Source: Candidatus Omnitrophota bacterium (lineage in GTDB: Bacteria; Omnitrophota; Omnitrophia; Omnitrophales; JACROU01). From it: DNA of 64,000 nucleotides. Below, one piece after another: positions 1-64,000 of this stretch. The notes under the pieces are model-generated. The model worked only from the letters and a program-made list of their open reading frames with translations, did no database searches and was not told the origin of the DNA. The position numbers were made by a program, and so were the translations under genes. Numbering within the stretch: the first letter of the stretch is position 1; each line of letters begins with the position of its first letter. Location of the stretch: assembly GCA_029261035.1 (NCBI GenBank), contig JAJDCD010000005.1, forward strand, positions 1-64,000, given 5' to 3'.

Positions 1-3000
1 GTATTAGCATCCACATTACTGCCATTAAAAGCGATATCTCCTGTTATATTCATGTCTGTTGTATGTGTTTTGGTTCCAGAAGTATGAGAATAAGTGACGT
101 TATGAAAATCGATTGGAGTTGCGCCAACAGCAGTAGTTAAAATAGCTGAAGAGCCATCAAAATTAATCGTGCCTGAGTTAGCATTGAAAACTCCTCCAGT
201 AATAGAGAAGGAGCTTGTGGTAACAAACATGTTAGTCCCTGATACTTGATTAGGGGCATTAAAAGTGCCTCCTGTCATAACAAAAGGGCTTACGTTAAAG
301 TCCAGAGCAGTTGCATTTGTGGCATTAAAAGTTCCAGTACCAGAAAGAGTGAAATCATCGTTCATAATCAAATCGTTAGTTCCGACATTAAAAGTCCCTG
401 CGGAAATACTGAGAGCGCCTCTAGCAGTATCAATATGAAGGTCTGTAATTAAATTAACTATTTCACCAGCGTTATCTAAATTGAATTTCAATTGCATGCT
501 TGCAGTAGTGGATTGAGAGATTTCATGGATTGCTGCAGTGAAATTCAGTGTGGTATCTCCATTTCCTCCAATGCTTCCAGAGGTATGAAATAAATCACCC
601 GCTAGTAATATAGATGCAGCTGCAGTTGCTGATACAGTGGTGCCAGAGAAAGTTAAATCGTTATTAACGGTTAATGTTCCTACTATAGTTTTTGTGCCAC
701 CACTATGAGAAAATAGAACATCATGAAAAGCCACTGTTCCTGGGGATAATGTTGCTGTAGAGCTATCAAACTCAACCGTTCCGTTGTTGTTATTGAATGT
801 TCCTCCGATAGAAGAGAAAGATCCTCCAATTTTTAAAAACCCAGGAGCTACAGGAGCCGAAAAAGTTCCTGCAGTTATTGAATAACCAACAATATCCATT
901 TGAGCATCAGATCCAGTAAGAGTTCCTCCGGATTGATTAAGAGTACTCGTAACATTCAATGAATTAGAAGTTGTTGAGCTTGTTAAATCCAAATTATCTT
1001 GAAGAATAATTGTGGACGCGGTAACTGCAACTGCATTTCCTGGAGTAAAAGTTGTTGTAGGGCCTGTGTTAGGAATGATTAAGCTTCGACTGCTGACAAC
1101 AACAAGATCTGTTGTGGCGCCACCATTTATAGAAGTAGTGAAAACCTGGTCAATATCAGTGTCGCCAGCTCCAGCAGGACCTGAGTTGTTAGCGATATCC
1201 AAATGCGCGTTGGTGATAGGCGAGCCATTGTAACTACGAAGCGTTAAGGCGTTGTTGGTGTAATTTAAATCATTTAAATCTCCTCCACTGGCAATGGCAA
1301 CAATAACCCATCGGAATGATCCATGGTTATCAACATAAACAGTAACAACATCTCCGCTGTTCATGTTTAAATTAGTAAATGTATAGCTTCCGTCACCGGC
1401 AGCTACGCCTGTTACCGTTGTGCCACCATTAATTGAAAGAGCAATTGTGATTCCTGCAAATATTGAAGAAGCAGTTCCTCCACCTTGTTTAGGGAACCAG
1501 AAAAAGTTGTTGTTAGAGTCGGTACTATTCGTGGGGTTAATAAAGGTTCCATTGAGATTGCTGTTATCCTTCACATCAACAAAATCAATGTCTAAGTTTC
1601 CTGCGTTAGGGTTGATGAGTGATAAGACGTTGTTCGTAGAACTTCGAATGGATAGTAATTGTCCAGCCGCGCCTTTTAGGCGAAGAAGCCCGCTAATTGT
1701 TTGAGTTTGAGATGCTTGAAAAGTAAGTGTTCGTGCTGTTGTCACTGTTTTAATTAAGTTATTAAATGTAGCGTTTCCTAAAACACTTTGATCGGCACCA
1801 TCTAAATCAACCGTTCCGCCATTCGCACTAAAAGTACCACCTGTACGAGACCAATCACCTTGTAAGAAAAAAGTCCCACTCGTTAAAGTAACTCCACCAG
1901 AGCTTGCAGTAAAGTTCCCATTCACGTCCATTTGAGCCCCGGTTCCAGATCCTGTATATGTTCCGCCATTGACTAACATATTACTCGTAACAGAAAGCGT
2001 GAATGTACTCTGAATCATATTTCCAGCAGTTAAAGTTAGAGTAGAGGAGACGGAGAGATTTCCTAATAGGGTAAAGCTATCTCCAGAATCCGTAGAATTA
2101 ATAATAAGAGTTGCATAGTCGGTACCGCCGGCACTAAGGTCAAGAATATTAAAGGCATCTCCTACGGCATCTCCATCACCAATGTATTCCCAAGTTCCAG
2201 TGCCGGTTGTTAGACCTGTAATCGTTTCGTTTCCTTGAAGTTGCATGGTGGCGCCATTGGTGAATGTGGCTCCAGTCACAGTAAGGTTTTGTCCTTTTAA
2301 GAAAAAGTTACCAGCACTATGATTAAAGACGGTAGTTACGGTTAAAGCAGAACTTGCTAATTGAAGTGTTCCTGTTCCGGTATGTAAAAGACGAACAAAT
2401 GTGGATCCTCCGGAGTTTAAGTTTTGAGTTCCGGCACCATCAAAAGTCCAATTAGCTGTTCCTTGAGATATTGTTCCTCCTGTGTTTAAAACATCTCCGG
2501 ATGTGATGACAGGGGAGTTGTTTGTATTTACATCTAAGGTACCGCTTGTGATGGATAGAGTTCCGTCTACATCTAAAGTATTATTCGTTCCAGCAATGAT
2601 AACGCTAGCGCCCGTATTGCTAACCGTCATATTATTAAAAAGAACAGCAACATCTAAGGTAACTGTTTGATTCGAAGTTCCATTAAATAAAACGGTTCCA
2701 TTGTTATGAGCAAAGACAGCTGTTCCTGTCACAGTAAAATTCCCTGCTTCAGAAAGTGTTCCTGATGGGGCAGTGAAGGTTCCGCTATTAATAAAGAATG
2801 TATTGCCCGTGATTGTGAAATTGGCAGCGCCTCCCGTGAAATTGCCGGTGGTAGATTGATTGTAAGAAACAGCTGTTATGTTGTTTGTGCTTTGAGTCAG
2901 ATTACCCGCAGAAAGAACAAGGGCACCCGCAAGAGAAAAGTTGCTAGCTAAGACTAAAGTTCCTGACCCGCTAGAGGTTACATTATTAAAACCAGAATCT

Positions 3001-6000
3001 AAATTATTAATTGTTTGGTTTCCAGTTCCGTTAAATACAACACTTCCGCCGTTATGTGTGAATTTAGATCGAGTTAAAGTCCAGTTTCCACCGACTGTCA
3101 TTGTTGTAGCAGAAGGGGCTTTGAATATTCGGTCATCCACAGAGAAATTTCCTGTAACATTAATAATTGGATCAAATGTATCTGCATCCAAATGTCCGCC
3201 AACGGTGAAGTCTCCATTAACAGTTAAAGTTTGGGAGCCTGCTGTTCCTAAACGAAAATTATTAGGATTATCGACTTGGATTTTATAAATATCTCCGGTG
3301 GTACCATTAAAGGATCCAATAAAGGCAAAACCTGTGGTTGTATCAATAAAAGATTGTCTTCCGCCTTCAGCTCCTCCATCGGTTATTATGGTGAATGAGC
3401 CGTCTCGAGCGAAGTTGCTAGGACGAATATCGATTTTAATCACATCAATATTATCTGTGAAGTCTTCTGTGAAATAGGCATATTGATTGGCTGTATCAAT
3501 AAAAGAAGTGTTGGGAGCAATTTCGCCTGAATTGAGAGTGATTGCAGAAACACGACTAAAATTTCCAGGAGCCGTGTTTATTTTAATAATTTCTCCAGGG
3601 TTGAGTGTTCCATCCCAGCTACCAAAATAAGCAAAATTATTAGTGGTATCAATCACAGCTGTTTGTAAGAAAATTTCGCCGGAAGCCATTGTAATATCTC
3701 CAATTTTTTGGAAAGTACGAGCTGGATCGGTATCTACTTTGATAACGCGTGCGGGACTAATACTTCCGCTTGCTGTTCCATAGTAGGTGTAACCATTTAC
3801 GGTATCAATGACAGCAGAACCAATGCTGCTATGATTAGCATCATTAAAAGATAAAGTGGCTACACGTGCAAAATCAAAAGGTTGAGCGGATTGACGAACA
3901 GGATCAATATCAAATTTGATAACCTGGGAACCAGGGAGAACGGGGTCGGTTGTAACAAAATAAGCATAGCCATTTGCTTGATCAATTACAGCCGTATCAA
4001 AACTATTAAGATCTTCTCCAGCGCTGAGTGAAATAGAGCCAACACGGGCAAAACCTGCAGGGGCAATATTAATCTTAAGGATTTTATCTGTGCCATCTGT
4101 AAATCCAATATAAGCAAATCCGTTCGTGGTATCAGCGACAGCTTCTGCTGTTGCTGTTTCTCCTGTATTTAATGTTAGAACAGCTACACGCGTATTTGTA
4201 GAGAGTTGTACTTTAGTGACCCATGCATTATTACTGTCTCCATTACTCACAAAGTAACCAAAATCGTTTGCAGTATCTACAAAAGAAGCTTGAAAATTTA
4301 TTTCGTCTGTATTTGGAGTTGTTTCTGTGTCCGTGAGTCCAAATACATCGGGAGAATTTAAATTAAGATGATGGTAAGCCGTTGCGGGTCCAGCGAGACT
4401 GATATCTGTCGCATTTGTATTTGTGAATTCAACGGTATTTGGAGTGTTTGTTGTCGTGTCTAAAGTACCCGTTCCGCTAAGAGGGGTTCCAGATCCTGTA
4501 AGTCGAAGTGTGCTGTTTGCTGCCATTGTTACTGTACCGGAACCATTAATCGCTAAAGATGTTGCTGTCATGATTCCTGTTGTGGTAGTAAAAGAACCGC
4601 TGGTACTTACAACGGCTGCTGCATTAATGGTAATACTACCTGTCCCTCCAGCAAATGTTCCGCTGGTAACATTAAAACTTGTTCCAAAAGTTACGTCAGC
4701 AGTTTCGGCATTAAAGTCAGAAGCAGCGAAAAATAAATTAAGCCCCCCATTTAAGTTTTGTTGTGCTGAGCCTGCATCATAGTCACCACCCTGCATTGTG
4801 GTTAAGCCTTCTACAGTAGTTGTGTTGCCATTGGCATCATAATGGGCGAGTAGGGTGAAAGCCCCATTAATTTGTTTAGGAGCTGTTGATTGGTAAATAT
4901 CGGGTTGGGTGAAGAGAGTAAAAGCAAATGTTAAATTAAAATAATCATTCGTCCCAAAATCAAAAAGAGTAAATGTGTCTACGGTACCATCACTATTTCC
5001 ATTAATTTGCCAAGTTCCGGAATCAGTGTCGTTTCCAGCAACACCTAAGTTAACAGCTTCTGTTCCTCGAGCAAGAACGGTTCCTGTATTCGTGAATGAT
5101 CCGGCAGCACCATTGAGTGTAAAAGCATTTCCATTTAAAGAAAAAATAGATATGTTATTAAACGAAGTGGTGACGGTTAAACTACGACCTAAATTAAGTT
5201 GACCAGCATAGCCATTAATCATGTTTACACTATTAATTGTTCCTCCAAAGGCGCCATCCACGGTGGAGCTTGCATTTGTGGTAGAGCCATTAAATATGAG
5301 ATCATCTCCAGCACCAGGACTAGCACCTCCAAGGCCACTCCAATTAAGTGCATCAGACCAGTTGCTATTTCCACCAGCTCCATTTGTCCATGTTCCTACA
5401 GGGTCCCAATTGATACTATTTCCTCGGTTAGTAGACTCCGTCATGATAATGATATCGGGATGGATATTATGGGAGTCTCCTGACCAGGTATAGGTCATGT
5501 CTCTAGGGCCTGAGGGGTTAACGATCCAGTGCTCCCCAGACTGTGTCGAAAGGAGTCGAACATGTTGTCCGTAGCTTCCTTGGGTTTTCCAGGTGCCTAA
5601 TATATTCTGTGTGTCTCCAGCGCCAAAATAGATGTATTTGGATGGGGTAGTAACCGTAAAATTATAAAATGTATTATTTCCTAAAATCGTACTGGATTGA
5701 GAACTGTCCACAAATGTTACAGTGGACGAGCCTGCATCGAAGTGATTTCCATTTTGAGTCCAATTGCCAGATACGGAGATCTGATGATTATCAGCAGATA
5801 AAGTTCCTCCTAATAATGTGACATTTCCGAGAATTGTTAAATTATTTTCAAGAGAAACAGATCCTGTAAAATCTTCAGATAAGGTAAGTCCAGCAATGGA
5901 GCCTTGAAAAGAAGTATCAATAATAGAATTAGATAGGGAAGAGGAATTAAAAGTAACATTGTCTCCAGAACCAGGAACAAAACCTGAATTCCAGTTTGTA

Positions 6001-7943
6001 GGATCAGACCAATAAAGGGAATTTCCAGAACCAACCCAGACAGGGCCAGCTTGGGAGAAATCAAAACCAGAGTTGTTTAAAGAATTTTTACTGTTAGAAA
6101 CTACGATAGGTGGCCCGTGGATATTGACATTGGTTCCATTCATCAGATCTACATACGAAATAGTGTGGGTGCCTTGAAGGTCGATTTTCCATGGCGTGTT
6201 CGTATCCGTAGATCGAATTTGAATAAGCTTTCCTGGGGCACCTCTAAAGGTGAGGGTCCCAACAACAGATTGTGTTGCATCTGCTTCAAAATGAATTAAC
6301 TTTCCAGGTTCGGTAACTGTGAGGTCGTGAAAGACATTGTCCCCAGTTACAAATGTTGGTTCAGGTCCAATAAACTCAATGAGTGATGTCCCTGGAATAA
6401 ATGTACCAAAATTGTTCCAATTGGTTCCAATATAGTATTGGCCGTTTGAGGCATTCATGGTAACGGCAAGTCCGATGTTAACGCCTTCGGTTACGTTGAT
6501 GGTTGAATCTTGTATCAGACTTAAAATAGCTGGGTTTACAGGAGCTGAATCCACAGCAGGGGTGTTGTTAAAGTCAAAAGGAGATCCAGAGCTTTCCAAC
6601 AAGAGTTCACCAGCAACATCTATGTGACCCAACGTTCCAGGACCCGAACTACTAATAAGAACATCCCCGTTTGCTGTTTTAACTGTAGTGCCTTCAGATT
6701 GTAGAAATGAACCAATACCGTTTGTATCATAATCCGCTAGAAATGAAATTTTGCCGTTAAGATTGGTAATATGAGCTTTGACTAGAATGTGACCGTCTGC
6801 TTCGAAAGTAGTATCCCCAGAAACAGTTGTTTCTCCTTGTACTGTAATATCGGTTCCAGACTTCATTAAGACAGTTCCGTTTTCAGCTTTGTATGAGCCA
6901 GAGACATTCAGTTCCTTTTCACTTTCTACAGAAATAGAGCCGCCCTTAGCACTGATATTGGCTGTTGAATAAATAGGGCCGGAGCTAACAATTTCGATAA
7001 CCCCATTTTCTTCAATTATTTCATCAGCTGTGATAATCCCTGAAAGATTCATTCCAGCATGAAACACGTCATTAACGGCCTCAGATTTTAAAACAACGAC
7101 ACCGCCATTAGCTTCCATGGTGCCTGTATTCTTAATTTGATCTGCAATTGGATTTCCTTCATGATCTAGAACTTGTTGAGAAGTGGGTTCGTCAATTCCA
7201 ACAGAGATCATTCCATTTGGAGAAATGCCGACTGTCACCACATCACCAGAAGCGAGAGAAGCTGTTCCTAGAGGAGCAATAATAATCCCGTTATTTTCAA
7301 CGGCACTTCCAATGAGAATTGCAAAACCTTCTTCACGGGTCTGAATGGTTCCATCGTTAATGAGCTGAGCAAATTTATTCTCTAAGGTCTGATCAATTCC
7401 GCCAAACAAATATTGACCATTCAGAAAATTTTGATTCGAAATGTCCATGGTGGATGCTATGAGGCCTCCAACATTCACATTAGCTGATGAGCCAAAATGA
7501 AATCCATTGTTGTTAATCAAAACTAAATTTCCATTAGCATTTAAATTACCCAAAATCTCAGTTTGTGAGGTATCTAAAATTCGATTGAGTGAAAAGGAAT
7601 CCACATTTGGCAAAATAAAATTAACGGTTTCATTTTGAGCGATATTGAATGAGGAATATTGAATGATTGAATTATCACTTGCTGTAATATTTAGTGTGTT
7701 TGCATCTGCTTGTTCAAAACTTGCGGAGCCATTTACAACATCGGGATCTTGTGGAAGTGCGAATGCGGGAACAGAAAATGAAGAAATAATAAAAAATGTG
7801 AACAAAAAGAAGACAGAAAAAGCTGAAAGACTGAATGTGCTTTTCTTACGCTTTGTTTTCTTAAACTTAAAACATGATCTTAGACATCCAGATTTGTCTA
7901 AACGTTGAGTTTTAAATTCTTTTGGTTTCATTGTCATTATCAT
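1..7943 (-). CDS. Giant two-partner-secretion exoprotein (TpsA/FhaB-like), C-terminus beyond the left edge
   Basis: The reading frame is open from 7943 to the window edge, at least 2647 codons with no stop; I checked it in frame at both ends and at several internal points. The N-terminus has a long basic n-region (~40 residues), a hydrophobic core and a likely cleavage after AFA, like the extended signal peptides of large exoproteins. It is followed by the haemagglutination-activity/TPS domain (NGSASFEQ, SIIQYSSFNI, GNLNANGNLVLINNNGFHFG, VGGLIAST). The rest is Gly/Thr/Asn/Ser-rich degenerate beta-helix repeats of the type NNGTVLFNGTSNQT. At about 3290-4330 there are at least seven blade-like repeats of the type FIDTTNGFAYIG...VIKID. 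Three in-frame ATGs (7943, 7937, 7931) compete as start. Its partner transporter lies directly upstream. Expected role: surface or secreted adhesin. Family assignment is secure; the ligand is unknown. Confidence 0.9.
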   Translation of the reverse strand, partial: MIMTMKPKEFKTQRLDKSGCLRSCFKFKKTKRKKSTFSLSAFSVFFLFTFFIISSFSVPAFALPQDPDVVNGSASFEQADANTLNITASDNSIIQYSSFNIAQNETVNFILPNVDSFSLNRILDTSQTEILGNLNANGNLVLINNNGFHFGSSANVNVGGLIASTMDISNQNFLNGQYLFGGIDQTLENKFAQLINDGTIQTREEGFAILIGSAVENNGIIIAPLGTASLASGDVVTVGISPNGMISVGIDEPTSQQVLDHEGNPIADQIKNTGTMEANGGVVVLKSEAVNDVFHAGMNLSGIITADEIIEENGVIEIVSSGPIYSTANISAKGGSISVESEKELNVSGSYKAENGTVLMKSGTDITVQGETTVSGDTTFEADGHILVKAHITNLNGKISFLADYDTNGIGSFLQSEGTTVKTANGDVLISSSGPGTLGHIDVAGELLLESSGSPFDFNNTPAVDSAPVNPAILSLIQDSTINVTEGVNIGLAVTMNASNGQYYIGTNWNNFGTFIPGTSLIEFIGPEPTFVTGDNVFHDLTVTEPGKLIHFEADATQSVVGTLTFRGAPGKLIQIRSTDTNTPWKIDLQGTHTISYVDLMNGTNVNIHGPPIVVSNSKNSLNNSGFDFSQAGPVWVGSGNSLYWSDPTNWNSGFVPGSGDNVTFNSSSLSNSIIDTSFQGSIAGLTLSEDFTGSVSLENNLTILGNVTLLGGTLSADNHQISVSGNWTQNGNHFDAGSSTVTFVDSSQSSTILGNNTFYNFTVTTPSKYIYFGAGDTQNILGTWKTQGSYGQHVRLLSTQSGEHWIVNPSGPRDMTYTWSGDSHNIHPDIIIMTESTNRGNSINWDPVGTWTNGAGGNSNWSDALNWSGLGGASPGAGDDLIFNGSTTNASSTVDGAFGGTINSVNMINGYAGQLNLGRSLTVTTSFNNISIFSLNGNAFTLNGAAGSFTNTGTVLARGTEAVNLGVAGNDTDSGTWQINGNSDGTVDTFTLFDFGTNDYFNLTFAFTLFTQPDIYQSTAPKQINGAFTLLAHYDANGNTTTVEGLTTMQGGDYDAGSAQQNLNGGLNLFFAASDFNAETADVTFGTSFNVTSGTFAGGTGSITINAAAVVSTSGSFTTTTGIMTATSLAINGSGTVTMAANSTLRLTGSGTPLSGTGTLDTTTNTPNTVEFTNTNATDISLAGPATAYHHLNLNSPDVFGLTDTETTPNTDEINFQASFVDTANDFGYFVSNGDSNNAWVTKVQLSTNTRVAVLTLNTGETATAEAVADTTNGFAYIGFTDGTDKILKINIAPAGFARVGSISLSAGEDLNSFDTAVIDQANGYAYFVTTDPVLPGSQVIKFDIDPVRQSAQPFDFARVATLSFNDANHSSIGSAVIDTVNGYTYYGTASGSISPARVIKVDTDPARTFQKIGDITMASGEIFLQTAVIDTTNNFAYFGSWDGTLNPGEIIKINTAPGNFSRVSAITLNSGEIAPNTSFIDTANQYAYFTEDFTDNIDVIKIDIRPSNFARDGSFTIITDGGAEGGRQSFIDTTTGFAFIGSFNGTTGDIYKIQVDNPNNFRLGTAGSQTLTVNGDFTVGGHLDADTFDPIINVTGNFSVDDRIFKAPSATTMTVGGNWTLTRSKFTHNGGSVVFNGTGNQTINNLDSGFNNVTSSGSGTLVLASNFSLAGALVLSAGNLTQSTNNITAVSYNQSTTGNFTGGAANFTITGNTFFINSGTFTAPSGTLSEAGNFTVTGTAVFAHNNGTVLFNGTSNQTVTLDVAVLFNNMTVSNTGASVIIAGTNNTLDVDGTLSITSGTLDVNTNNSPVITSGDVLNTGGTISQGTANWTFDGAGTQNLNSGGSTFVRLLHTGTGTLQLASSALTVTTVFNHSAGNFFLKGQNLTVTGATFTNGATMQLQGNETITGLTTGTGTWEYIGDGDAVGDAFNILDLSAGGTDYATLIINSTDSGDSFTLLGNLSVSSTLTLTAGNMIQSTFTLSVTSNMLVNGGTYTGSGTGAQMDVNGNFTASSGGVTLTSGTFFLQGDWSRTGGTFSANGGTVDLDGADQSVLGNATFNNLIKTVTTARTLTFQASQTQTISGLLRLKGAAGQLLSIRSSTNNVLSLINPNAGNLDIDFVDVKDNSNLNGTFINPTNSTDSNNNFFWFPKQGGGTASSIFAGITIALSINGGTTVTGVAAGDGSYTFTNLNMNSGDVVTVYVDNHGSFRWVIVAIASGGDLNDLNYTNNALTLRSYNGSPITNAHLDIANNSGPAGAGDTDIDQVFTTSINGGATTDLVVVSSRSLIIPNTGPTTTFTPGNAVAVTASTIILQDNLDLTSSTTSNSLNVTSTLNQSGGTLTGSDAQMDIVGYSITAGTFSAPVAPGFLKIGGSFSSIGGTFNNNNGTVEFDSSTATLSPGTVAFHDVLFSHSGGTKTIVGTLTVNNDLTFSGTTVSATAAASILLAGDLFHTSGSIGGNGDTTLNFTAAIHEISQSTTASMQLKFNLDNAGEIVNLITDLHIDTARGALSISAGTFNVGTNDLIMNDDFTLSGTGTFNATNATALDFNVSPFVMTGGTFNAPNQVSGTNMFVTTSSFSITGGVFNANSGTINFDGSSAILTTAVGATPIDFHNVTYSHTSGTKTHTTDMNITGDIAFNGSNVDAN
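3289..4330 (-). repeat. Beta-propeller-like repeat block inside the exoprotein
   Basis: Reading the minus strand, about seven units of 40-50 residues repeat the pattern (A/S)xIDTxNGYAYFGT...xxVIKIDxxP, for example AVIDTTNNFAYFGSWDG, SFIDTANQYAYFTED and AVADTTNGFAYIGFTDG. The regular spacing, aromatic Y-A-Y/F core and alternating beta pattern suggest one propeller domain inserted into a beta-helical adhesin. The propeller call is inference from pattern only. Confidence 0.6.
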
Positions 7944-7981
7944 TTCTTCTGCGTTTTTTAGTGCTCAAATATGTTAACTAG

Positions 7982-8009
7982 ATAATAAAAACTTTTAAAA
8001 TACCCACAA
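7982..8009 (-). promoter_or_regulatory. Possible sigma70-type promoter for the exoprotein gene
   Basis: On the minus strand a TTGTGG box, 16-nt spacer and TATTAT box lie about 40 bases upstream of the exoprotein start. The -10 box fits well and the -35 box only moderately. If real, the exoprotein can be transcribed apart from its transporter. Confidence 0.35.
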
Positions 8010-8155
8010 AATAAGTGTAACAGTCAGTAAAAAGGCCTGCAAATAAGGTGTTTTTAACCTTGTTATAACCCATTGATATATATAGGAAAGTGGGATTTTC
8101 AAAAAAAGATGGAGGTCATTTTTAATGGTTGAGTTGGGAGGAAGGTGACAGAATT

Positions 8156-8247
8156 TGTCATCCCGCACTTGATGCGGGATCCAGTGTCTTTTTTTGAATA
8201 TTATTCTTTTGTCTGTCTGGATTCCCGAGCTAGTCGGGAATGACAAA
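8156..8247. repeat. Dispersed palindromic repeat, double copy in inverted orientation
   Basis: A 29-base unit starting TGTCATCCCGCACTTGATGC and ending GGGATCCAG is followed about 30 bases later by its inverted counterpart (CTGGATTCCCGAGC...AATGACA). Single relatives occur at 18057, 20169, 28507 and 57493. It fills most of the 364-base gap between transporter and exoprotein genes, together with AT-rich sequence in which AAATTTTAAACT occurs twice. An 83-residue minus-strand reading frame over it is an artefact of the repeat. Confidence 0.8.
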
Positions 8248-8307
8248 ATGGAAAATTTAAAATTTTAAACTATGATTTTTAATTTTTATTTTTAAATTTT
8301 AAACTGT

Positions 8308-10011
8308 TTAAATATCGAGTTGTAATGTGAAATGTACGCGTGAATGGTTTGATTCTGTCAGAGGTTCGTTACCGATTGCGAATGCGTATTCGATTCGTGT
8401 AGAAATATTGTTCCAAACAAAAACACGGACTCCAGCACCAACGCCTTGTAAATATCGAGACCTTTTTTGTGTCTTTGCAGGACCTTTAATTTGACCAAAA
8501 CCGATGTCTGTAAATGTTGTAAATTGGAACTGATTTTTAAGAGTTCTTTTTGCAAAAGGGAGCTTCCAATCTTCTGGAATAAAGAATGGAGGAAAAGAAT
8601 ATTCTAAGCTTAAAGAGAAGCCTTGATCTGCTAAAAAGTCACCTTCGGGATATCCTCGGACACTATTCATACCACCCAAATAAAGCTGCTCTTGAGGTGT
8701 TAATTGATCTAATGCGAGTTGATAATTAAATTCTGCACTAGCCAATGTGTTTCCGGGTAATCTAAGATTTCTATTAATAGAACCGTTCAATTTAATGAAG
8801 TTAGGAGGTGCTCCACGACGACTTGAGACTGGGTTGTTGGTGCTTGTTGCTCCGAAAATATCCAAGCCAAAAGAGATTTCATTTGAAAGGGAAGTGGCAC
8901 CAAAACGATCACTAAAGGACATGTCTAAACCTGGTTTTAGGATTCTGAGGCGATCTCTTCGAGATGTTCCTGCAATATTGATTGTTGTAGAGTCTTTTAA
9001 GTTAAAACCAAGGCTCGAGTTTAATTTAAAGTTTTCTTTTTCTATTAAAGGTTGTGTCAAGGATGAAGTATATGTTTGAGAACGTCCATCAATATCAAAT
9101 CCTTTGAACTCCTTCTTAGGCGAAATTCTAGAACCACTAAATCCTAAAGAAAGTTTGGTTCCAAATCGGGAAAGAGGGATAAGGTACTGGGCATATCCAG
9201 CTGAAAAGTCTTTACCCAATATGGCTCCTGATAGGAGAGTGGCGTCTGGAAATAAAAAATTATTATGACGAATGCTTGTCCCGAAACGGCGTCTACCTGT
9301 AGATTCTGTACCTAAGTTGTCAAAAGATCCTCCGATATGAATAGGAAAACGATCCTTTACTTTGAGGTGGACATCGGTGGATCCAGTCTCTTCACCGGGT
9401 TGTAGAATAGCTCGTACTTCACGGTCGGGGTTTTCATTCATTCTTTGAACGCTTTTGGCTAATGTTTCGTACTGAAGAGGTTCACCTTCTTTAAGTCGGG
9501 AATACCTTTGAAGGTTTTTCTCTGAAAACCATTTATTACCGTCAACAACAAGTTTGCCCATTTTGCCTTCTAAAATTTGAATAGTGAGCTTCTCCGCATC
9601 AATTTTTTGAGGAGGCAGGTAGACGTAAGTCATAATATAGCCTTCATCTCTATATTTTTGTTCTATCTTCTTAGAGAGTTCTTTGGCATCACTAAGGCGA
9701 ATGAGCTTATTTTCATAGGGAGAAATAAGACTTTCTAGTTCTTCTCTGGTAAGGATGTTGTTTCCTTTGATATCTATTTGTTTGACGAAAAATTCTTTTT
9801 CCGAAGAAGATTGATCTGGTTTATCTTCTGGCTGCTCTTCTATAAGGGGTTTTTTTGGTTTCGCAACAAGCTTTTCTCTGGCTTCCTTATTAACGATTTC
9901 GGAAAATACGGCAGCGTCGGTACTTGGCGGTAATTGCTGAGCCCATAGAACTTTTGTGTGAATTAGGGGAACAATAAATAAGATAAGTAAAAATAAGACT
10001 CTTTGGAGCAT
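8308..10011 (-). CDS. Two-partner-secretion outer-membrane transporter (TpsB, ShlB/FhaC family)
   Basis: 567 residues, the usual TpsB size. A signal peptide (residues ~1-25, ending VLWA) precedes a Pro/Lys/Glu-rich linker and POTRA domains: the first begins at FFVKQIDIKGNNIL (~72), and the stretch GKMGKLVVDGNKWFSEKNL continues into the second. From ~220 onward the sequence alternates like a 16-strand beta-barrel and includes the family's GGMNSVRGYPEGD segment, containing the VRGY loop-6 motif. The protein ends with an amphipathic strand (VHFTLQLDI), as expected for an outer-membrane barrel. It would translocate the neighbouring exoprotein across the outer membrane. AGGCAAATA lies just ahead of the ATG. 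No odd features; confident. Confidence 0.93.
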   Translation of the reverse strand: MLQRVLFLLILFIVPLIHTKVLWAQQLPPSTDAAVFSEIVNKEAREKLVAKPKKPLIEEQPEDKPDQSSSEKEFFVKQIDIKGNNILTREELESLISPYENKLIRLSDAKELSKKIEQKYRDEGYIMTYVYLPPQKIDAEKLTIQILEGKMGKLVVDGNKWFSEKNLQRYSRLKEGEPLQYETLAKSVQRMNENPDREVRAILQPGEETGSTDVHLKVKDRFPIHIGGSFDNLGTESTGRRRFGTSIRHNNFLFPDATLLSGAILGKDFSAGYAQYLIPLSRFGTKLSLGFSGSRISPKKEFKGFDIDGRSQTYTSSLTQPLIEKENFKLNSSLGFNLKDSTTINIAGTSRRDRLRILKPGLDMSFSDRFGATSLSNEISFGLDIFGATSTNNPVSSRRGAPPNFIKLNGSINRNLRLPGNTLASAEFNYQLALDQLTPQEQLYLGGMNSVRGYPEGDFLADQGFSLSLEYSFPPFFIPEDWKLPFAKRTLKNQFQFTTFTDIGFGQIKGPAKTQKRSRYLQGVGAGVRVFVWNNISTRIEYAFAIGNEPLTESNHSRVHFTLQLDI

Positions 10012-10260
10012 TATTTGCCTTTTTTTGTGGCTATTATATATAGAAAAACTCTATACTAATTATCGGTTGTCATAGCCTAGGGTTAAGTTAAAACTCCTTA
10101 TTTTTTAAAACGTAACATTTCTGTTAATAGTCTAATTTGTTACTGTAAATAGATTGTTACAGTTATTTTGGTCCAAATATACGATATATTTTAAGCTTTG
10201 AAGAATCTTAAGTAATTAATGTATATAGACTTATGAAATTATTAGTAAATAATCCATATC

Positions 10261-10276
10261 TTGGCACGTCAAGTGC
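10261..10276 (+). promoter_or_regulatory. Sigma-54 (-24/-12) type promoter ahead of the STAS-PilZ gene
   Basis: TTGGCACGTCAAGTGC matches the sigma-54 consensus TGGCACG-N4-TTGC at all defined bases except one (GTGC for TTGC), with the required GG-to-GC spacing. The predicted start is near 10287, about 98 bases upstream of the ATG at 10385. No activator site was identified. The rest of this 373-base divergent gap (10012-10384) holds AT-rich sequence on the transporter side and the leader hairpin below. Confidence 0.6.
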
Positions 10277-10308
10277 ACTACTTATAGGTGCCTAGCTAGC
10301 TCCCAGAA

Positions 10309-10353
10309 GAAGTGGAGAAGGCAGTAACATTTTGAAACTGTCATCTCCACTTC
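10309..10353 (+). promoter_or_regulatory. Long hairpin in the leader of the STAS-PilZ gene
   Basis: GAAGTGGAGA (10309-10318) and TCTCCACTTC (10344-10353) are perfect 10-base complements, and an inner CAGT/ACTG pair extends the stem. There is no T-run after it, so it does not look like a terminator. It ends 31 bases before the start codon, which has GGAG upstream. Function unknown; a structured leader is the simplest reading. Confidence 0.6.
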
Positions 10354-10384
10354 TCAATACAAAGCGGGGCACGGAGATTAGAAA

Positions 10385-11122
10385 ATGAACTACATACCTC
10401 AAATGACAAATAGGAGAATCGGAGAAGTGGAGATCCTGGATCTTAAGGGTGACTTCGTTGGTCCTTGGGCAATGAGAGGTAAAGAAGAAATTTCACGCTT
10501 TGTTGAAAGAGAGAAGCCTAAAAACTTACTTATTAATTTGAAGAGCGTGGAGACAATAGATAGTTTAGGAGTAAAAGCAATTGTTGATAATTTAACGACA
10601 GATTTGAATTGTGGTGTTATTAGTGGCAGTTATTCTGTTAATGAGATGTTTACACGAACAGAAACAACATCCAATGTTCGTTTCTTCAAAGATGAAGAAG
10701 AAGTGATTCATTATTTTGCTGAAGAACTTGTTAAAGAAAATTCATTACCACCTACCCTTGAAGAAAAAAGAGAATACACCCGACTAAGAACGGCTCTCCC
10801 ATTGCAATTTTGGTATATACAGGAAGGAAGCGAAGCTGAAAGTATTATTTTTCATGCGATTGTAACTAATTTAAGTCAAGGCGGATTATATGCGGAATAC
10901 CTTGATATGGATGCGTCTTCAGAGAATGGAGCTCCTTTGGATCCGTATGATCTTAAAATGTTAGAGCTTAAAGTCAAACTTCCAAATGGAGATGAAGTCC
11001 AAGCTGAAGGTAAAGTGGTTCGTATTGATCAGCAGTCGGATCAAATGGGTATTGGCATCGAGTTCTACCATATTTCAGAACAAGACAAAGCTAAAGTTAT
11101 GGAATTTGTTAGAGATTTCTAA
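10385..11122 (+). CDS. STAS-PilZ two-domain regulator (putative cyclic-di-GMP receptor)
   Basis: 245 residues. The N-terminal half (about 12-110) reads as a STAS domain: VEILDLKGDFVG, LLINLKSVETIDSLGVKAIV and a matching C-terminal helix. These domains occur in anti-sigma-factor antagonists and normally bind partner proteins. The C-terminal half (about 128-245) is a PilZ domain with both cyclic-di-GMP signatures: R-x-x-x-R in EKREYTRLR and N-x-S-x-x-G in NLSQGGLY. No membrane segment is present, so it should act in the cytoplasm. A small gene follows 13 bases downstream. The STAS plus PilZ pairing suggests that second-messenger binding alters a protein partnership; the partner is not evident here. 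Confidence 0.85.
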   Translation: MNYIPQMTNRRIGEVEILDLKGDFVGPWAMRGKEEISRFVEREKPKNLLINLKSVETIDSLGVKAIVDNLTTDLNCGVISGSYSVNEMFTRTETTSNVRFFKDEEEVIHYFAEELVKENSLPPTLEEKREYTRLRTALPLQFWYIQEGSEAESIIFHAIVTNLSQGGLYAEYLDMDASSENGAPLDPYDLKMLELKVKLPNGDEVQAEGKVVRIDQQSDQMGIGIEFYHISEQDKAKVMEFVRDF

Positions 11123-11135
11123 TGGGGAGGAATAC

Positions 11136-11333
11136 ATGAAAAGCCGAGTTCGAACACAGAAAAAAACATCAAAGATGTCCCAGTCGAGTAATAGCGTAAG
11201 AGCTATAAAATTGAAACATGTGGTCAGCCCCTTTCAAATATTAGCTGAAGATATCATGACAGGTTATTTAGGTGAGCAGATGCATCAGGATATGAAGTTT
11301 TTATCTAAAAAAGAAAGAAAAAGTTCTGACTGA
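11136..11333 (+). CDS. Small basic hypothetical protein, 65 residues
   Basis: The ATG at 11136 is preceded by a strong ribosome-binding site (GGGGAGG, six bases away) and lies 13 bases after the STAS-PilZ stop, so the two are probably co-transcribed. The same frame is open further upstream into the previous gene, but the ribosome-binding site decides for this start. The protein starts MKSRVRTQKKTSKM, is Lys/Ser-rich at both ends and has a short hydrophobic-polar middle (VSPFQILAEDIMTGYLGEQM). No membrane segment or signal peptide. I do not recognise the family; a role as partner or accessory of the STAS-PilZ protein is only suggested by linkage. Confidence 0.65.
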   Translation: MKSRVRTQKKTSKMSQSSNSVRAIKLKHVVSPFQILAEDIMTGYLGEQMHQDMKFLSKKERKSSD

Positions 11334-11407
11334 TCATTCCTCTTTGTTGTTTTTCTATCTTGTTTAATTTAAAGCACTTACACTTATTTCATTCCCCTTA
11401 AAAAAGA

Positions 11408-11435
11408 TTGATTTCACTTCCCTTTTTGCTATAAT
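11408..11435 (+). promoter_or_regulatory. Sigma70-type promoter upstream of the flippase-like gene
   Basis: TTGATT (11408-11413), a 16-base spacer and a perfect TATAAT (11430-11435). Transcription would start near 11442, giving a leader of about 135 bases that contains the terminator at 11481-11532 before the ATG at 11578. Confidence 0.7.
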
Positions 11436-11480
11436 AATAGGTCTTTAGGAGCTGATTGGTTCCTATCCTCACGAAAGATT

Positions 11481-11532
11481 AAGAGGTTCTTAGCTTAATT
11501 TTATTCCACTTTTGCTAGGAACCTCTTTTTTT
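11481..11532 (+). terminator. Strong intrinsic terminator inside the leader (attenuator, or end of a short RNA)
   Basis: AAGAGGTTCTTAGC (11481-11494) pairs with GCTAGGAACCTCTT (11514-11527) over 14 bases with one G-U, followed directly by a T-run to 11532. Only about 40 bases separate it from the predicted transcription start. Upstream pieces TAGGA/TCCTA and CCTC/GAGG could form alternative stems that compete with the terminator. This is the geometry of an attenuator or of a short independent RNA of about 90 bases; I match no known riboswitch class. Confidence 0.7.
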
Positions 11533-11577
11533 GTTTATTGGGGGAGTGAGAAAATTTTAGAGAAAAGAGCACATAAT

Positions 11578-12654
11578 ATGTCAGTAGTGAAAAATCAAAC
11601 AATAGATCAGAGCAAGGATAATCAACAGAAAAAATCTGGTTTAAAAGGAAATGTGTTAACGGCTTTGAGGTTGTTAGTTAGCTTTGGAGCTTTGTTTATT
11701 ATTTTTTATTTATTTCGTTCTAAGCTGACGGATGTCCTTGAGATTCTTTTGACAACGCGTTGGGAGCTTTTTGCTCTAGCTTATGGTTTGTATGTTGGAT
11801 CTATTGCTATTATCAACTATCGTTTAAAAGTTGTTCTAACAGTTAAGAATTTATTTATTTCATTTAAAAATGTTTTCTTTCTTGGAATGATTGGTTTGTT
11901 CTTTAACAACTTGTTGCCTTCGGCAGTAGGGGGAGATGCCGTTAAAGGATATTACCTTTATAAGAAAACAGGAAATAAGCTAGATACTTTTTCCACAGTA
12001 TTTGTAGACCGTGTGATCGGGCTGTTTACCTTGGTGGGACTAGCTTTTTTAGGTGTGCTTTGTTTTGGGCAAAAGCTTTCAGACCCTAAAATCAACCAAA
12101 TTGTTTATGCATTATCTTTGTCTGCATTTTTGCTTGTACTGTTCTTTTCTAGCAGAAGGGTAGCTCGATTATTTAAATTTGTTTGGCACCTCATTCCTTC
12201 ACAGAAGTACAAGACGAAGATGAGGGATGTTTATCACTCTATATACGAATTTAAACAACATCGAAAAACAGTTGTTTCAAGTTTGGTTTTATCTATTTTG
12301 TCTCAAAGTTGTTTTGTATTGGTTAATTTTGTATTAGCTAAAAGTTTAGGGGTTGATATTCCTTTGGGGTTGTTCTTTGTTCTGATGCCAATTGTGAGCG
12401 CTGTTAGTATGGCGCCATCTGTGAATGGGTTGGGTGTTAGAGAGGGTGCTTACGTTTATTTGTTTTCAAATTTTTGTAGCTCCGAGCAAGCTTTTGCTTT
12501 ATCTCTTTTGTTTTTCTTCGTTATGTTTTCTTTTAGTTTGTTTGGAGGGCTGATCTATACGTTTAGTAAAGGGATTCGATCTCGAGAGGAATCTGTTTTT
12601 GATGAGTTCAAGCATGCTAAGGATGAAATAGAGAATCCGGCAGAGACGGTCTAG
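11578..12654 (+). CDS. UPF0104 / LPG-synthase-TM family integral membrane protein (flippase-like)
   Basis: 358 residues from the ATG at 11578. An in-frame TTG at 11512 would lie inside the terminator stem, so it is rejected. After a basic, Gln-rich N-terminus come about eight hydrophobic helices. The family core is clear: GMIGLFFNNLLPSAVGGDAV, then KGYYLYKKTG and FSTVFVDRVIGLF, followed near the C-terminus by SVNGLGVREGAYVYLF. Relatives include the membrane half of MprF and AglD-type proteins, which move or modify polyprenyl- or phospholipid-linked groups. The C-terminus is a short charged tail. Substrate not predictable. It is expressed alone, with the leader described above. Confidence 0.85.
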   Translation: MSVVKNQTIDQSKDNQQKKSGLKGNVLTALRLLVSFGALFIIFYLFRSKLTDVLEILLTTRWELFALAYGLYVGSIAIINYRLKVVLTVKNLFISFKNVFFLGMIGLFFNNLLPSAVGGDAVKGYYLYKKTGNKLDTFSTVFVDRVIGLFTLVGLAFLGVLCFGQKLSDPKINQIVYALSLSAFLLVLFFSSRRVARLFKFVWHLIPSQKYKTKMRDVYHSIYEFKQHRKTVVSSLVLSILSQSCFVLVNFVLAKSLGVDIPLGLFFVLMPIVSAVSMAPSVNGLGVREGAYVYLFSNFCSSEQAFALSLLFFFVMFSFSLFGGLIYTFSKGIRSREESVFDEFKHAKDEIENPAETV

Positions 12655-12748
12655 ATAAATTGGGTTGATGAGATTTTGCTTGAGATTCGACCTAAAAAGA
12701 TGTAAATTACTCTGTTTAGGCAATTAACGAGTTTTAAAGCTATATGAG

Positions 12749-12835
12749 CTCATCCCACTTTATCTCTTTTTTTTAGATTTAAGTGGAGTGAATTCTTGTT
12801 ATTTAAGTGTTTTTTAGCTTTCAAGTGGGGATGAG
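12749..12835 (+). promoter_or_regulatory. Inverted repeat covering the aroQ ribosome-binding site
   Basis: CTCATCCCACTT (12749-12760) is complementary to AAGTGGGGATGAG (12823-12835) with a single bulged G, and the second arm ends at the aroQ ATG and contains its ribosome-binding bases. The loop is about 60 bases and includes a T8 run at 12767-12774. It may be chance or a translational switch. Confidence 0.35.
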
Positions 12836-13294
12836 ATGGTGAAAGAAGCAAAAAACAAAAAATTGAAAGTCTTAGTAATTCATGGTCCTAACCTTCAATT
12901 GTTAGGAAGTCGTGAGCCTGAAATTTATGGTTCTGTGTCGATTGATTCGATTAATAAGCTATTAAAAGAAAAAGCTAAAACTTTGGGTGTTCAGCTAACT
13001 ATTGTTCAGTCGAATCATGAAGGTGAAATCGTAGATGCGATTGGAGCGGCTCCTGAAAAAAAGGTCTCTGGAATTTTAATTAATCCGGCAGCGTACACGC
13101 ATACCAGTGTCGCTATTCGAGACGCATTGAAGGCTGTGGATACGCCAGCAGTAGAAGTGCACTTGTCTAACATTTATCAGAGAGAAGAGTTTCGTCAGTC
13201 CTCATTAACGGCTCCTTCTTGCATTGGGCAGGTGGGTGGTTTTGGAGTTCAGAGTTATTTATTAGGTTTAGATGCGCTTTTTCACAGTATGTAG
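12836..13294 (+). CDS. aroQ: 3-dehydroquinate dehydratase, type II
   Basis: 152 residues, the normal size for the type II enzyme, which converts 3-dehydroquinate to 3-dehydroshikimate in the shikimate pathway; the active form is a cytoplasmic dodecamer. The active-site segments are visible: [16 protein letters not shown] (catalytic Arg and Tyr, residues 26 and 31), [31 protein letters not shown] with the catalytic His, and the C-terminal [14 protein letters not shown]. The next gene is accB, 60 bases on. In Bacillus subtilis aroQ (yqhS) also lies upstream of accB-accC-yqhY, so the order looks inherited. Confident. Confidence 0.95.
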
Positions 13295-13354
13295 CAAATA
13301 GTTTTTCGTGTTATCTGATTGTATAGTTTTGGTTAATCAAATTTTGGAGGTCCT

Positions 13355-13822
13355 ATGAATCTGAAGGAAATTAAAGAAATTGTTAATATGATGCAAGAGA
13401 ATGGTCTTGCTGAAATTGAACTTGAAAAACAAGGTCTTAAATTAAAACTTAAAAAGCATAATGGAAATATTGTTGTTCAAGAACAATCTCCTGTAAGTGC
13501 ACCGATTCAATCCGCACCTGTTCAGGCGATACAATCTTCTGGGGAGGCTTCTTCACCTGCTCAACCAACAGCTGCAGCGAATGAAACTCTTGTTCGGTCT
13601 CCTATGGTCGGAACATTTTACCTTACACCTTCTCCAGACCAACCTCCTTATGTGAATGTAGGTTCGTCTATTAAAAATGATGATGTTTTGTGTATTATTG
13701 AAGCTATGAAATTAATGAATGAAATTAAATCAGATATCAGTGGAAAAATCGTCGAAGTGCTTGTTGAATCTGGGGCACCCGTTGAATTTGATCAACCCTT
13801 ATTTAGAGTGCAAACAAGTTAG
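13355..13822 (+). CDS. accB: Biotin carboxyl carrier protein of acetyl-CoA carboxylase
   Basis: 155 residues. The N-terminal helix-rich part (NLKEIKEIVNMMQENGLAEI) interacts with biotin carboxylase. A Pro/Ala/Gln/Ser-rich linker (~50-85) follows, and then the biotinyl domain with the invariant biotinylation site EAMKLMNEI (Lys near 128) and the preceding thumb-like insert TPSPDQPPYVNVG. GGAGGTCCT precedes the ATG at 13355. It carries CO2 on biotin between AccC and the AccAD transferase in fatty-acid synthesis; accA and accD are not in the window. Confidence 0.96.
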   Translation: MNLKEIKEIVNMMQENGLAEIELEKQGLKLKLKKHNGNIVVQEQSPVSAPIQSAPVQAIQSSGEASSPAQPTAAANETLVRSPMVGTFYLTPSPDQPPYVNVGSSIKNDDVLCIIEAMKLMNEIKSDISGKIVEVLVESGAPVEFDQPLFRVQTS

Positions 13823-13861
13823 CTGAAGACGAGTGTCTGATAGCTTCAAAAAAGGAATTTT

Positions 13862-15226
13862 ATGTTTCATAGAATTTTAATTGCGAATCGTGGCGAAATT
13901 GCAGTTCGTATTATTAGGGCTTGTAGAGAATTAGGAATAGAGGCAGTTGCTGTTTATTCTAAGGCGGACAAAGACTCTTTGCATGTTCGTTTAGCTCATG
14001 ATGCAATTTGTATTGGCGAGGCCCCTAGTTCTGAAAGTTATTTAAATATTCCGGCAATTATTAGTGCAGCGGAAGTTGCGGATGTTCAGGCTATTCATCC
14101 GGGGTACGGATTTTTAGCTGAAAACGCACACTTTGCAGAGATTTGTGAATCTTGTGAAATTAAATTTATTGGGCCGAAACCTGAAAGTATTCGGTTGATG
14201 GGAGATAAGTCTCTCGCTCGTCAAACGGTTACTAAAGCAGGTGTTGCCGTAACTCCAGGGACAAAAATTCTTAAGAATACAGAAGAAGCTTTGAAGAGTG
14301 CAAAGAAAATTGGATATCCCGTTATTGTTAAAGCGAAAGCGGGTGGTGGTGGAAAAGGAATGAAGATTGCTCATAATGATGGAAAGCTTGTTAGTGGCTT
14401 TATGACCGCTAAAGCGGAATCTGAAGCTGCTTTTGGTAATGGCGAGCTTTATATGGAGAAATTCATCACTGAACCAAGACATATAGAAATTCAATTATTA
14501 GCAGATAGAAAAGGAACTGTGGTTCAATTAGGTGAAAGAGATTGTTCGATTCAGCGAAGACATCAGAAGTTAATAGAGGAAGCCCCATCTCCGGCGCTTA
14601 GTAAAAAGACGCGTAAAAAAATGGGGGATGCGGCTGTTAAAATTGCAAAAGCGGTTCAGTATGAAAATGCAGGAACTGTCGAATTTTTGGTAGATAAAGA
14701 TGAAAACTTTTATTTTATGGAAATGAACACACGATTACAGGTAGAGCATCCCGTGACAGAAATGATGACAGGGATTGATATTGTGAAAGAGCAGATTCGT
14801 ATTGCTGCTGGAGAAAAATTGAGTTTTACGCAGGCGGATGTTCAGATAAAAGGTGCTGCTATTGAGTGTCGGATTAATGCTGAGGATCCAGATAAAGATT
14901 TTATGCCTTGTGCTGGAAAAATAGAAACTTACTTACCTCCAGGAGGTCCTGAGGTAAGGGTTGATAGTCATATTTATGCAGGTTATACCATTCCGCCATT
15001 TTATGATTCTATGATTGGAAAGGTTATTGTTCATGCCGACCATCGTCATGAAGCAATACAAAAGATGATTCGTGCGTTATCGGAAATGGAAGTAGGGCCT
15101 ATTAAAACTACAATTGGTTTACAGCTTAGAATTCTACAAAGACCTTTGTTTCAAAAAGGGAATGTAAATACAGGGTTTATCGATAAGTTATTAACAAACT
15201 CGGAACCGCCTAAAGGAACTAAATAA
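13862..15226 (+). CDS. accC: Biotin carboxylase subunit of acetyl-CoA carboxylase
   Basis: 454 residues, standard length. ATP-grasp fold in the usual order: N-terminal Rossmann-like part ([20 protein letters not shown]), the [10 protein letters not shown] segment, the glycine-rich ATP lid [13 protein letters not shown], the [20 protein letters not shown] active-site segment, and [15 protein letters not shown] with the catalytic/metal-binding residues. It carboxylates the biotin on AccB using ATP and bicarbonate. It follows accB by 39 bases and is followed by the Asp23-like gene after 3 bases, so these three form one operon. Confidence 0.97.
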
Positions 15227-15229
15227 ACG

Positions 15230-15805
15230 ATGAAAATTTTTGATTTGTTCTTAAAAGTATTTTCTGTATTCTCATTTTTAACGATTGGAAGCTTGTTGAT
15301 CATGGTTTCTTTTCATGTGGTTTCCGTTAATGAATTGATGTTAGATATACAAAATATTTACAGCTCCTTCGGGGGTTCTTTTCAAGTCTTTATGATTGGT
15401 TTTGTTTTTATTTTTTCTGGGTTAGCTTTTGCTAAAATGCTGATTAAGCAGACTCGTTATTCTGGAGGAGTTGTCTATACAGGTCCGCTTGGAAGAACAT
15501 CGGTTTCACTTTCGGCAATTGAAGATATTGTTAAGAAGGTTTTGAGAAAGAGATCTGAAATTATAAATTTTGATTTGAAGTGTCGTGGTTTTGAGAAAAA
15601 AGTTGAGGTTAAAATTCGTCTTGAAGTGCAATTGCAACAACCTCTTCTTGAATTTTCAGAGCAAGTTCAGCAGGATGTTAGAAGTCGTTTAATGAAAGTT
15701 TTGGAATTAGACAATGAAGTCAGTGTTTTTGTTGATATTCACCAATTAAAAGATGCGGACGCAGAAGACGTGGTGGAAGCAATTCGTATTGGAAAAGCAC
15801 TATAA
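15230..15805 (+). CDS. Asp23/AmaP-like protein with two membrane helices, in the accBC operon
   Basis: 191 residues. Two hydrophobic helices (about 5-30 and 45-68), then an Asp23/DUF322-type domain: GPLGRTSVSLSAIEDIVKKV, FEKKVEVKIRLEVQLQ and a final VDIHQLKDA region. The layout fits AmaP, the membrane anchor of alkaline-shock protein Asp23. It starts 3 bases after accC. In Bacillus subtilis the Asp23-family gene yqhY directly follows accB-accC and affects acetyl-CoA carboxylase activity, so a link to fatty-acid synthesis is more likely than a stress role. The family is mostly described in Firmicutes, which makes its presence in a diderm notable. Confidence 0.8.
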   Translation: MKIFDLFLKVFSVFSFLTIGSLLIMVSFHVVSVNELMLDIQNIYSSFGGSFQVFMIGFVFIFSGLAFAKMLIKQTRYSGGVVYTGPLGRTSVSLSAIEDIVKKVLRKRSEIINFDLKCRGFEKKVEVKIRLEVQLQQPLLEFSEQVQQDVRSRLMKVLELDNEVSVFVDIHQLKDADAEDVVEAIRIGKAL

Positions 15806-15850
15806 CCACTTAGTTTTTGGTGTTTGGCTCTTGGTTTTTAGTATTTACTA

Positions 15851-15880
15851 ATAGCTAACAGCTAAGGGCTAAAAGCTTTT
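15851..15880. repeat. AGCT-rich short repeat upstream of pfkA
   Basis: ATAGCTAACAGCTAAGGGCT and the following AAAAGCTTTT repeat the word AGCT/GCTAA. Similar stretches sit just upstream of the vWA gene (43443-43469) and the nuclease gene (45105-45124). Here it ends 20 bases before the pfkA ATG. Confidence 0.55.
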
Positions 15881-15899
15881 GACATAGGAGACACTAACA

Positions 15900-16931
15900 A
15901 TGAAGAAAATAGGGATTTTAACTGGGGGTGGAGATTGTCCAGGGTTGAATGCTGTTATTCGAGCTGCGGTTCGTAAAAGCATTCAAGCAGGTTGGGAGGT
16001 TATTGGATTTAAAAATGGATGGAAAGGGATTATTAACAATGAATATGTTTCTCTTGACCATAATGCAGTATCAGGAATTTTGCATCGTGGTGGTACTATA
16101 CTAGGAACTTCCCGGACAAATCCTTACAATGATGATGATTCTACCAGTGTGGATAAAATTAAAAACACTTTTAAAGAAAATGGGATGGATGCGTTAATTG
16201 CTATCGGAGGTGAAGATACCTTGGGTGTGGCTAATAAATTAGCTCAAGAAGGTTTGCCTGTAGTAGGTGTCCCAAAAACAATTGATAACGATTTGAATTG
16301 TACGGATTATACTTTTGGGTTTGATACAGCATTAAATATTGCAACAGAATGTATTGATCGTTTGCACTCAACTGCAGAATCTCATAATCGTGTTATGGTT
16401 GTAGAAATTATGGGACGTCACGCTGGATGGATTGCTTTGGAGGCTGGTTTAGCGGGTGGAGCGGATGTGATCTTGATCCCAGAAGAAAAAGTAAATATTG
16501 AAGAAGTGTGTAATTTGATTAAGAAACGTCATAGCAGAGGTAAGACTTTTAGTATTATAGCAGTGGCTGAAGGGGCTCAATTGGACAACCAAGATGTAAC
16601 CACAGAAGAAGACCTAGATCAATTTGGTCATGTTCGTTTGGGTGGTATTGGTAATCAGCTCGGTAAAATGATCGAAGATAAAACGGGTTTTGAAACAAGA
16701 GTTACTGTTTTGGGACACATTCAACGAGGCGGAACTCCTACAGCTTTTGACCGAGTTTTGGGAACGCGTTTTGGGGTTAAGGCAGTAGAGCTTATTCTTG
16801 CTGGAAAATGGGGGCGTATGACAAGCCTTCAAGGAAATAAGATTGTGGATGTTCCTATCCAAGATGCTGTGGGTGTTTTGAAGACAGTTCCTGAAGAGTA
16901 CTATAATATGGCGAAAGTTTTTTTCGGATAG
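15900..16931 (+). CDS. pfkA: 6-phosphofructokinase, probably pyrophosphate-dependent
   Basis: 343 residues. The phosphofructokinase fold is clear: GGGDCPGLNAVIRA (9-22), GGTILGTSRTNP, IAIGGEDTLG (100-109), GVPKTIDNDLNCTD (123-136), EIMGRHAGWIALEAGLAGGAD, and GHIQRGGTPTAFDR near the C-terminus. Two residues decide phosphoryl-donor choice in this family: Gly after GGD and Gly before TID in ATP enzymes, versus Asp and Lys in PPi enzymes. Here they are Asp106 and Lys126, which points to PPi as donor and a reversible step in glycolysis and gluconeogenesis. Upstream is an AGCT-rich repeat and a GGAG ribosome-binding site. Donor preference is inference from residues. Confidence 0.92.
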   Translation: MKKIGILTGGGDCPGLNAVIRAAVRKSIQAGWEVIGFKNGWKGIINNEYVSLDHNAVSGILHRGGTILGTSRTNPYNDDDSTSVDKIKNTFKENGMDALIAIGGEDTLGVANKLAQEGLPVVGVPKTIDNDLNCTDYTFGFDTALNIATECIDRLHSTAESHNRVMVVEIMGRHAGWIALEAGLAGGADVILIPEEKVNIEEVCNLIKKRHSRGKTFSIIAVAEGAQLDNQDVTTEEDLDQFGHVRLGGIGNQLGKMIEDKTGFETRVTVLGHIQRGGTPTAFDRVLGTRFGVKAVELILAGKWGRMTSLQGNKIVDVPIQDAVGVLKTVPEEYYNMAKVFFG

Positions 16932-16938
16932 ATAAAAT

Positions 16939-17532
16939 ATGAATATATCAGAACAGTTAAAATCAATTATCACAAATCACTCGGAAGCGTTTCAGAGCAC
17001 ATTTGATGATTCTAATATCCATTTATTAGAGTCGATTGCTCAAGAGATGGCTTCATGTTTGGAGCGCGGAAATAAGCTTCTGTTTTGTGGTAATGGAGGA
17101 AGTGCTTCCGATAGTCAGCATATTGCCGCTGAATTTATTGGGCGTTTCAAAAAAGAAAGAGAAAGTCTGGCTGCATTAGCATTAACAACAGATACTTCTA
17201 TAATTACCGCATTAGCAAACGACTATTCCTATGATATTATTTTCCAAAGACAAGTCGAAGGTTTGGGAAAAGAAGGGGATATTCTTTTTGGAATTTCGAC
17301 GAGTGGAAATTCCAAAAATGTTCTTTTGGCAGTAGAAAAAGCGAAGGTGATGGGTATTAAGACGATTGGCTTTACCGGGCAAAAAGGAGGCAAGCTTGAA
17401 GAAGTTGCCGACCTATGTTTTAAAGCTCAAACAACAATAACGTCACATATACAGGAAATGCATATCACAGCACTTCATGCTGTTTCTGAGATTGTTGAAG
17501 ATATCTTTGCTCGTGTTCAGCAAAAATCCTAA
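16939..17532 (+). CDS. gmhA: Phosphoheptose isomerase (sedoheptulose-7-phosphate isomerase)
   Basis: 197 residues, one SIS domain. FCGNGGSASDSQHIAAEFIGRF (phosphosugar loop and metal-binding His), GISTSGNSKNVLLAVEKAK and the C-terminal HIQEMHITALHAVSEIVE are diagnostic. It converts sedoheptulose 7-phosphate to heptose 7-phosphate, the first step of ADP-heptose synthesis for the LPS inner core. It starts 7 bases after pfkA and is followed 27 bases later by the heptose-phosphate adenylyltransferase, so the pair forms part of one pathway. The kinase and phosphatase steps (hldA, gmhB) are not in the window. Confidence 0.94.
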   Translation: MNISEQLKSIITNHSEAFQSTFDDSNIHLLESIAQEMASCLERGNKLLFCGNGGSASDSQHIAAEFIGRFKKERESLAALALTTDTSIITALANDYSYDIIFQRQVEGLGKEGDILFGISTSGNSKNVLLAVEKAKVMGIKTIGFTGQKGGKLEEVADLCFKAQTTITSHIQEMHITALHAVSEIVEDIFARVQQKS

Positions 17533-17559
17533 TTAACTTCATAGATACCAATCAAACTT

Positions 17560-18033
17560 ATGATAAATCCAAAAATAAAATCATTAACTCAACTTGTTAA
17601 ATCGAGAGCTCAGTGGAAGCGCCAAAAGAAAAAAGTTGTTTTCACGAATGGCTGTTTTGACATTATTCATTTTGGGCATGTTAGCTATTTAAGAAAAGCG
17701 AAGAAAACGGGTGATATTCTTGTGGTTGGGATGAATAAGGACCGTTCTGTAAGGAAAATTAAAGGCCCTACCAGACCTGTTAATCATGAAAAAGATAGAA
17801 CTGAAGTGTTGAGCGAATTCACATCTGTGGATGCTGTGATTCTTTTTTCTGAAGAAACACCTGAAAAACTAATTCATGCATTGAAGCCAGACGTTCTTGT
17901 TAAGGGAGCTGATTGGAAAATTAAAGATATTGTAGGTGCTGAATTCGTGCAGAGTTATGGTGGGTCTGTGAAACGTATCAAGTTTGAACAAGGTCGGTCA
18001 ACAACAAACACAATAAAGAAAATTAAGAAATAG
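17560..18033 (+). CDS. D-beta-D-heptose 1-phosphate adenylyltransferase (HldE C-terminal type)
   Basis: 157 residues, nucleotidyltransferase fold. The family signature VVFTNGCFDIIHFGHVSYL (HFGH is the H-x-G-H motif), GMNKDRSVRKIKGPTRP, and VKGADWKIKDIVG and the closing GRSTTNTIKKI are all present. It activates heptose 1-phosphate with ATP to ADP-heptose. In Escherichia coli this is the C-terminal half of the fused HldE; here it is a stand-alone protein, as in many other phyla (RfaE2/HldC). It follows gmhA. A dispersed repeat lies right after it. Confidence 0.92.
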   Translation: MINPKIKSLTQLVKSRAQWKRQKKKVVFTNGCFDIIHFGHVSYLRKAKKTGDILVVGMNKDRSVRKIKGPTRPVNHEKDRTEVLSEFTSVDAVILFSEETPEKLIHALKPDVLVKGADWKIKDIVGAEFVQSYGGSVKRIKFEQGRSTTNTIKKIKK

Positions 18034-18056
18034 CCAGACAGTCGTTTGTCATTTCC

Positions 18057-18111
18057 GAATGTTTTAGTCGGGGATCCATGTTTGTGTCATTCTGAGCTCA
18101 GCGAAGAATCT
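18057..18111. repeat. Dispersed TGTCAT-type repeat, degenerate double copy
   Basis: TGTCATTTCCGAATGTTTTA continues GTCGGGGATCCA (18057-18078) and is followed by TGTCATTCTGAGCTCAGCGA (about 18085-18104) and GAATCT. The first part is close to the copy at 57493. It separates the LPS genes from the thiamine genes. Confidence 0.7.
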
Positions 18112-18128
18112 AAGACAAGGGAATATGA

Positions 18129-18542
18129 ATGGATAAATCTAAAATAATACGCATTATTGATGCTAACTATAACAGAGCTAAAGAGGCTTTGCGTGTCTGT
18201 GAAGATATTGCTCGATTTATTTTAGATCATAAAAATTTAACGGCACGTTTTAAGTCTGCTAGACATGAATTGACCCAAATTATTTTAAAGTTTCCTCATA
18301 GCTATAAAGATATTGTTTCTGAGAGAAAAGTTTCTAAAGATGTTGGCCGTACGAGTTTTAAGTTGGATAAGAAAAAAATGAATGAGTCTGATGTTTTTGC
18401 TAGCAACATACAACGAGCACAAGAAGCAGTACGTGTTCTTGAGGAATGGGCTAAAGTGATTTCAATTCCCACGAGTAAGAAATTTCAATTACTTCGGTTC
18501 CGTTTGTATGAGCTAGAAAAAAAGACTTTTGAGAAACTCTAA
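18129..18542 (+). CDS. ThiD2-like domain protein, stand-alone, ahead of thiE
   Basis: 137 residues, all helical. The family pattern is visible: IIDANYNRAKEALRVCEDIARF near the N-terminus, KDVGRTSF in the middle and the second arginine-rich motif NIQRAQEAVRVLEEWAK. This domain usually occurs fused to the N-terminus of thiamine-phosphate synthase, and ThiD2 proteins have been linked to hydroxymethylpyrimidine phosphate phosphorylation. Here it is its own gene, whose stop codon overlaps the start of thiE (TAATG). No other thiamine gene and no TPP riboswitch were seen nearby. Family match good; biochemical role is from the family. Confidence 0.8.
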   Translation: MDKSKIIRIIDANYNRAKEALRVCEDIARFILDHKNLTARFKSARHELTQIILKFPHSYKDIVSERKVSKDVGRTSFKLDKKKMNESDVFASNIQRAQEAVRVLEEWAKVISIPTSKKFQLLRFRLYELEKKTFEKL

Positions 18543-19177
18543 TGCAGTGGAAAAAGAAAATACTCGATAATTTTAGATTATATGCAATTACGGATTTAAA
18601 AAAAGAAAACCTAAGTGTTCTTCGTCAAATTGAATCGGCTCTTCAAGGCGGAGCAGATATTATTCAATTAAGATCAAAGACGATAACAGATGCGGCACTA
18701 CTTCGATTAGCTAAGAAAATCACACCGCTAACGCGATCTTATAAACGCCTTTTTATTATTAATGATCGTATTGACTTGGCTTTGTTGTCAGGGGCGGATG
18801 GTGTTCACTTAGGACAAGGCGATGTTCCTTATAAAGAAGCAAGGAAGCTTCTTGGTCGAAAAATGATTATTGGTCGGTCGACACATAGCTTGAAACAAGC
18901 AAAACAAGCAGTAAAAGAACAGCATGACTACATTGGTGTGGGCCCAGTATTTAGTACACCCACAAAACCAACATACACTCCTGTTGGTTTAAAATTAGTT
19001 TCTGCTGTTTCTAAGAGTATTCGTAAGCCATTTGTTGCTATTGGTGGTATTGATGAATCAAATGTAAGTCGTGTTATCGATGCAGGAGCAAAAGGAGTTG
19101 CTGTCGTGAGAGCTGTGTTTTCTGCAAGAAATGTTAAAAAAGCAACAGAAGAGTTAATTCAAAATATTAAAAGATAA
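18542..19177 (+). CDS. thiE: Thiamine-phosphate synthase
   Basis: 211 residues, standard (beta/alpha)8 thiamine-phosphate synthase: DIIQLRSKTITDAALLRLAK, LFIINDRIDLALLSGADGVHLGQGD, IGRSTHSL, YIGVGPVFSTPTKPTYTPVG and FVAIGGIDESNV, then a GAKGVAVVRAVFSA phosphate-binding loop. It joins hydroxymethylpyrimidine diphosphate and thiazole phosphate. The start codon overlaps the stop of the ThiD2-like gene, implying translational coupling; the split arrangement mirrors the fused ThiD2-ThiE proteins of other bacteria. Confidence 0.95.
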   Translation: MQWKKKILDNFRLYAITDLKKENLSVLRQIESALQGGADIIQLRSKTITDAALLRLAKKITPLTRSYKRLFIINDRIDLALLSGADGVHLGQGDVPYKEARKLLGRKMIIGRSTHSLKQAKQAVKEQHDYIGVGPVFSTPTKPTYTPVGLKLVSAVSKSIRKPFVAIGGIDESNVSRVIDAGAKGVAVVRAVFSARNVKKATEELIQNIKR

Positions 19178-19195
19178 TATAAAGGAGATTTTTAA

Positions 19196-20155
19196 ATGTC
19201 TAATACAGAAACAAAAGAGGAGAGTCAAGTGAGTCAAACATCTAATAACCAACCTTTGCTCGTTGTGGGAACGGTTGCTGTAGATTCAGTCAAAACACCT
19301 TTTGGTGAAAGAGAGCAGTGCTTTGGTGGTTCTGCTTCTTATTTTTCTTATTGCTCTAGTTTTTTTACTCCAGTTCAATTGTGTGCCGTTGTTGGGGATG
19401 ATTTTCCTGAAGAATATCGTAACGTGCTTCAAGAACGAGATATTAATTTGAATGGTCTTGAAGTAAACAAAGAAGGAAAGACTTTTCGTTGGGAAGGAAA
19501 GTATGAAGCGGATTTAAATAGCGCAATTACATTAGATACGCATTTAAATGTTCTTTTAGATTTTGACCCAAAAGTACAGGTTAATGATTCTCTGGAATAC
19601 TTGTTCTTAGCAAACTTTGACCCTGATTTACAGCTTAAGGTCATTGAGCAGGTTGATAAACCAAAATTAAAATTAACTGCTTTAGATACCATGAACTTTT
19701 GGATTGAAAGCAAAAAAGAATCTTTGTTAAATGTTCTAAAGCATGTGGATATGATTGTTCTTAATGATGGTGAAACTCGTTTGCTAACAGGTGAAACTAA
19801 TCTTATTAAGGGCGCTAAAAAAATCAGAGAATTTGGACCTGGAATTGTGGTGATTAAGAAAGGGGAGCATGGAGTGCTTCTTTTCTTTGAAGATCAATAC
19901 TTTGCTTTACCTGCTTTTCCACTCGAAGATGTTTTTGATCCAACGGGTGCGGGCGATACGTTTGCAGGAGGAATGATGGGTTATTTAACTAAAGTAGGCG
20001 AAGTAACAGCAGATACTTTAAAACAGGCCATTGCTTATGGAACCATTATGGCGTCGTTTACAGTAGAAAAGTTCAGCTTGGATCGCTTGAGAGAGTTAGA
20101 TCAAAAGCAAATCCAAGAACGCTTCGAACTCTTCAGAAAAATTACAAATTTCTAA
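19196..20155 (+). CDS. PfkB-family sugar/nucleoside kinase
   Basis: 319 residues. The ribokinase fold shows in VVGTVAVDSV at the N-terminus, the substrate-lid region CFGGSASYFSY, VVGDDFPEE, the NDGETRLLTG segment, VIKKGEHGVLLF and the C-terminal signature DPTGAGDTFAGGMMGYL with the catalytic Asp. The first ~20 residues are a polar Thr/Ser/Glu-rich extension beyond the usual start; AAGGAGATTTTTAA lies before the ATG at 19196, supporting it. Substrate (sugar, nucleoside or hydroxymethylpyrimidine) cannot be read from the sequence; its position 18 bases after thiE hints at the same operon, but that does not prove a thiamine role. Confidence 0.85.
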   Translation: MSNTETKEESQVSQTSNNQPLLVVGTVAVDSVKTPFGEREQCFGGSASYFSYCSSFFTPVQLCAVVGDDFPEEYRNVLQERDINLNGLEVNKEGKTFRWEGKYEADLNSAITLDTHLNVLLDFDPKVQVNDSLEYLFLANFDPDLQLKVIEQVDKPKLKLTALDTMNFWIESKKESLLNVLKHVDMIVLNDGETRLLTGETNLIKGAKKIREFGPGIVVIKKGEHGVLLFFEDQYFALPAFPLEDVFDPTGAGDTFAGGMMGYLTKVGEVTADTLKQAIAYGTIMASFTVEKFSLDRLRELDQKQIQERFELFRKITNF

Positions 20156-20168
20156 AAATAAAAGATGC

Positions 20169-20197
20169 TGTCACCCCCGGCTTGATCGGGGGTCCAG
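20169..20197. repeat. Dispersed palindrome between convergent genes, possible bidirectional terminator
   Basis: TGTCACCCCCGGCTTGATCG continues GGGGTCCAG. The CCCCCG/CGGGGG arms form a GC-rich hairpin of the dispersed family and occupy the whole 56-base gap between two convergent genes, so it may also end transcription. Confidence 0.65.
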
Positions 20198-20211
20198 TCC
20201 TATTTGTTCCT

Positions 20212-21579
20212 CTAAAACTCCATCAACTTAGCAATTAAGATTGCTCCAATTGCGATGGGGCAAACCCAGCTGAGTAAAAATCCCCAAAGAGCAAATAGCT
20301 TTTTTACTTTTCCGCCACCTTTTGCTAGTTCTTCAAAGGCAGGTTTTAATTTCCAGACAAAAGCAATAAAAACAGCTGTTCCTAACGCTCCCAACGTAAG
20401 GAAGATGTTTGAAGAAATATAATCTAAAAAATCAAAAAAGTTACGGCCAAAGAACCATTTCACTTTACTCATAAGCCCGAAAGAAAGAGCGCAAGGGATG
20501 CCCACCCAAAATGCGACTAAGGCTACGAGCCAAGTTGCTTTGTGACGAGACATTTTCTTTTCTTCAATTAGGAAAGATACAGGGACTTCAAGAATAGAAA
20601 TAGCTGAAGAAAGAGCCGCAATTCCTAAAAGAATAAAGAATAAAATTCCAAAAACATAGCCGCCTGGAAGTTGCTGGAATACAATGGGGAGAACGTGAAA
20701 GATGAGTCCGGGCCCACCCGCGGGGTTCATTCCTAGAGAGAAGATAGGGCAAAAAATCGCAATGCCTGCCCAAAGCGCAACAAGGGTATCAAAAAGGACA
20801 ATATACAAGGATGTGGATACAATGTTTATATCTTTTTTTAAATAACTTCCATAAGTAATCATGACGCCCATACCAATAGAAAGTGTAAAGAAAGCTTGTC
20901 CTAAGGCCACGAGGACAGAACTGAATGTGAGTTCTGAAAAATTAGGGCGAAAAAGATATATCAGCCCTTCGTGAGCATTGGGCATGGTTAATCCCCAGGT
21001 CATTAATATGAGTAAAATAACCCCTAAAATCGGAAGTAGAATTTTACACCAATACTCAATTCCATCTTTTATTCCTCTAACCACAATAAAAGCAGTTAAG
21101 GTCATAAAAAGACCATGGAGTGTGATGGTCCAGTAGGGATTAGAAATAAGATTACCAAAGTGATTTTGAGCTGTTTCTGGGGAGTCAAAACTGGAAAAAG
21201 AAAAACGTAGGGCTTCAAAGATATAGCCAATAACCCATCCGCTAACGACCGAATAAAAAGAAATGATGCAGAAACCCGTGATCAGAGCAAGGTATCCAAG
21301 ACCATGCCAAACAGGCTTTTTAGGTTCCAGGTGTTTGAAAGCTCCACAGACGCTTCTTCCGGTGCTTCGCCCAATAACAAACTCTCCAATCATGACGGGA
21401 AGCCCGATCAGAATAATAAATAGGAGGTAAATAAGAACAAAAGCGCCACCTCCATTTTCCCCCGTAATATAAGGGAATTTCCATATATTACCGAGTCCAA
21501 CTGCTGATCCCACAGCAGCTAAAATAAAACCAAATTTAGAACCCCAATGTTGATGATGGGAATTGGATTGTTGAGTCAT
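20212..21579 (-). CDS. Sodium:neurotransmitter symporter (SNF) family transporter
   Basis: 455 residues with about 11-12 hydrophobic helices. The N-terminal family signature KFGFILAAVGSAVGLGNIWKFPY (split here across the first helix), ENGGGAFVLIYL and GLPVMIGEFVIGR is unmistakable, and the sodium-site helix AALSSAISILEVPVSFLIEE is present. Bacterial members move amino acids or related solutes with Na+ (LeuT, MhsT). TAAGGAGATTCA precedes the start codon. Single gene, divergent from the next one. The substrate cannot be named. Confidence 0.93.
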   Translation of the reverse strand: MTQQSNSHHQHWGSKFGFILAAVGSAVGLGNIWKFPYITGENGGGAFVLIYLLFIILIGLPVMIGEFVIGRSTGRSVCGAFKHLEPKKPVWHGLGYLALITGFCIISFYSVVSGWVIGYIFEALRFSFSSFDSPETAQNHFGNLISNPYWTITLHGLFMTLTAFIVVRGIKDGIEYWCKILLPILGVILLILMTWGLTMPNAHEGLIYLFRPNFSELTFSSVLVALGQAFFTLSIGMGVMITYGSYLKKDINIVSTSLYIVLFDTLVALWAGIAIFCPIFSLGMNPAGGPGLIFHVLPIVFQQLPGGYVFGILFFILLGIAALSSAISILEVPVSFLIEEKKMSRHKATWLVALVAFWVGIPCALSFGLMSKVKWFFGRNFFDFLDYISSNIFLTLGALGTAVFIAFVWKLKPAFEELAKGGGKVKKLFALWGFLLSWVCPIAIGAILIAKLMEF

Positions 21580-21766
21580 TGAATCTCCTTATGTTAGCTA
21601 TTTGAAGACAGCAATAGTATACAGGAATACGATTCTAGACGAAAGGCAGAAAAGGGAATGGCTCGTAGATTGCGATGGATTAGAATGAATGATTGGAATA
21701 GTGATTTTAATCACAGAAATAATTGAGATGTCACACTATACTTAATATAGATAGGAGGTGAGGGCA

Positions 21767-22510
21767 ATGACATTCCTTAAATCAATGGGAGTTACACTAT
21801 TACTCATTTCAATGACTGTGGGAGTCTCTGCTGAGAGGGTTCCTTCTCAACTGATGTCAGATGCATTGTCTCTAAGTGGTAGAGAGCTTCAAATAGTAGA
21901 GCTTATGGAAAATTATGGGCTCATGGATAAGGATGTAACGAGTCCGGCTTTAAAATTAGAAGATCTTAACTACTGGGTACAATCCCCTTATAGTGTTGTT
22001 GATATAGAAAAGAAATTGATGCATCGGTATGAGGTGTTGAAAATTGCATCTGAGGTTCAGGTGATTATTCCAACTCAAGGCGATTTGAGTTTTTATGCTG
22101 AAGCACTTAAATCTAATCAGATGACTCGATATGATATTCGTATGGAGTTGATTGAGAAAAAGAAAAAAGATATTTGGTTTGGAGCAGAAACAACAAAAGA
22201 AAAAATTGATACCATTCGCAAGAAAGAGCTTGAAGTTTATGAACTTGCAATGAATCAGGGGCTTGTTCGGGTTGAGGGTTTCGCTCCTGTTTTCACTAAA
22301 GGGGATGGTGCTTACTGGTCTAGAAAAGGTTGGAGTGATGAAGAGCTGCTCGTACATTTTAAGCATAGGAGAGAAGTGATTGATTTAGCTAAACGTGCAG
22401 GGTACATCCTTCCTAATCAAGGAGATTTGAGCTATTTTGCTGAGCAACTTCAAACAGAGGCTATGACAGAGCCTCAATTATCCAGTCTCTTTAGACGGAA
22501 GGTGGTGTAA
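21767..22510 (+). CDS. Secreted protein with an internal duplication, function unknown
   Basis: 247 residues from the ATG at 21767, chosen over an in-frame GTG at 21758 because AGGAGG (21753-21758) is correctly spaced from the ATG and overlaps the GTG. A signal peptide (MTFLKSMGVTLLLISMTVGV, cleavage near VSA-ER) is followed by two homologous halves. Each half has a Tyr-Trp-containing start (LNYWVQ; GAYWSRKGW), a helix with H-R-x-E-V, then I-x-P-x-QGDLS-x-(Y/F)-AE-x-L...MT. I do not recognise the family. The CBS gene begins four bases later, so the two are probably co-transcribed. Periplasmic or surface location expected. Confidence 0.75.
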   Translation: MTFLKSMGVTLLLISMTVGVSAERVPSQLMSDALSLSGRELQIVELMENYGLMDKDVTSPALKLEDLNYWVQSPYSVVDIEKKLMHRYEVLKIASEVQVIIPTQGDLSFYAEALKSNQMTRYDIRMELIEKKKKDIWFGAETTKEKIDTIRKKELEVYELAMNQGLVRVEGFAPVFTKGDGAYWSRKGWSDEELLVHFKHRREVIDLAKRAGYILPNQGDLSYFAEQLQTEAMTEPQLSSLFRRKVV

Positions 22511-22513
22511 CAT

Positions 22514-22930
22514 ATGTCAAAAGCTGAGCCTACGATTCAAAAATATATGACGGACCAGCCTCAAGTTATTGAAGGGCAAAAAGCATTAGATGAAGCGATT
22601 CATTTTATGGAACAGCAGCAGATTCGTCATTTACCTGTAGTAGATTCAGGTAAGTTGGTGGGTGTTTTATCTGACAGAGATATTAAATTAGCGAAAGGGA
22701 TTATTGATTTTAATGAAAAAGTGGTACGTGTTTGTGATATAGCTCAGAGGAACCCTTATCAGGTTTCTCCAGATACGTCATTGACCGACGTTTTGGATGA
22801 GATGGCTGAAAAACATTATGGCAGTTGTTTGATTGTTCAAAATGAAAAACTGGTAGGTATATTCACAACCATTGATGTGTGCAAAGCATTTTCTGAAGTT
22901 TTGCAGCAGAGGTATCATGAAAAAAAATAA
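22514..22930 (+). CDS. CBS-domain-pair protein
   Basis: 138 residues, essentially one Bateman module. First CBS domain: ALDEAIHFMEQQQIRHLPVVDSGKLVGVLSDRDIKL. Second: PDTSLTDVLDEMAEKHYGSCLIV...KLVGIFTTIDVCKAF. Such pairs bind adenine nucleotides and tune a partner protein. No catalytic or membrane part is present. It is squeezed between the secreted duplication protein (four bases upstream) and the SLC13 transporter (20 bases downstream), so nucleotide control of that transporter is a reasonable guess, not a demonstrated one. Confidence 0.88.
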   Translation: MSKAEPTIQKYMTDQPQVIEGQKALDEAIHFMEQQQIRHLPVVDSGKLVGVLSDRDIKLAKGIIDFNEKVVRVCDIAQRNPYQVSPDTSLTDVLDEMAEKHYGSCLIVQNEKLVGIFTTIDVCKAFSEVLQQRYHEKK

Positions 22931-22950
22931 ATTAATAGGTATAAACGAAA

Positions 22951-24315
22951 ATGAAACGAAGAATCGGGCTCTCATTAATTATATTTTTTATTGCTCTTGC
23001 AATATCACTCCTACTTCCAGATAGCTGTTCTCCAGCAGCCAAAAGGACAGCCTTTATCTTTGTTTTTGCTGCTCTTTTTTGGGCTTTTGAAATCATCCCT
23101 CTTTATGCCACTTCATTACTAGTTGTTTTACTTGAAATATTTCTTCTCGCAAAACCTGGTGGGGTTTTAGGGATGGATCGAACGGGTTTTGTTGAGTTTT
23201 TATCTCCTTTCTCGAGCCCTGTAATTATTCTTTTCTTTGGTGGTTTTATTATTGCGTGTGTTTTGAAAAAATATAAATTAGATACGGTAGTCGCTAGCCA
23301 CTTGATTCATATATTTGGAACAAAAGCTTACTCCGTTTTAATTGGATTTATGGTGACAACAGCATTACTTTCTATGTGGATGTCGAATACAGCTGTTACT
23401 GCTATGATGATCGGAATGATTTTTCCTTTGTTAGCTCAATTAAAAGGGGAGACTAAATTTAGAACAGGGTTGGTGTTGGCTATTGCTTTTGGAGCGAATA
23501 TTGGGGGGATAGGAACGCCAGTTGGAACTCCCCCTAATGCAATTGCTATAGGTATTTTAGCTGAAAATGGTATTTACCTTAATTTTCTTTCCTGGATGAT
23601 GATGGCTATTCCTTTGGTCATCATTTTGCTTTTAGTGACTAGTATTATACTGTATAAACTTTTCCCACCGTCCCAAAAAAATTTAAATTTAAATTTTGAG
23701 TTAGAATCTCGTCCGATTAATTTAAACGATTATGGAGTCATTGCCATAGTTTGTTTAACCATCCTTTTATGGTTAACTTCTGCTTGGCACCATATTCCTG
23801 AATCTGTTGTTGCTCTATTAGCAGTGGGGTTGTTTGCTTTTTTTGGTTTTGTAGAACGCGATGATGTGAAAAAGATTGATTGGGATATTTTGGTTCTGAT
23901 GTGGGGTGGGTTGGCTTTAGGAACGGCTATGAAGATCAGCGGATTAACTTCATGGATTGTTTCTCTTCCGGTTTTCATGGAAACGCATGGCTTTTTATTG
24001 GTTGTTGTTTTTTGCTTCTTAGCAGTATTTCTGTCCACTTTGATGAGCAACACGGCGGCTTCTAATTTGCTGATACCTGTTGTTATCAGTATTTCTGGAG
24101 AAAACCCGGTGATGCTAGCTATTACGGTGGCTCTTTCTTGTTCACTTGCAATGTCTCTGCCTGTGTCAACACCGCCCAACGCAATTGCTTTTTCAACTCA
24201 AGTATTAAAAAGTAAGGACATGTTTGTGGCAGGCATTTTAGTCTCAGTTATTTCTTTATTTCTGGTATTGGCCGGGTTTAAACTTGTGATCACAAGAGCT
24301 TTTGGTTTGGAGTAA
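22951..24315 (+). CDS. SLC13/DASS-family anion (dicarboxylate) transporter
   Basis: 454 residues with about 11-12 membrane helices. The two Ser-Asn-Thr sodium/substrate motifs of the DASS family are present, one per inverted repeat: MWMSNTAVTAMM and LMSNTAASNLL. Each is followed by a proline-rich loop: GIGTPVGTPPNAIAIG and LPVSTPPNAIAFST. This pattern matches CitT/VcINDY-like carriers of C4-dicarboxylates, citrate or sulfate. Probably in one operon with the CBS gene before it and the DUF2490 barrel after it (ATG four bases after this stop). Substrate inferred at family level only. Confidence 0.92.
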   Translation: MKRRIGLSLIIFFIALAISLLLPDSCSPAAKRTAFIFVFAALFWAFEIIPLYATSLLVVLLEIFLLAKPGGVLGMDRTGFVEFLSPFSSPVIILFFGGFIIACVLKKYKLDTVVASHLIHIFGTKAYSVLIGFMVTTALLSMWMSNTAVTAMMIGMIFPLLAQLKGETKFRTGLVLAIAFGANIGGIGTPVGTPPNAIAIGILAENGIYLNFLSWMMMAIPLVIILLLVTSIILYKLFPPSQKNLNLNFELESRPINLNDYGVIAIVCLTILLWLTSAWHHIPESVVALLAVGLFAFFGFVERDDVKKIDWDILVLMWGGLALGTAMKISGLTSWIVSLPVFMETHGFLLVVVFCFLAVFLSTLMSNTAASNLLIPVVISISGENPVMLAITVALSCSLAMSLPVSTPPNAIAFSTQVLKSKDMFVAGILVSVISLFLVLAGFKLVITRAFGLE

Positions 24316-24319
24316 AAAA

Positions 24320-25012
24320 ATGTATTCACCGAGAAAAAGAATAAAAATTATTGTTTGTTTTTTGATTATTGCTTTTCTTTTGCCTAAAAGCGGTTTGGCA
24401 GGAGATGATGTCCAATATTGGTCCCGATATGGAGTTAAGTTAATGGATACTCAATATGTGGATTATGTGAATTATTCAGAATTTCGTGTCATGGATGATG
24501 TCTCTGAAATACGTCTTTGGTATAACAGTCAAAGACTTCAGTTTGACGTCGTTCCTCATTTGAAGTTTGGACTTAACTATACTTATCTTGAAAGTCGTGG
24601 CCGTTCAAAAAAGAATGTATTAGGTAGGTTTAATAATCAACATCGTTTTGAATTGGAAGCCAATCCTTATTTTAATCTAACGAATAATTTAAAAGTGCTT
24701 AATCGGAATCGGTTAGAATTCCGATGGATAGATAATAAAGGATCAGACAATACTCGTTTTCGTCAACGCTGGGAATTACGGTACCAAATTCAAAACATCC
24801 CATTTATTAATTACATTTACACAAACAGTGAGTATTTTTTTGACTTATCTCAGAGAGACATAAATCAGAATAGATGGATTCCTGTAGGGGTGGAGATTCC
24901 TATTATGAATAACTTAGCGATCAATTTATTTTATATGATTCAGTCAAACAAAAATGGGGGAGATTGGTCCTCGAATCAAATCTTCGGAACCTACCTAAGT
25001 TACGTTTTTTAG
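24320..25012 (+). CDS. DUF2490-type outer-membrane beta-barrel protein
   Basis: 230 residues from the ATG at 24320; an upstream in-frame TTG lies inside the transporter gene and is less likely. Signal peptide (KIIVCFLIIAFLLPKSGLA), then DDVQYWSRYGVKL and alternating aromatic/polar strands such as EFRVMDDVSEIRLWYNSQRL and NRNRLEFRWID, ending with the C-terminal aromatic residue (TYLSYVF) used for barrel assembly. Function of the family is unknown. Its last 18 bases overlap the last 18 bases of the convergent dehydrogenase gene. Confidence 0.8.
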   Translation: MYSPRKRIKIIVCFLIIAFLLPKSGLAGDDVQYWSRYGVKLMDTQYVDYVNYSEFRVMDDVSEIRLWYNSQRLQFDVVPHLKFGLNYTYLESRGRSKKNVLGRFNNQHRFELEANPYFNLTNNLKVLNRNRLEFRWIDNKGSDNTRFRQRWELRYQIQNIPFINYIYTNSEYFFDLSQRDINQNRWIPVGVEIPIMNNLAINLFYMIQSNKNGGDWSSNQIFGTYLSYVF

Positions 25013-26026
25013 ACGTTCCTCGGCCAGTTCATTGGCAGCTTGTCCTGGAGGGATATTTTCTTTTTGAGAGCGGACAAATATTTCTTTTAATGTTTGAGGG
25101 ATATGTTCTATCCATTCATGGACATTGTCTTGTTTTAAAATATCAATGACATAGATATTAATAAGACCTCCTCCATTAAGAACAAAGTCAGGAGCAAAGA
25201 GTTTATTTTCTTTAAAGAGCATAAAGTCGCATTTCTCTTCATCTGAAAGTTGATTGTTTGATGCTCCTGCAATGATGGATGCAGGTAAATTAGGAATGTT
25301 GTGTGGTGTTAGCACACCTCCTAAAGCGCAGGGTGAAAAAATATCAGCTTTAACATGAATGATTTCTTCTGGAGCAACAACAGAAACAGGAAACTTTTCA
25401 GTTATAGCTTTAATATTGTTTTCATTAACATCTGCAACGGTAACTTTTGCTCCCACATGGACCAAATGTTCTACAAGGAAACTTCCAACATGCCCCACTC
25501 CTTGAATGGCTGCAGAGATTTTAGAAAAATCTTGCTGACCTAATTGAGTTTCAAGACAAACTTGCATTCCTTTGAACACTCCTTCTGCTGTGAGAGGGGA
25601 AGGGTCTCCGCTGCCTTCATGTGTTCCAGTTACGTAAGGAGTTTCTTTTCGGATAATTTCAATGTCATCAGGGGTAATTCGGGCATCTTCTGCAGCGAGA
25701 TAACGACCTTCAAGGGAATTAATAAATTTCCCCATAGCACGAAGCATTTTTTCTGTTTTAGGTTTGTTGGGATTTCCTAAAATAACAGCTTTTCCACCTC
25801 CAAGTTTGAGGCCTGCACTTGCTGCCTTATAAGTCATTGCCTTAGATAGGCGAAGAGCGTCAAACAAAGCTTCTTCCTCAGATTCGTAGTTCCACATCCG
25901 AACACCCCCTAGAGAAGGGCCGAGGCGAGTGCTGTGGACAGCAATATAAGCATGAAGCTCGGACTCTTTATCAATGCACTGATACACTTCTTCATAGTTA
26001 GGAATGGAAAGCTTTTTGATTTGCAT
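24995..26026 (-). CDS. Leucine-dehydrogenase-like (Glu/Leu/Phe/Val family) amino-acid dehydrogenase
   Basis: 343 residues, close to leucine dehydrogenase (~365). Family motifs: LGPSLGGVRMWNY, the catalytic segment KAASAGLKLGGGKAVI (Lys67 and Lys79), AAEDARITPDDI, the Rossmann loop QGVGHVGSFLVEHLV, CALGGVLTP and GASNNQL. It oxidatively deaminates a branched-chain or related amino acid with NAD+, or runs in reverse. AAATCATTTCCTATGCAA surrounds the start; the ribosome-binding site is weak. Convergent and overlapping with the DUF2490 gene at its 3' end. Substrate among the family is not certain. Confidence 0.9.
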   Translation of the reverse strand: MQIKKLSIPNYEEVYQCIDKESELHAYIAVHSTRLGPSLGGVRMWNYESEEEALFDALRLSKAMTYKAASAGLKLGGGKAVILGNPNKPKTEKMLRAMGKFINSLEGRYLAAEDARITPDDIEIIRKETPYVTGTHEGSGDPSPLTAEGVFKGMQVCLETQLGQQDFSKISAAIQGVGHVGSFLVEHLVHVGAKVTVADVNENNIKAITEKFPVSVVAPEEIIHVKADIFSPCALGGVLTPHNIPNLPASIIAGASNNQLSDEEKCDFMLFKENKLFAPDFVLNGGGLINIYVIDILKQDNVHEWIEHIPQTLKEIFVRSQKENIPPGQAANELAEERLKNVT

Positions 26027-26068
26027 AGGAAATCATTATACCAGAAAGATCTAAAGGTGACAGTCCTG

Positions 26069-26098
26069 CTGACGAAGATTTCACTTTTCTGATATAAT
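26069..26098 (+). promoter_or_regulatory. Extended -10 promoter for the small membrane protein gene
   Basis: A perfect TATAAT (26093-26098) with the TG extension (CTGATATAAT) and a CTGACG box 18 bases upstream. The ATG at 26126 lies 28 bases downstream with AAAGGAAAAAG between. Confidence 0.65.
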
Positions 26099-26125
26099 AG
26101 ATTTAATAAATAAAGGAAAAAGACC

Positions 26126-26398
26126 ATGTCTGATGATGATGAAAACATACCCGTTTACGAACCTTCTCCAGATGATTTTGAAAAAGATGGAGAAGAAACG
26201 ATCTACGAATTTCGTTCTACCAATAAGTCAATGAATCCATGGGTAGCTAAACTTATCTTGTGGTCTATAATTATTGGTGGTATCGCAATAGGGACAATCT
26301 TCTTTCTATTCCTCTTCAGTCTTTTTATCTACCTCTTCATTCCCATCATGATTATTTTGCTCATCATAGGGGGCATCCGCTATTGGCTCTCAAAGTAG
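26126..26398 (+). CDS. Small two-helix membrane protein, function unknown
   Basis: 90 residues. The first ~45 are very acidic and Pro/Tyr-containing (MSDDDENIPVYEPSPDDFEK). Two adjacent hydrophobic helices follow (about 46-85), ending in RYWLSK. A good promoter and ribosome-binding site precede it. It stands between two genes on the other strand, so it is its own unit. I do not recognise a family; acidic N-terminus in the cytoplasm is likely by the positive-inside rule. Confidence 0.7.
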   Translation: MSDDDENIPVYEPSPDDFEKDGEETIYEFRSTNKSMNPWVAKLILWSIIIGGIAIGTIFFLFLFSLFIYLFIPIMIILLIIGGIRYWLSK

Positions 26399-26401
26399 TT
26401 T

Positions 26402-27361
26402 TTAATAGATGAAAAAGATTAAAGTGACGATGTAGGTGATGTAGCCTAGGAGAAGGACGATGCCTTCTTTTCTGTCGTAGGTTCTGTTGGTGATTCCTAA
26501 TACAAAAAGAAGAACGGTTAATGCTATTACTGATGGTAGAGTAAACTGTATGGTTTCTGTATCAATAGGTAAGGGGTTAACGAGTCCTGCGGCACCTAAA
26601 ACCCAGAGTAGATTTAATGTATTGGCCCCGATGACGTTGCCTAAGGCGATGTCGCTGTGACCTTTTTTAGCTGCAATGATTGCAGTGAAGAGTTCGGGTA
26701 GTGAAGTTCCTATAGCTATTAGCGTTAATCCTACAAGAATAGGTGGCGCTCCTAAAGCGTGAGCTATAGCTATTCCGGAATTAAGGAGTCCGAATCGGGC
26801 TAAAAGAACGGTTCCTAATCCTCCGATTAAGAAAAAAAATGCCCCATTTCTTAGGAGGTGTTTTTTGTCTTCAGGTTTTGCTTCTTCATTCTTCTCGATA
26901 GAAACCTTACCTTTAATTCCAATATAAAAATTAACACCTAGAAAAGCAACTAAAAGAATAATTAGAAATATGGATTCAAACTTTGTGATGATTCCATCAT
27001 ATGTAAAGAAGGCCATCAAGAGAGATATGAGTAATAAAAATGTAATTTTGTAGAGAAAGTCTTCTTTTTCAGCGACAATTTTTTTAATAAGCACGCCCAC
27101 AGCAAAAACAAGACCAATGTTACAGATGCAAGAGCCTAGAGCATTTCCTACAGCAACTCCAGGTTCTCCTATATAGCTTGAGAAAACAGAAACAATAAAT
27201 TCGGGGGCGGTGGTCATGATGCTGACTAAGGTTAAGGCAATGAAGACTTTAGGTAACCTTAAAGCAGAAGCGATGTCTACAGTTCCGCGAACAAACCAAT
27301 CTGTCGTTTTAAAGATTAAAAGTCCGGAACCAGCAAGAATGAGTATATTAATGATTAACAT
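26402..27361 (-). CDS. CaCA-family cation/calcium exchanger
   Basis: 319 residues from the ATG at 27361. The frame is open up to 27442, but that start would overlap the divergent gene and adds a non-family extension; no clear ribosome-binding site decides. Two alpha-repeats of the family are evident: ALTLVSIMTTAPEFIVSVFS with GVAVGNALGSCICNIGL, and GLTLIAIGTSLPELFTAI with DIALGNVIGANTLNLL; the acidic Glu in each repeat binds the cation. About ten helices, split by a charged cytoplasmic loop (KNEEAKPEDKKH). Expected function: Na+(or H+)/Ca2+ antiport at the inner membrane. Confidence 0.9.
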   Translation of the reverse strand: MLIINILILAGSGLLIFKTTDWFVRGTVDIASALRLPKVFIALTLVSIMTTAPEFIVSVFSSYIGEPGVAVGNALGSCICNIGLVFAVGVLIKKIVAEKEDFLYKITFLLLISLLMAFFTYDGIITKFESIFLIILLVAFLGVNFYIGIKGKVSIEKNEEAKPEDKKHLLRNGAFFFLIGGLGTVLLARFGLLNSGIAIAHALGAPPILVGLTLIAIGTSLPELFTAIIAAKKGHSDIALGNVIGANTLNLLWVLGAAGLVNPLPIDTETIQFTLPSVIALTVLLFVLGITNRTYDRKEGIVLLLGYITYIVTLIFFIY

Positions 27362-27436
27362 ATGTCGTATAATAGAAAACCATTTGAGGATAGTCAAATG
27401 ATTCATGAAGTGTGCAATGAAAAAAAGGAGTAAGGA

Positions 27437-28201
27437 ATGCAAAAATATATAATTTTAGTTTTATTTACATTTTTAATTGCGGGATGTTCTCAACAATCGG
27501 ATGTATCCGATATTGATCTTAAAGTTGAAGAGTCTGTGGGCGATGAGATTTCTTTGGATATAGAGACGGGAAGTGTCTCTGGGAAAGTTTTATTTACAGG
27601 GACTGTACCTGAAAGAATAAAGCTTCCTTATAAGGGGAATCCGGAATGTGTTGCTGTGGCTCACGGAGAAATTCTGTCTGAAACGTTATTAGTGAATGAC
27701 GGAGGCCTTCAAAATGCATTTATATATATTAAAGAAGGATTGGATGAGGATTTTGAGTTTAAAGCACCATCGACTCCTGTAGATGTAAACAATGTAGGAT
27801 GTATTTATGTGCCGCATGTGGTTGGAGCCCAGGTGAATCAGCCTATTCAATTAACAAATAGCGACCCTACATTTCATAATATTCATGCCTTTGCTAAGGA
27901 GCAGTCCGGGTGGAATTTAGGGCTTCCTTTTCAGGGGATGAAGCAAACGAAGAAATTTGCTAAACCTGAGGTCATGGTGAAGTTGAAGTGTGATTTGCAT
28001 CCGTGGATGATTGGGTATATTGGAATTGTGGAGCATCCTTTTTTTACTGTTAGTGGAGAGGATGGGAGTTTTTCTATTCCGAATATTCCTGCGGGGGATT
28101 ATGTTTTTGGGGTTTGGCATGAGAAGTTGGGGGAGAAAGAAATAGAGGTTTCTGTAGGAGCGAATCAGACGGCTGAATTAAATGTGAGTTATTCTGGATA
28201 G
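27437..28201 (+). CDS. Lipoprotein with cupredoxin-like copper site and beta-sandwich tail
   Basis: 254 residues. Lipobox FLIAGC (Cys17) after a short hydrophobic segment. GSVSGKVLFTG begins a beta-sandwich; LTNSDPTFHNIHAF then carries a His, and KLKCDLHPWMIGYIGIVEHPFF has the C-x2-H-x2-M arrangement of a type I copper site. The last ~60 residues (GSFSIPNIPAGDYVFGVWHE) look like a carboxypeptidase-regulatory-like domain. The combination resembles periplasmic plastocyanin/methylamine-utilisation-type proteins, so an electron-transfer or copper-binding lipoprotein is proposed. It is divergent from the CaCA gene. The redox partner is unknown. Confidence 0.75.
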   Translation: MQKYIILVLFTFLIAGCSQQSDVSDIDLKVEESVGDEISLDIETGSVSGKVLFTGTVPERIKLPYKGNPECVAVAHGEILSETLLVNDGGLQNAFIYIKEGLDEDFEFKAPSTPVDVNNVGCIYVPHVVGAQVNQPIQLTNSDPTFHNIHAFAKEQSGWNLGLPFQGMKQTKKFAKPEVMVKLKCDLHPWMIGYIGIVEHPFFTVSGEDGSFSIPNIPAGDYVFGVWHEKLGEKEIEVSVGANQTAELNVSYSG

Positions 28202-28212
28202 GGTGATTAGTC

Positions 28213-28289
28213 GACAAAAGAACGTTTCCTCCGCTCAGACATGCTCGGCCTTTGGCCTGCGCAACTCGCTTCGGAAATGTTCTTTTGTC
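28213..28289. terminator. Long inverted repeat after the lipoprotein gene
   Basis: GACAAAAGAACGTTTCC (28213-28229) pairs with GGAAATGTTCTTTTGTC (28273-28289) with a single G-U. The ~43-base interior contains CTCGGCC/GGCCTGCG and is GC-rich, unlike its surroundings. With the two hairpins that follow and a dispersed repeat it fills the 397-base gap between convergent genes; no gene is visible in that gap. Confidence 0.65.
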
Positions 28290-28326
28290 TTTTAAGTTAT
28301 TTCTTTGAGGGGTGTGTAAAAGAGGT

Positions 28327-28359
28327 AAAGCATTAGGTACATTGAGTACCTAGTGCTTT
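28327..28359. terminator. Second hairpin in the convergent gap
   Basis: AAAGCATTAGGTAC (28327-28340), loop ATTGA, then GTACCTAGTGCTTT: 14 pairs with one G-U. The short A and T flanks would allow termination in either direction, although the T-run is weak. Confidence 0.55.
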
Positions 28360-28418
28360 AATTCGTAATGTGATCGTCACATGTATGCCAATCCGTTGGT
28401 GATAAAACAATAGAAATG

Positions 28419-28461
28419 AAAAAAGGGTGACGGTCACTTTGTTTGACTGTCACCCTTTTTT
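28419..28461. terminator. Strong bidirectional intrinsic terminator
   Basis: AAAAAAGGGTGACGGTCA (28419-28436) pairs with TGACTGTCACCCTTTTTT (28444-28461) over 18 positions with one G-U and a 7-base loop. A-run on one side and T-run on the other suit both convergent transcripts. Confidence 0.85.
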
Positions 28462-28506
28462 ATTGGTGCTAATTAAATTGTTTTCTGAAAAGAAAGAACA
28501 AAGACA

Positions 28507-28535
28507 CTGGATCCCGGATCAAGTCCGGGATGACA
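28507..28535. repeat. Dispersed palindrome, inverted orientation
   Basis: CTGGATCCCGGATCAAGTCC continues GGGATGACA, the reverse-orientation form of the TGTCATCCC family seen at 8156, 20169 and 57493. Confidence 0.75.
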
Positions 28536-28598
28536 ATGTTTTTTTAAAGGCAAGGGATGCTTTTCCTATCTGCTCCGCGCTAAACGCTATCCGCTAAT

Positions 28599-29222
28599 CT
28601 ATACTGCGGTTTTAACTTTTCCGCCGTAGCCGATTAGGCATTTGGCGATGACGACACCGACGACAAACATGATGGCTACCATAATCCAACTGAAAGATGG
28701 GAAGTGGCTTGCTGCTCCCATGCAGAAAAGCATTGGAATAGAAAAAATGGTATTTACTTTAGAAGCAAAAGCTGCTTTCTTTGCTAAGCCAGCCATTTCT
28801 TCTGGAGCTTCTCCGGCTTTGATCCAGTTAATAATTTTCTTTTGAGCTGGCCAGATAATGAACCAAACATTAAACCACATGATGGTTCCTAAGAGTCCAC
28901 CTAAGCTGATCCAATAGCCCCAAGTAGAATTGAAAAGTCCACCAACACCATTAAGGCCAGCATCTGTAGCGATAAAAATTTTCCATATAACATATCCGAG
29001 ACCGGATAACCAAGTGACCATAGCGCCCCAACGAAACCACCATAAGGCTCTTGGCATTAGCTCTGGTACGACCTTTTTCTTTGCGTCTGCATCTAGAGTT
29101 TTAGCGAAATGAACATTGATGAAATTAAAAAAGTAAAGAAGTCCAATCCATGTGATTCCAGCAATGTAATGAATCCAACGGAATATAAATAATGTAATCG
29201 TGTTTGAATCTAATGTTTCCAT
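28599..29222 (-). CDS. Urate_ox_N (PuuD-like) family membrane protein
   Basis: 207 residues, four to five hydrophobic helices. The N-terminal half matches the membrane domain described from PuuD-type urate hydroxylases: FRWIHYIAGITWIGLLYFFNF, VPELMPRALWWFRWGAMVTW, GGLLGTIMWFNVWFIIWPAQ. PuuD proteins carry an additional C-terminal cytochrome-c domain with C-x-x-C-H; none is present here, so the protein is the membrane part only, as seen in many other bacteria. Urate oxidation is therefore not established; a haem-containing membrane protein is possible given the conserved His and Trp residues. GGAGG lies upstream of the start. Confidence 0.75.
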   Translation of the reverse strand: METLDSNTITLFIFRWIHYIAGITWIGLLYFFNFINVHFAKTLDADAKKKVVPELMPRALWWFRWGAMVTWLSGLGYVIWKIFIATDAGLNGVGGLFNSTWGYWISLGGLLGTIMWFNVWFIIWPAQKKIINWIKAGEAPEEMAGLAKKAAFASKVNTIFSIPMLFCMGAASHFPSFSWIMVAIMFVVGVVIAKCLIGYGGKVKTAV

Positions 29223-29339
29223 AATTCCTCCTTGTTAAGTATCGAAAACTGACAGTATAATAGCAGAATTTCGCTGAGGACGGAAGTTAGAAAGCGAATG
29301 ACAGATTTTCCCTTCTCCAACTTCTAAATGAGTGTCCAC

Positions 29340-29370
29340 AGGGGACAGTCAACTAAAGGGATAGTCCCCT
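29340..29370. repeat. GGGGAC/GTCCCC inverted repeat upstream of otsA
   Basis: AGGGGAC (29340-29346) and GTCCCCT (29364-29370) pair over 7 bases. The wording GGGACAGTC is related to the terminator at 45914-45952. Located about 45 bases upstream of the otsA start, before GGGAGG. Confidence 0.5.
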
Positions 29371-29416
29371 TGAGGGTTGTGCTAAAATAGAGGGCTTAAT
29401 TGGGAGGCTTTATATT

Positions 29417-30898
29417 ATGTGGGACAAAACACAGCTAAAAGAGACTATTCAAACGCAGATGGGTGACTATAAGCTCATTATTGCTTCAAATCGCCAGCCT
29501 TACAGTCATATTAAAAAAGGAAGTGAGATCATATGTCAGCGTCAGCCAGGAGGTTTAGTTACTGCTTTGACCCCTGTTATGGAGACTGTTAATGGGACTT
29601 GGATTGGAACAGGAACCAGCCCTTACGATAAAGAAGTTGTAGACTCTGATAATAAAATTCAGCTTCCTCCGGATAACCCCTCCTTTTCTCTTAAGCGCAT
29701 TTTTTTATCTAAGCAAGAGATGGATGGTTTTTATTACGGCTATTCCAATGAAGGTATGTGGCCGTTGTCGCATATCGCTTATGAGCGTCCTACATTTACC
29801 GCAGAGGATTGGGAATATTATCAAAAAGTAAATAAGAGGTATGCCGAAGCTATTTTGGAAGAAGTGGGAAAAGAGAAAGCTTTTGTTTGGATACAAGATT
29901 TCCACTTGATGTTGGTGGCTAAGTATTTAAGAGAATCAGATAATCCTAACATCATCACATCTTTGTTTTGGCATATCCCATGGCCTAATCCGGAAGTGTT
30001 TGGTATTTGCCCTCAAAAAAATGAATTATTGGAAGGGTTGCTCGCGCATGATTTATTGGGGTTTCAGGTTAAATCGCATTGTGATAATTTTTTTCAGTCT
30101 GTAGAGTCTTCGTTAGAAAGTCGTATTGATAGAGAACAAAATGTGGTAACGCATACGAAGCGTGAAACTATTGTGAAGCCGTTTCCGATTTCAATTGATT
30201 TCGAACAAATATCTAAAGAAGCAGAAAGTAAAGATATTGAAGAAAGAATGGAGCAGTTAAGAGAAGAGTATAATTTAAAAGGGAAAAAAGTTATCTTCGG
30301 AATCGATCGTATTGATTACACCAAAGGTATTCCAGATAAATTAAGAGCGATTGATCGGTTTATTGAAAAACGTCCAGAATATAGAGAGAAGTTTGTATTT
30401 ATACAATTAGGTCAGGTCAGTCGTATCCAAGTGCCCCGATATAAGGCGTTAAACGATGAGATAAACTCGTTGGTTGTGGATATTAATTGGAAACACTCTC
30501 AAGGGTCTTGGGCCCCTATTGTTTTTACGAGTGAATATGTTCAATATCAAGATATTCTAGCTTTGTATCGCCTTGCAGATATTTGTATTGTGAGTTCCCT
30601 GCATGATGGAATGAACCTTGTAGCCAAGGAGTATGTGGCAACACGGTCTGATTTAGATGGCGTATTGCTTTTATCCCAATTTACGGGAGCCGCTAGAGAG
30701 CTTAGTGATGCGATCATTATTAACCCTTATGATCCAGAATCTTTTGCAGGTGCTATTGCTCAGGGGTTGGCGATGCTTCCGGAAGAGAAAGAAAAAAGAA
30801 TGAAAAAAATGAGAGATATTGTTGAGAATAACAATATTTATCGATGGGCAGGCCGAGTTTTGTCAAAGTTATTAAACCTTGAATTTGATGAAGAGTAA
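29417..30898 (+). CDS. otsA: Trehalose-6-phosphate synthase (GT20 family)
   Basis: 493 residues. GT-B glycosyltransferase of family GT20: N-terminal IIASNRQPYSH and QPGGLVTALTPV (nucleotide-sugar and acceptor loop), WIQDFHLMLVAKYLRE, FWHIPWPNPEVFGICP, HDLLGFQVKSHCDNF, FGIDRIDYTKGIPDKLRA, and VSSLHDGMNLVAKEYVATR near the C-terminus. It makes trehalose 6-phosphate from a nucleotide-glucose and glucose 6-phosphate. GGGAGG precedes the ATG. The following otsB overlaps or abuts its stop, so the two are one operon for trehalose, an osmoprotectant and reserve. Glucosylglycerol-phosphate synthase belongs to the same family and cannot be fully excluded. Confidence 0.92.
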   Translation: MWDKTQLKETIQTQMGDYKLIIASNRQPYSHIKKGSEIICQRQPGGLVTALTPVMETVNGTWIGTGTSPYDKEVVDSDNKIQLPPDNPSFSLKRIFLSKQEMDGFYYGYSNEGMWPLSHIAYERPTFTAEDWEYYQKVNKRYAEAILEEVGKEKAFVWIQDFHLMLVAKYLRESDNPNIITSLFWHIPWPNPEVFGICPQKNELLEGLLAHDLLGFQVKSHCDNFFQSVESSLESRIDREQNVVTHTKRETIVKPFPISIDFEQISKEAESKDIEERMEQLREEYNLKGKKVIFGIDRIDYTKGIPDKLRAIDRFIEKRPEYREKFVFIQLGQVSRIQVPRYKALNDEINSLVVDINWKHSQGSWAPIVFTSEYVQYQDILALYRLADICIVSSLHDGMNLVAKEYVATRSDLDGVLLLSQFTGAARELSDAIIINPYDPESFAGAIAQGLAMLPEEKEKRMKKMRDIVENNNIYRWAGRVLSKLLNLEFDEE

Positions 30899-30899
30899 A

Positions 30900-31694
30900 A
30901 TGAAGCATTTATTTGATTCTTGGAGCGCTCTCAAATCAACGATCAGGAAAAAAGAAGTTATTTTATTTTTAGATTATGATGGCACTTTAACTCCTATCGT
31001 TTCCCACCCTCGACTTGCTGTTTTGAGTCCCAAAATTCGCAGTGTCATAAACAAGTTAAATAAACAATTACCTTTTGGCGTCACGATCGTAAGCGGGCGA
31101 TCTTTGTCTGAAATTAAAAGAAAAGTAAATTTAAAAGAATTGTCTTACGTCGGGAATCATGGTTATGAAATGCAAACCCCATATTTGAAATATATACACC
31201 CAGAAGCTTTAAAGTTTATAGCTTCTGCCAAAAAAATTCAGAATCAATTAAAACAGGCTTTGAAAAAATATAAGGGAATTTTTGTTGAAGATAAAACAAT
31301 GACTCTCAGTGTTCATTATAGAAATGTTGCTTTGAGCGAAGTTGCTTCGTTGAAGAAAGCTTTTTTGAAGGCAATGCAACCTTATATAAAACAAAGGATG
31401 GTGCGTTTGACACATGGAAAAAAAGTTTGGGAGATTCGTCCTCCTGTATCTTGGGGGAAGGGGAAGTCGGTTCAGTGGCTATTGACTTCTTTGGGGGTCT
31501 CAGACAATAAAAATGCTCTACCTATTTTTATAGGAGATGATAAGACAGATGAAGATGCGTTTAAAGTATTGAAGAAAAAAGGAATAGGAATTAAGATTTG
31601 TAGCGAAAAAGACCCCTCCAGTGCAGCACGATACTATTTGAAAGATACTCGTGAAGTTTTGACTTTTTTAAACCGCCTTCTTAAGAGCTTATAA
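30900..31694 (+). CDS. otsB: Trehalose-6-phosphate phosphatase
   Basis: 264 residues from the ATG at 30900, one base after the otsA stop and preceded by GAAGAG; an in-frame ATG at 30888 would overlap otsA by 11 bases and is the alternative. HAD-superfamily motifs: LFLDYDGTLTPIV (nucleophile and acid/base Asp), TIVSGRSLSEI, and the metal-binding IGDDKTDEDAFKVL; GNHGYEMQ belongs to the cap region. It dephosphorylates trehalose 6-phosphate to trehalose. No signal peptide. Confident. Confidence 0.94.
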   Translation: MKHLFDSWSALKSTIRKKEVILFLDYDGTLTPIVSHPRLAVLSPKIRSVINKLNKQLPFGVTIVSGRSLSEIKRKVNLKELSYVGNHGYEMQTPYLKYIHPEALKFIASAKKIQNQLKQALKKYKGIFVEDKTMTLSVHYRNVALSEVASLKKAFLKAMQPYIKQRMVRLTHGKKVWEIRPPVSWGKGKSVQWLLTSLGVSDNKNALPIFIGDDKTDEDAFKVLKKKGIGIKICSEKDPSSAARYYLKDTREVLTFLNRLLKSL

Positions 31695-31882
31695 TAAAGA
31701 ACGTTCTTCAATAGAAACTAAAGACTTAAAACATCAAAAGCTTTTAAGTATTTAACCTCTTTAAACATTTCCGTATCTCTATTAATAGCAATAAGTTAAA
31801 TTCTTTTAATGCTCTTTTCCTCCTGCAATTCGCAATCCTCTGAACTTCGTGTTACTCTTTTATAAAGTCCAAAAATGGTATG

Positions 31883-31931
31883 GGGGCTCTCTGTATGACT
31901 AGCTAGGCAGCAGGCTTATGGAGACGTTTAA
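31883..31931 (+). promoter_or_regulatory. Structured leader (copy 1) covering the ribosome-binding site of the 2538-residue gene
   Basis: CTCTGTATG (31889-31897) can pair with CTTATGGAG (31915-31923) with one mismatch and two G-U pairs, closing a 17-base loop, ACTAGCTAGGCAGCAGG. The 3' arm contains GGAG, the ribosome-binding site of the ATG at 31931. The loop is almost identical in sequence and exactly equal in length to that at 46116-46132, while the stem sequences differ and still pair. GGGCTC lies just 5' of both stems. Confidence 0.65.
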
Positions 31932-34900
31932 TGAGATATGAAAAATACCATTCAACTCAAAAGCTCTTTTCAGTTCACTCTTTAGGTGAAAAAGTTGGAA
32001 GTAGTTTTTTAATTATTTTCTTCTTGCTGAGCACTCTTTTTGTTTCTCCTGAATCTCTTTTAGCAGAAACAGTTACCCATCAAAAACCTTCAGTATATTC
32101 TATTTCTCAAGTAAATCAAATTCATATTCCAAAAGAGTTTGGTATCGTTGAAGAAGTTTATCATTCATCTTCTCCAGCTAAAAACAATCCTATGATTGTT
32201 TATTTACAAGATGCTCACTGTATCTATGAGGCCCAATCAAATATTCGAAAAATAATAGACACTCTTCAAAAGAAAAATGGATTACGGCTTATTGCTTTGG
32301 AAGGCGGTGAGGGAGGATTGGACACAGACCTTTTTCGATCTTTTCCTGTTCAAGCAGTAAAAGAGAAAGTGATCGATGATTATGTTCGGAGGGGGGAATT
32401 GTCAGGAGCGGAGTATGCAGCAATTGTAAATGAAAAGTCTTCGGATTATTGGGGCATTGAGGACATGGTTGTTTATTACGAAAATAAAAATGCTTTTCTA
32501 GAATCAATTGACGATAAAAAACGAATCGATCTAAAATTAGATGATTTAGATCGTTGGTTAAAAAAGAAAAAAGATGAAATCTATAGTAATCCCCTTAAAG
32601 ATAATTTTAAAGAGTATGAAGCATACGAGAAAGAATATATTACATTACTCGATTACTTAAACTATTTAAAAGAGCAATGGATACAAGCGGGTAAATCGCT
32701 GACGGAATTTGCAAGTATCCAGACGTTGTTGGAAGCGATTAATCGAGAGAAGCAAATGGACTTCACTCAAGTTCAAAGTGAGGCGGTTAGGCTAGAAAAA
32801 GTTTTAGAACGACGCTATAAAAGTGAAATACGTTCTGGTTCAACGACGTCTAAAGTAAGCTTTCAAGATTTAGAAGCTCGAAGGTCCCTGTTTGGAGAAG
32901 GTAAGTCTCAAAAAGATCAATTTTACCCTTGGATTTGGGCGCGTGTTATAGAAGAGGATTTAGTTGCAGAAGATAGCTCTAATGATAGTTACCCCCATTT
33001 TCTTTCCTATATTAAACACTTACAGGAACTGGAAAATATAAAAGGCGAAAGTCTCTTTAATGAATTAGAGAAAATGAACCAAGGAATAAAAGATTCTTTA
33101 TTTCAAAATGAAGAACAAAGAACCTTGGATCAGCTTTTTTATAACTTAAAGATACTCCGTAATCTTTCTAAGTTAGAACTCACTCGAGAAGAGCTGGAGT
33201 ATTATCATAAGAATCGTGAGAGTTTGTCAGAGAAGAGTTTTTGGGATTTTATGGGAAGAGAATTGGGTCGGTTAGAATTGGATGATTTGTTCAAATCTCA
33301 TGAACGTTTTTATGAAGCGGCAATCAAAAGAGATCGTATTTTGTATCAAAACCTTATGGATTTGTTGAAAGAAAAGAAACAAGATTTTGCGATGGTGGTT
33401 ACGGGAGGGTTTCATACGGATGGTATTAAGGAACGCCTTAAAGCCAAAGGTTTTTCTTATATGGTTGTAACACCGCGCATCACCCAATTTGACGAAGAAA
33501 CTCCGTATTGGGATGTGATGCAAGGAAATGTTTCTTATGCGAAGTATAAAAAGACATTTACTTTAGCGCCAGAGTTAGCATTGCAGGTTTATAACGAAGC
33601 TATTGAAGCCGCGATTGTGGATTCCTTTGTTAGCGCAATAGAAGCAGATTTGCCTGAAGTTTTAAATTCATGGAGAGATAATGTCTTAACACAAGATTTA
33701 GATAGAGAAGTTGCAGCACAATACACAACAACGATTGATCGTTTGATTGACAGGCTTGTTTTAGGGTTAGAACAAACTCAAATTAACCCAGAGCTTATTC
33801 AAGGTGTGTCGGAAACTCTCCGGCTTTATTTGCAAGGTGAACGAGATGCCGTTGTCCAAAAAGTGGATCAGCTTCAAGCAAGAATTTTACAGCTCCAAAC
33901 TCAAAAAGTGGTTTCAAAAGCAGCGGTCAGTGCTGAGCTGGGTTCTTCATTTCCCGAATTTGCGTTACAAGAAGGAGTTTTTCAAGCTAGTTCTTTGGGA
34001 GCAATCGTTACAATTTCTGAAGCAAATCTATCTTCTTTTAATCGACTCCTAGACTTCGTTGATGCAGAAAGCATTAGGGATTTTTTAATTAATACAATTA
34101 GTTCTGTTGATGTAGAGTCTCAATTAGAGATGCTTGAACGGCTGTTGACACGTAATTCGGGTGAAAATGTCAAAATCGGTATTCCGATGACTCTCGCTGT
34201 AGAGCAGATGGTGGCTGTATATCAATTAAAAATAGGGGATGACTTAGGGGGTAAACGAAATCGGGATTTGGTTAAAATATCAAAATTGGAAATGGCAAAG
34301 AATTTATTGAAACAAATTAAACAAACAAAAGATAGTGGAAAACCTCTTTCTGCAGAGGGTCTTGAGTTAATGACAGGACTCTTTAATATGCTTCAACCGA
34401 TGTTCGATCGAACCGGGGCAAATTTAGAGTCAATGACCAATGTTTTGATTCGTAGAGATGATAGCGGAGTAGCTCCATTTCTGTCAGATAATGAGGCTGT
34501 GTTCATTATTGATCATATTTATCCAATCAGTTTTATCAATAAAAAGGACCCAACATATTTACTTGGGGATGCTTTAATTGCAGCGCAAAAAGCTGCGTTG
34601 ATAGGACTTAAAAACCGGTATCAGTATGAAGTGGATGTCTCTTCGAAGCGAGGTGTTGTTTTTGGGATTCAGCAAGCACTTCTAGAACAATTTCATACAG
34701 ACTACTTGGCTTTAGTTCAAGAAAACTTGAACAAAACAGCAGAAACTAATTCGAAATTAAAGGTGATATTAGATCAAAACCCTTCTCTCCTTAGTGATAG
34801 AGAGCTTTTTGGAGAGGGGAAAATTCGTGCAAAATACGCTTATAAAACGGGAGCTCAGATTAATGAATTGATTCCTACGTTAGGTCTTGGAATTCAATCT

Positions 34901-37900
34901 CTTCAGGAGCTGGGCAACGATAAAGCGTCAGAAAATATAGCAAATAAAATATCTAAATTGATTGTTCCTGAGTTGGAAGATATCGTTGAAGAAGTGAAAT
35001 TGAGTCAATTGAAAAGCTTAAATATCTTGAATCAGAATTTTTATAATTTGGGTCGTATTCCATCCGATGTGCGATTTAATGCTTATAATCGTCGTGGTCC
35101 CCCTCGAGTGAATGATTTTAGTGGTTTGTGGAGTAACGCAAATCTTCCAGGTATTGATATCGTAGTAGGTGAGCTATTAGAACAGCTTAAGAAAGATAAA
35201 GTTGATGACAAAATAGAGCCACTCCTTCCAGAGATTACAGATTACCTAATTCGATTATTGGAAGAAGCACTTGCTTTTACAGAACGGAACCCCCGACATC
35301 ACCTCTTATTTAATGAATTATTTTTTACATCTCAAGTTCGAGAATTGCTTCAAAGAGAATTTAATCCTAATGCGCTAGAAGAAATGCAGGTGGCATTAGG
35401 GGGTAATCGATTACCTGAAAGGTTAAATCATAAAACGTTTACGAAGGGAGATGAGCACTTTACTCTTTTTAGAGATCAATCTGGAAAAGTGAACTATTTG
35501 TTTGTGGACTTTGATAATTTTCAAGTGCTTGATTTATTACAACGTCAGCTAAATGTGCTTCCTAATGATGATGGTACTTTTTTTGATTTGCACGCACAAG
35601 TTGATTTGGCCTTGGAAGCGTTGATCGCGAGTAAAGAAGAGATCACCTCTCAGGATTTACAAGAAATGTTAGATCGAATTTTAGATCAAGTTGAAGTGGT
35701 TCTAGATTTATCCGACGAAGAAACTCAAAAATATCTAGAACGCCATAATATGGACCCAGAGACTTTTGAAAAGTATGGAGAAATTTATAACGACAAAGAA
35801 GGTGTTTTTGTGAGTGTACCGGTTAGAAGAGTGAGTGTGGATACTAAAACAAAATATGAGGACAAACGTCGCCTCACAGGTAAGATCGGAAATATTGGGT
35901 TTAGTTCTTCTTTAACTTCTGAATTAAATTTATCTAGAGAAGATTCCTTAGAAACGCTTTACAATAAACTGGAATCCATCTTAGGTTCTGGAGGTGTTGC
36001 TGTCGATATGCTCAAAGGGTTGAATAGAAGAGGGGAGAATGTGGAGCTTAACTCCACAGAGTATGGGCAAATATGGGGGGATTTCTTTAAAAAAGAAGCT
36101 TTGGAGAAAGTGAATAAAAAAAACATATTGAGAGAATTAAATTCCACAGAGTTGCAAAATATGGATGAAGAGGGAAAGGGGATTGCTGTACAGCTCATAT
36201 TAAACTTAAAAGAAGAGGTTCATGAAAATCGAGTGTATGTGATTGGTGAATTGGCTGATTTAGCGCTTCAATATGGGATAGAGTTTGCAGTGGTAGAAGG
36301 TTTTGTGAAGATGATGGATGGTTTAGAGTTAGAACAACCGGATATTATTTCAGCTCAATCGTTAGGAAATGCTCAAATTTCAGAATTATTGATTCAAGAC
36401 CTGGTTCAAGGGAATTCTCCAGAAGAAATTAGAGATTACTTAAAAACGGAAGATGTCGAAGAGCAAATTCGGGGTATTGGAAGTTTGCTTGCAGGAGCTA
36501 ATATCCGATCCTTTCAACGAGAGCAGCCAGGACAGTTTCAAGAACTTTTTACGGAGCTCGATGTGGAGTCGAGGCAAAGGGTTATTAATGCAGCTGTTAA
36601 AATAGCTACGGTTAAGAAAAAGCTAGCTAATTTTCTTCAGATTCAAAATCCAAACAACTTAAATTCATTGATTCAACGTTTTAGAAATTTAAAAGTTGAT
36701 GAAGATCCAGGTGTCATTATGTTGCGTTTCTTATCCGAAGAAGGGCGTAGAGAAGAATTTAAATCTAGAATGACTCAATTGCAGTTTAGAAATGATCTGA
36801 GGGATTATGTTCGAGAAGTAGTTGCAGAATTACCCGCCAAAGTTATTCCTATTAATCGAACTCAAGCAAAGCCTCATGTGGAAAATCAGATTCCTTTTGA
36901 TTTAAGAAGAGAAGATGCTCTCCTTTTTAAGGATATGGCAGAACTGCTACGGAATCAAAATCAGACAGATACAGCGCCTATTCTCCGATTGAGAGGAAAA
37001 GTTCGTTATGCGGGAAGAAATCTTGTTGGAGCGGGAACAACGCCTACTGAAAGAGGTATTCGTGCATTGACAGAACAGTATGGGCTAGAGGCTCCTACGA
37101 GTGACATTCAAACAACGACCGAAGAATTATTAAGAAAGATGAAGCAGCGTTATGTTCATTTACTTGGAGCTCAAGTTGCTTTGGGAATCCAAAATTCTGA
37201 TGAACTTACTCAATTTTTAGAGCGTATATCTCAGCAGGAAATCCCTATACTGACAGGAATAGAAGGGTTTGATTTATTAGAGGAGTTGATTGATGATCAG
37301 AAACTTAAAGAAATTGCTCCTGGTGTCAGTCATTCCTTTTTGGTTAATCAAAGAGGAAAAAGAAGTCTGGCTGTCCTTCGTCCTAATGAAATTATGTTTT
37401 TTAAACAATTTACATCGGTAAAGGAAAGGGTAGAAGCGCAGTTAATGGGTAAACGATTAGAGCGAGAGATTTCTCTTTCAAAACTATACCCACAAAGTGG
37501 TGTTACTGAGCGTATTTTGGATTTAGCGCAAAAGAATAGAGAGGGAGAACGTATTTTAGGTCTGGTTAAGCATTTTAAGAGACGTTACCCATCTCAAAAT
37601 GAAAGAGATCGTTGGCTCACTGCTGCTTCTGAATTAGGTGTGAACCGAGTCTATAAGCGAGAGGTTTCAAAGCGAAGTCGAGATGTGGAGCAAGCACGAA
37701 AAAGGCTCAATGAAATAAGTTCTAAAATAGCACGAAGAAAGAATTCAATTTTTTCTCGTTTTTTTAATATTGAAGCCTTAGAAAGCCAAAGAGAGCAATT
37801 AAGAAGAACATATCAAGCAGCTTTAGAAGAAAAGTCTTCATTTAAAGAAAAGTGGAGTTTGAATCCAGAAACAGGTAAATATCAATTAGCTCCTTCATCC

Positions 37901-39547
37901 AATATCTCTTTTTCCTATGAAGAAATTTACAAACAAGGTAAAGCACCTCTTTTGAAAGAGCTCATCGATTTACTTGCTTCTCAGGGTTATCCCTTTGGCG
38001 TTCTTGAAGGTCAAGAAGGGAGTATTACTTCTGTCTTAGAGCAGTTTGAGAAATTTTCAGCGCCTCTTCGTTTTTCAATGGCTCAAGGACGAGAAGAAAT
38101 GATAGCGGGATTAGATAGAAGTCAGCAGCAAGAGTTGGATCGTCTTATTGGAGAAATTAGATCGACAGATGTGGTATTAGATCGTTTAGACGCATTGTCT
38201 CCAAATGAATTTCCTATTAAAACATTTTCTGATCTCAATAATTTTCAAGTTGCTCAAAGAATAGAAGAGTCCGTTTATTCAGATGTATTAAGTCAGGCGG
38301 ATTTTCAGTTTAATTTTAACTCTAGACGAGTAGAAGGATTTTTGGAAGGAATTGTTCCGGAGGAAATTATTTTTGATTACTATAATCCAGTTGAGGCAAA
38401 TGCACTTGGAGAACAAGTGGATGTGGAGTTAATGCAAAACCAGATTGCTATTGCAACGGATATTGCCTTTATTGTTGCTGGATTATCTCCGCCTAGTGGA
38501 AGAGATAAAACAGACTATGAGCAGTCTGATTTTTCAGACTTCACTTTGTTTTTAGCAAATCTTAATGATGAAGATAGAGAAAATTTCCTTGTTAATTTAA
38601 GAGAAGGCGTGGCGACGGCATTTAGTACTCAATTGGATTTGAATAATATAACTCAAATAGCAGAGCAGCTGACATCGGCCTCAGGGCAACGCTCAAACGA
38701 AGAGTTGTTAACTCAATTGCGTTTGGCTACAGGTTTAGAATTATTAGATCTTTCTGATGTTGCTTTAGAGACGTTGCGTGAAACTTTGATTGCCCCTGTA
38801 CAAGTACAAGTGGCCCAATCGCAGTTGGTAAATCAGTTTGATGCTCAATATGTCGATATGACGCGGCGAATAGACTCTCCTCAAGAGTTGGATTTAATTG
38901 TAAAGGGCTTAGCAGATTATTATAATCAAGTTCTTGAAGGTATTATTTCGAGTAGTCCAAGTATTAAGGAGTCTTTGATTGTTCAGTATGATGGGAAGTC
39001 CTTTTTGGCGACTGCTAAAAATTTAAATAATTTAATTGAGACTCTTGAGTCTGTAGGAGCTAGAGGTAAAGTAATTGTCCATCATGATCCGAATCTGACT
39101 CAAGCGATTAATGATATTTTTTCTCAGCTGAGAGAGGCGGGGTATGGAAATTTGCTTTCTAAAATTCAAAAATCACGTTACCCTCTCAACTTAAGAGGAT
39201 CAGATGTGAATCGACATAGTCGTTTGGCCACACGTTCTGGATTTGGGTCTGTTGCTTATTTTGGCATTGAAAATGGAAGTGTTTTACAAGAGTCTAAAGA
39301 AGAGAATAAATTGCAAGGGGATGTTGAAAAGCTAGATCGTTTTCAACCCTTTGTTTCTCTTTTAAATCGATTTGCTGTGACTTTGGCTCAGGTTCCAAAA
39401 GAAAAGCAAGCTGAGCTTGTTTCGGAGTTTTCTAGTTTGGGAATTGAGATGACTCCTGAAGGTGTTCTTACCATTAATCTTCAATCTCTTATTAATCGTA
39501 TTACTTCTGAGTATCAATCTAGGGCTAAGGTTAAGGTTGCTGCGTAA
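31931..39547 (+). CDS. Giant secreted protein 1 (2538 residues): Tiki/TraB-like N-terminal domain, unknown middle, type-X C-terminus
   Basis: A long n-region and hydrophobic core (SFLIIFFLLSTLFVS) with likely cleavage after LLA near 45 direct it to the Sec pathway. Residues ~60-545 form the shared domain: QDAH (93-96), ALEGG (~120), YWGIEDM, GGFHTDGI (492-499) and TPRI. These His/Glu/Asp motifs recall Tiki/TraB/EreA-type hydrolases and ChaN-like haem proteins. Most of residues 550-2160 is helical, rich in Glu/Gln/Leu and unrecognised. SLG motifs occur near 688, 1474 and (as NALG) 2156. Residues ~2170-2538 match the end of the 3765-residue protein and finish KVAA. The start uses GGAG at 31920. 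Enzymatic role is inference; no database search was possible. Confidence 0.85.
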   Translation: MRYEKYHSTQKLFSVHSLGEKVGSSFLIIFFLLSTLFVSPESLLAETVTHQKPSVYSISQVNQIHIPKEFGIVEEVYHSSSPAKNNPMIVYLQDAHCIYEAQSNIRKIIDTLQKKNGLRLIALEGGEGGLDTDLFRSFPVQAVKEKVIDDYVRRGELSGAEYAAIVNEKSSDYWGIEDMVVYYENKNAFLESIDDKKRIDLKLDDLDRWLKKKKDEIYSNPLKDNFKEYEAYEKEYITLLDYLNYLKEQWIQAGKSLTEFASIQTLLEAINREKQMDFTQVQSEAVRLEKVLERRYKSEIRSGSTTSKVSFQDLEARRSLFGEGKSQKDQFYPWIWARVIEEDLVAEDSSNDSYPHFLSYIKHLQELENIKGESLFNELEKMNQGIKDSLFQNEEQRTLDQLFYNLKILRNLSKLELTREELEYYHKNRESLSEKSFWDFMGRELGRLELDDLFKSHERFYEAAIKRDRILYQNLMDLLKEKKQDFAMVVTGGFHTDGIKERLKAKGFSYMVVTPRITQFDEETPYWDVMQGNVSYAKYKKTFTLAPELALQVYNEAIEAAIVDSFVSAIEADLPEVLNSWRDNVLTQDLDREVAAQYTTTIDRLIDRLVLGLEQTQINPELIQGVSETLRLYLQGERDAVVQKVDQLQARILQLQTQKVVSKAAVSAELGSSFPEFALQEGVFQASSLGAIVTISEANLSSFNRLLDFVDAESIRDFLINTISSVDVESQLEMLERLLTRNSGENVKIGIPMTLAVEQMVAVYQLKIGDDLGGKRNRDLVKISKLEMAKNLLKQIKQTKDSGKPLSAEGLELMTGLFNMLQPMFDRTGANLESMTNVLIRRDDSGVAPFLSDNEAVFIIDHIYPISFINKKDPTYLLGDALIAAQKAALIGLKNRYQYEVDVSSKRGVVFGIQQALLEQFHTDYLALVQENLNKTAETNSKLKVILDQNPSLLSDRELFGEGKIRAKYAYKTGAQINELIPTLGLGIQSLQELGNDKASENIANKISKLIVPELEDIVEEVKLSQLKSLNILNQNFYNLGRIPSDVRFNAYNRRGPPRVNDFSGLWSNANLPGIDIVVGELLEQLKKDKVDDKIEPLLPEITDYLIRLLEEALAFTERNPRHHLLFNELFFTSQVRELLQREFNPNALEEMQVALGGNRLPERLNHKTFTKGDEHFTLFRDQSGKVNYLFVDFDNFQVLDLLQRQLNVLPNDDGTFFDLHAQVDLALEALIASKEEITSQDLQEMLDRILDQVEVVLDLSDEETQKYLERHNMDPETFEKYGEIYNDKEGVFVSVPVRRVSVDTKTKYEDKRRLTGKIGNIGFSSSLTSELNLSREDSLETLYNKLESILGSGGVAVDMLKGLNRRGENVELNSTEYGQIWGDFFKKEALEKVNKKNILRELNSTELQNMDEEGKGIAVQLILNLKEEVHENRVYVIGELADLALQYGIEFAVVEGFVKMMDGLELEQPDIISAQSLGNAQISELLIQDLVQGNSPEEIRDYLKTEDVEEQIRGIGSLLAGANIRSFQREQPGQFQELFTELDVESRQRVINAAVKIATVKKKLANFLQIQNPNNLNSLIQRFRNLKVDEDPGVIMLRFLSEEGRREEFKSRMTQLQFRNDLRDYVREVVAELPAKVIPINRTQAKPHVENQIPFDLRREDALLFKDMAELLRNQNQTDTAPILRLRGKVRYAGRNLVGAGTTPTERGIRALTEQYGLEAPTSDIQTTTEELLRKMKQRYVHLLGAQVALGIQNSDELTQFLERISQQEIPILTGIEGFDLLEELIDDQKLKEIAPGVSHSFLVNQRGKRSLAVLRPNEIMFFKQFTSVKERVEAQLMGKRLEREISLSKLYPQSGVTERILDLAQKNREGERILGLVKHFKRRYPSQNERDRWLTAASELGVNRVYKREVSKRSRDVEQARKRLNEISSKIARRKNSIFSRFFNIEALESQREQLRRTYQAALEEKSSFKEKWSLNPETGKYQLAPSSNISFSYEEIYKQGKAPLLKELIDLLASQGYPFGVLEGQEGSITSVLEQFEKFSAPLRFSMAQGREEMIAGLDRSQQQELDRLIGEIRSTDVVLDRLDALSPNEFPIKTFSDLNNFQVAQRIEESVYSDVLSQADFQFNFNSRRVEGFLEGIVPEEIIFDYYNPVEANALGEQVDVELMQNQIAIATDIAFIVAGLSPPSGRDKTDYEQSDFSDFTLFLANLNDEDRENFLVNLREGVATAFSTQLDLNNITQIAEQLTSASGQRSNEELLTQLRLATGLELLDLSDVALETLRETLIAPVQVQVAQSQLVNQFDAQYVDMTRRIDSPQELDLIVKGLADYYNQVLEGIISSSPSIKESLIVQYDGKSFLATAKNLNNLIETLESVGARGKVIVHHDPNLTQAINDIFSQLREAGYGNLLSKIQKSRYPLNLRGSDVNRHSRLATRSGFGSVAYFGIENGSVLQESKEENKLQGDVEKLDRFQPFVSLLNRFAVTLAQVPKEKQAELVSEFSSLGIEMTPEGVLTINLQSLINRITSEYQSRAKVKVAA

Positions 39548-39621
39548 GTAAGCAGAGATGTGGTGTGTCGGGAACATTCCAGTTTCTTAAAGTTATAAAT
39601 GTTGGGGGGTGTGCTGGGGGT

Positions 39622-39654
39622 GAAACAAGATCGGTATCGAGCCTATCTTGTTTC
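39622..39654. terminator. Hairpin downstream of giant gene 1
   Basis: GAAACAAGAT (39622-39631) pairs perfectly with ATCTTGTTTC (39645-39654), with an inner GG/CC pair. The T-run after it is interrupted (TTGGGTTT), so termination is likely but not certain. Confidence 0.55.
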
Positions 39655-39667
39655 TTGGGTTTATTGT

Positions 39668-39694
39668 GTTTCGTTATTGTGTAAATAACGAAAC
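39668..39694. terminator. Second hairpin in the gap after giant gene 1
   Basis: GTTTCGTTATT (39668-39678), loop GTGTA, then AATAACGAAAC: 11 perfect pairs. Located in the 398-base gap 39548-39945, which contains no gene; the remainder (39700-39890) is G- and T-rich with runs such as GGGGG and TTTTTTT but without clear structure. Confidence 0.55.
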
Positions 39695-39896
39695 GCTTAT
39701 TTGTTATTGGATATATATAGATGCAGGGATAAAGGCTTTGTATGGGGGTGAAATTTGGGGAGAGGATTTATTTTTTTTGCTTTAGAATAGCGTAACCCTT
39801 TTATTTTAAATAAGGTATGAGTTTTTAGAGGGGTGTTTTTATGGGGGATTGTATGGTGGAAACATTTGCTTTTTGGGGGGTTATAGGTTAACTTTG

Positions 39897-39937
39897 TACC
39901 TCGTGTTTAAAGGACCCAAATCCATAAGAACGAGGTA
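39897..39937 (+). promoter_or_regulatory. Leader hairpin covering the ribosome-binding site of the 1114-residue gene
   Basis: TACCTCGT (39897-39904) pairs perfectly with ACGAGGTA (39930-39937) around a 25-base loop containing AAAGGACCCAAATCC. The 3' arm holds GAGG, the only ribosome-binding site for the TTG start at 39946. The loop differs from that of the two other giant-gene leaders. Confidence 0.55.
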
Positions 39938-39945
39938 ATTTTTTA

Positions 39946-42900
39946 TTGAAAATCAATATCTTCCAAAAACTCATCCTTAGTAGTCTGGTGCTTCAGCTTG
40001 TGTTGAGTCCTTCACTCTCATTTTCCCAAAATAGTGTTGAGGTGAGTTCTTTCGTAGATCAGCAAACACAAACAATTCAAAAATATTCTAAAGATCAAGT
40101 TCGTCAAAAAACCGTTATGAACTTATCCTCTGAAGATGCTAAAAATGAAATTACTCAAGAAGCGGCACGGTTATTAAACCAAAAAAGAGTCCCTTTATCT
40201 CGAATAACAACCTTACTATCAAGAGCTCGTCCAATGAGTGCAGCAAGCTTAGGTGAAAAGGTCCCTCAATATCTTACACGCAGTTTTTTAGTTTCTCCTT
40301 CTAAAGAAGCTCTAGAGAACTCTTCTTATAAAGATCAATTGGTAGTGCGCCTTGGAGATGACGATAAAATTAGTTTTGGAGATAACCTTCCAACGGATAT
40401 CACAGATCAACGTCGAAAATTAATGGTAGATGTTAGAAGTATAAAAAATAAACTAGTAACGTATTTTCCTCAACTTAAAGATATTGCTTGGGAGTTCGTA
40501 TTCTATCCAGATGAGCCTGTAGTTTTGGTCGAGGGTGATAGTGAGACTACTCTTCGCATCGATTTTGAATTATTGAACTATATTAATTTGTTGGTTGTTG
40601 CAATAACGGATTTGACTCTGAGTTATGAATTAAGAGGGTACGACAATTCTGCTTTAGTAAAAATATTTAGTGTGTCTCGAGCTGTGAATATATTGATGAA
40701 TATAGATAAGAAAGAAATTGATTGGTTGGTTGCGCGAGTTGATGGCAGTCGTAAAAGTGTGTATGGGGAGATTTTGAAGAGTTTCGCGGGTAAAGGAACG
40801 AATAGTTGGGTTAAAGATAATAGCCAGAAGTCGGAACTAATAAGGCGGTTAGTTGAGTTAATCCCTGTTAATAAAGAAGAGTTAAGGGAAGTGCTAACTC
40901 AATTAAGGAATGACCAGTTAGTTGCTATGGCAAAAATGGTATTTACCTTATCTATCGTATTCGAGTCTTGGTCTGAAGAGAGAGATTTGAATTTAACCCG
41001 GTTGTTAAAAATAAAACCTGTAGGATTGTATAACAAAATTGAGCAAGTGAATGATTATCATGCGGCTTTGAAAATGATAGAACAGTTTGAATCAAAAGTA
41101 GAAAATGGGACTTTGATGTATGAGGATTTAAAATCTTCGAGTGAAGAGCGTAAAACATTGATGGAAACCGTTTTTATTTTAATGGTGCGAGAACGTAAAT
41201 TTGATTTATTGATAGCTGTATTTAATGTATATGTGAATTCAAACATGAACCCCAACTTGCTGTTAACACCCTTATTTAATACTTTGTATGCTTCGCAACG
41301 CCACTACGGTGCATGGATTTCGTCGCGTCAGTTAGCCGAGGCTTTGGCATATGTCGTCCAAAATACGGAGAATGATATTGTAAGTGAATCGATTAAAAAA
41401 TTTCCTAGTGTTCCTTGGTTGAAAATGTCAAAAGAAAATAGAATAAGTGTTGGCAAGTGGCTTGAGCACTATTTGAATGGAAGTGAAGACAAGGGTGGCG
41501 AGATTTTTCTGAGTAAGTTTATGCCAGCAGTTTCCCAGGTGGAATTTGATGATGATTTGGTTTTTGCATCGAATCGAGGTGCTTCAGATAAATATGGGAG
41601 ATTAAGTCTTGAAGAATATAGCATGTTGTCAGATTCTGTTCAAAGAAAGAAAAAGTATGTGGCTTTAGCAGAAGTAGAAAAAGAGATCGGTGGAAATCGT
41701 GAAAAAATTTTTAACCGTACGGGAAAGACTTTTTTAAGGAACCCACCGTTTCCAATTCAATTAGTTGATGATGGTCATCTTAGAACGTTAAAAATTGATT
41801 TTGAAATTTTTAATAATAGAACAGCTGTTTATAAAGCGAGTTTGGGTGAAATTAGAGATGAGTTTTATTTGCAGAATGCCCCTCAAAGTTTTGCGCTTAA
41901 AAAACTTTTTGCTCTCGTTAATTTTCTTGATGTTTTGGTTGGTGCTTCTGTCGAAGAAAAGAAATTTGTGACACAAAGAGCGATTCAGTCTCAGAGGTAC
42001 TCGTTAGCGGCTTTTCTCAGTCATTTTGAGCAAGAAGGGTATGAAAGAGAACCGTGGGGTAATAAAAAGTGGAGAAAGAACATTTTTGAGATTTTAAAAG
42101 AGTCATTTCCTGAATTGAACGAAAGTATTGAGAGTTTGGAATTGTTGGATTCAGATGTCTTGAGACAACAACTATCTGATCTCGAGAATGAAAGAAAAAC
42201 GGAGAAGTTGTGGGAACATTTAGCAGAGTTACTTTTTGAGGATATATTGCATTCGGGACAGTTTTTTAGGGTGTTTGATGAGATTGTGAGTGGATTGGTT
42301 TATTTGAAACAAAGCAGTCAATCAGATCGTTTGGAGCAGTTTTTGACTTTGCTTTTGCAGACTCATAATGGGAGAGATAAACTCTTTGAAGCAGTGCATA
42401 AGACTTTAAAAGAGGATGAAAGTCGACCGTCATTAGATGAAAAAGATGTTGCGGAGATCCTTTTAGTTTTAGAGAAGTTACTTAAGAGCAGTTTGGAGAG
42501 AGGGGTGAGGTTTAGAGCTCATCCAGAAACGAAAGTTAAATATGGTCTTACAAAAGAGATCTTCCAAAAAATAAAAAGACATTATGAAGAGGGAAGAACG
42601 GTTGTGGAAGCCAGTAGTTTAGGGAAATCCTATTTTGATCCAGCGACACTGAATGATCGTCATCAAATGTTGGTGATTGATTTAAACTCCTTTTCTCTTA
42701 CTCCTTATTTTTCGAAACAATTGATTCGATTTTTAGAAGAGTCTAAAAATAAGCAGATACAATTATTAGTTTCTCGTTTTCCACAAATTGCAGAATTGAA
42801 AAAAGAGTTTAAAGCGCTAGGTATTCAAGATAGAGAGCTAAAGCAAATACAGTTTATTGTTAATCCATTAATTTCTTCAGGGCATATGAGCGAACTGTCT

Positions 42901-43290
42901 GAATCCCTTGAAAAATGGAAAATGAATTTGAGTTCTGCAAATTCTGGATCAGCTACGGATATTGCTTTTGTTTCAGATTTTGATTTATTAGAGCGTTTAC
43001 AAGAAAATAGGATTCATTCTGTAGCTCTGGACCGTGTTTTTCAGGAACAAAGAAAAGAACTGTTAGATATTTCAAATATTCATGGGGCAGAGAGGCATGC
43101 TGCGATAGGGACCTTATTTAACCTTTCTTGGCAGCTGTTGAGCCAAGAAACCGTAGATGGCTTGTCTTATCGATTAGAGAGAGACGGAAACACGGGTATC
43201 TATGTAGCTCGACTTGAGTTTTTAAGGGAAGCTATTCAAGATTGGCTTTCTGATTTTCAATCAAAACAACTTATTGAACAAGCTGCGTAG
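39946..43290 (+). CDS. Large secreted protein (1114 residues) with duplicated helical module and type-Y C-terminus; TTG start
   Basis: The start is TTG: GAGG lies at 39932-39935 and the signal peptide (KINIFQKLILSSLVLQLVLS, cleavage near SFS-QN) begins immediately, with no nearby ATG. It lacks the QD-x-H/GGFH domain of its neighbours. Two regions resemble each other: TLRIDFELLNYINLLVVAI (~205) and TLKIDFEIFNNRTAVYKAS (~614), each followed by a helical segment of about 100 residues; a third relative (ILEVDYRLFVNKNILFPAI) is in the 1392-residue protein. Motif SLG occurs near 100 and 889. The last ~210 residues (from MLVIDLNSFSLTPYF) match the end of the 1392-residue protein and finish EQAA. No enzyme family recognised. 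Confidence 0.85.
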   Translation: MKINIFQKLILSSLVLQLVLSPSLSFSQNSVEVSSFVDQQTQTIQKYSKDQVRQKTVMNLSSEDAKNEITQEAARLLNQKRVPLSRITTLLSRARPMSAASLGEKVPQYLTRSFLVSPSKEALENSSYKDQLVVRLGDDDKISFGDNLPTDITDQRRKLMVDVRSIKNKLVTYFPQLKDIAWEFVFYPDEPVVLVEGDSETTLRIDFELLNYINLLVVAITDLTLSYELRGYDNSALVKIFSVSRAVNILMNIDKKEIDWLVARVDGSRKSVYGEILKSFAGKGTNSWVKDNSQKSELIRRLVELIPVNKEELREVLTQLRNDQLVAMAKMVFTLSIVFESWSEERDLNLTRLLKIKPVGLYNKIEQVNDYHAALKMIEQFESKVENGTLMYEDLKSSSEERKTLMETVFILMVRERKFDLLIAVFNVYVNSNMNPNLLLTPLFNTLYASQRHYGAWISSRQLAEALAYVVQNTENDIVSESIKKFPSVPWLKMSKENRISVGKWLEHYLNGSEDKGGEIFLSKFMPAVSQVEFDDDLVFASNRGASDKYGRLSLEEYSMLSDSVQRKKKYVALAEVEKEIGGNREKIFNRTGKTFLRNPPFPIQLVDDGHLRTLKIDFEIFNNRTAVYKASLGEIRDEFYLQNAPQSFALKKLFALVNFLDVLVGASVEEKKFVTQRAIQSQRYSLAAFLSHFEQEGYEREPWGNKKWRKNIFEILKESFPELNESIESLELLDSDVLRQQLSDLENERKTEKLWEHLAELLFEDILHSGQFFRVFDEIVSGLVYLKQSSQSDRLEQFLTLLLQTHNGRDKLFEAVHKTLKEDESRPSLDEKDVAEILLVLEKLLKSSLERGVRFRAHPETKVKYGLTKEIFQKIKRHYEEGRTVVEASSLGKSYFDPATLNDRHQMLVIDLNSFSLTPYFSKQLIRFLEESKNKQIQLLVSRFPQIAELKKEFKALGIQDRELKQIQFIVNPLISSGHMSELSESLEKWKMNLSSANSGSATDIAFVSDFDLLERLQENRIHSVALDRVFQEQRKELLDISNIHGAERHAAIGTLFNLSWQLLSQETVDGLSYRLERDGNTGIYVARLEFLREAIQDWLSDFQSKQLIEQAA

Positions 43291-43324
43291 TCGACTTTTT
43301 CGATTGTGCGTTATGGTTGTATTT

Positions 43325-43434
43325 GTCATTGTGAGACTGGGGAAATTGGGTCGTGGCAATCTTAGGAAAATTGTTATTAAATGATTCCTTTGTCTGAGAT
43401 GGCCTCGGCTATTCCGCTATAGCCTCTCAATGAC
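43325..43434. repeat. MITE-like element with imperfect inverted ends
   Basis: About 110 bases bounded by GTCATTGTGAG and CTCTCAATGAC, which are inverted copies with one mismatch. Inside are GTGGCAATCTT and ATGGCCTCGGC. No coding potential. It lies between the 1114-residue gene and the vWA gene. The ends share the GTCAT start of the other dispersed palindromes. Confidence 0.6.
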
Positions 43435-43459
43435 GGGTCTTTTAGCTATGAGCTAATGG

Positions 43460-43488
43460 CTGACAGCTGTAATCTTTTATGTCATAAT
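43460..43488 (+). promoter_or_regulatory. Promoter for the vWA gene, -35 box within an AGCT repeat
   Basis: CTGACA (43460-43465), 17-base spacer, CATAAT (43483-43488), each one base from consensus. The -35 box is part of the repeat stretch AGCTATGAGCTAATGGCTGA. The ATG at 43523 is preceded by GGAGGATC. Confidence 0.65.
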
Positions 43489-43522
43489 AAGTACCTAAAC
43501 TTATATTTTTGGAGGATCTATT

Positions 43523-45103
43523 ATGTTTAATAAAGCATTCCTTACTTTTTCTATCGTAGTTGTTTCTTTCTTTTTAAATTCAAGTGGTGTACAAGCTCAA
43601 GCAGTAAGTGAGATTGAAATTATTTTTGATGCATCTCGGAGTATGAATGATGCTCAAGCTGGAACCAGTAAATTGATGGCGGCTAAACAGGCTTTAAGTA
43701 CTGTGGCGAGTCAAATTCAGGCCGGAAGCAATGTGGGACTTCGTGTTTTTGGTAAAACTCCAGTAAGAGGAAATGTGAAAGACTCCTGTGTGGATTCAAA
43801 ATTAGTTATTCCGATTCAGCCATTCCAGAGTATAGCGATGATTAGCCAAGTAAATGCACTTCAAGCACATGGCCAAACGGCAATCGGATACTCGCTGAAA
43901 TTAGCAGCGAATGATTTTACTGCTGGAGCTAAAAAATCCATTATCTTAATCAGTGACGGGGAAGAAAGTTGTGGAATGAATCCCATTGATGTTATTGCGG
44001 ATTTAAAGGCGCAAGGAATTGATATTGTGATTCATACCGTAGGGTTTGATGTGAACCCAAAAGCGCGGGCTCAATTGCAGCAAATTTCTGAATTTACAGG
44101 TGGAACTTATGCGGATGCGAGAAATGCAGGGGAGTTGAAGGCATCCCTGACTCAAGTGGTTCAAAATGCAGATCTTTTATTGAAGCCACAGCGTGGAGAG
44201 GGTGAAAATATTTTGTCAGCATCGAGTGGAACTCGTATTGTGTTTTCGAGTACAGAGGAATTCGCAAAGTTAATTGACGGTAAAGAAGATCAAACAGGGC
44301 CCTTGTACAATGCTCAGGAAGTTGTGTTCTCATTTAAAGATAATAATCCTATTCTTCTAGAGAAGTTTGCAATTCCAGTTTTTAAACAAGGTAGTTACAA
44401 TGTTGGAACTGTTGAACTTTTCGGATCTTATTCTGATCCTGATTCAGGATATTTTCCGGTCGCTTTAATTCAAGTTAAAAACCGTGTATTTTATGAAAAT
44501 GTATATCAAGAATTTACAATAGATCCGCCCAAAGCTCTAAAATATTTAAAAGCTGTTATGGGTTATGGATCTTCAGGTAGCCAAGCTTACTCTTCTGAAT
44601 GGAAGGCGTATGGGGAGTTTTTAGAAGAAGATGAATTTAAGAAATATATGAAAGCAGAAGAGAAGAAAGAGAAGAATATTTTAGCTGCTAATAATGGCGG
44701 GCAATTGATAGCGGCAAGTAATGTGAACTTTAAATACCTTATTGACGGCACAGATCGTTCTCATGGACAGTCTGTCTCGATTCAACCAATACAGGAGGGT
44801 ATTTTCGGATTTAAAGATGGGAAAACTGCTCTTATTAATAAAATGGCTATACCTATATTGGAATCTTCTGATAAGAATGTAAAGACAGTTGAGATCCTGG
44901 TATCTACATCTAGCCCAACAAGTGGTTATGAAAGTGTCGGTACATTTGAAACGATGAATCTTGTTTTTGCTGGGAACCCATATCAGGAATTTGTATTTGA
45001 AAAACCAGTTAAAGCAAAATATTTAAAAATTGTTGTTAAGGCAACTCATGGATTGTACTACTGCAATTTTCACGAATTACAAGCCTTTGGAACAGTTGAG
45101 TAA
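43523..45103 (+). CDS. Secreted vWA-domain protein with two discoidin-like C-terminal domains
   Basis: 526 residues. Signal peptide (FLTFSIVVVSFFLNSSGVQA). A von Willebrand A domain spans ~30-220 with a complete metal-ion-dependent adhesion site: DASRS (D-x-S-x-S), the Thr in GQTAIG, and SDGEES. Two repeats of about 140 residues follow: ILSASSGTRIVFSS...KLIDGKEDQTG...YLKAVMGYG and ILAANNGGQLIAAS...YLIDGTDRSHG...YLKIVVKATHG...FHELQAFG. They look like F5/8-type-C (discoidin) galactose-binding folds, separated by a Lys/Glu-rich linker. This is an adhesion-type layout, so surface or matrix binding is likely. It sits within the giant-protein locus but has its own promoter. Confidence 0.85.
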   Translation: MFNKAFLTFSIVVVSFFLNSSGVQAQAVSEIEIIFDASRSMNDAQAGTSKLMAAKQALSTVASQIQAGSNVGLRVFGKTPVRGNVKDSCVDSKLVIPIQPFQSIAMISQVNALQAHGQTAIGYSLKLAANDFTAGAKKSIILISDGEESCGMNPIDVIADLKAQGIDIVIHTVGFDVNPKARAQLQQISEFTGGTYADARNAGELKASLTQVVQNADLLLKPQRGEGENILSASSGTRIVFSSTEEFAKLIDGKEDQTGPLYNAQEVVFSFKDNNPILLEKFAIPVFKQGSYNVGTVELFGSYSDPDSGYFPVALIQVKNRVFYENVYQEFTIDPPKALKYLKAVMGYGSSGSQAYSSEWKAYGEFLEEDEFKKYMKAEEKKEKNILAANNGGQLIAASNVNFKYLIDGTDRSHGQSVSIQPIQEGIFGFKDGKTALINKMAIPILESSDKNVKTVEILVSTSSPTSGYESVGTFETMNLVFAGNPYQEFVFEKPVKAKYLKIVVKATHGLYYCNFHELQAFGTVE

Positions 45104-45104
45104 A

Positions 45105-45124
45105 TAGCTTTAAGCTGATAGCTT
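45105..45124. repeat. AGCT-rich short repeat ahead of the nuclease gene
   Basis: TAGCTTTAAGCTGATAGCTT, related to 15851-15880 and 43443-43469; it ends 15 bases before the next start codon and overlaps no gene. Confidence 0.5.
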
Positions 45125-45139
45125 GGACAGGGAAGTTTA

Positions 45140-45907
45140 ATGTTAAAAATATTATCTTGGAATGTGAATGGGATCCGTGCGGGGGAAAGAAAAGGGTTTT
45201 TGGATTGGCTTCAGAAAGAGCAGCCTGATATTCTGGGTGTTCAGGAAACGAAGGCGCATCCAGAACAGTTGAGTCAGGCGTTGTTGAACCCTCCTGGCTA
45301 TGAAGTTCATTGGCATTGGGCTACAACTCGAAAGGGTTATAGTGGTGTTGCGACGTTTACGAAAGTAAAACCTCTTTCTGTGAAGCGTGGTTTTAACATT
45401 GAGCGCTTTGATGCTGAAGGAAGAGTCATTGAGCTCGAGTTTAAAGATTTTAATTTTTTAAACATTTATTTCCCAAATGGAAAAGCTAGAGAAGAACGTC
45501 TTCGATATAAGATGGATTTTTATAAAGAGACTTTGAAGTATGCTCAAAAACTCCGAAAAAAAGGAAAGAAACTTATAATTTCTGGAGACTACAATACCGC
45601 ACATAAAGAAATAGATTTACACCGTCCCAAAGAAAATTCCAAAGTTTCAGGTTTTCTTCCTGAAGAACGAGAGTGGATGGATCAATATATTGAAAAGGGT
45701 TTTCTGGATTCTTTTCGTCTTTATAATCAAGAGCCTGAACAGTATTCTTGGTGGGATATGCAAACCCGAGCGAGAGACCGGAATGTTGGCTGGAGAATTG
45801 ATTATAATTTTGTAACAGAAGATTTAAAACCTCGATTAAAAGATGCTTTCATTATGCAAGATGTCATGGGAAGTGACCACTGCCCAGTAGGAATCAAATT
45901 AGCGTAA
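45140..45907 (+). CDS. xth: Exodeoxyribonuclease III family AP endonuclease
   Basis: 255 residues, the family's usual size, no signal peptide. EEP-fold motifs: ILSWNVNGIRAGERKGF, ILGVQETKAHPEQL (metal-binding Glu), YSGVATFTK, NIYFPNGKA, ISGDYNTAHKEIDLHRPK (catalytic Asp-x-Asn), and MGSDHCPVGIKLA with the catalytic Asp-His. It cuts DNA at abasic sites during base-excision repair and has 3' exonuclease activity. WWDMQTRARDRNVGWRIDY is typical of the ExoA branch. A strong terminator follows. A housekeeping gene set between secreted giants; nothing suggests a joint role. Confidence 0.95.
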   Translation: MLKILSWNVNGIRAGERKGFLDWLQKEQPDILGVQETKAHPEQLSQALLNPPGYEVHWHWATTRKGYSGVATFTKVKPLSVKRGFNIERFDAEGRVIELEFKDFNFLNIYFPNGKAREERLRYKMDFYKETLKYAQKLRKKGKKLIISGDYNTAHKEIDLHRPKENSKVSGFLPEEREWMDQYIEKGFLDSFRLYNQEPEQYSWWDMQTRARDRNVGWRIDYNFVTEDLKPRLKDAFIMQDVMGSDHCPVGIKLA

Positions 45908-45913
45908 AGCGCA

Positions 45914-45952
45914 AAAAGGGACTGTCCCCAAAGGGGACTGTCCCTTTTTTTT
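45914..45952 (+). terminator. Strong intrinsic terminator after xth
   Basis: AAAAGGGACTGTCCCC (45914-45929), loop AAA, GGGGACTGTCCCTTTT (45933-45948) with one central mismatch, then Ts to 45952. GGGACTGTCCC is a self-complementary word also echoed at 29340-29370. Confidence 0.88.
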
Positions 45953-46107
45953 ATTTCTATTACCCACTATCAAAACCCAAGTTTATAAACGAATTTAATT
46001 AACGTAACCAATTTATATATATAGGCTTACAAATAGACCAAACCTCTATTCGCTGTAACATAGAGTATATGCTACACTTTTATTAATGTAAGTTCAGTCG
46101 TGTAGGG

Positions 46108-46140
46108 CTCATATAGCTAGCTAGGCAGCGGATATATGAG
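46108..46140 (+). promoter_or_regulatory. Structured leader (copy 2) ahead of the 3765-residue gene
   Basis: CTCATATA (46108-46115) pairs perfectly with TATATGAG (46133-46140) around a 17-base loop GCTAGCTAGGCAGCGGA. The loop shares the 13-mer CTAGCTAGGCAGC with the leader at 31899-31911, and the distance from that 13-mer to the start codon is 20 bases here and 19 there. The 3' arm overlaps GAGGAG, the ribosome-binding site of the ATG at 46150. Confidence 0.7.
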
Positions 46141-46149
46141 GAGAAGCTT

Positions 46150-49100
46150 ATGAATAGTTATTCTGGTCAACCTAATTCGTGTCAGGTTGAAAGGAATGTT
46201 TTGTTAAAAAAGGTTGGAAGCCTTTTGGTATTCTTTTTCTTCCTAATAAACTCTGTTTTTTATCCCATTTCAGAAGTTTGGTCTAATCCAACTTTTAATT
46301 CCATTGTGATCCCATCTGTTAATAAAATAGAAATTCCAAAAGAGTTTGGAATTGTTGAAGAAGTTTACCAATCGCCTACAGCCACAGAAAATAATCCTCT
46401 TATTATTTATCTTCAAGATGCTCACTGTATTTATGAAGCACAATTCAATATTAAAAATTTAATTCAATCCTTTCAAGAAGAGCATAATCTTAATTTGGTG
46501 GCGCTGGAAGGGGGCTCAGGTGCTTTAGAGACAGATTTGTTTCGTTCTTTTCCAGTTCAGGAAATTAAAGAAAAAGTTATTGATGGTTTTGTCCGAAAGG
46601 GTGAGCTGTCAGGAGCAGAGTATGCGGCTATTGTTAACCCCAAAGAGTCTACTTATTGGGGCATCGAAGATATGGATATCTATTATGAAAATAAGGAAGC
46701 ATTTTTAAAGTCTATTGAAGTTAAGGAACGCGTTGATATGAAGTTGTTGGATATTCGTAGATGGCTCAAAAAGAAAAAAGATGAAATCTACTCAAAAAGA
46801 TTAAAAGAAAATTTTGATAAATCAGAGGATTATGAGACGGAAAGAATTAATTTATTGGAATACATCAAGTATTTGATTGCTTCGGCAAAATCATTGAATT
46901 TGGATTTATCTTCTTACGTTGCTATGGCTGAGTTGCTTCAAGGGATGGAAAGAGAAAAAACAATTGATTTCACTCAGGCTCAGAGCGACGCGTTCAATAT
47001 GGAACGGGATGTGGAACGTTTCTATAAGAACAGTTCCGGTGCTGAAGCTCAAGAGGCGCTTAAAGATTTTCAGTCTAAAATTACAGACTTTAAAGAAAGA
47101 AAAGTTGAAAAAGATCAATTTTATCCTTGGTTGTGGTCTTACGCTAAGAGAATGGGTGTTGTTTCTGAAGGGGAGGGAAAAAGCCAATATCGAAATCTAT
47201 CTCATTATATCAATCATTTAAATCAATTAGAACAAATTCAGGGAGAGGAACTATTTAAAGAACTAGAGCAAATCGATCGAGAAATTAAAAGTCAGTTATT
47301 TGAAAATGAAGAGCAAAAAATACTAGATCAACACTTCTATCACTTAAAAATATTAGAAAATTTGTCAAAGCTTGAGTTGACGCGTGAAGAGCTTGCATAT
47401 TATCAGTCGAATAAAGAGCTATTTGAAGAACAGCAATTTTGGGAGTTTATGGATCGTAATATGGGCCGTTTAGAATTGGATGACTTATTTCAACCTCATA
47501 TGAAATTTTATGATGCGGCTCTCAAAAGAGATCAGGTGCTTTATGATAATTTAATGAGTCTTATGGATAAACAAAATAAAAAATTTGCTATGGTTGTTAC
47601 AGGAGGGTTTCATACCGGTGGAATTAAAGAAAAATTTAAAAAAGAAGGGTTTTCATACCTTGTTTTAACTCCTCGAATCACACACTTTGATGATGAGACA
47701 CCTTATTGGGATGTGATGAAAGGAAAGGTTTCTTATGCTAAGTACAAGCAGACGACAACTCTTTCCCCAGAGCTTGCGCTGAATGTTTATAAAGAAGCAG
47801 CAGCTCAAGAAATATCAAATCAATTAGCTCAAGCGATTACTGATGACTTGCCTTCTGTTTTAAATCAATGGAAACAAAATATTTTGCAACGTCAAGCGCA
47901 AGGTGAAAATCAGGTGCAGATTGTGGATGGATTGATTAACCAGTTTGTTTTGGGGTTGAAAGAGGTTGGTTTAGAGGGAAGTGCTGCGGAACAACTTCAA
48001 AAGGCGCTTAATGCTTATTTTCAAGGACAATTGGAAGTGGCGGTGAAAAGCATTGAAGCTTTAGAGAACCTGTTGAGCAGCCCCGATATAGAAGGTGTTT
48101 CTCCTATAGATGTGCAGAATGTGCTCCAGCAAAATCAGCAAACCAGAGCGGAGGTGCAAAACCTAGAATCCGCAAATGCATTTTCATTAGGAGATGTTAA
48201 GGCAGCTTATACAGAAATCGAAACAGAAATGCAGCTTCTTGGTTTGGATTTTCAAGATTTCAATCTGTTTACGGCTCTTTTGCCACGGGGCGAAGGTACA
48301 CGGGAAGAGTTTGCAATCAAAGTAACTCGTTATTTAGAATCGGTTGAGAACCCTGAAGTTTCTCTAACAGAATCGGAAAGAAGCGAGAATTTAAAATTAG
48401 ATAATTTTTTCAAGGGGTCATTTAAAAGGGGTATTTTTTCAGATGAAATTCCTGCATCGAAAATCAGTGCTGCTAGAGTTGTTTTGGACAAAATTAAAAC
48501 ATTGCTTCCTTCAGCGCAGGATGTTTTCGAAAAAGAAGAAGCAGAGTTTCAAGAGAAAAAAGGGCAAGTTTTAACATATTTGCAGTCTGTGAGGTATTCG
48601 CCTGGGATCGCTTTAGAGGAGCTGTTGAATTTCCGCTCAATTACCAATGAGACAGGCCAGCCTGTTTTTCCAGGTGGCCTGTGGGATTATGAAGACCTGG
48701 ACCGAATGGACGAGGATGCGGACGTCGTAGCAGCTATAGAAGCAGCCTCTAGTCTGTATAGGGAAGAAGAAGGGCGTGTCGCTTTAGAACAAGAACTTTT
48801 AGCTGAGCGAAAAAGGCAAGAGAAGGAAACAGCGATACGTAGTTTTTATGCAGATATTTTAAATGCAAATCAAAGTGACTTTGATGCTTTGATAACGGAA
48901 TTACAAGGCAGTGAGAAAGCGCTTGAAAAGCGTTTAAGTCCTTTAGGAATTGCAGTGGCTATCACGTCCAGTACGGGAGAGACGGAATTTAAGGAGTTGA
49001 GTCTTTGGGATTTTGATACTTTGGATATTTTGGAACGGCCGGACATACAAGCTCTTAAACTAAGTTCGGAACAGAAAATAAGAACGGAAATAGAGCGAAG

Positions 49101-52100
49101 GAAAAGAGTGGAGGAAGCAGCAAAAGATGCACAGAGAATCAATGACTTTAATCGACGTGCTGCTTTAGCAGCTGACTATTTCAAAAATTTAACATTGGAT
49201 CCGCAAAAAGAACTGCAAGAAATTTTGGATGGAATTTATCAGCTTAAAGATAAAAATGGAGCGTCTGTTGTTAGTCTTTGGTCTCTAGACTCTGTCGAAG
49301 ATCATTCCGATGTTCAATCGGCAAAAGCATCTGCGATTGACAGATTAACTCAAGCTAAACAAGAGTGGGATCGGATCAATCAGCAATATGCAGAAAGTAG
49401 CCAATTTGTAGATCGAGCAACGAAAGTAAGTCAGTTGACACAATATTATGATGGGTTATTAGGTCAGTATCAGCTGGGTATGGATATTGAACAAATGGCA
49501 TCTCCCTTCCAAGCAACCTACGTTACAGTCAATGAAGCTGGTGAGCAAGTTCAGAGCAGAGTTTTGAATGGGTGGACGGATTCGGATTGGAGTATTTCTG
49601 AGTTAGATGAAGTAAAGGCTTTGGCTGAAAAAGTAAAAGCACAGCTTGAAACTAGAAAAACAGAATTAGAAATTTTAAATCAGCAGTATGCTGAGAACCA
49701 GGAGTTTATATCCTATGCCAACCGTATTCAAAAGCAGATTCGATTTTATAACAATTTAAGTTATGAACCCGGTATGGATGTATTTGAAGCTGCTGATATT
49801 TATCGTAACTCTGAACTGAGACCACTTTTTAGTATTTGGGAAGATGACTCATCACAAAAAGACGTGCTTGTACTTAAAGCTAGAAATAATGCTTTAGATC
49901 GTTTGGCTAGGCAAGAAGCAGCATCTGAGGAATCGTTGCTTCCGCAAGGTTTTTATGCTGTGCATTCAGCCACAGCAGCGCAAAAAATAGCTTCTATTTT
50001 AGATGCAGCTGTATCGAACAATCCGAGGCTAGCCACGCGAATACAAATCAATAAAGATAATGGTGCGGTTAAGGATATTAAACTCGATAATTCCTTCTTA
50101 GATGTGGAACAAGATGGAAACCCTCTCACCAGAATTTCTTCTTCGTTAGAGGATTGGTCCGGTATTACTCCTGGAGAAAATTTCAAAGGGTTAAGTTTGG
50201 ACGACTCTAAAGTTCTGTTGGAGATAGATAATCTGTTATTTTCGATTGATGGCGAAGGAAATTATGAGGAAGTGAGCGCTCAATCATTGGGAGTGAGGGA
50301 GATTTATGAAGAGTTAGAGGAAGATTTGGAGCTTTTAAAAATAACACCGCGGCAATTTCAAAGCTTAGCTCACGATCTTAAAGCAGCATCCAAGAATAGG
50401 AGGAATTATATAGCGACGGTACAAAAGGTTGTGGATACGCTCCTTTCTGGAAATGAGCATGTTTATTCTGCAGATGAACAGTCTGTCAAAGATGTGATTG
50501 ATCGTTATTTTAGAGCAGGGCTTAAGAAAAAAGGAATTTTTTCTAGAGCTATTCCTTCACAAAATATTAAAGCGGCTGAAGATGTGTTGAGCCGTATAGC
50601 AAGCTTTGTTTCTAGAGGAAAGCGGCTTCAGACCTCTTTAGCTAAAAAAATCAGTGAAAAATATAATGTAGGGCAGGTAGATGCTGAACGTCGAGCCAGT
50701 GAATTGGTGAATACTCTTTTTGATCGAGGAGAAAGCGCTCAGGATCTGATGCAAGTCGCGAACGAATTAATAAAAAATATAAGAATTAATCAGCCAGGAG
50801 TAAAAAACAAGGGGCGTCTTGATTGGTTAGAGTTTTTTGAGTTGCTTGAGGTTTCTCCGGATATTACGGCCCAACAACTTTTGACGCTTATTCAAAATTT
50901 TGCCGAAAAGAACATTCCAGCAGGCCCTTTTCTTGATTTTGCCCAGGCTTCTGAAAGTTCTAGTCAAGACTCAGAACGGTCCATAGTAGATCAAGATATA
51001 GGCCGAATCGTTGCTCCATTTAAGGACTATGGCATTAAAAATCTGCGTCATTTTGTTAATGCATTTAGTGTTGAGGGGGAAGAAGGAGCATCTTATTTTA
51101 GTTTATTTAGTAGAAATAATGGTCCTCAAGAGCTGGACTTTATTAAACGTTTAGGAAGGATTTTTCCATCGGCCATTAACACTCAGGACGTAGTAGATCG
51201 CTTTACAGATGCAGGGTTAATTCAAGAAGATATCGGTGTGTATTTATCAGATGCTCTTGCGCAGGGAGAGCAGCTAGGTCGATTAACTCAGCTTAGCCGT
51301 ATCCTTATCGAATTTAGCATTGACGAGGAGAATGAAGATGCCGTTAGAGCATTCCTTTTATCCATTCAGTCAAAATTACCTGATTCTTTTTCCGGTATCC
51401 GAGAGGTTGTGAATAAAATTGTTGTTCAAACGAGTATTAACCCGATTGAAGTGCAGCCCTTTTATGAATTTAATCAAGGAATTGCTTTCTCTGATGAGCA
51501 CAAAAAACTAGTGCTGGCTTCCGTTTTATTACGTCAAGCTCAGGTTTCTGAAGCTGACGTGTTCAATTTACTCAATACAAACAAATCACTTTCTGAATTA
51601 GGCATTGAAGTGAGTAATCAGGTTGCTAAAGAGTTTTATGTTACAGCTTTTGATGATCGAGGTTTTTCACAGATTAGGAAGCGTTTAGGAGATCTTGTAA
51701 ATAAAATTAATGCTTCAAACCCTCAAAAGCGTTTTGCGTACCGCCAATCTGGATCCGATTTGCTTAAGACACGAAAGGACCAACTTTTGATGGCTATTCG
51801 CCGAGCAAAAATTAAGGAAGAACAGCGTGTCGAGGCAGAAGAGAGGAGAAAGGTATTCGAAAGACAGGCAGCGGAACAACGGGTTCTCGAGTCACCGGTC
51901 CGTATTAAGCAATCTCTTATAAAGGGTGAGCCAATCATTATCGACTCGAATAATCCTATTACGTTTGAATTGGCAGGACAATCAGATTTTTCACTCTCGT
52001 TGTTGCCTTTATCGACAGGGGAAATTGGAATTTATCTTGTAAATCAGGCCGGTCAGTCTTTTCCTTTAAATATAGGAACGAATAATGTGCTTAGAGAAGG

Positions 52101-55100
52101 AGAAGACATCTCTATTGGAAGAAGCGAGTTAGAATCTTTTAATTTGCCAGGAATAGTGAGGGTTTCAGGGAGTCATCTGAAACTACGGGTGGATGCGAAA
52201 GCAGATGGGTCTGGGAAACACATTTCCATTACCGACACTTCCAAAAATGGGACAGTAATTCAAGTAGATGGAACTCTTGGGTCGTTGGGAGACAACTTGT
52301 CTTCGGCAATAGCAGATCGTGTGAGAAAGGCAAATATAGATGCGGTAGTTTTGGACTTGATAGCCGATAAGCCGACAGGGTTCCCTGTGGGCGTGAATAT
52401 GCAGGAGTATAGTCGTATAGAAGGCATTTTGTCTGAATTGGGAGGCAGTCAGCTGAGAAGAAATGAAGCCGCTTTAAAAAGGGTTCTGCGGGCTGCGGTT
52501 CAAAAGATGTCTTTACCTACATTAGAAGAATCGCTGGAACAGGGAAGGAACCTTAGAGTTGATGGTCAGTTTGATCAGGCGATTGATTACTATTTAAATT
52601 TACCGGTACAGCAGCAACAAAATGTGAATGTACAGCTTGGATTATTTCATTCTTATTTGGGAGCGAAGCAGTTAGAAAATGCGGCCTCTGTTTTAGAGGA
52701 TCTTAATATCAGCAGGACGTTAAGTGATTATGAAAAAGAAGCGCGCCGAGGACAATTAGAAAGATTTAATACAGAAGGTATTCCTTATATGCTTTTAGAT
52801 GCCGCAATTGGAGCAGAATATGTGGATGTCAAAAAAGCCTATCGAAAGCTCATGATTAAATATCATCCGGATCGATACGGCAATGAATCTCAAGAAATTC
52901 AGGATGCGGTTAAAAACATTTCTGCTGCATTAAACGGAGCGCATACCTCCATAGAAATAACAGCTAAATCTTTAGGGCAATTAGGAACATTAGATAAGAT
53001 TCAGGTGAGAAGTGATGAAAGTTTAAATACGTTGATCCCATTTATTCAAAGGACGCGAGATAACAGCTTAAAAAGAAGATTAGATTCAATTCTATCGAAA
53101 CCTCCGAATCAAAGAGATGTTCGAGAAGTCAACCAGCTGATTCAGCAGATTGCTAGAGGTCTTAAAGTACATCCATCTCGACTGTTTAAGAGTCCGGTAC
53201 AGCCACAGCGCTCGAGAGGGGCGGCTGTTTTGAGCCGTACCCGAAGAGCTCCTGAAAGAGCCCCTCGTTTGGTACCTAGTGGAAGAAGAGAACAGGTTCC
53301 TGTAAAGCGTCAACGAAGAAGACGAGTCGCGCCTCCTCAAACTCCACAAGTCAGAATTCAAGATAAGTCCCTTTATGATCAAGAAGCACAAGCAATTCAA
53401 AGAGCACTTCAAGAGGCAGAGAGACGGGCTGCATTCTCAAGAGAGCAGCAACGTGTGAGACGAGAAGCGCGGATTGCTGCAATTGAAGAACAACTTAAAA
53501 AGCCTTTGGTGGAACGTTTGGAAACAGTTTCATTAGAGGAGGTCGAGTCTATTTTGCAAGGATCTATTGCATCTGGAATACAAGGGCGCCGTAATTATTT
53601 TAAGGATTCGGTTACGGGAGATTATTACTTACTTAAAGAGATGACTTTTGCAACATTTGGAGATGTTCTTCATTCTGAGGTTTCTGATTTAGTTGGTTTT
53701 GATAGTGTGCGTGCAGAATATGTGGAGAATTTTAATGGCAAGACTGGTTTGCTAACAAAGATTGTTAGAGATTCTCAAACTTTGGGTGATTTTACGCGAT
53801 TTTCTAATCATGGAAATATAGACTCTAGAGGTGTTGTTCAAGATTTAAAAAAAGCAAGCGTTGTTGATTTACTTTTACTAGATGAGGATCGTTTTGCGAA
53901 TAACTTCTTAGTGACGGTGTCTGTTGATGGTAAGGCCCGACTTCATTCCATAGATCACCCTCCTTCTGAAATTGATTCTTACACAAAATATTTAGAGACG
54001 CTTGGACTAACAGAGCAAAATGTAGGTCGGGGTAGAAGTTTTGCTTCTGATCTTGAAGCTGTAGGTCGTTTAGTAGATCTTCAGAAGATCGTGGATGATA
54101 TTACCAAACAGAGTCAGTTTGGTAATAATGCTAAAAAAGAAATAGCTCGAAGATTTCAAATTATTTCTCAGAATTTGTTTAATAGTGGAAACCCAGAAGA
54201 TCAGAAAATGGCTTCGAAAATTGGAGGGAAGTTAAGAGATTATTTAATTCTCCAAGCATATGTGAAAAATCAGTTGAGTCAGGCAGTCCAAGTGAAAGGA
54301 GCTAATGGAGTGACCCTTCGAGGATCTCGATATTTTGGACTGAATGACCAAGACATTGATTTTAACAGAGATTTATTACCCGTCATTACAGAGTTAAAAG
54401 AAAAGTTAACGGATGAGAAAATAGACTCTATTTTAGAATCTGCTAATATTCCGCAAGAAAAGAGAAATGCAGTAAGAGAAACAATGCGTCTACGTCGAGA
54501 TTTGATTGAAGAGGTTTTGAGAGAATATTATTCTCGTCCAAGAGAGATTGATGCCTCTATCGGTTATTTAACACCAGATGATGTTACGAATGAGCTGCTT
54601 ATTACAGACCGTGTTTTTCAACGAGCAGTTGAAAAAGAGGTGTTGCCCGTATTAGAAGAGATCCGGGATACCGCTTTATCTGAAGGGAAGGTTGAAGTTT
54701 TAGTTGAAAGAGCAAAGTTAAGCAAGGCTTTAGTTCAAGTGGCTGTAAAGTTAAAACGTCTTACAGCAGATTTTACTACTCGGGTAGGAGAAACGCCTCG
54801 CCCCGATGAAAATGTAGTGAAGTCCAATCAAGGGAAAGATTTGATTGATTTAAGAATTTATCAGTTGCTCTTCTTTGTGGAGCAGTTCAACCAAATTGTG
54901 GATACTGCTGGAAAAACGCCTATACAGAAGTTAATTCTTGGAAGGTCTACAGCAGAAATAGCTCCTTTGCTTCGTTTATCACCACAAAAAGGAGTTGTGA
55001 ACAAAGACATCTATGCTGCAATTAAGTCCTTGTCTGTGTTAAGTCGTCCAGCTCCAACGAATCCCAATTTTAATAACTTAATGCAGAGACGAGAAAATAA

Positions 55101-57447
55101 ATTAGAGTTAGATGCTAAAGGTTTGGTGTCTCGTCTATTGAGTTTAAAGGATTTTAAGGAACCTAGCTTTTCTGAGGAGTCGGGGGCCGTACAGGCGGCA
55201 TCTTTAGGAAATGTTCTGCCTAAAAAAGAAAATATATTAGATGTGATGACACCTGAGCGTGTAGAGCAAGCGATTAACGCCTTGAATTATTCAACGGAAG
55301 TAAGGCCAACGGATTCTTTGGGAAACCCTGGAGCTTTAATTAATATTAAGGGAGCTCGCCGTTTATTTTCTATTGGGGATTTGCATGGACGTTATGACAA
55401 TTTGGAAAAAGCACTTCTGTCTCGTGATGGGTTTGGGTTAACGATGCTTGACGCTCTCAATAGAGGAGATACGCATCTCGTTATATTGGGTGATGCGATT
55501 CATGCAGGTTCAGCAGATACATCGGATGAAGCTTACTTAGATTCTTTTCGTTTGATGATGGCGATTATGAATTTAAAAGCACAATTTCCAAATTCGGTTC
55601 ATTATATTTTAGGAAACCATGATGCTTCTAATATTGGGGATGTTGAAAAGAATCGTCTGCAAAATTCCACTTTTAAACAAGGAGCTGTTCAGAGTTTTAA
55701 GTTTGAAGTGCTTGTAAAAAAAGAGTTTGGATCAGAACGCTTAGAACAAGTGAAACGGTTTTTTGAGAAATCTCCTGCGGCTTCTAAAGTGTCCTATAGA
55801 GATCAAGCGGTTCTTTTGGTTCATGCAGGTTTGACAAGCGATGTCCAAACAGAAGAGGCTTTCGTTAATTTGTTTGTCAGTAGTCAGGGTAAAAGGAGTT
55901 ATGATTCAAAAAAATTGCAAGGGGTACTGACGAATCGAAAGTTTGATCCAACTCTCATTCGTAGTGGAGCTGAGAAAGTGGGAGTTGATTTAGTCGTATC
56001 AGGGCATAACCCTCCGTTTCATCGTTCTGCAAAAAGGCAAGGGTTACAACCTATTCAGGATTGGAATCGTTTTGCGGCCCATGTGGATAACAAACAAATT
56101 GTGTTGGATGCACAAGATGGTAATGCGGGGCACTTTGACCTTGATTTGGGACGTCCCATACCACAAGATGTTTCTTATTTAGAAGCGGTGGATGGCAACA
56201 GTGCTTTTGTGTCTTACCAGCCTGTTGCTGTGGAAGGTAATTCTCTTGGAACAGCGGTTCTGGATAAAGGAGCAACAGAAGATGTTGAGCTAAGACTTAA
56301 AAATGCATTTGAATTCAGTCGAGTATTGGCTGGGGTATCGTTTGCAACCACGAATAAAGCAACGTTAAACCAGCAGTTTCGAGACTTTATCTCCTTTGCA
56401 TTAAATATTGATCCAGTAAAGAGGACATCTTTTTTAAATCAGTTAAAACAAAACTTAAAAACTACTTTTGAACAATTGGTAAAACCAAATGAATTAGGCG
56501 CTTTAACTCAAAAACTAGCAAATCGTCAAGATTTTACAGATGCTTCTCTTAGGGAATTCTTTGTGGATGAATTTGGAACAGACGGAATTTTAGAAGGGGA
56601 GCAATTAGGAAGTTTTAGAGATCAAGTGAATCAGGTTTTAGGAGTAACTCGAGGAGTTGCTGGAGAAAGAACATCGGCTCAAGTAGGAAGTGTAAATGTA
56701 CAGCAAGGGCTAAGAAGTTTTGATGCGAGTATTACCGCTTTGATGCAAGAATCAGAATTTCCAGCAACATTTGATGCTGATTTGTCCTTAGCGTTAGATG
56801 CGATTGAAAGTGAATTTTCAACAAGGTTAGGCCTTTTAGAGCAGGATTTTGGAGATCAACTAAAACAATCAACTCAGATTCAGTTTGATGGAGATGCTTT
56901 CTTGGCAACAGCACAAGATTTGACTAATATTCAAGAAACATTAAAGGGAATAGGTAACAAAGGAAAGCTTATTGTTTATCATTTACCATCCCAGACCGCA
57001 GCTATTAATGATGTGTATGCTCAACTTTCTGCTGAGGATAAAACAGCTCTTTCTAAAATTAAAAAAGTGCGTTCTCCTGTGATTCATGTTTCAGATTTAG
57101 ACCGAGCAACAAAAAAAGCCGTTAGAGAAAATCAAGGCACAGCAATTTTGTTTGGTGAAGGGAAGTTAAAGGCGCTTCTCAGGGCAAAAGATTTTAATAA
57201 AATGCAAACTAATGTGGATACTCTTGATAAATATTCTCGTTTGATCTCTATACTGAACCAGTTTGTTTTAACACTATCTCGTATTCCTGAAGATGATACA
57301 ACGGGAATGAGGCAACGTCTTATTGAGGAATTTAAGGATTTAGGGTTTAAAGAAGAAAATGGAATTATCACTATTGATTTGAGTCGATTAGTTCAACGGG
57401 TTACAGCAGAATACAAAGCTGTGGCAGCTGCTAAAAAGGCAGCTTAA
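46150..57447 (+). CDS. Giant secreted protein 2 (3765 residues): Tiki/TraB-like, repeats, FHA, J, kinase-like and PPP-phosphatase domains
   Basis: Signal peptide (LVFFFFLINSVFYPIS, cleavage near 45). Shared domain ~55-540 with QDAH (89-92) and GGFHTGGI (485-492). About five degenerate ~100-residue repeats at ~805-1260. FHA domain ~1925-2045 (ISIGRSE, SGSHLKL, SKNGTV). TPR-like helices ~2125-2190. J domain ~2210-2265 (VKKAYRKLMIKYHPDRYG; HPD at 2239-2241). Basic Arg/Pro-rich stretch ~2355-2400. Kinase-like module ~2475-2610 (YYLLKEM, LLDEDRFANNFLV, SIDH). PPP/calcineurin-like phosphatase ~3070-3300 (GDLHGRYDN, LGDAIH, GNHDA, HAGL, SGHNPP). C-terminal module ~3383-3765, shared with the 2538-residue protein, ends KKAA. 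SLG motifs near 675, 1376, 2270, 3015 and 3362 separate domains. Combined function unknown. Confidence 0.88.
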   Translation: MNSYSGQPNSCQVERNVLLKKVGSLLVFFFFLINSVFYPISEVWSNPTFNSIVIPSVNKIEIPKEFGIVEEVYQSPTATENNPLIIYLQDAHCIYEAQFNIKNLIQSFQEEHNLNLVALEGGSGALETDLFRSFPVQEIKEKVIDGFVRKGELSGAEYAAIVNPKESTYWGIEDMDIYYENKEAFLKSIEVKERVDMKLLDIRRWLKKKKDEIYSKRLKENFDKSEDYETERINLLEYIKYLIASAKSLNLDLSSYVAMAELLQGMEREKTIDFTQAQSDAFNMERDVERFYKNSSGAEAQEALKDFQSKITDFKERKVEKDQFYPWLWSYAKRMGVVSEGEGKSQYRNLSHYINHLNQLEQIQGEELFKELEQIDREIKSQLFENEEQKILDQHFYHLKILENLSKLELTREELAYYQSNKELFEEQQFWEFMDRNMGRLELDDLFQPHMKFYDAALKRDQVLYDNLMSLMDKQNKKFAMVVTGGFHTGGIKEKFKKEGFSYLVLTPRITHFDDETPYWDVMKGKVSYAKYKQTTTLSPELALNVYKEAAAQEISNQLAQAITDDLPSVLNQWKQNILQRQAQGENQVQIVDGLINQFVLGLKEVGLEGSAAEQLQKALNAYFQGQLEVAVKSIEALENLLSSPDIEGVSPIDVQNVLQQNQQTRAEVQNLESANAFSLGDVKAAYTEIETEMQLLGLDFQDFNLFTALLPRGEGTREEFAIKVTRYLESVENPEVSLTESERSENLKLDNFFKGSFKRGIFSDEIPASKISAARVVLDKIKTLLPSAQDVFEKEEAEFQEKKGQVLTYLQSVRYSPGIALEELLNFRSITNETGQPVFPGGLWDYEDLDRMDEDADVVAAIEAASSLYREEEGRVALEQELLAERKRQEKETAIRSFYADILNANQSDFDALITELQGSEKALEKRLSPLGIAVAITSSTGETEFKELSLWDFDTLDILERPDIQALKLSSEQKIRTEIERRKRVEEAAKDAQRINDFNRRAALAADYFKNLTLDPQKELQEILDGIYQLKDKNGASVVSLWSLDSVEDHSDVQSAKASAIDRLTQAKQEWDRINQQYAESSQFVDRATKVSQLTQYYDGLLGQYQLGMDIEQMASPFQATYVTVNEAGEQVQSRVLNGWTDSDWSISELDEVKALAEKVKAQLETRKTELEILNQQYAENQEFISYANRIQKQIRFYNNLSYEPGMDVFEAADIYRNSELRPLFSIWEDDSSQKDVLVLKARNNALDRLARQEAASEESLLPQGFYAVHSATAAQKIASILDAAVSNNPRLATRIQINKDNGAVKDIKLDNSFLDVEQDGNPLTRISSSLEDWSGITPGENFKGLSLDDSKVLLEIDNLLFSIDGEGNYEEVSAQSLGVREIYEELEEDLELLKITPRQFQSLAHDLKAASKNRRNYIATVQKVVDTLLSGNEHVYSADEQSVKDVIDRYFRAGLKKKGIFSRAIPSQNIKAAEDVLSRIASFVSRGKRLQTSLAKKISEKYNVGQVDAERRASELVNTLFDRGESAQDLMQVANELIKNIRINQPGVKNKGRLDWLEFFELLEVSPDITAQQLLTLIQNFAEKNIPAGPFLDFAQASESSSQDSERSIVDQDIGRIVAPFKDYGIKNLRHFVNAFSVEGEEGASYFSLFSRNNGPQELDFIKRLGRIFPSAINTQDVVDRFTDAGLIQEDIGVYLSDALAQGEQLGRLTQLSRILIEFSIDEENEDAVRAFLLSIQSKLPDSFSGIREVVNKIVVQTSINPIEVQPFYEFNQGIAFSDEHKKLVLASVLLRQAQVSEADVFNLLNTNKSLSELGIEVSNQVAKEFYVTAFDDRGFSQIRKRLGDLVNKINASNPQKRFAYRQSGSDLLKTRKDQLLMAIRRAKIKEEQRVEAEERRKVFERQAAEQRVLESPVRIKQSLIKGEPIIIDSNNPITFELAGQSDFSLSLLPLSTGEIGIYLVNQAGQSFPLNIGTNNVLREGEDISIGRSELESFNLPGIVRVSGSHLKLRVDAKADGSGKHISITDTSKNGTVIQVDGTLGSLGDNLSSAIADRVRKANIDAVVLDLIADKPTGFPVGVNMQEYSRIEGILSELGGSQLRRNEAALKRVLRAAVQKMSLPTLEESLEQGRNLRVDGQFDQAIDYYLNLPVQQQQNVNVQLGLFHSYLGAKQLENAASVLEDLNISRTLSDYEKEARRGQLERFNTEGIPYMLLDAAIGAEYVDVKKAYRKLMIKYHPDRYGNESQEIQDAVKNISAALNGAHTSIEITAKSLGQLGTLDKIQVRSDESLNTLIPFIQRTRDNSLKRRLDSILSKPPNQRDVREVNQLIQQIARGLKVHPSRLFKSPVQPQRSRGAAVLSRTRRAPERAPRLVPSGRREQVPVKRQRRRRVAPPQTPQVRIQDKSLYDQEAQAIQRALQEAERRAAFSREQQRVRREARIAAIEEQLKKPLVERLETVSLEEVESILQGSIASGIQGRRNYFKDSVTGDYYLLKEMTFATFGDVLHSEVSDLVGFDSVRAEYVENFNGKTGLLTKIVRDSQTLGDFTRFSNHGNIDSRGVVQDLKKASVVDLLLLDEDRFANNFLVTVSVDGKARLHSIDHPPSEIDSYTKYLETLGLTEQNVGRGRSFASDLEAVGRLVDLQKIVDDITKQSQFGNNAKKEIARRFQIISQNLFNSGNPEDQKMASKIGGKLRDYLILQAYVKNQLSQAVQVKGANGVTLRGSRYFGLNDQDIDFNRDLLPVITELKEKLTDEKIDSILESANIPQEKRNAVRETMRLRRDLIEEVLREYYSRPREIDASIGYLTPDDVTNELLITDRVFQRAVEKEVLPVLEEIRDTALSEGKVEVLVERAKLSKALVQVAVKLKRLTADFTTRVGETPRPDENVVKSNQGKDLIDLRIYQLLFFVEQFNQIVDTAGKTPIQKLILGRSTAEIAPLLRLSPQKGVVNKDIYAAIKSLSVLSRPAPTNPNFNNLMQRRENKLELDAKGLVSRLLSLKDFKEPSFSEESGAVQAASLGNVLPKKENILDVMTPERVEQAINALNYSTEVRPTDSLGNPGALINIKGARRLFSIGDLHGRYDNLEKALLSRDGFGLTMLDALNRGDTHLVILGDAIHAGSADTSDEAYLDSFRLMMAIMNLKAQFPNSVHYILGNHDASNIGDVEKNRLQNSTFKQGAVQSFKFEVLVKKEFGSERLEQVKRFFEKSPAASKVSYRDQAVLLVHAGLTSDVQTEEAFVNLFVSSQGKRSYDSKKLQGVLTNRKFDPTLIRSGAEKVGVDLVVSGHNPPFHRSAKRQGLQPIQDWNRFAAHVDNKQIVLDAQDGNAGHFDLDLGRPIPQDVSYLEAVDGNSAFVSYQPVAVEGNSLGTAVLDKGATEDVELRLKNAFEFSRVLAGVSFATTNKATLNQQFRDFISFALNIDPVKRTSFLNQLKQNLKTTFEQLVKPNELGALTQKLANRQDFTDASLREFFVDEFGTDGILEGEQLGSFRDQVNQVLGVTRGVAGERTSAQVGSVNVQQGLRSFDASITALMQESEFPATFDADLSLALDAIESEFSTRLGLLEQDFGDQLKQSTQIQFDGDAFLATAQDLTNIQETLKGIGNKGKLIVYHLPSQTAAINDVYAQLSAEDKTALSKIKKVRSPVIHVSDLDRATKKAVRENQGTAILFGEGKLKALLRAKDFNKMQTNVDTLDKYSRLISILNQFVLTLSRIPEDDTTGMRQRLIEEFKDLGFKEENGIITIDLSRLVQRVTAEYKAVAAAKKAA

Positions 57448-57492
57448 TATGTGTCCTCTTTTGGGGTAGAATGGATATGCTTAAAGATAGTT

Positions 57493-57525
57493 TGTCATCC
57501 CCGAATGTATGAGTCGGGGATCCAG
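57493..57525. repeat. Dispersed TGTCATCCCC palindrome
   Basis: TGTCATCCCCGAATGTATGA continues GTCGGGGATCCAG. Closest to the copy at 18057. Lies between giant genes 2 and 3; the rest of that 220-base gap shows no clear structure, only AGGGGCG before the next ATG. Confidence 0.75.
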
Positions 57526-57667
57526 ATTTGATAAAGGGATAGTAAGGAGACTCTAAGGTCTTATGGGTTTCCGACTAAAGATTTCGGGAACGACAATTAT
57601 CTTTTTATTCTTTAAATAAATTCGTGAATATGGGCATAGATGGTTTAATAAAAGGGGCGATAAAGCA

Positions 57668-60600
57668 ATGAAACGGATTAGAATTGCTTTCATATATTTT
57701 ACTTTGCTGACGTTTTGCAGTACTTCTATGCCTCAACATTCTTTTGCTGAAGCTGCAAAAGAAAATGTTTCTATCAAATCATTCCTGGATATCTCACCTG
57801 ATTTAGCTCTTGTGGATGAGGTTTATTATCCTAAAAACTCTAAAAACAAAGACAAATTCCTTATTTTCATTCAAGATCATCATGCGTCCGTACAGATGCA
57901 ACGTCAAATAGCTCAGTTGATTCAGTGGTATGTTAAAGAAAAGCAAATTCCTTTGGTGGGTTATGAGGGAAATCGAGGTTTAATTCAGACGGATAAAGTT
58001 TTTTGGGTGCCCAGCCCAGAACTTAATTTAGAAGTGTCAGAGTACTTTCTCAAACAGCTTCAAATATCAGGCCCAGAATATGCGCATATCAATAAACAAA
58101 AAGAATTTGATTTAGTGGGTGTTGAAGATATGGGTTTGTATCGAAAAAATTTAAAATTGTTTCAAGATGCTTTCCGAATACGTTCTGAAGCAGAAGGTAT
58201 TCTTAAGGTGCTAGAAAAAGAGATTGAAAGAAGTATTCGCTCTAGAGCTTCAGACTCCTTGATTAAGATTTTTGCAATGATGAAACAATATCGAGATAAC
58301 CCAAGAGAAATGTATGCGTACTTAGAGTTTCTCAGCAAGAGAGACCCTGAACAAGTCGCGATGTTAAAACAAATTCAATTGCTTCAAGAATTAGATCAAT
58401 CCCAAAAAAAATGGGATCCGTTAAAGCTTGTAAATGAGATGGGTGGATTTTTGCTTCAAAATAATATCAATGTAGATTCCGAACAATTGAAAATAGAAAT
58501 TTCTCAACCTTCAGCAAATACAAAAAAAGCAATTCGTAATATGTCAGATGGAGAGAGGTCTGCTTTTCCTCTAATAAACTCTTGGTCGAATTATATCGAA
58601 AAAAGAGATCAGTTGGATGTTTCGGAGCTTTATAAAGAGCTGAGTATTTTAGAAAAAAACGTTGTTAAGCGTCTAGCACAAGCAGAAGGTTTGTACCCAT
58701 TGTTTGAAGCTTGGTTTCATGTAGAGGCTTTGAAGAGTATTTTGTATTTGTCTGCAACGAGACAGCAAGTAGAGGAGTTCTGGACTCAACCGCTGTCTTA
58801 TAAACAAAAATATTTTACTGACACATTAGCACCTTATTCAAAAGGGATTGAAACACAGTTAAAGAATAAAAATTTAGATTCCTTGATGCGATTTCCAAAC
58901 CAATTTTATAGAACCGCTTTGGATCGAGATCTTGTTATGGCTCGTCAAATTATGAAGTACCTAGAAGATCAGAACCGAATGCTTTTTGTGTCTGGAGGTT
59001 TTCATAGACGAGGGGTGACTCAAGTGCTTCGAAGAAACAAAATTCCCTATGCGGTATTAACACCTCAAGTAGACACGGATCAAAAGATTCAAGACAAAAT
59101 TTATATGCAACGTGTTTTAAATGCTCCATGGATTGAGACGGGTCAGTTTGGCCGAGTTCAAAGTTTTAGACAGCCGACTTTGTTTAATCAGCTGCCTTCC
59201 AAAGCGCGTGTTCTGGTGGACCAAGTGGCCATGCGTATAGCTCGTCAAGTAAAGCGGTTGGAAGTGACTGTTCCTCAAATTCAAGCGATGCTTCAGGACG
59301 ACATGGATCGTTTTTTAAATAGAGGTTTTCAACCTGTGTCTGCGCAAAGCCTAGGGGATACGACCGTCTTGGACACGAGTTTGCTTTTTCCGCAAGACCT
59401 TATTGAAGATCAATATGATGATAGTCCTGTATTACTTCTTTTTAAGGCTAGAATGGGAAACACTCCTGAACAGACTCCTGAATATGAATTTGCAACGGAT
59501 GTGGATACTCAAATAACAAGATCTATGGAACCTGGCGTTAGGCAGGTTCTAAACCAAATCCAGCAAATCAAAAATAAATTGGATACGATAAATAAAGAGA
59601 TTTTTTATGGTGTGCAAATACATGTAATGAGAAATTCATCAAAATCAATTTCGTTGAGGGAGGAGCAGAAGCAGCTTATCTTAGAAGTTGATTATCGACT
59701 TTTTGTAAATAAAAATATTTTATTTCCAGCAATCATAGAAATAATCATGGGTAATCATCTGAGGGAAGTTCCCAACTTACAATGGGTTAAACTGTATGCA
59801 GTATTTGAAGCTTTAAAATGGTTGGCAAATTCTCAGCCGGATTCAGATGTGCAAGCTTGGCTGCTTAGAAGTTTAGCCCATGATGATGTTCAATATTATC
59901 GGTTTGCTCAATTCATGACAGATAACTGGCGAACTTTTGACCCAAATCAAGAGCGAGAAATTCATTTTTCGGATTTGGATCAGCAGCCGCTGCTTGTTGG
60001 GATTGCTAACGAAATTTGGCCCAAGAGTAAGGAGCAAGAAGCTGAGATTCAACAGCTGAATCCAGAAGCCGCAAGTTTTGACTTGGAACAGTTTAAAATT
60101 TTATTTGGAGATCTTGATCAAGTAACAGAAGCTCTAGAACATATTCACAGCTATCGGGAAATTAAACAGGTTGAAGTAACTATCGATAACCATGTAGCAA
60201 ATATGGACGATTTAACAAAAGTTCAATTGTATGAGATTATAGACCGTATATTGGCTACTGAAGCTCGAGATCGGGAACATCGCCTTCATTTCGTTCGTTA
60301 CTTGATGAATTTTTTAATTGTTAATCAGAGGTATGATTTAGCGACACATATTATGTTTTTAATTAAAGATACTCAGGATCCCATGGATACAGTTATTCGT
60401 GTGTATGAAGGGATGGATTTAGGTGCATTAATGGGCGTTCAGTTAGAAGTACATGATGTAGCAAGTTTTCTGTCTTATCTTCATGAAGAAGGTGTGGTCT
60501 TTGGAGCGGAACGTTATACCGTGGAAGATATTGCTTTTTCTGCTGCCGATGCATTTCCAGAACTTGAGGGTGTTAGTAACGATCAAATTAATGAAGTTTA

Positions 60601-61846
60601 CGAAACGTTTGAAGCTATTGTGTATGGGGCAAGTTTAGGTCGAAATGTTTTGGAATGGGCTATTGATTATAACCCTGATTTGATACAACAGAATTATGAT
60701 TTAGACGATGAAATTGATCGAAGAGTCAGAGATTTTCAAATGGTCCTTTTGGGGCTGAGGAATGAAGGTGGGGCGCTTAAGGAATTTGAAAAAAGAGTAG
60801 ATCTTGCTGCGAGGACATTAAAGGGACTTATTAATAACGCTTTGGATGCTATCGAAATGCTGGGAGAGTCTGGTTCTGTTAGTATATCATCACGCCTTGG
60901 AGGTGGTAATTTGCGCGTGAAGGTTAAAGATACAGGAGAGGGTGTGCCTCAGGGTGAAAGAGAAAGATTGTTTGTAGAGGATATCGAATCCAGAAAGTTA
61001 GGTTATGCTGATGGAAGTATGAGAGGAGGGATGGGGGTGTTTTTAAAAGCTTCTAGAATGAATTTATTGCGTTTGGGGGGGGATATTAATATTTTTCCTC
61101 AGAGTGAAGAAAGAGGATCTCTTTTTTCATTTTCTTTGCCTCTGTTAGAGCGTTCTAAAGAACAGCGCAGTGAGGCAAAAAGTTTGGGGCTTCAAAATCA
61201 GAAAGTCAAAGAAAGGTATCAAGAAGTTGTTGTGGACATCAATCATGTCAGCGTATTGCCTTTTTTCTTAGAACGTTTAATTTTATTGTTGGAGCATTCA
61301 AAGTACAAGAGGGTTACTTTTTTGATTCGTAGTAAGCAAGATGAGGGTGCTGTGAAGCAAGAGTTGAAACATTTAGGGATTTCAAGCCGTGCATTGAACA
61401 GAGTTCGTTTTAAAGTAAACCCCTTATTAACACCTCAGGATTTAGAAGAACTTAACCATTATTTAGAAGAGGTACAAAGTGATTTATCTTCAAAAAATAA
61501 GAAGTTTAGAAAAAAAGAAAAAGTATTAGATGTAGCAATGATTGCGAATTATCAAATACTTTTTAATTTAGATACGAAGCAATTTGTTACGCTTGCGAAT
61601 GATCGAGTTGCGCGAGGTCAACAAGTTCAGTGGTTTCAGGCAACGAGCAGAGAAGAGGAGATGGGTGCTGTTTGGACTTTGTTTTCTTCAGCTTGGGAAT
61701 TGCTTTCAGATAAACAAACGAACAAAACGACCCGAAAGGATTGGAGAACGGGTATTTATTTAGTCAATTTTAGCTATTTAACAGAATCGATGGAGCGGTG
61801 GTTAAATCAGTACCGACAAGAGCAAATTATACGCATTGCCGCATAA
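57668..61846 (+). CDS. Giant secreted protein 3 (1392 residues): divergent Tiki/TraB-like domain plus GHKL ATPase domain
   Basis: Signal peptide (IRIAFIYFTLLTFCSTS, cleavage near SFA-EA). Shared domain ~40-475 in a divergent form: QDHH (69-72), YEGN, VGVEDMG, GGFHRRGV (443-450). A helical module ~640-760 contains LILEVDYRLFVNKNILFPAI, as in the 1114-residue protein. A GHKL (HATPase) fold at ~1035-1160 has the N box LINNALDAI, G1 box DTGEGVP (Asp1088) and G2 box GGMGVFLKASRM. No phospho-acceptor H-box is seen before it, so it is not a normal histidine kinase. The last ~210 residues match the end of the 1114-residue protein and finish RIAA. SLG motifs near 558, 985 and 1170. An ATPase fold behind a signal peptide is unusual. 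Confidence 0.88.
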   Translation: MKRIRIAFIYFTLLTFCSTSMPQHSFAEAAKENVSIKSFLDISPDLALVDEVYYPKNSKNKDKFLIFIQDHHASVQMQRQIAQLIQWYVKEKQIPLVGYEGNRGLIQTDKVFWVPSPELNLEVSEYFLKQLQISGPEYAHINKQKEFDLVGVEDMGLYRKNLKLFQDAFRIRSEAEGILKVLEKEIERSIRSRASDSLIKIFAMMKQYRDNPREMYAYLEFLSKRDPEQVAMLKQIQLLQELDQSQKKWDPLKLVNEMGGFLLQNNINVDSEQLKIEISQPSANTKKAIRNMSDGERSAFPLINSWSNYIEKRDQLDVSELYKELSILEKNVVKRLAQAEGLYPLFEAWFHVEALKSILYLSATRQQVEEFWTQPLSYKQKYFTDTLAPYSKGIETQLKNKNLDSLMRFPNQFYRTALDRDLVMARQIMKYLEDQNRMLFVSGGFHRRGVTQVLRRNKIPYAVLTPQVDTDQKIQDKIYMQRVLNAPWIETGQFGRVQSFRQPTLFNQLPSKARVLVDQVAMRIARQVKRLEVTVPQIQAMLQDDMDRFLNRGFQPVSAQSLGDTTVLDTSLLFPQDLIEDQYDDSPVLLLFKARMGNTPEQTPEYEFATDVDTQITRSMEPGVRQVLNQIQQIKNKLDTINKEIFYGVQIHVMRNSSKSISLREEQKQLILEVDYRLFVNKNILFPAIIEIIMGNHLREVPNLQWVKLYAVFEALKWLANSQPDSDVQAWLLRSLAHDDVQYYRFAQFMTDNWRTFDPNQEREIHFSDLDQQPLLVGIANEIWPKSKEQEAEIQQLNPEAASFDLEQFKILFGDLDQVTEALEHIHSYREIKQVEVTIDNHVANMDDLTKVQLYEIIDRILATEARDREHRLHFVRYLMNFLIVNQRYDLATHIMFLIKDTQDPMDTVIRVYEGMDLGALMGVQLEVHDVASFLSYLHEEGVVFGAERYTVEDIAFSAADAFPELEGVSNDQINEVYETFEAIVYGASLGRNVLEWAIDYNPDLIQQNYDLDDEIDRRVRDFQMVLLGLRNEGGALKEFEKRVDLAARTLKGLINNALDAIEMLGESGSVSISSRLGGGNLRVKVKDTGEGVPQGERERLFVEDIESRKLGYADGSMRGGMGVFLKASRMNLLRLGGDINIFPQSEERGSLFSFSLPLLERSKEQRSEAKSLGLQNQKVKERYQEVVVDINHVSVLPFFLERLILLLEHSKYKRVTFLIRSKQDEGAVKQELKHLGISSRALNRVRFKVNPLLTPQDLEELNHYLEEVQSDLSSKNKKFRKKEKVLDVAMIANYQILFNLDTKQFVTLANDRVARGQQVQWFQATSREEEMGAVWTLFSSAWELLSDKQTNKTTRKDWRTGIYLVNFSYLTESMERWLNQYRQEQIIRIAA

Positions 61847-61912
61847 TAACTTAACTTACTATAAATAAATGACTTATATCTATTTTTCAACAATTCAGAA
61901 GGTTATTTGGGT

Positions 61913-61941
61913 TTGACATATATTTAGATTAGTGGCATTAT
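61913..61941 (+). promoter_or_regulatory. Sigma70-type promoter for the last giant gene
   Basis: A perfect TTGACA (61913-61918), 17-base spacer and CATTAT (61936-61941). The leader of about 95 bases includes GGTGT...ACACC (62000-62020 region), a small hairpin, and GGGGAAG before the ATG at 62043. Confidence 0.7.
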
Positions 61942-62042
61942 TTAATATATTTATAAAGTACTAATAAACACGGTATGGATTAGGTATTATGGGGTTTGGG
62001 TGTGCGGGCCAGACACCTTAAGAGTAAAACGGGGAAGTAACT

Positions 62043-64000
62043 ATGGGGATCAATATAAAAGGCTTATACCAAAAGCTAATAGCAGTTTTGGTTGTAGTCT
62101 CCTTTCTTTTTTCTGACATTTCATTATGGGCACAGTCTGCGTCTGCTCAGATCCAAAGTTTACCAAAATCAACAAATGCTATGAGTAAAGGGGTTCGTAT
62201 CCCGGATACTTTAGGAAGTATTCAAGATGTTCATTGGTCTGAGGGAAGTGAACGTTTTGTTGTTTTGATTCAAGATGCTCATGCCATTCAAGATGCTCAA
62301 TCGAATATTCAACAGCTCATTCATTATTTTCAAGAGAACTATGGAATTGATATGGTTGCGTTTGAGGGGGCGCAAGGTACATTAGATAATCGTTTAATTA
62401 AAACATTCCCAGACTCTGAAATTGTCAGTAAGGTTATGAATCAATATTTGAAAAATGCCGAAATTACCGGAGTTGAAATGGCATCTTTGTCTGATGGAGG
62501 TTTTGTCCAATATGTGGGTATCGAAGACTGGGAATTGTATGAACAAAATTTCTTTTCTTATGTTCATGCATTAAAAAATCAAAAACGCATTCAAAATGAG
62601 CTTAATGTTTGGAAGCAGGCTTTAGACTCCAAAAGAAAAACGCTGTATTCTGAAGATATGAATCGTTTTCATAATATGATTTATGGATTTTATGAGCAAA
62701 AGATTGATTTACTTGATCTTTTGAAATATTTAAAAGAGATTCCTTCAGTTCAAAATACTTTGACCACTTATACCTACCTTAATAGTTTGATTAAACTAAT
62801 GGACGAAAATGAAATTGTTAACAATGAAGAAATTCGTTCAGAAATTTTAAGTGTTTCTAACCATTTTTATAAAAGTCATTTCTCTAAGCTAGAAAAAAAA
62901 GATCAAAAAGAATTAAATCAAAAACTCCAGGCCCTGAATACAAGTTCACTTGCTCCTGGTGTTTTTTTGAAATGGCTTTCAGACCTTAAAGACCACTATA
63001 GGATACCTGTTGAGTTTTCTTCTACATTAATCAAAACAATTAAGGTTATGGAACGTTTTGATGTGATGAGAGGGAGCGAAGTTTTTGATGAGCTTAATCA
63101 GGTTATTTTAGCAATTGAAAAGGAATTAGCTCTTAGTAGTGATGAACAGGAAATGGCTGCTTTGTATCGAAAAACTCGTTTCTTAGATAGTTGGGTTCGT
63201 TTGGAAATAACCAAAGACGAGTGGATGAAATTTGCAGATCAAAGGGAGGGGTATCAACAGTTACTAGAGGCGCTAGGGTTAGAAGAAGCTTTTGAAACCA
63301 TGTTAGATTTTTACCAATTGGCGTTACTTAGAGATGATATTCTTTTTCAAAATTTAGTTAAACAAATGAGGAAAGCGGATAAAAATAAATCGATGCTACT
63401 TCTAGGGGGTTTTCATGCCCAAGGAATAAAACAACAACTCAAAGATTCGGGTTATTCTTATGTGAGTATCATGCCTCGAATTAATGACCTTGAAGGTAAG
63501 GATGTTTATCATAAAGTGATGCGTGGACATTTATCGTATCAAGAACATATTTCAACAACAATTCAAGACGCATTCTTAAAAGATGTGGCTATTCAACTTA
63601 CAAATCATTTAAATCCTTCAGAATATCTTTCTAAGTTAAAGCAATGGAGAGATGAGGTGATTCGTTCTCTAGCGAACGAAGGAAAAGTTTCTAAGGCGAA
63701 ACAGTACACACGTTATATTGATCCTTTGTTTAAAAATTATTATGATTTATCACAGCAAGATCAGAAATCGAACTTAAATAAGGAACAAATACTTTCAGAA
63801 GTTCAAAAAGTGTTTCAGAAGACGCAAGAAGAAACAGCCCATACTTTATGGAGCCGTTTCGAGAGCCAATTAAAGTCCTTTGAATTGGGTTTGAACCAGC
63901 TTGAAAGAAAAGATAGAAATGATCCTATGCAAATACAAAATTTAATGGAAACGATTAATGCCTTAGAGCCGGCCGCTTTGGTTCAGTTAGCTCACCCGTT
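62043..64000 (+). CDS. Giant secreted protein 4, partial: Tiki/TraB-like N-terminal domain, continues past the right edge
   Basis: Open from the ATG at 62043 (GGGGAAG upstream) through the window end, 652 codons without stop. Signal peptide (LIAVLVVVSFLFSDISLWA, cleavage near ASA-QI at ~35). Shared domain: QDAH (77-80), AFEGAQGTLDNRLIKTFPD, YVGIEDWELYEQN, GGFHAQGI (455-462), MPRI, and KVMRGHLSYQEH. The segment after ~500 is helical with ELGLNQLERKDRND. It is closer to copies 1 and 2 in the first motif and closer to copy 3 in several linkers. The C-terminal module and any extra domains lie outside the window. Confidence 0.87.
   Translation, partial: MGINIKGLYQKLIAVLVVVSFLFSDISLWAQSASAQIQSLPKSTNAMSKGVRIPDTLGSIQDVHWSEGSERFVVLIQDAHAIQDAQSNIQQLIHYFQENYGIDMVAFEGAQGTLDNRLIKTFPDSEIVSKVMNQYLKNAEITGVEMASLSDGGFVQYVGIEDWELYEQNFFSYVHALKNQKRIQNELNVWKQALDSKRKTLYSEDMNRFHNMIYGFYEQKIDLLDLLKYLKEIPSVQNTLTTYTYLNSLIKLMDENEIVNNEEIRSEILSVSNHFYKSHFSKLEKKDQKELNQKLQALNTSSLAPGVFLKWLSDLKDHYRIPVEFSSTLIKTIKVMERFDVMRGSEVFDELNQVILAIEKELALSSDEQEMAALYRKTRFLDSWVRLEITKDEWMKFADQREGYQQLLEALGLEEAFETMLDFYQLALLRDDILFQNLVKQMRKADKNKSMLLLGGFHAQGIKQQLKDSGYSYVSIMPRINDLEGKDVYHKVMRGHLSYQEHISTTIQDAFLKDVAIQLTNHLNPSEYLSKLKQWRDEVIRSLANEGKVSKAKQYTRYIDPLFKNYYDLSQQDQKSNLNKEQILSEVQKVFQKTQEETAHTLWSRFESQLKSFELGLNQLERKDRNDPMQIQNLMETINALEPAALVQLAHP

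What the first reader, a model, noticed from the sequence alone, without database searches (positions are those of the whole stretch)
31931..64000. Tandem locus of secreted giant proteins sharing an N-terminal QD-x-H / EG / GGFH domain
Four of five large proteins begin with a signal peptide and one ~480-residue domain with invariant motifs: QD-x-H early, EG about 25 residues later, G(I/V)ED in the middle, GGFH-x-x-G(I/V) near the end. Motif order and residues recall the Tiki/TraB/EreA/ChaN superfamily, but a helical insert of about 300 residues between the motifs and the giant size are unlike described members. The same head is fused to different middles, like a shared processing, anchoring or delivery module.
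Basis: partly seen in the sequence, partly recalled or inferred. Interest (0 to 1): 0.92.

Follow-up and report, generated by a model that had tools for sequence, protein, structure and literature searches.

The report
Omnitrophota giant secreted proteins, shared hydrolase head
In an uncultured bacterium of the phylum Omnitrophota, about one sixth of the genome encodes 45 giant, mostly exported proteins that share an enzyme-like front end, a short repeated tag between their modules and a common tail ending, as if dozens of unrelated enzyme modules were packaged, exported and perhaps cut apart by one common system.

Summary
Four of five big ORFs at 31,931-64,000 share a ~480-residue head after a signal-peptide-like N-terminus. 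The same genome has 45 head-bearing ORFs (largest 16,198 aa). With one related headless protein these take 15.5% of its DNA. All sampled genomes of the order carry the head, as do 142 of 285 in the phylum. The head is a new family with the fold and active-site residues of the Tiki/erythromycin-esterase superfamily: AlphaFold pLDDT 92.6, top structural matches HopBA1, EreC, Bcr135/136 and ChaN, and His-Glu and Arg-His each 28 residues apart as in EreC. Sequence-profile support is sub-threshold. A 5-residue linker tag, [AG]xSLG, occurs 210 times (7.5 expected), in frame only, in 44 of 45 proteins; most other families of the order use R[SA]ExR. The tag sits at module borders, next to kinase, HATPase, exonuclease and DnaJ domains. 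Second, 42 of 44 complete proteins end in Ala, 34 in -Ala-Ala. Best reading: exported modular polyproteins processed or sorted at a lineage-specific tag, with a probably active hydrolase head. The head's substrate, the tag's reader and delivery into other cells are inferred.

The parts
31931..39547 (+). Giant exported protein P1 (2538 aa): signal-like N-terminus, head, two [AG]xSLG tags, C-terminal module ending VKVAA
32093..33691 (+). Head domain of P1 (Tiki/Ere-like hydrolase fold)
   Evidence: profile match E 2.2e-163; alignment A1
33986..34000 (+). linker tag ASSLG (P1 residue 686)
36353..36367 (+). linker tag AQSLG (P1 residue 1475)
38381..39544 (+). C-terminal region of P1, homologous to that of P2 (33% identity), ends -VAA
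39946..43290 (+). P5 (1114 aa): exported giant without head, two tags, tail homologous to P3's, ends -QAA
40240..40254 (+). linker tag AASLG (P5 residue 99)
42610..42624 (+). linker tag ASSLG (P5 residue 889), at the start of the C-terminal module
42619..43287 (+). C-terminal module of P5
   Evidence: 32% identity to P3 tail
46150..57447 (+). Giant exported protein P2 (3765 aa): head, five tags, DnaJ and metallophosphatase domains, tail -KAA
46312..47901 (+). Head domain of P2
   Evidence: profile match E 2.0e-165
48178..48192 (+). linker tag AFSLG (P2 residue 677)
50278..50292 (+). linker tag AQSLG (P2 residue 1377)
52786..52929 (+). DnaJ domain (P2 residues 2213-2260), 11 residues before the next tag
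   Evidence: PF00226 E 2e-07, above cut-off
52963..52977 (+). linker tag AKSLG (P2 residue 2272)
55195..55209 (+). linker tag AASLG (P2 residue 3016)
55372..56010 (+). Calcineurin-like phosphoesterase domain (P2 residues 3075-3287), alone between two tags
   Evidence: PF00149 E 4.7e-10
56236..56250 (+). linker tag GNSLG (P2 residue 3363)
56401..57444 (+). C-terminal region of P2, homologous to that of P1, ends -KAA
57668..61846 (+). Giant exported protein P3 (1392 aa): head, three tags, HATPase domain, tail -IAA
57782..59077 (+). Head domain of P3 (weak sub-threshold Pfam ChaN and TraB matches)
59342..59356 (+). linker tag AQSLG (P3 residue 559)
60626..60640 (+). linker tag GASLG (P3 residue 987)
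60809..61144 (+). Histidine-kinase-type ATPase domain (P3 residues 1048-1159), alone between two tags
   Evidence: PF02518 E 1.9e-11
61175..61189 (+). linker tag AKSLG (P3 residue 1170), about 10 residues after the ATPase domain
61184..61843 (+). C-terminal module of P3, ends -IAA
   Evidence: homologous to P5 tail
62043..63998 (+). Giant exported protein P4 (652 aa in window, 2607 aa in full contig, four tags beyond the window, tail -RAA)
62160..63686 (+). Head domain of P4 and the AF2 query (residues 38-541 modelled from 62154-63665)

Best explanation
These are exported modular polyproteins built on one plan: signal peptide - Tiki/Ere-type hydrolase head - enzyme or structural modules joined by a short lineage-specific tag - C-terminal module ending in -Ala-Ala. 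Shown: the plan itself, the head's fold and conserved active-site residues, the tag's in-frame enrichment and its place near module borders, the Ala tail, and the spread over the order. Inferred: (1) the head is an active metal-independent hydrolase (His/Glu/Arg/His) acting in cis on its own protein or close to it, because most of ~45 paralogous copies keep the site; (2) the tag is read by a common factor, most likely a protease that cuts the export product into modules, because one genome uses one tag and sister lineages another; (3) the tail is a sorting or export-related element; (4) cargo that normally works in an ATP-containing cytoplasm (Ser/Thr kinases, HATPase, PPDK, DNA-binding domains) means that at least some modules end up in another cell, in line with the host-associated life proposed for the phylum. 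The head itself need not be the enzyme that cuts the tag.
For: Head: 45 ORFs in the genome; 142/285 genomes of the phylum including all of the order sampled; 79 named loci all Omnitrophota. Fold. H-E 28 residues in 50/50, R-H 28 in 41/50, as EreC H50/E78 and R261/H289; H-E 28 also in RRSP H3902/E3930 and Bcr135 H85/E113. Among 44 heads of this genome 43 were placed by pattern, 42 of them with E at +28. Tag: 210 copies against 7.5 in shuffles, 210 in frame against at most 8 in any other frame, 93 synonymous spellings of 163, flanks poor in order-promoting residues. First tag after the head, last tag 223-307 residues (quartiles) before the end. Tags next to domain edges: kinase 1104-1400 starts right after the tag at 1098; RNase_T, HATPase and DnaJ end about 10 residues before a tag. 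R[SA]ExR in other families: 249 RSExR against 4.6 expected, in frame only, none in this genome's giants. P4's head nests among heads of RSExR genomes (SH-aLRT 97-99) yet its body has 4 SLG and no RSExR. Tail: 42/44 end in Ala, 34/44 in AA, against 7/78 and 2/78 of other ORFs. Cargo.
Against: No experiment; no cleavage, secretion or activity shown. Head kinship is not significant by sequence profile. P5 has tags but no head, one stand-alone head (497 aa) has no tag, and heads outside the order have neither tag nor Ala tail, so the head and the tag are separable. In one head (G000:C16:19774-29967) the Glu is not at +28. Several giants have many TM-like segments and may be surface structures. Tails are not one family by sequence. 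Neither signal peptidase I (one copy) nor the S41 tail peptidase (absent in half of the relatives) stands out as the processor. The codons of the tag's Ser (and of the first Arg in RSExR) are biased, so copying of linkers by duplication contributes. The tree sampled relatives with a P4-like query, so the clustering of tag types on it is biased.
Confidence: 0.5

Rival explanations
1. The tag is a sorting or docking signal bound by export or surface-assembly machinery, and the giants stay whole on the cell surface as coat or adhesin, with the head as an envelope-active hydrolase.
For: Giant Omnitrophota ORFs were proposed to be a coat or adhesins (PMC10066038). Some giants have many TM-like segments. 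The tail is conserved and C-terminal, like sorting signals.
Against: The tag recurs at module borders up to 24 times per protein, where one copy would do for sorting. Cargo is largely enzymes of cytoplasmic type.
Confidence: 0.27
2. The tag has no recogniser: it is a linker sequence spread by duplication and recombination of modules inside each genome.
For: Codon bias at the tag's Ser (AGT 61% against 24% background) and, for RSExR, TCN 98% suggests common descent of many copies.
Against: Wobble positions vary freely (93 spellings of 163), the tag is in frame only, flanks are not conserved, and RSExR is absent from this genome's giants. Neutral linkers would decay.
Confidence: 0.1
3. The head is a non-catalytic carrier or ligand-binding domain (as ChaN binds haem) that only helps export or anchoring.
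For: ChaN shares the fold and binds haem (PMC7979712), and sub-threshold ChaN hits are the commonest.
Against: The full His/Glu/Arg/His set is conserved with Ere spacing in nearly all of ~45 diverged paralogs.
Confidence: 0.2
4. The head itself is the protease that cuts the tags in cis.
For: Tiki proteins and RRSP of this superfamily are proteases (PMC6254334). Nearly every giant carries its own intact copy. Cis cutting is known in MARTX toxins by a different protease.
Against: P5 has tags without a head; heads without tags exist inside and outside the order.
Confidence: 0.15

Closest known systems
Tiki/TraB/EreA/ChaN superfamily (EreC, Bcr135/136, HopBA1, ChaN; also RRSP)
   Same: Fold of the head, order and spacing of catalytic His, Glu, Arg and His, and a helical lobe as in EreC/Bcr135/136
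   Different: Below every Pfam cut-off; larger helical part (255-364 residues between Glu and Arg against 183 in EreC); first acid mostly Asp in QDxH; fused to giant exported proteins in ~45 copies per genome
Giant ORFs of Omnitrophota (Seymour et al. 2023, PMC10066038, incl. Ca. Velamenicoccus)
   Same: Same phylum; ORFs over 20 kb; few recognised domains
   Different: The paper calls them poorly conserved with few annotated domains; a shared head, linker tag and Ala-Ala tail are not described in the text passages read; most members here are 1,200-6,000 aa
MARTX multifunctional autoprocessing toxins
   Same: Large secreted proteins with several effector modules in a row released by cutting between them; one MARTX effector (RRSP) is of the Tiki superfamily (PMC6254334)
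   Different: No RTX repeats or cysteine protease domain found in the window proteins; Sec-type N-terminus; tag differs by lineage; dozens of paralogs per genome
PEXEL-type processed export motifs of Plasmodium (own knowledge)
   Same: Short motif shared by many unrelated exported proteins and read by one factor
   Different: One motif near the N-terminus there; many copies at internal module borders here

Membership tests
[quoted passage not shown]
   AF2 pLDDT 92.6 pTM 0.87; six top VIA rows all of this superfamily, Z 8.3-9.4; Foldseek best hit EreC but E only 0.014
Tiki/Ere/ChaN/HopBA1 superfamily (fold level) | conserved His-Glu pair, second His, Arg at Ere spacing | tested here: met
   H-E 28 in 50/50, R-H 28 in 41/50 as in EreC and, for H-E, RRSP and Bcr135
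Tiki/Ere/ChaN/HopBA1 superfamily (fold level) | active-site residues close together in space | not testable with these tools
Tiki/Ere/ChaN/HopBA1 superfamily (fold level) | hydrolase (ester or peptide) activity | not testable with these tools
   needs biochemistry
Pfam ChaN (PF04187), TraB (PF01963) | score over curated cut-off | tested here: not met
   best 14.7 and 11.0 bits against 27.7 and 26.8;
Erythromycin esterase (PF05139) | profile match | tested here: not met
   no match in own genome while controls ring; hhalign 3-5%
MARTX toxins | RTX repeats and cysteine protease domain | tested here: not met
   no such Pfam match at E 1 in the five window proteins (P4 only its first 652 aa)
Giant ORFs of Omnitrophota | ORF over 20 kb in an Omnitrophota genome | tested here: met
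   16,198 aa and 8,077 aa ORFs in this genome; named relatives are all Omnitrophota
Processed polyprotein | cleavage at the linker tag | not testable with these tools
   needs proteomics or in vitro assay

The most novel reading that the evidence does not exclude
Omnitrophota of this order run a genome-wide peptide code: one trans-acting factor reads one short tag at the module borders of dozens of otherwise unrelated exported giants, and lineages have switched the whole set from one tag to another (RSExR to AxSLG or the reverse). The system releases or sorts enzyme modules, such as strings of up to five protein kinases, for use in other cells.
Probability: 0.4. Interest if true: 0.94.

Novelty: new variant of a known kind. 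Interest (0 to 1): 0.87.

Why it matters
Giant genes of Omnitrophota have been called poorly conserved and unexplained. A shared head, a linker tag and a tail turn them into one recognisable class that can be counted and cut into testable modules, and give a handle on how this hard-to-grow, host-dependent phylum may act on other cells. The tag also gives module borders for structure prediction of proteins too long to model whole.

Tried and rejected
Sequence-only proof of kinship (Pfam, hhalign, hmmsearch against PDB sequences) stayed sub-threshold or gave unrelated weak hits. DNA-level or translational role of the tag rejected: tags in one frame only, free wobble positions. A single C-terminal sequence family for all tails did not emerge; only a subfamily (A7) aligns, with a Rossmann-like AF2 model (pLDDT 86) without a specific PDB match (best Z 7.3). 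Its comparison with the window tails aligns end to end but at 2-4% probability. Signal peptidase I and S41 peptidase copy numbers do not point to a processor. No head found in viral contigs. PHROGs added nothing for the head.
Full report
The window is contig C21:1-64000 of a 2.70 Mb, 26-contig genome, and named relatives of the head are all Omnitrophota (79 loci). Between 31,931 and 64,000 lie five large ORFs, four of which begin with a signal-like segment and one homologous domain. A search of the same genome with the fourth head finds 45 head-bearing ORFs (58 matched stretches). I took the stretches round them and rebuilt 44 of these ORFs plus the headless P5: 139,980 aa, 15.5% of the genome, median 2,538 aa, largest 16,198 aa. 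The head occurs in all 39 relatives searched and in 142 of 285 genomes drawn from the phylum. No viral contig carried it.

What the head is. In a 50-sequence alignment H43, E71, G122, Y129, Y387, R393, G418, G419 and H421 (numbering of the P4 construct) are invariant. AlphaFold2 gives pLDDT 92.6 and pTM 0.87. Foldseek's best PDB hit is EreC, though E is only 0.014. Realigned by VIA-align 2, the six best rows are HopBA1, EreC (two entries), Bcr135/136 (two entries) and ChaN, Z 8.3-9.4, the same set that a paper on RRSP lists as the Tiki superfamily (PMC6254334). EreC's catalytic residues are H50, E78, R261 and H289 (PMC7979712), with spacings 28 and 28; here H-E is 28 in 50/50 and R-H is 28 in 41/50. 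RRSP and Bcr135 also have 28 between His and Glu. Sequence profiles alone do not reach significance, so I treat it as a new family of that superfamily by fold and active site, not as a member of a named Pfam family. EreC and Bcr135/136 already have a helical minor lobe; here the helical part is larger (255-364 residues between Glu and Arg, against 183). That it sits at the same place in the fold follows from the order of motifs and was not checked in coordinates. Spatial closeness of the residues was not measured.

The tag. While reading the proteins I saw [AG]xSLG again and again. It occurs 210 times in the 45 proteins (7.5 in shuffles, permuted forms at background), in 44 of 45 (the exception is the 497-aa stand-alone head), and hardly in other ORFs. 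It is in the reading frame only (210 against at most 8 in any other frame) with 93 synonymous spellings of 163, so selection acts on the peptide. Its flanks are poor in order-promoting residues. The first tag follows the head and the last lies a quartile range of 223-307 residues before the end. Where domains are known, tags sit near their edges: a kinase domain starts right after the tag at residue 1098 of the five-kinase protein G000:C16:19774-29967, and RNase_T, HATPase and DnaJ domains end about 10 residues before a tag. In P2 the phosphatase and in P3 the ATPase each lie alone between two tags.

The tag differs by lineage. In 67 head ORFs of other Omnitrophota [AG]xSLG is near background (16 copies), but RSExR occurs 249 times (4.6 expected), in more than 20 assemblies and in frame only. 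Families f3, f7 and f8 use R[SA]ExR; f6 uses GxSLG; sampled families outside the order have neither. This genome's giants have no RSExR at all. The head of P4 nests among heads of RSExR genomes (SH-aLRT 97-99), yet its body carries four SLG tags and no RSExR, so the tag follows the genome rather than the head's descent. The simplest reading is one reader per genome. The relatives in that tree were found with a P4-like query, so the overall clustering of tag types on it should not be over-read.

The tail. Of 44 complete giants 42 end in Ala and 34 in Ala-Ala, against 7 and 2 of 78 other ORFs; relatives give 15 and 11 of 20 against 51 and 9 of 470. P1/P2 and P3/P5 share tails in pairs. A larger tail subfamily recurs at the very end of giants in four other genomes (two of f1, two of f4; a fifth, G022, matches only weakly), with a nearly invariant Trp and terminal Ala-Ala. 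It folds confidently as a Rossmann-like module with a final long helix, without a specific known relative. Across all giants the tails are not one sequence family.

The cargo. Segments between tags match Ser/Thr kinases, HATPase, Macro, PPDK, phosphoglucomutase, AAA, LuxR-type and sigma-70 region 4 DNA-binding domains, WD40, exonuclease and others. Intact HRD and DFG motifs are present in the kinases checked. Such domains normally need ATP or DNA. In proteins with export signals this suggests use in another cell's cytoplasm, in line with the host-dependent life proposed for the phylum (PMC10066038), but delivery is inference.

How it most likely works. Export by a Sec-type signal; a probably active hydrolase head; modules cut or sorted at the tag by a common factor; a C-terminal sorting module. 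The head as the tag protease is possible but weakened by P5 (tags, no head) and by heads without tags. Confidence: plan of the proteins 0.9; head as an active superfamily hydrolase about 0.7; tag as a processing site about 0.5; delivery into other cells about 0.4; head cutting the tags about 0.15.

Literature. Giant ORFs of Omnitrophota are known and called poorly conserved with few annotated domains (PMC10066038). In the open-access library searched, no paper describing this head, tag or tail was found; preprints and most subscription papers were not searchable.

Noticed in passing
window 3-10011 (-): A large exported protein (2,647+ aa, cut by the window end) that looks by eye like a filamentous-haemagglutinin-type TpsA (no Pfam hit at 1e-5) next to a ShlB/FhaC-type transporter: a likely two-partner secretion pair.
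   Followed up: partly
G000:C26:18888-67481: A 16,198-aa head-bearing ORF with only 8 tags and long untagged stretches (up to 8,501 aa).
   Followed up: no
L080:575-10768 (-): One exported protein with five Ser/Thr protein kinase domains, at least two of them starting straight after the tag; its head is the one whose Glu is not at +28.
   Followed up: partly
G000:C16:405715-407205: Stand-alone head (497 aa, signal-like N-terminus, no tag, no Ala tail): a ready candidate for biochemistry.
   Followed up: no
window 43523-45907: An exported VWA-domain protein and an exonuclease III-like gene lie between the giants; neither has head or tag.
   Followed up: partly
window 29417-31694: Trehalose-6-phosphate synthase and trehalose phosphatase genes directly before the giant locus.
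   Followed up: no
L188 (G008, family f7): A giant with a different repeated string (RxQGT / EQGTG, 7-9 copies), perhaps another lineage tag or a repeat.
   Followed up: no
L193, L194, L197 (families f14, f28): Heads outside the order have bodies that end in another shared-looking pattern (...AAQAALKSL, ...AAQAVARAL, ...AAARQTLIAL) instead of Ala-Ala.
   Followed up: no
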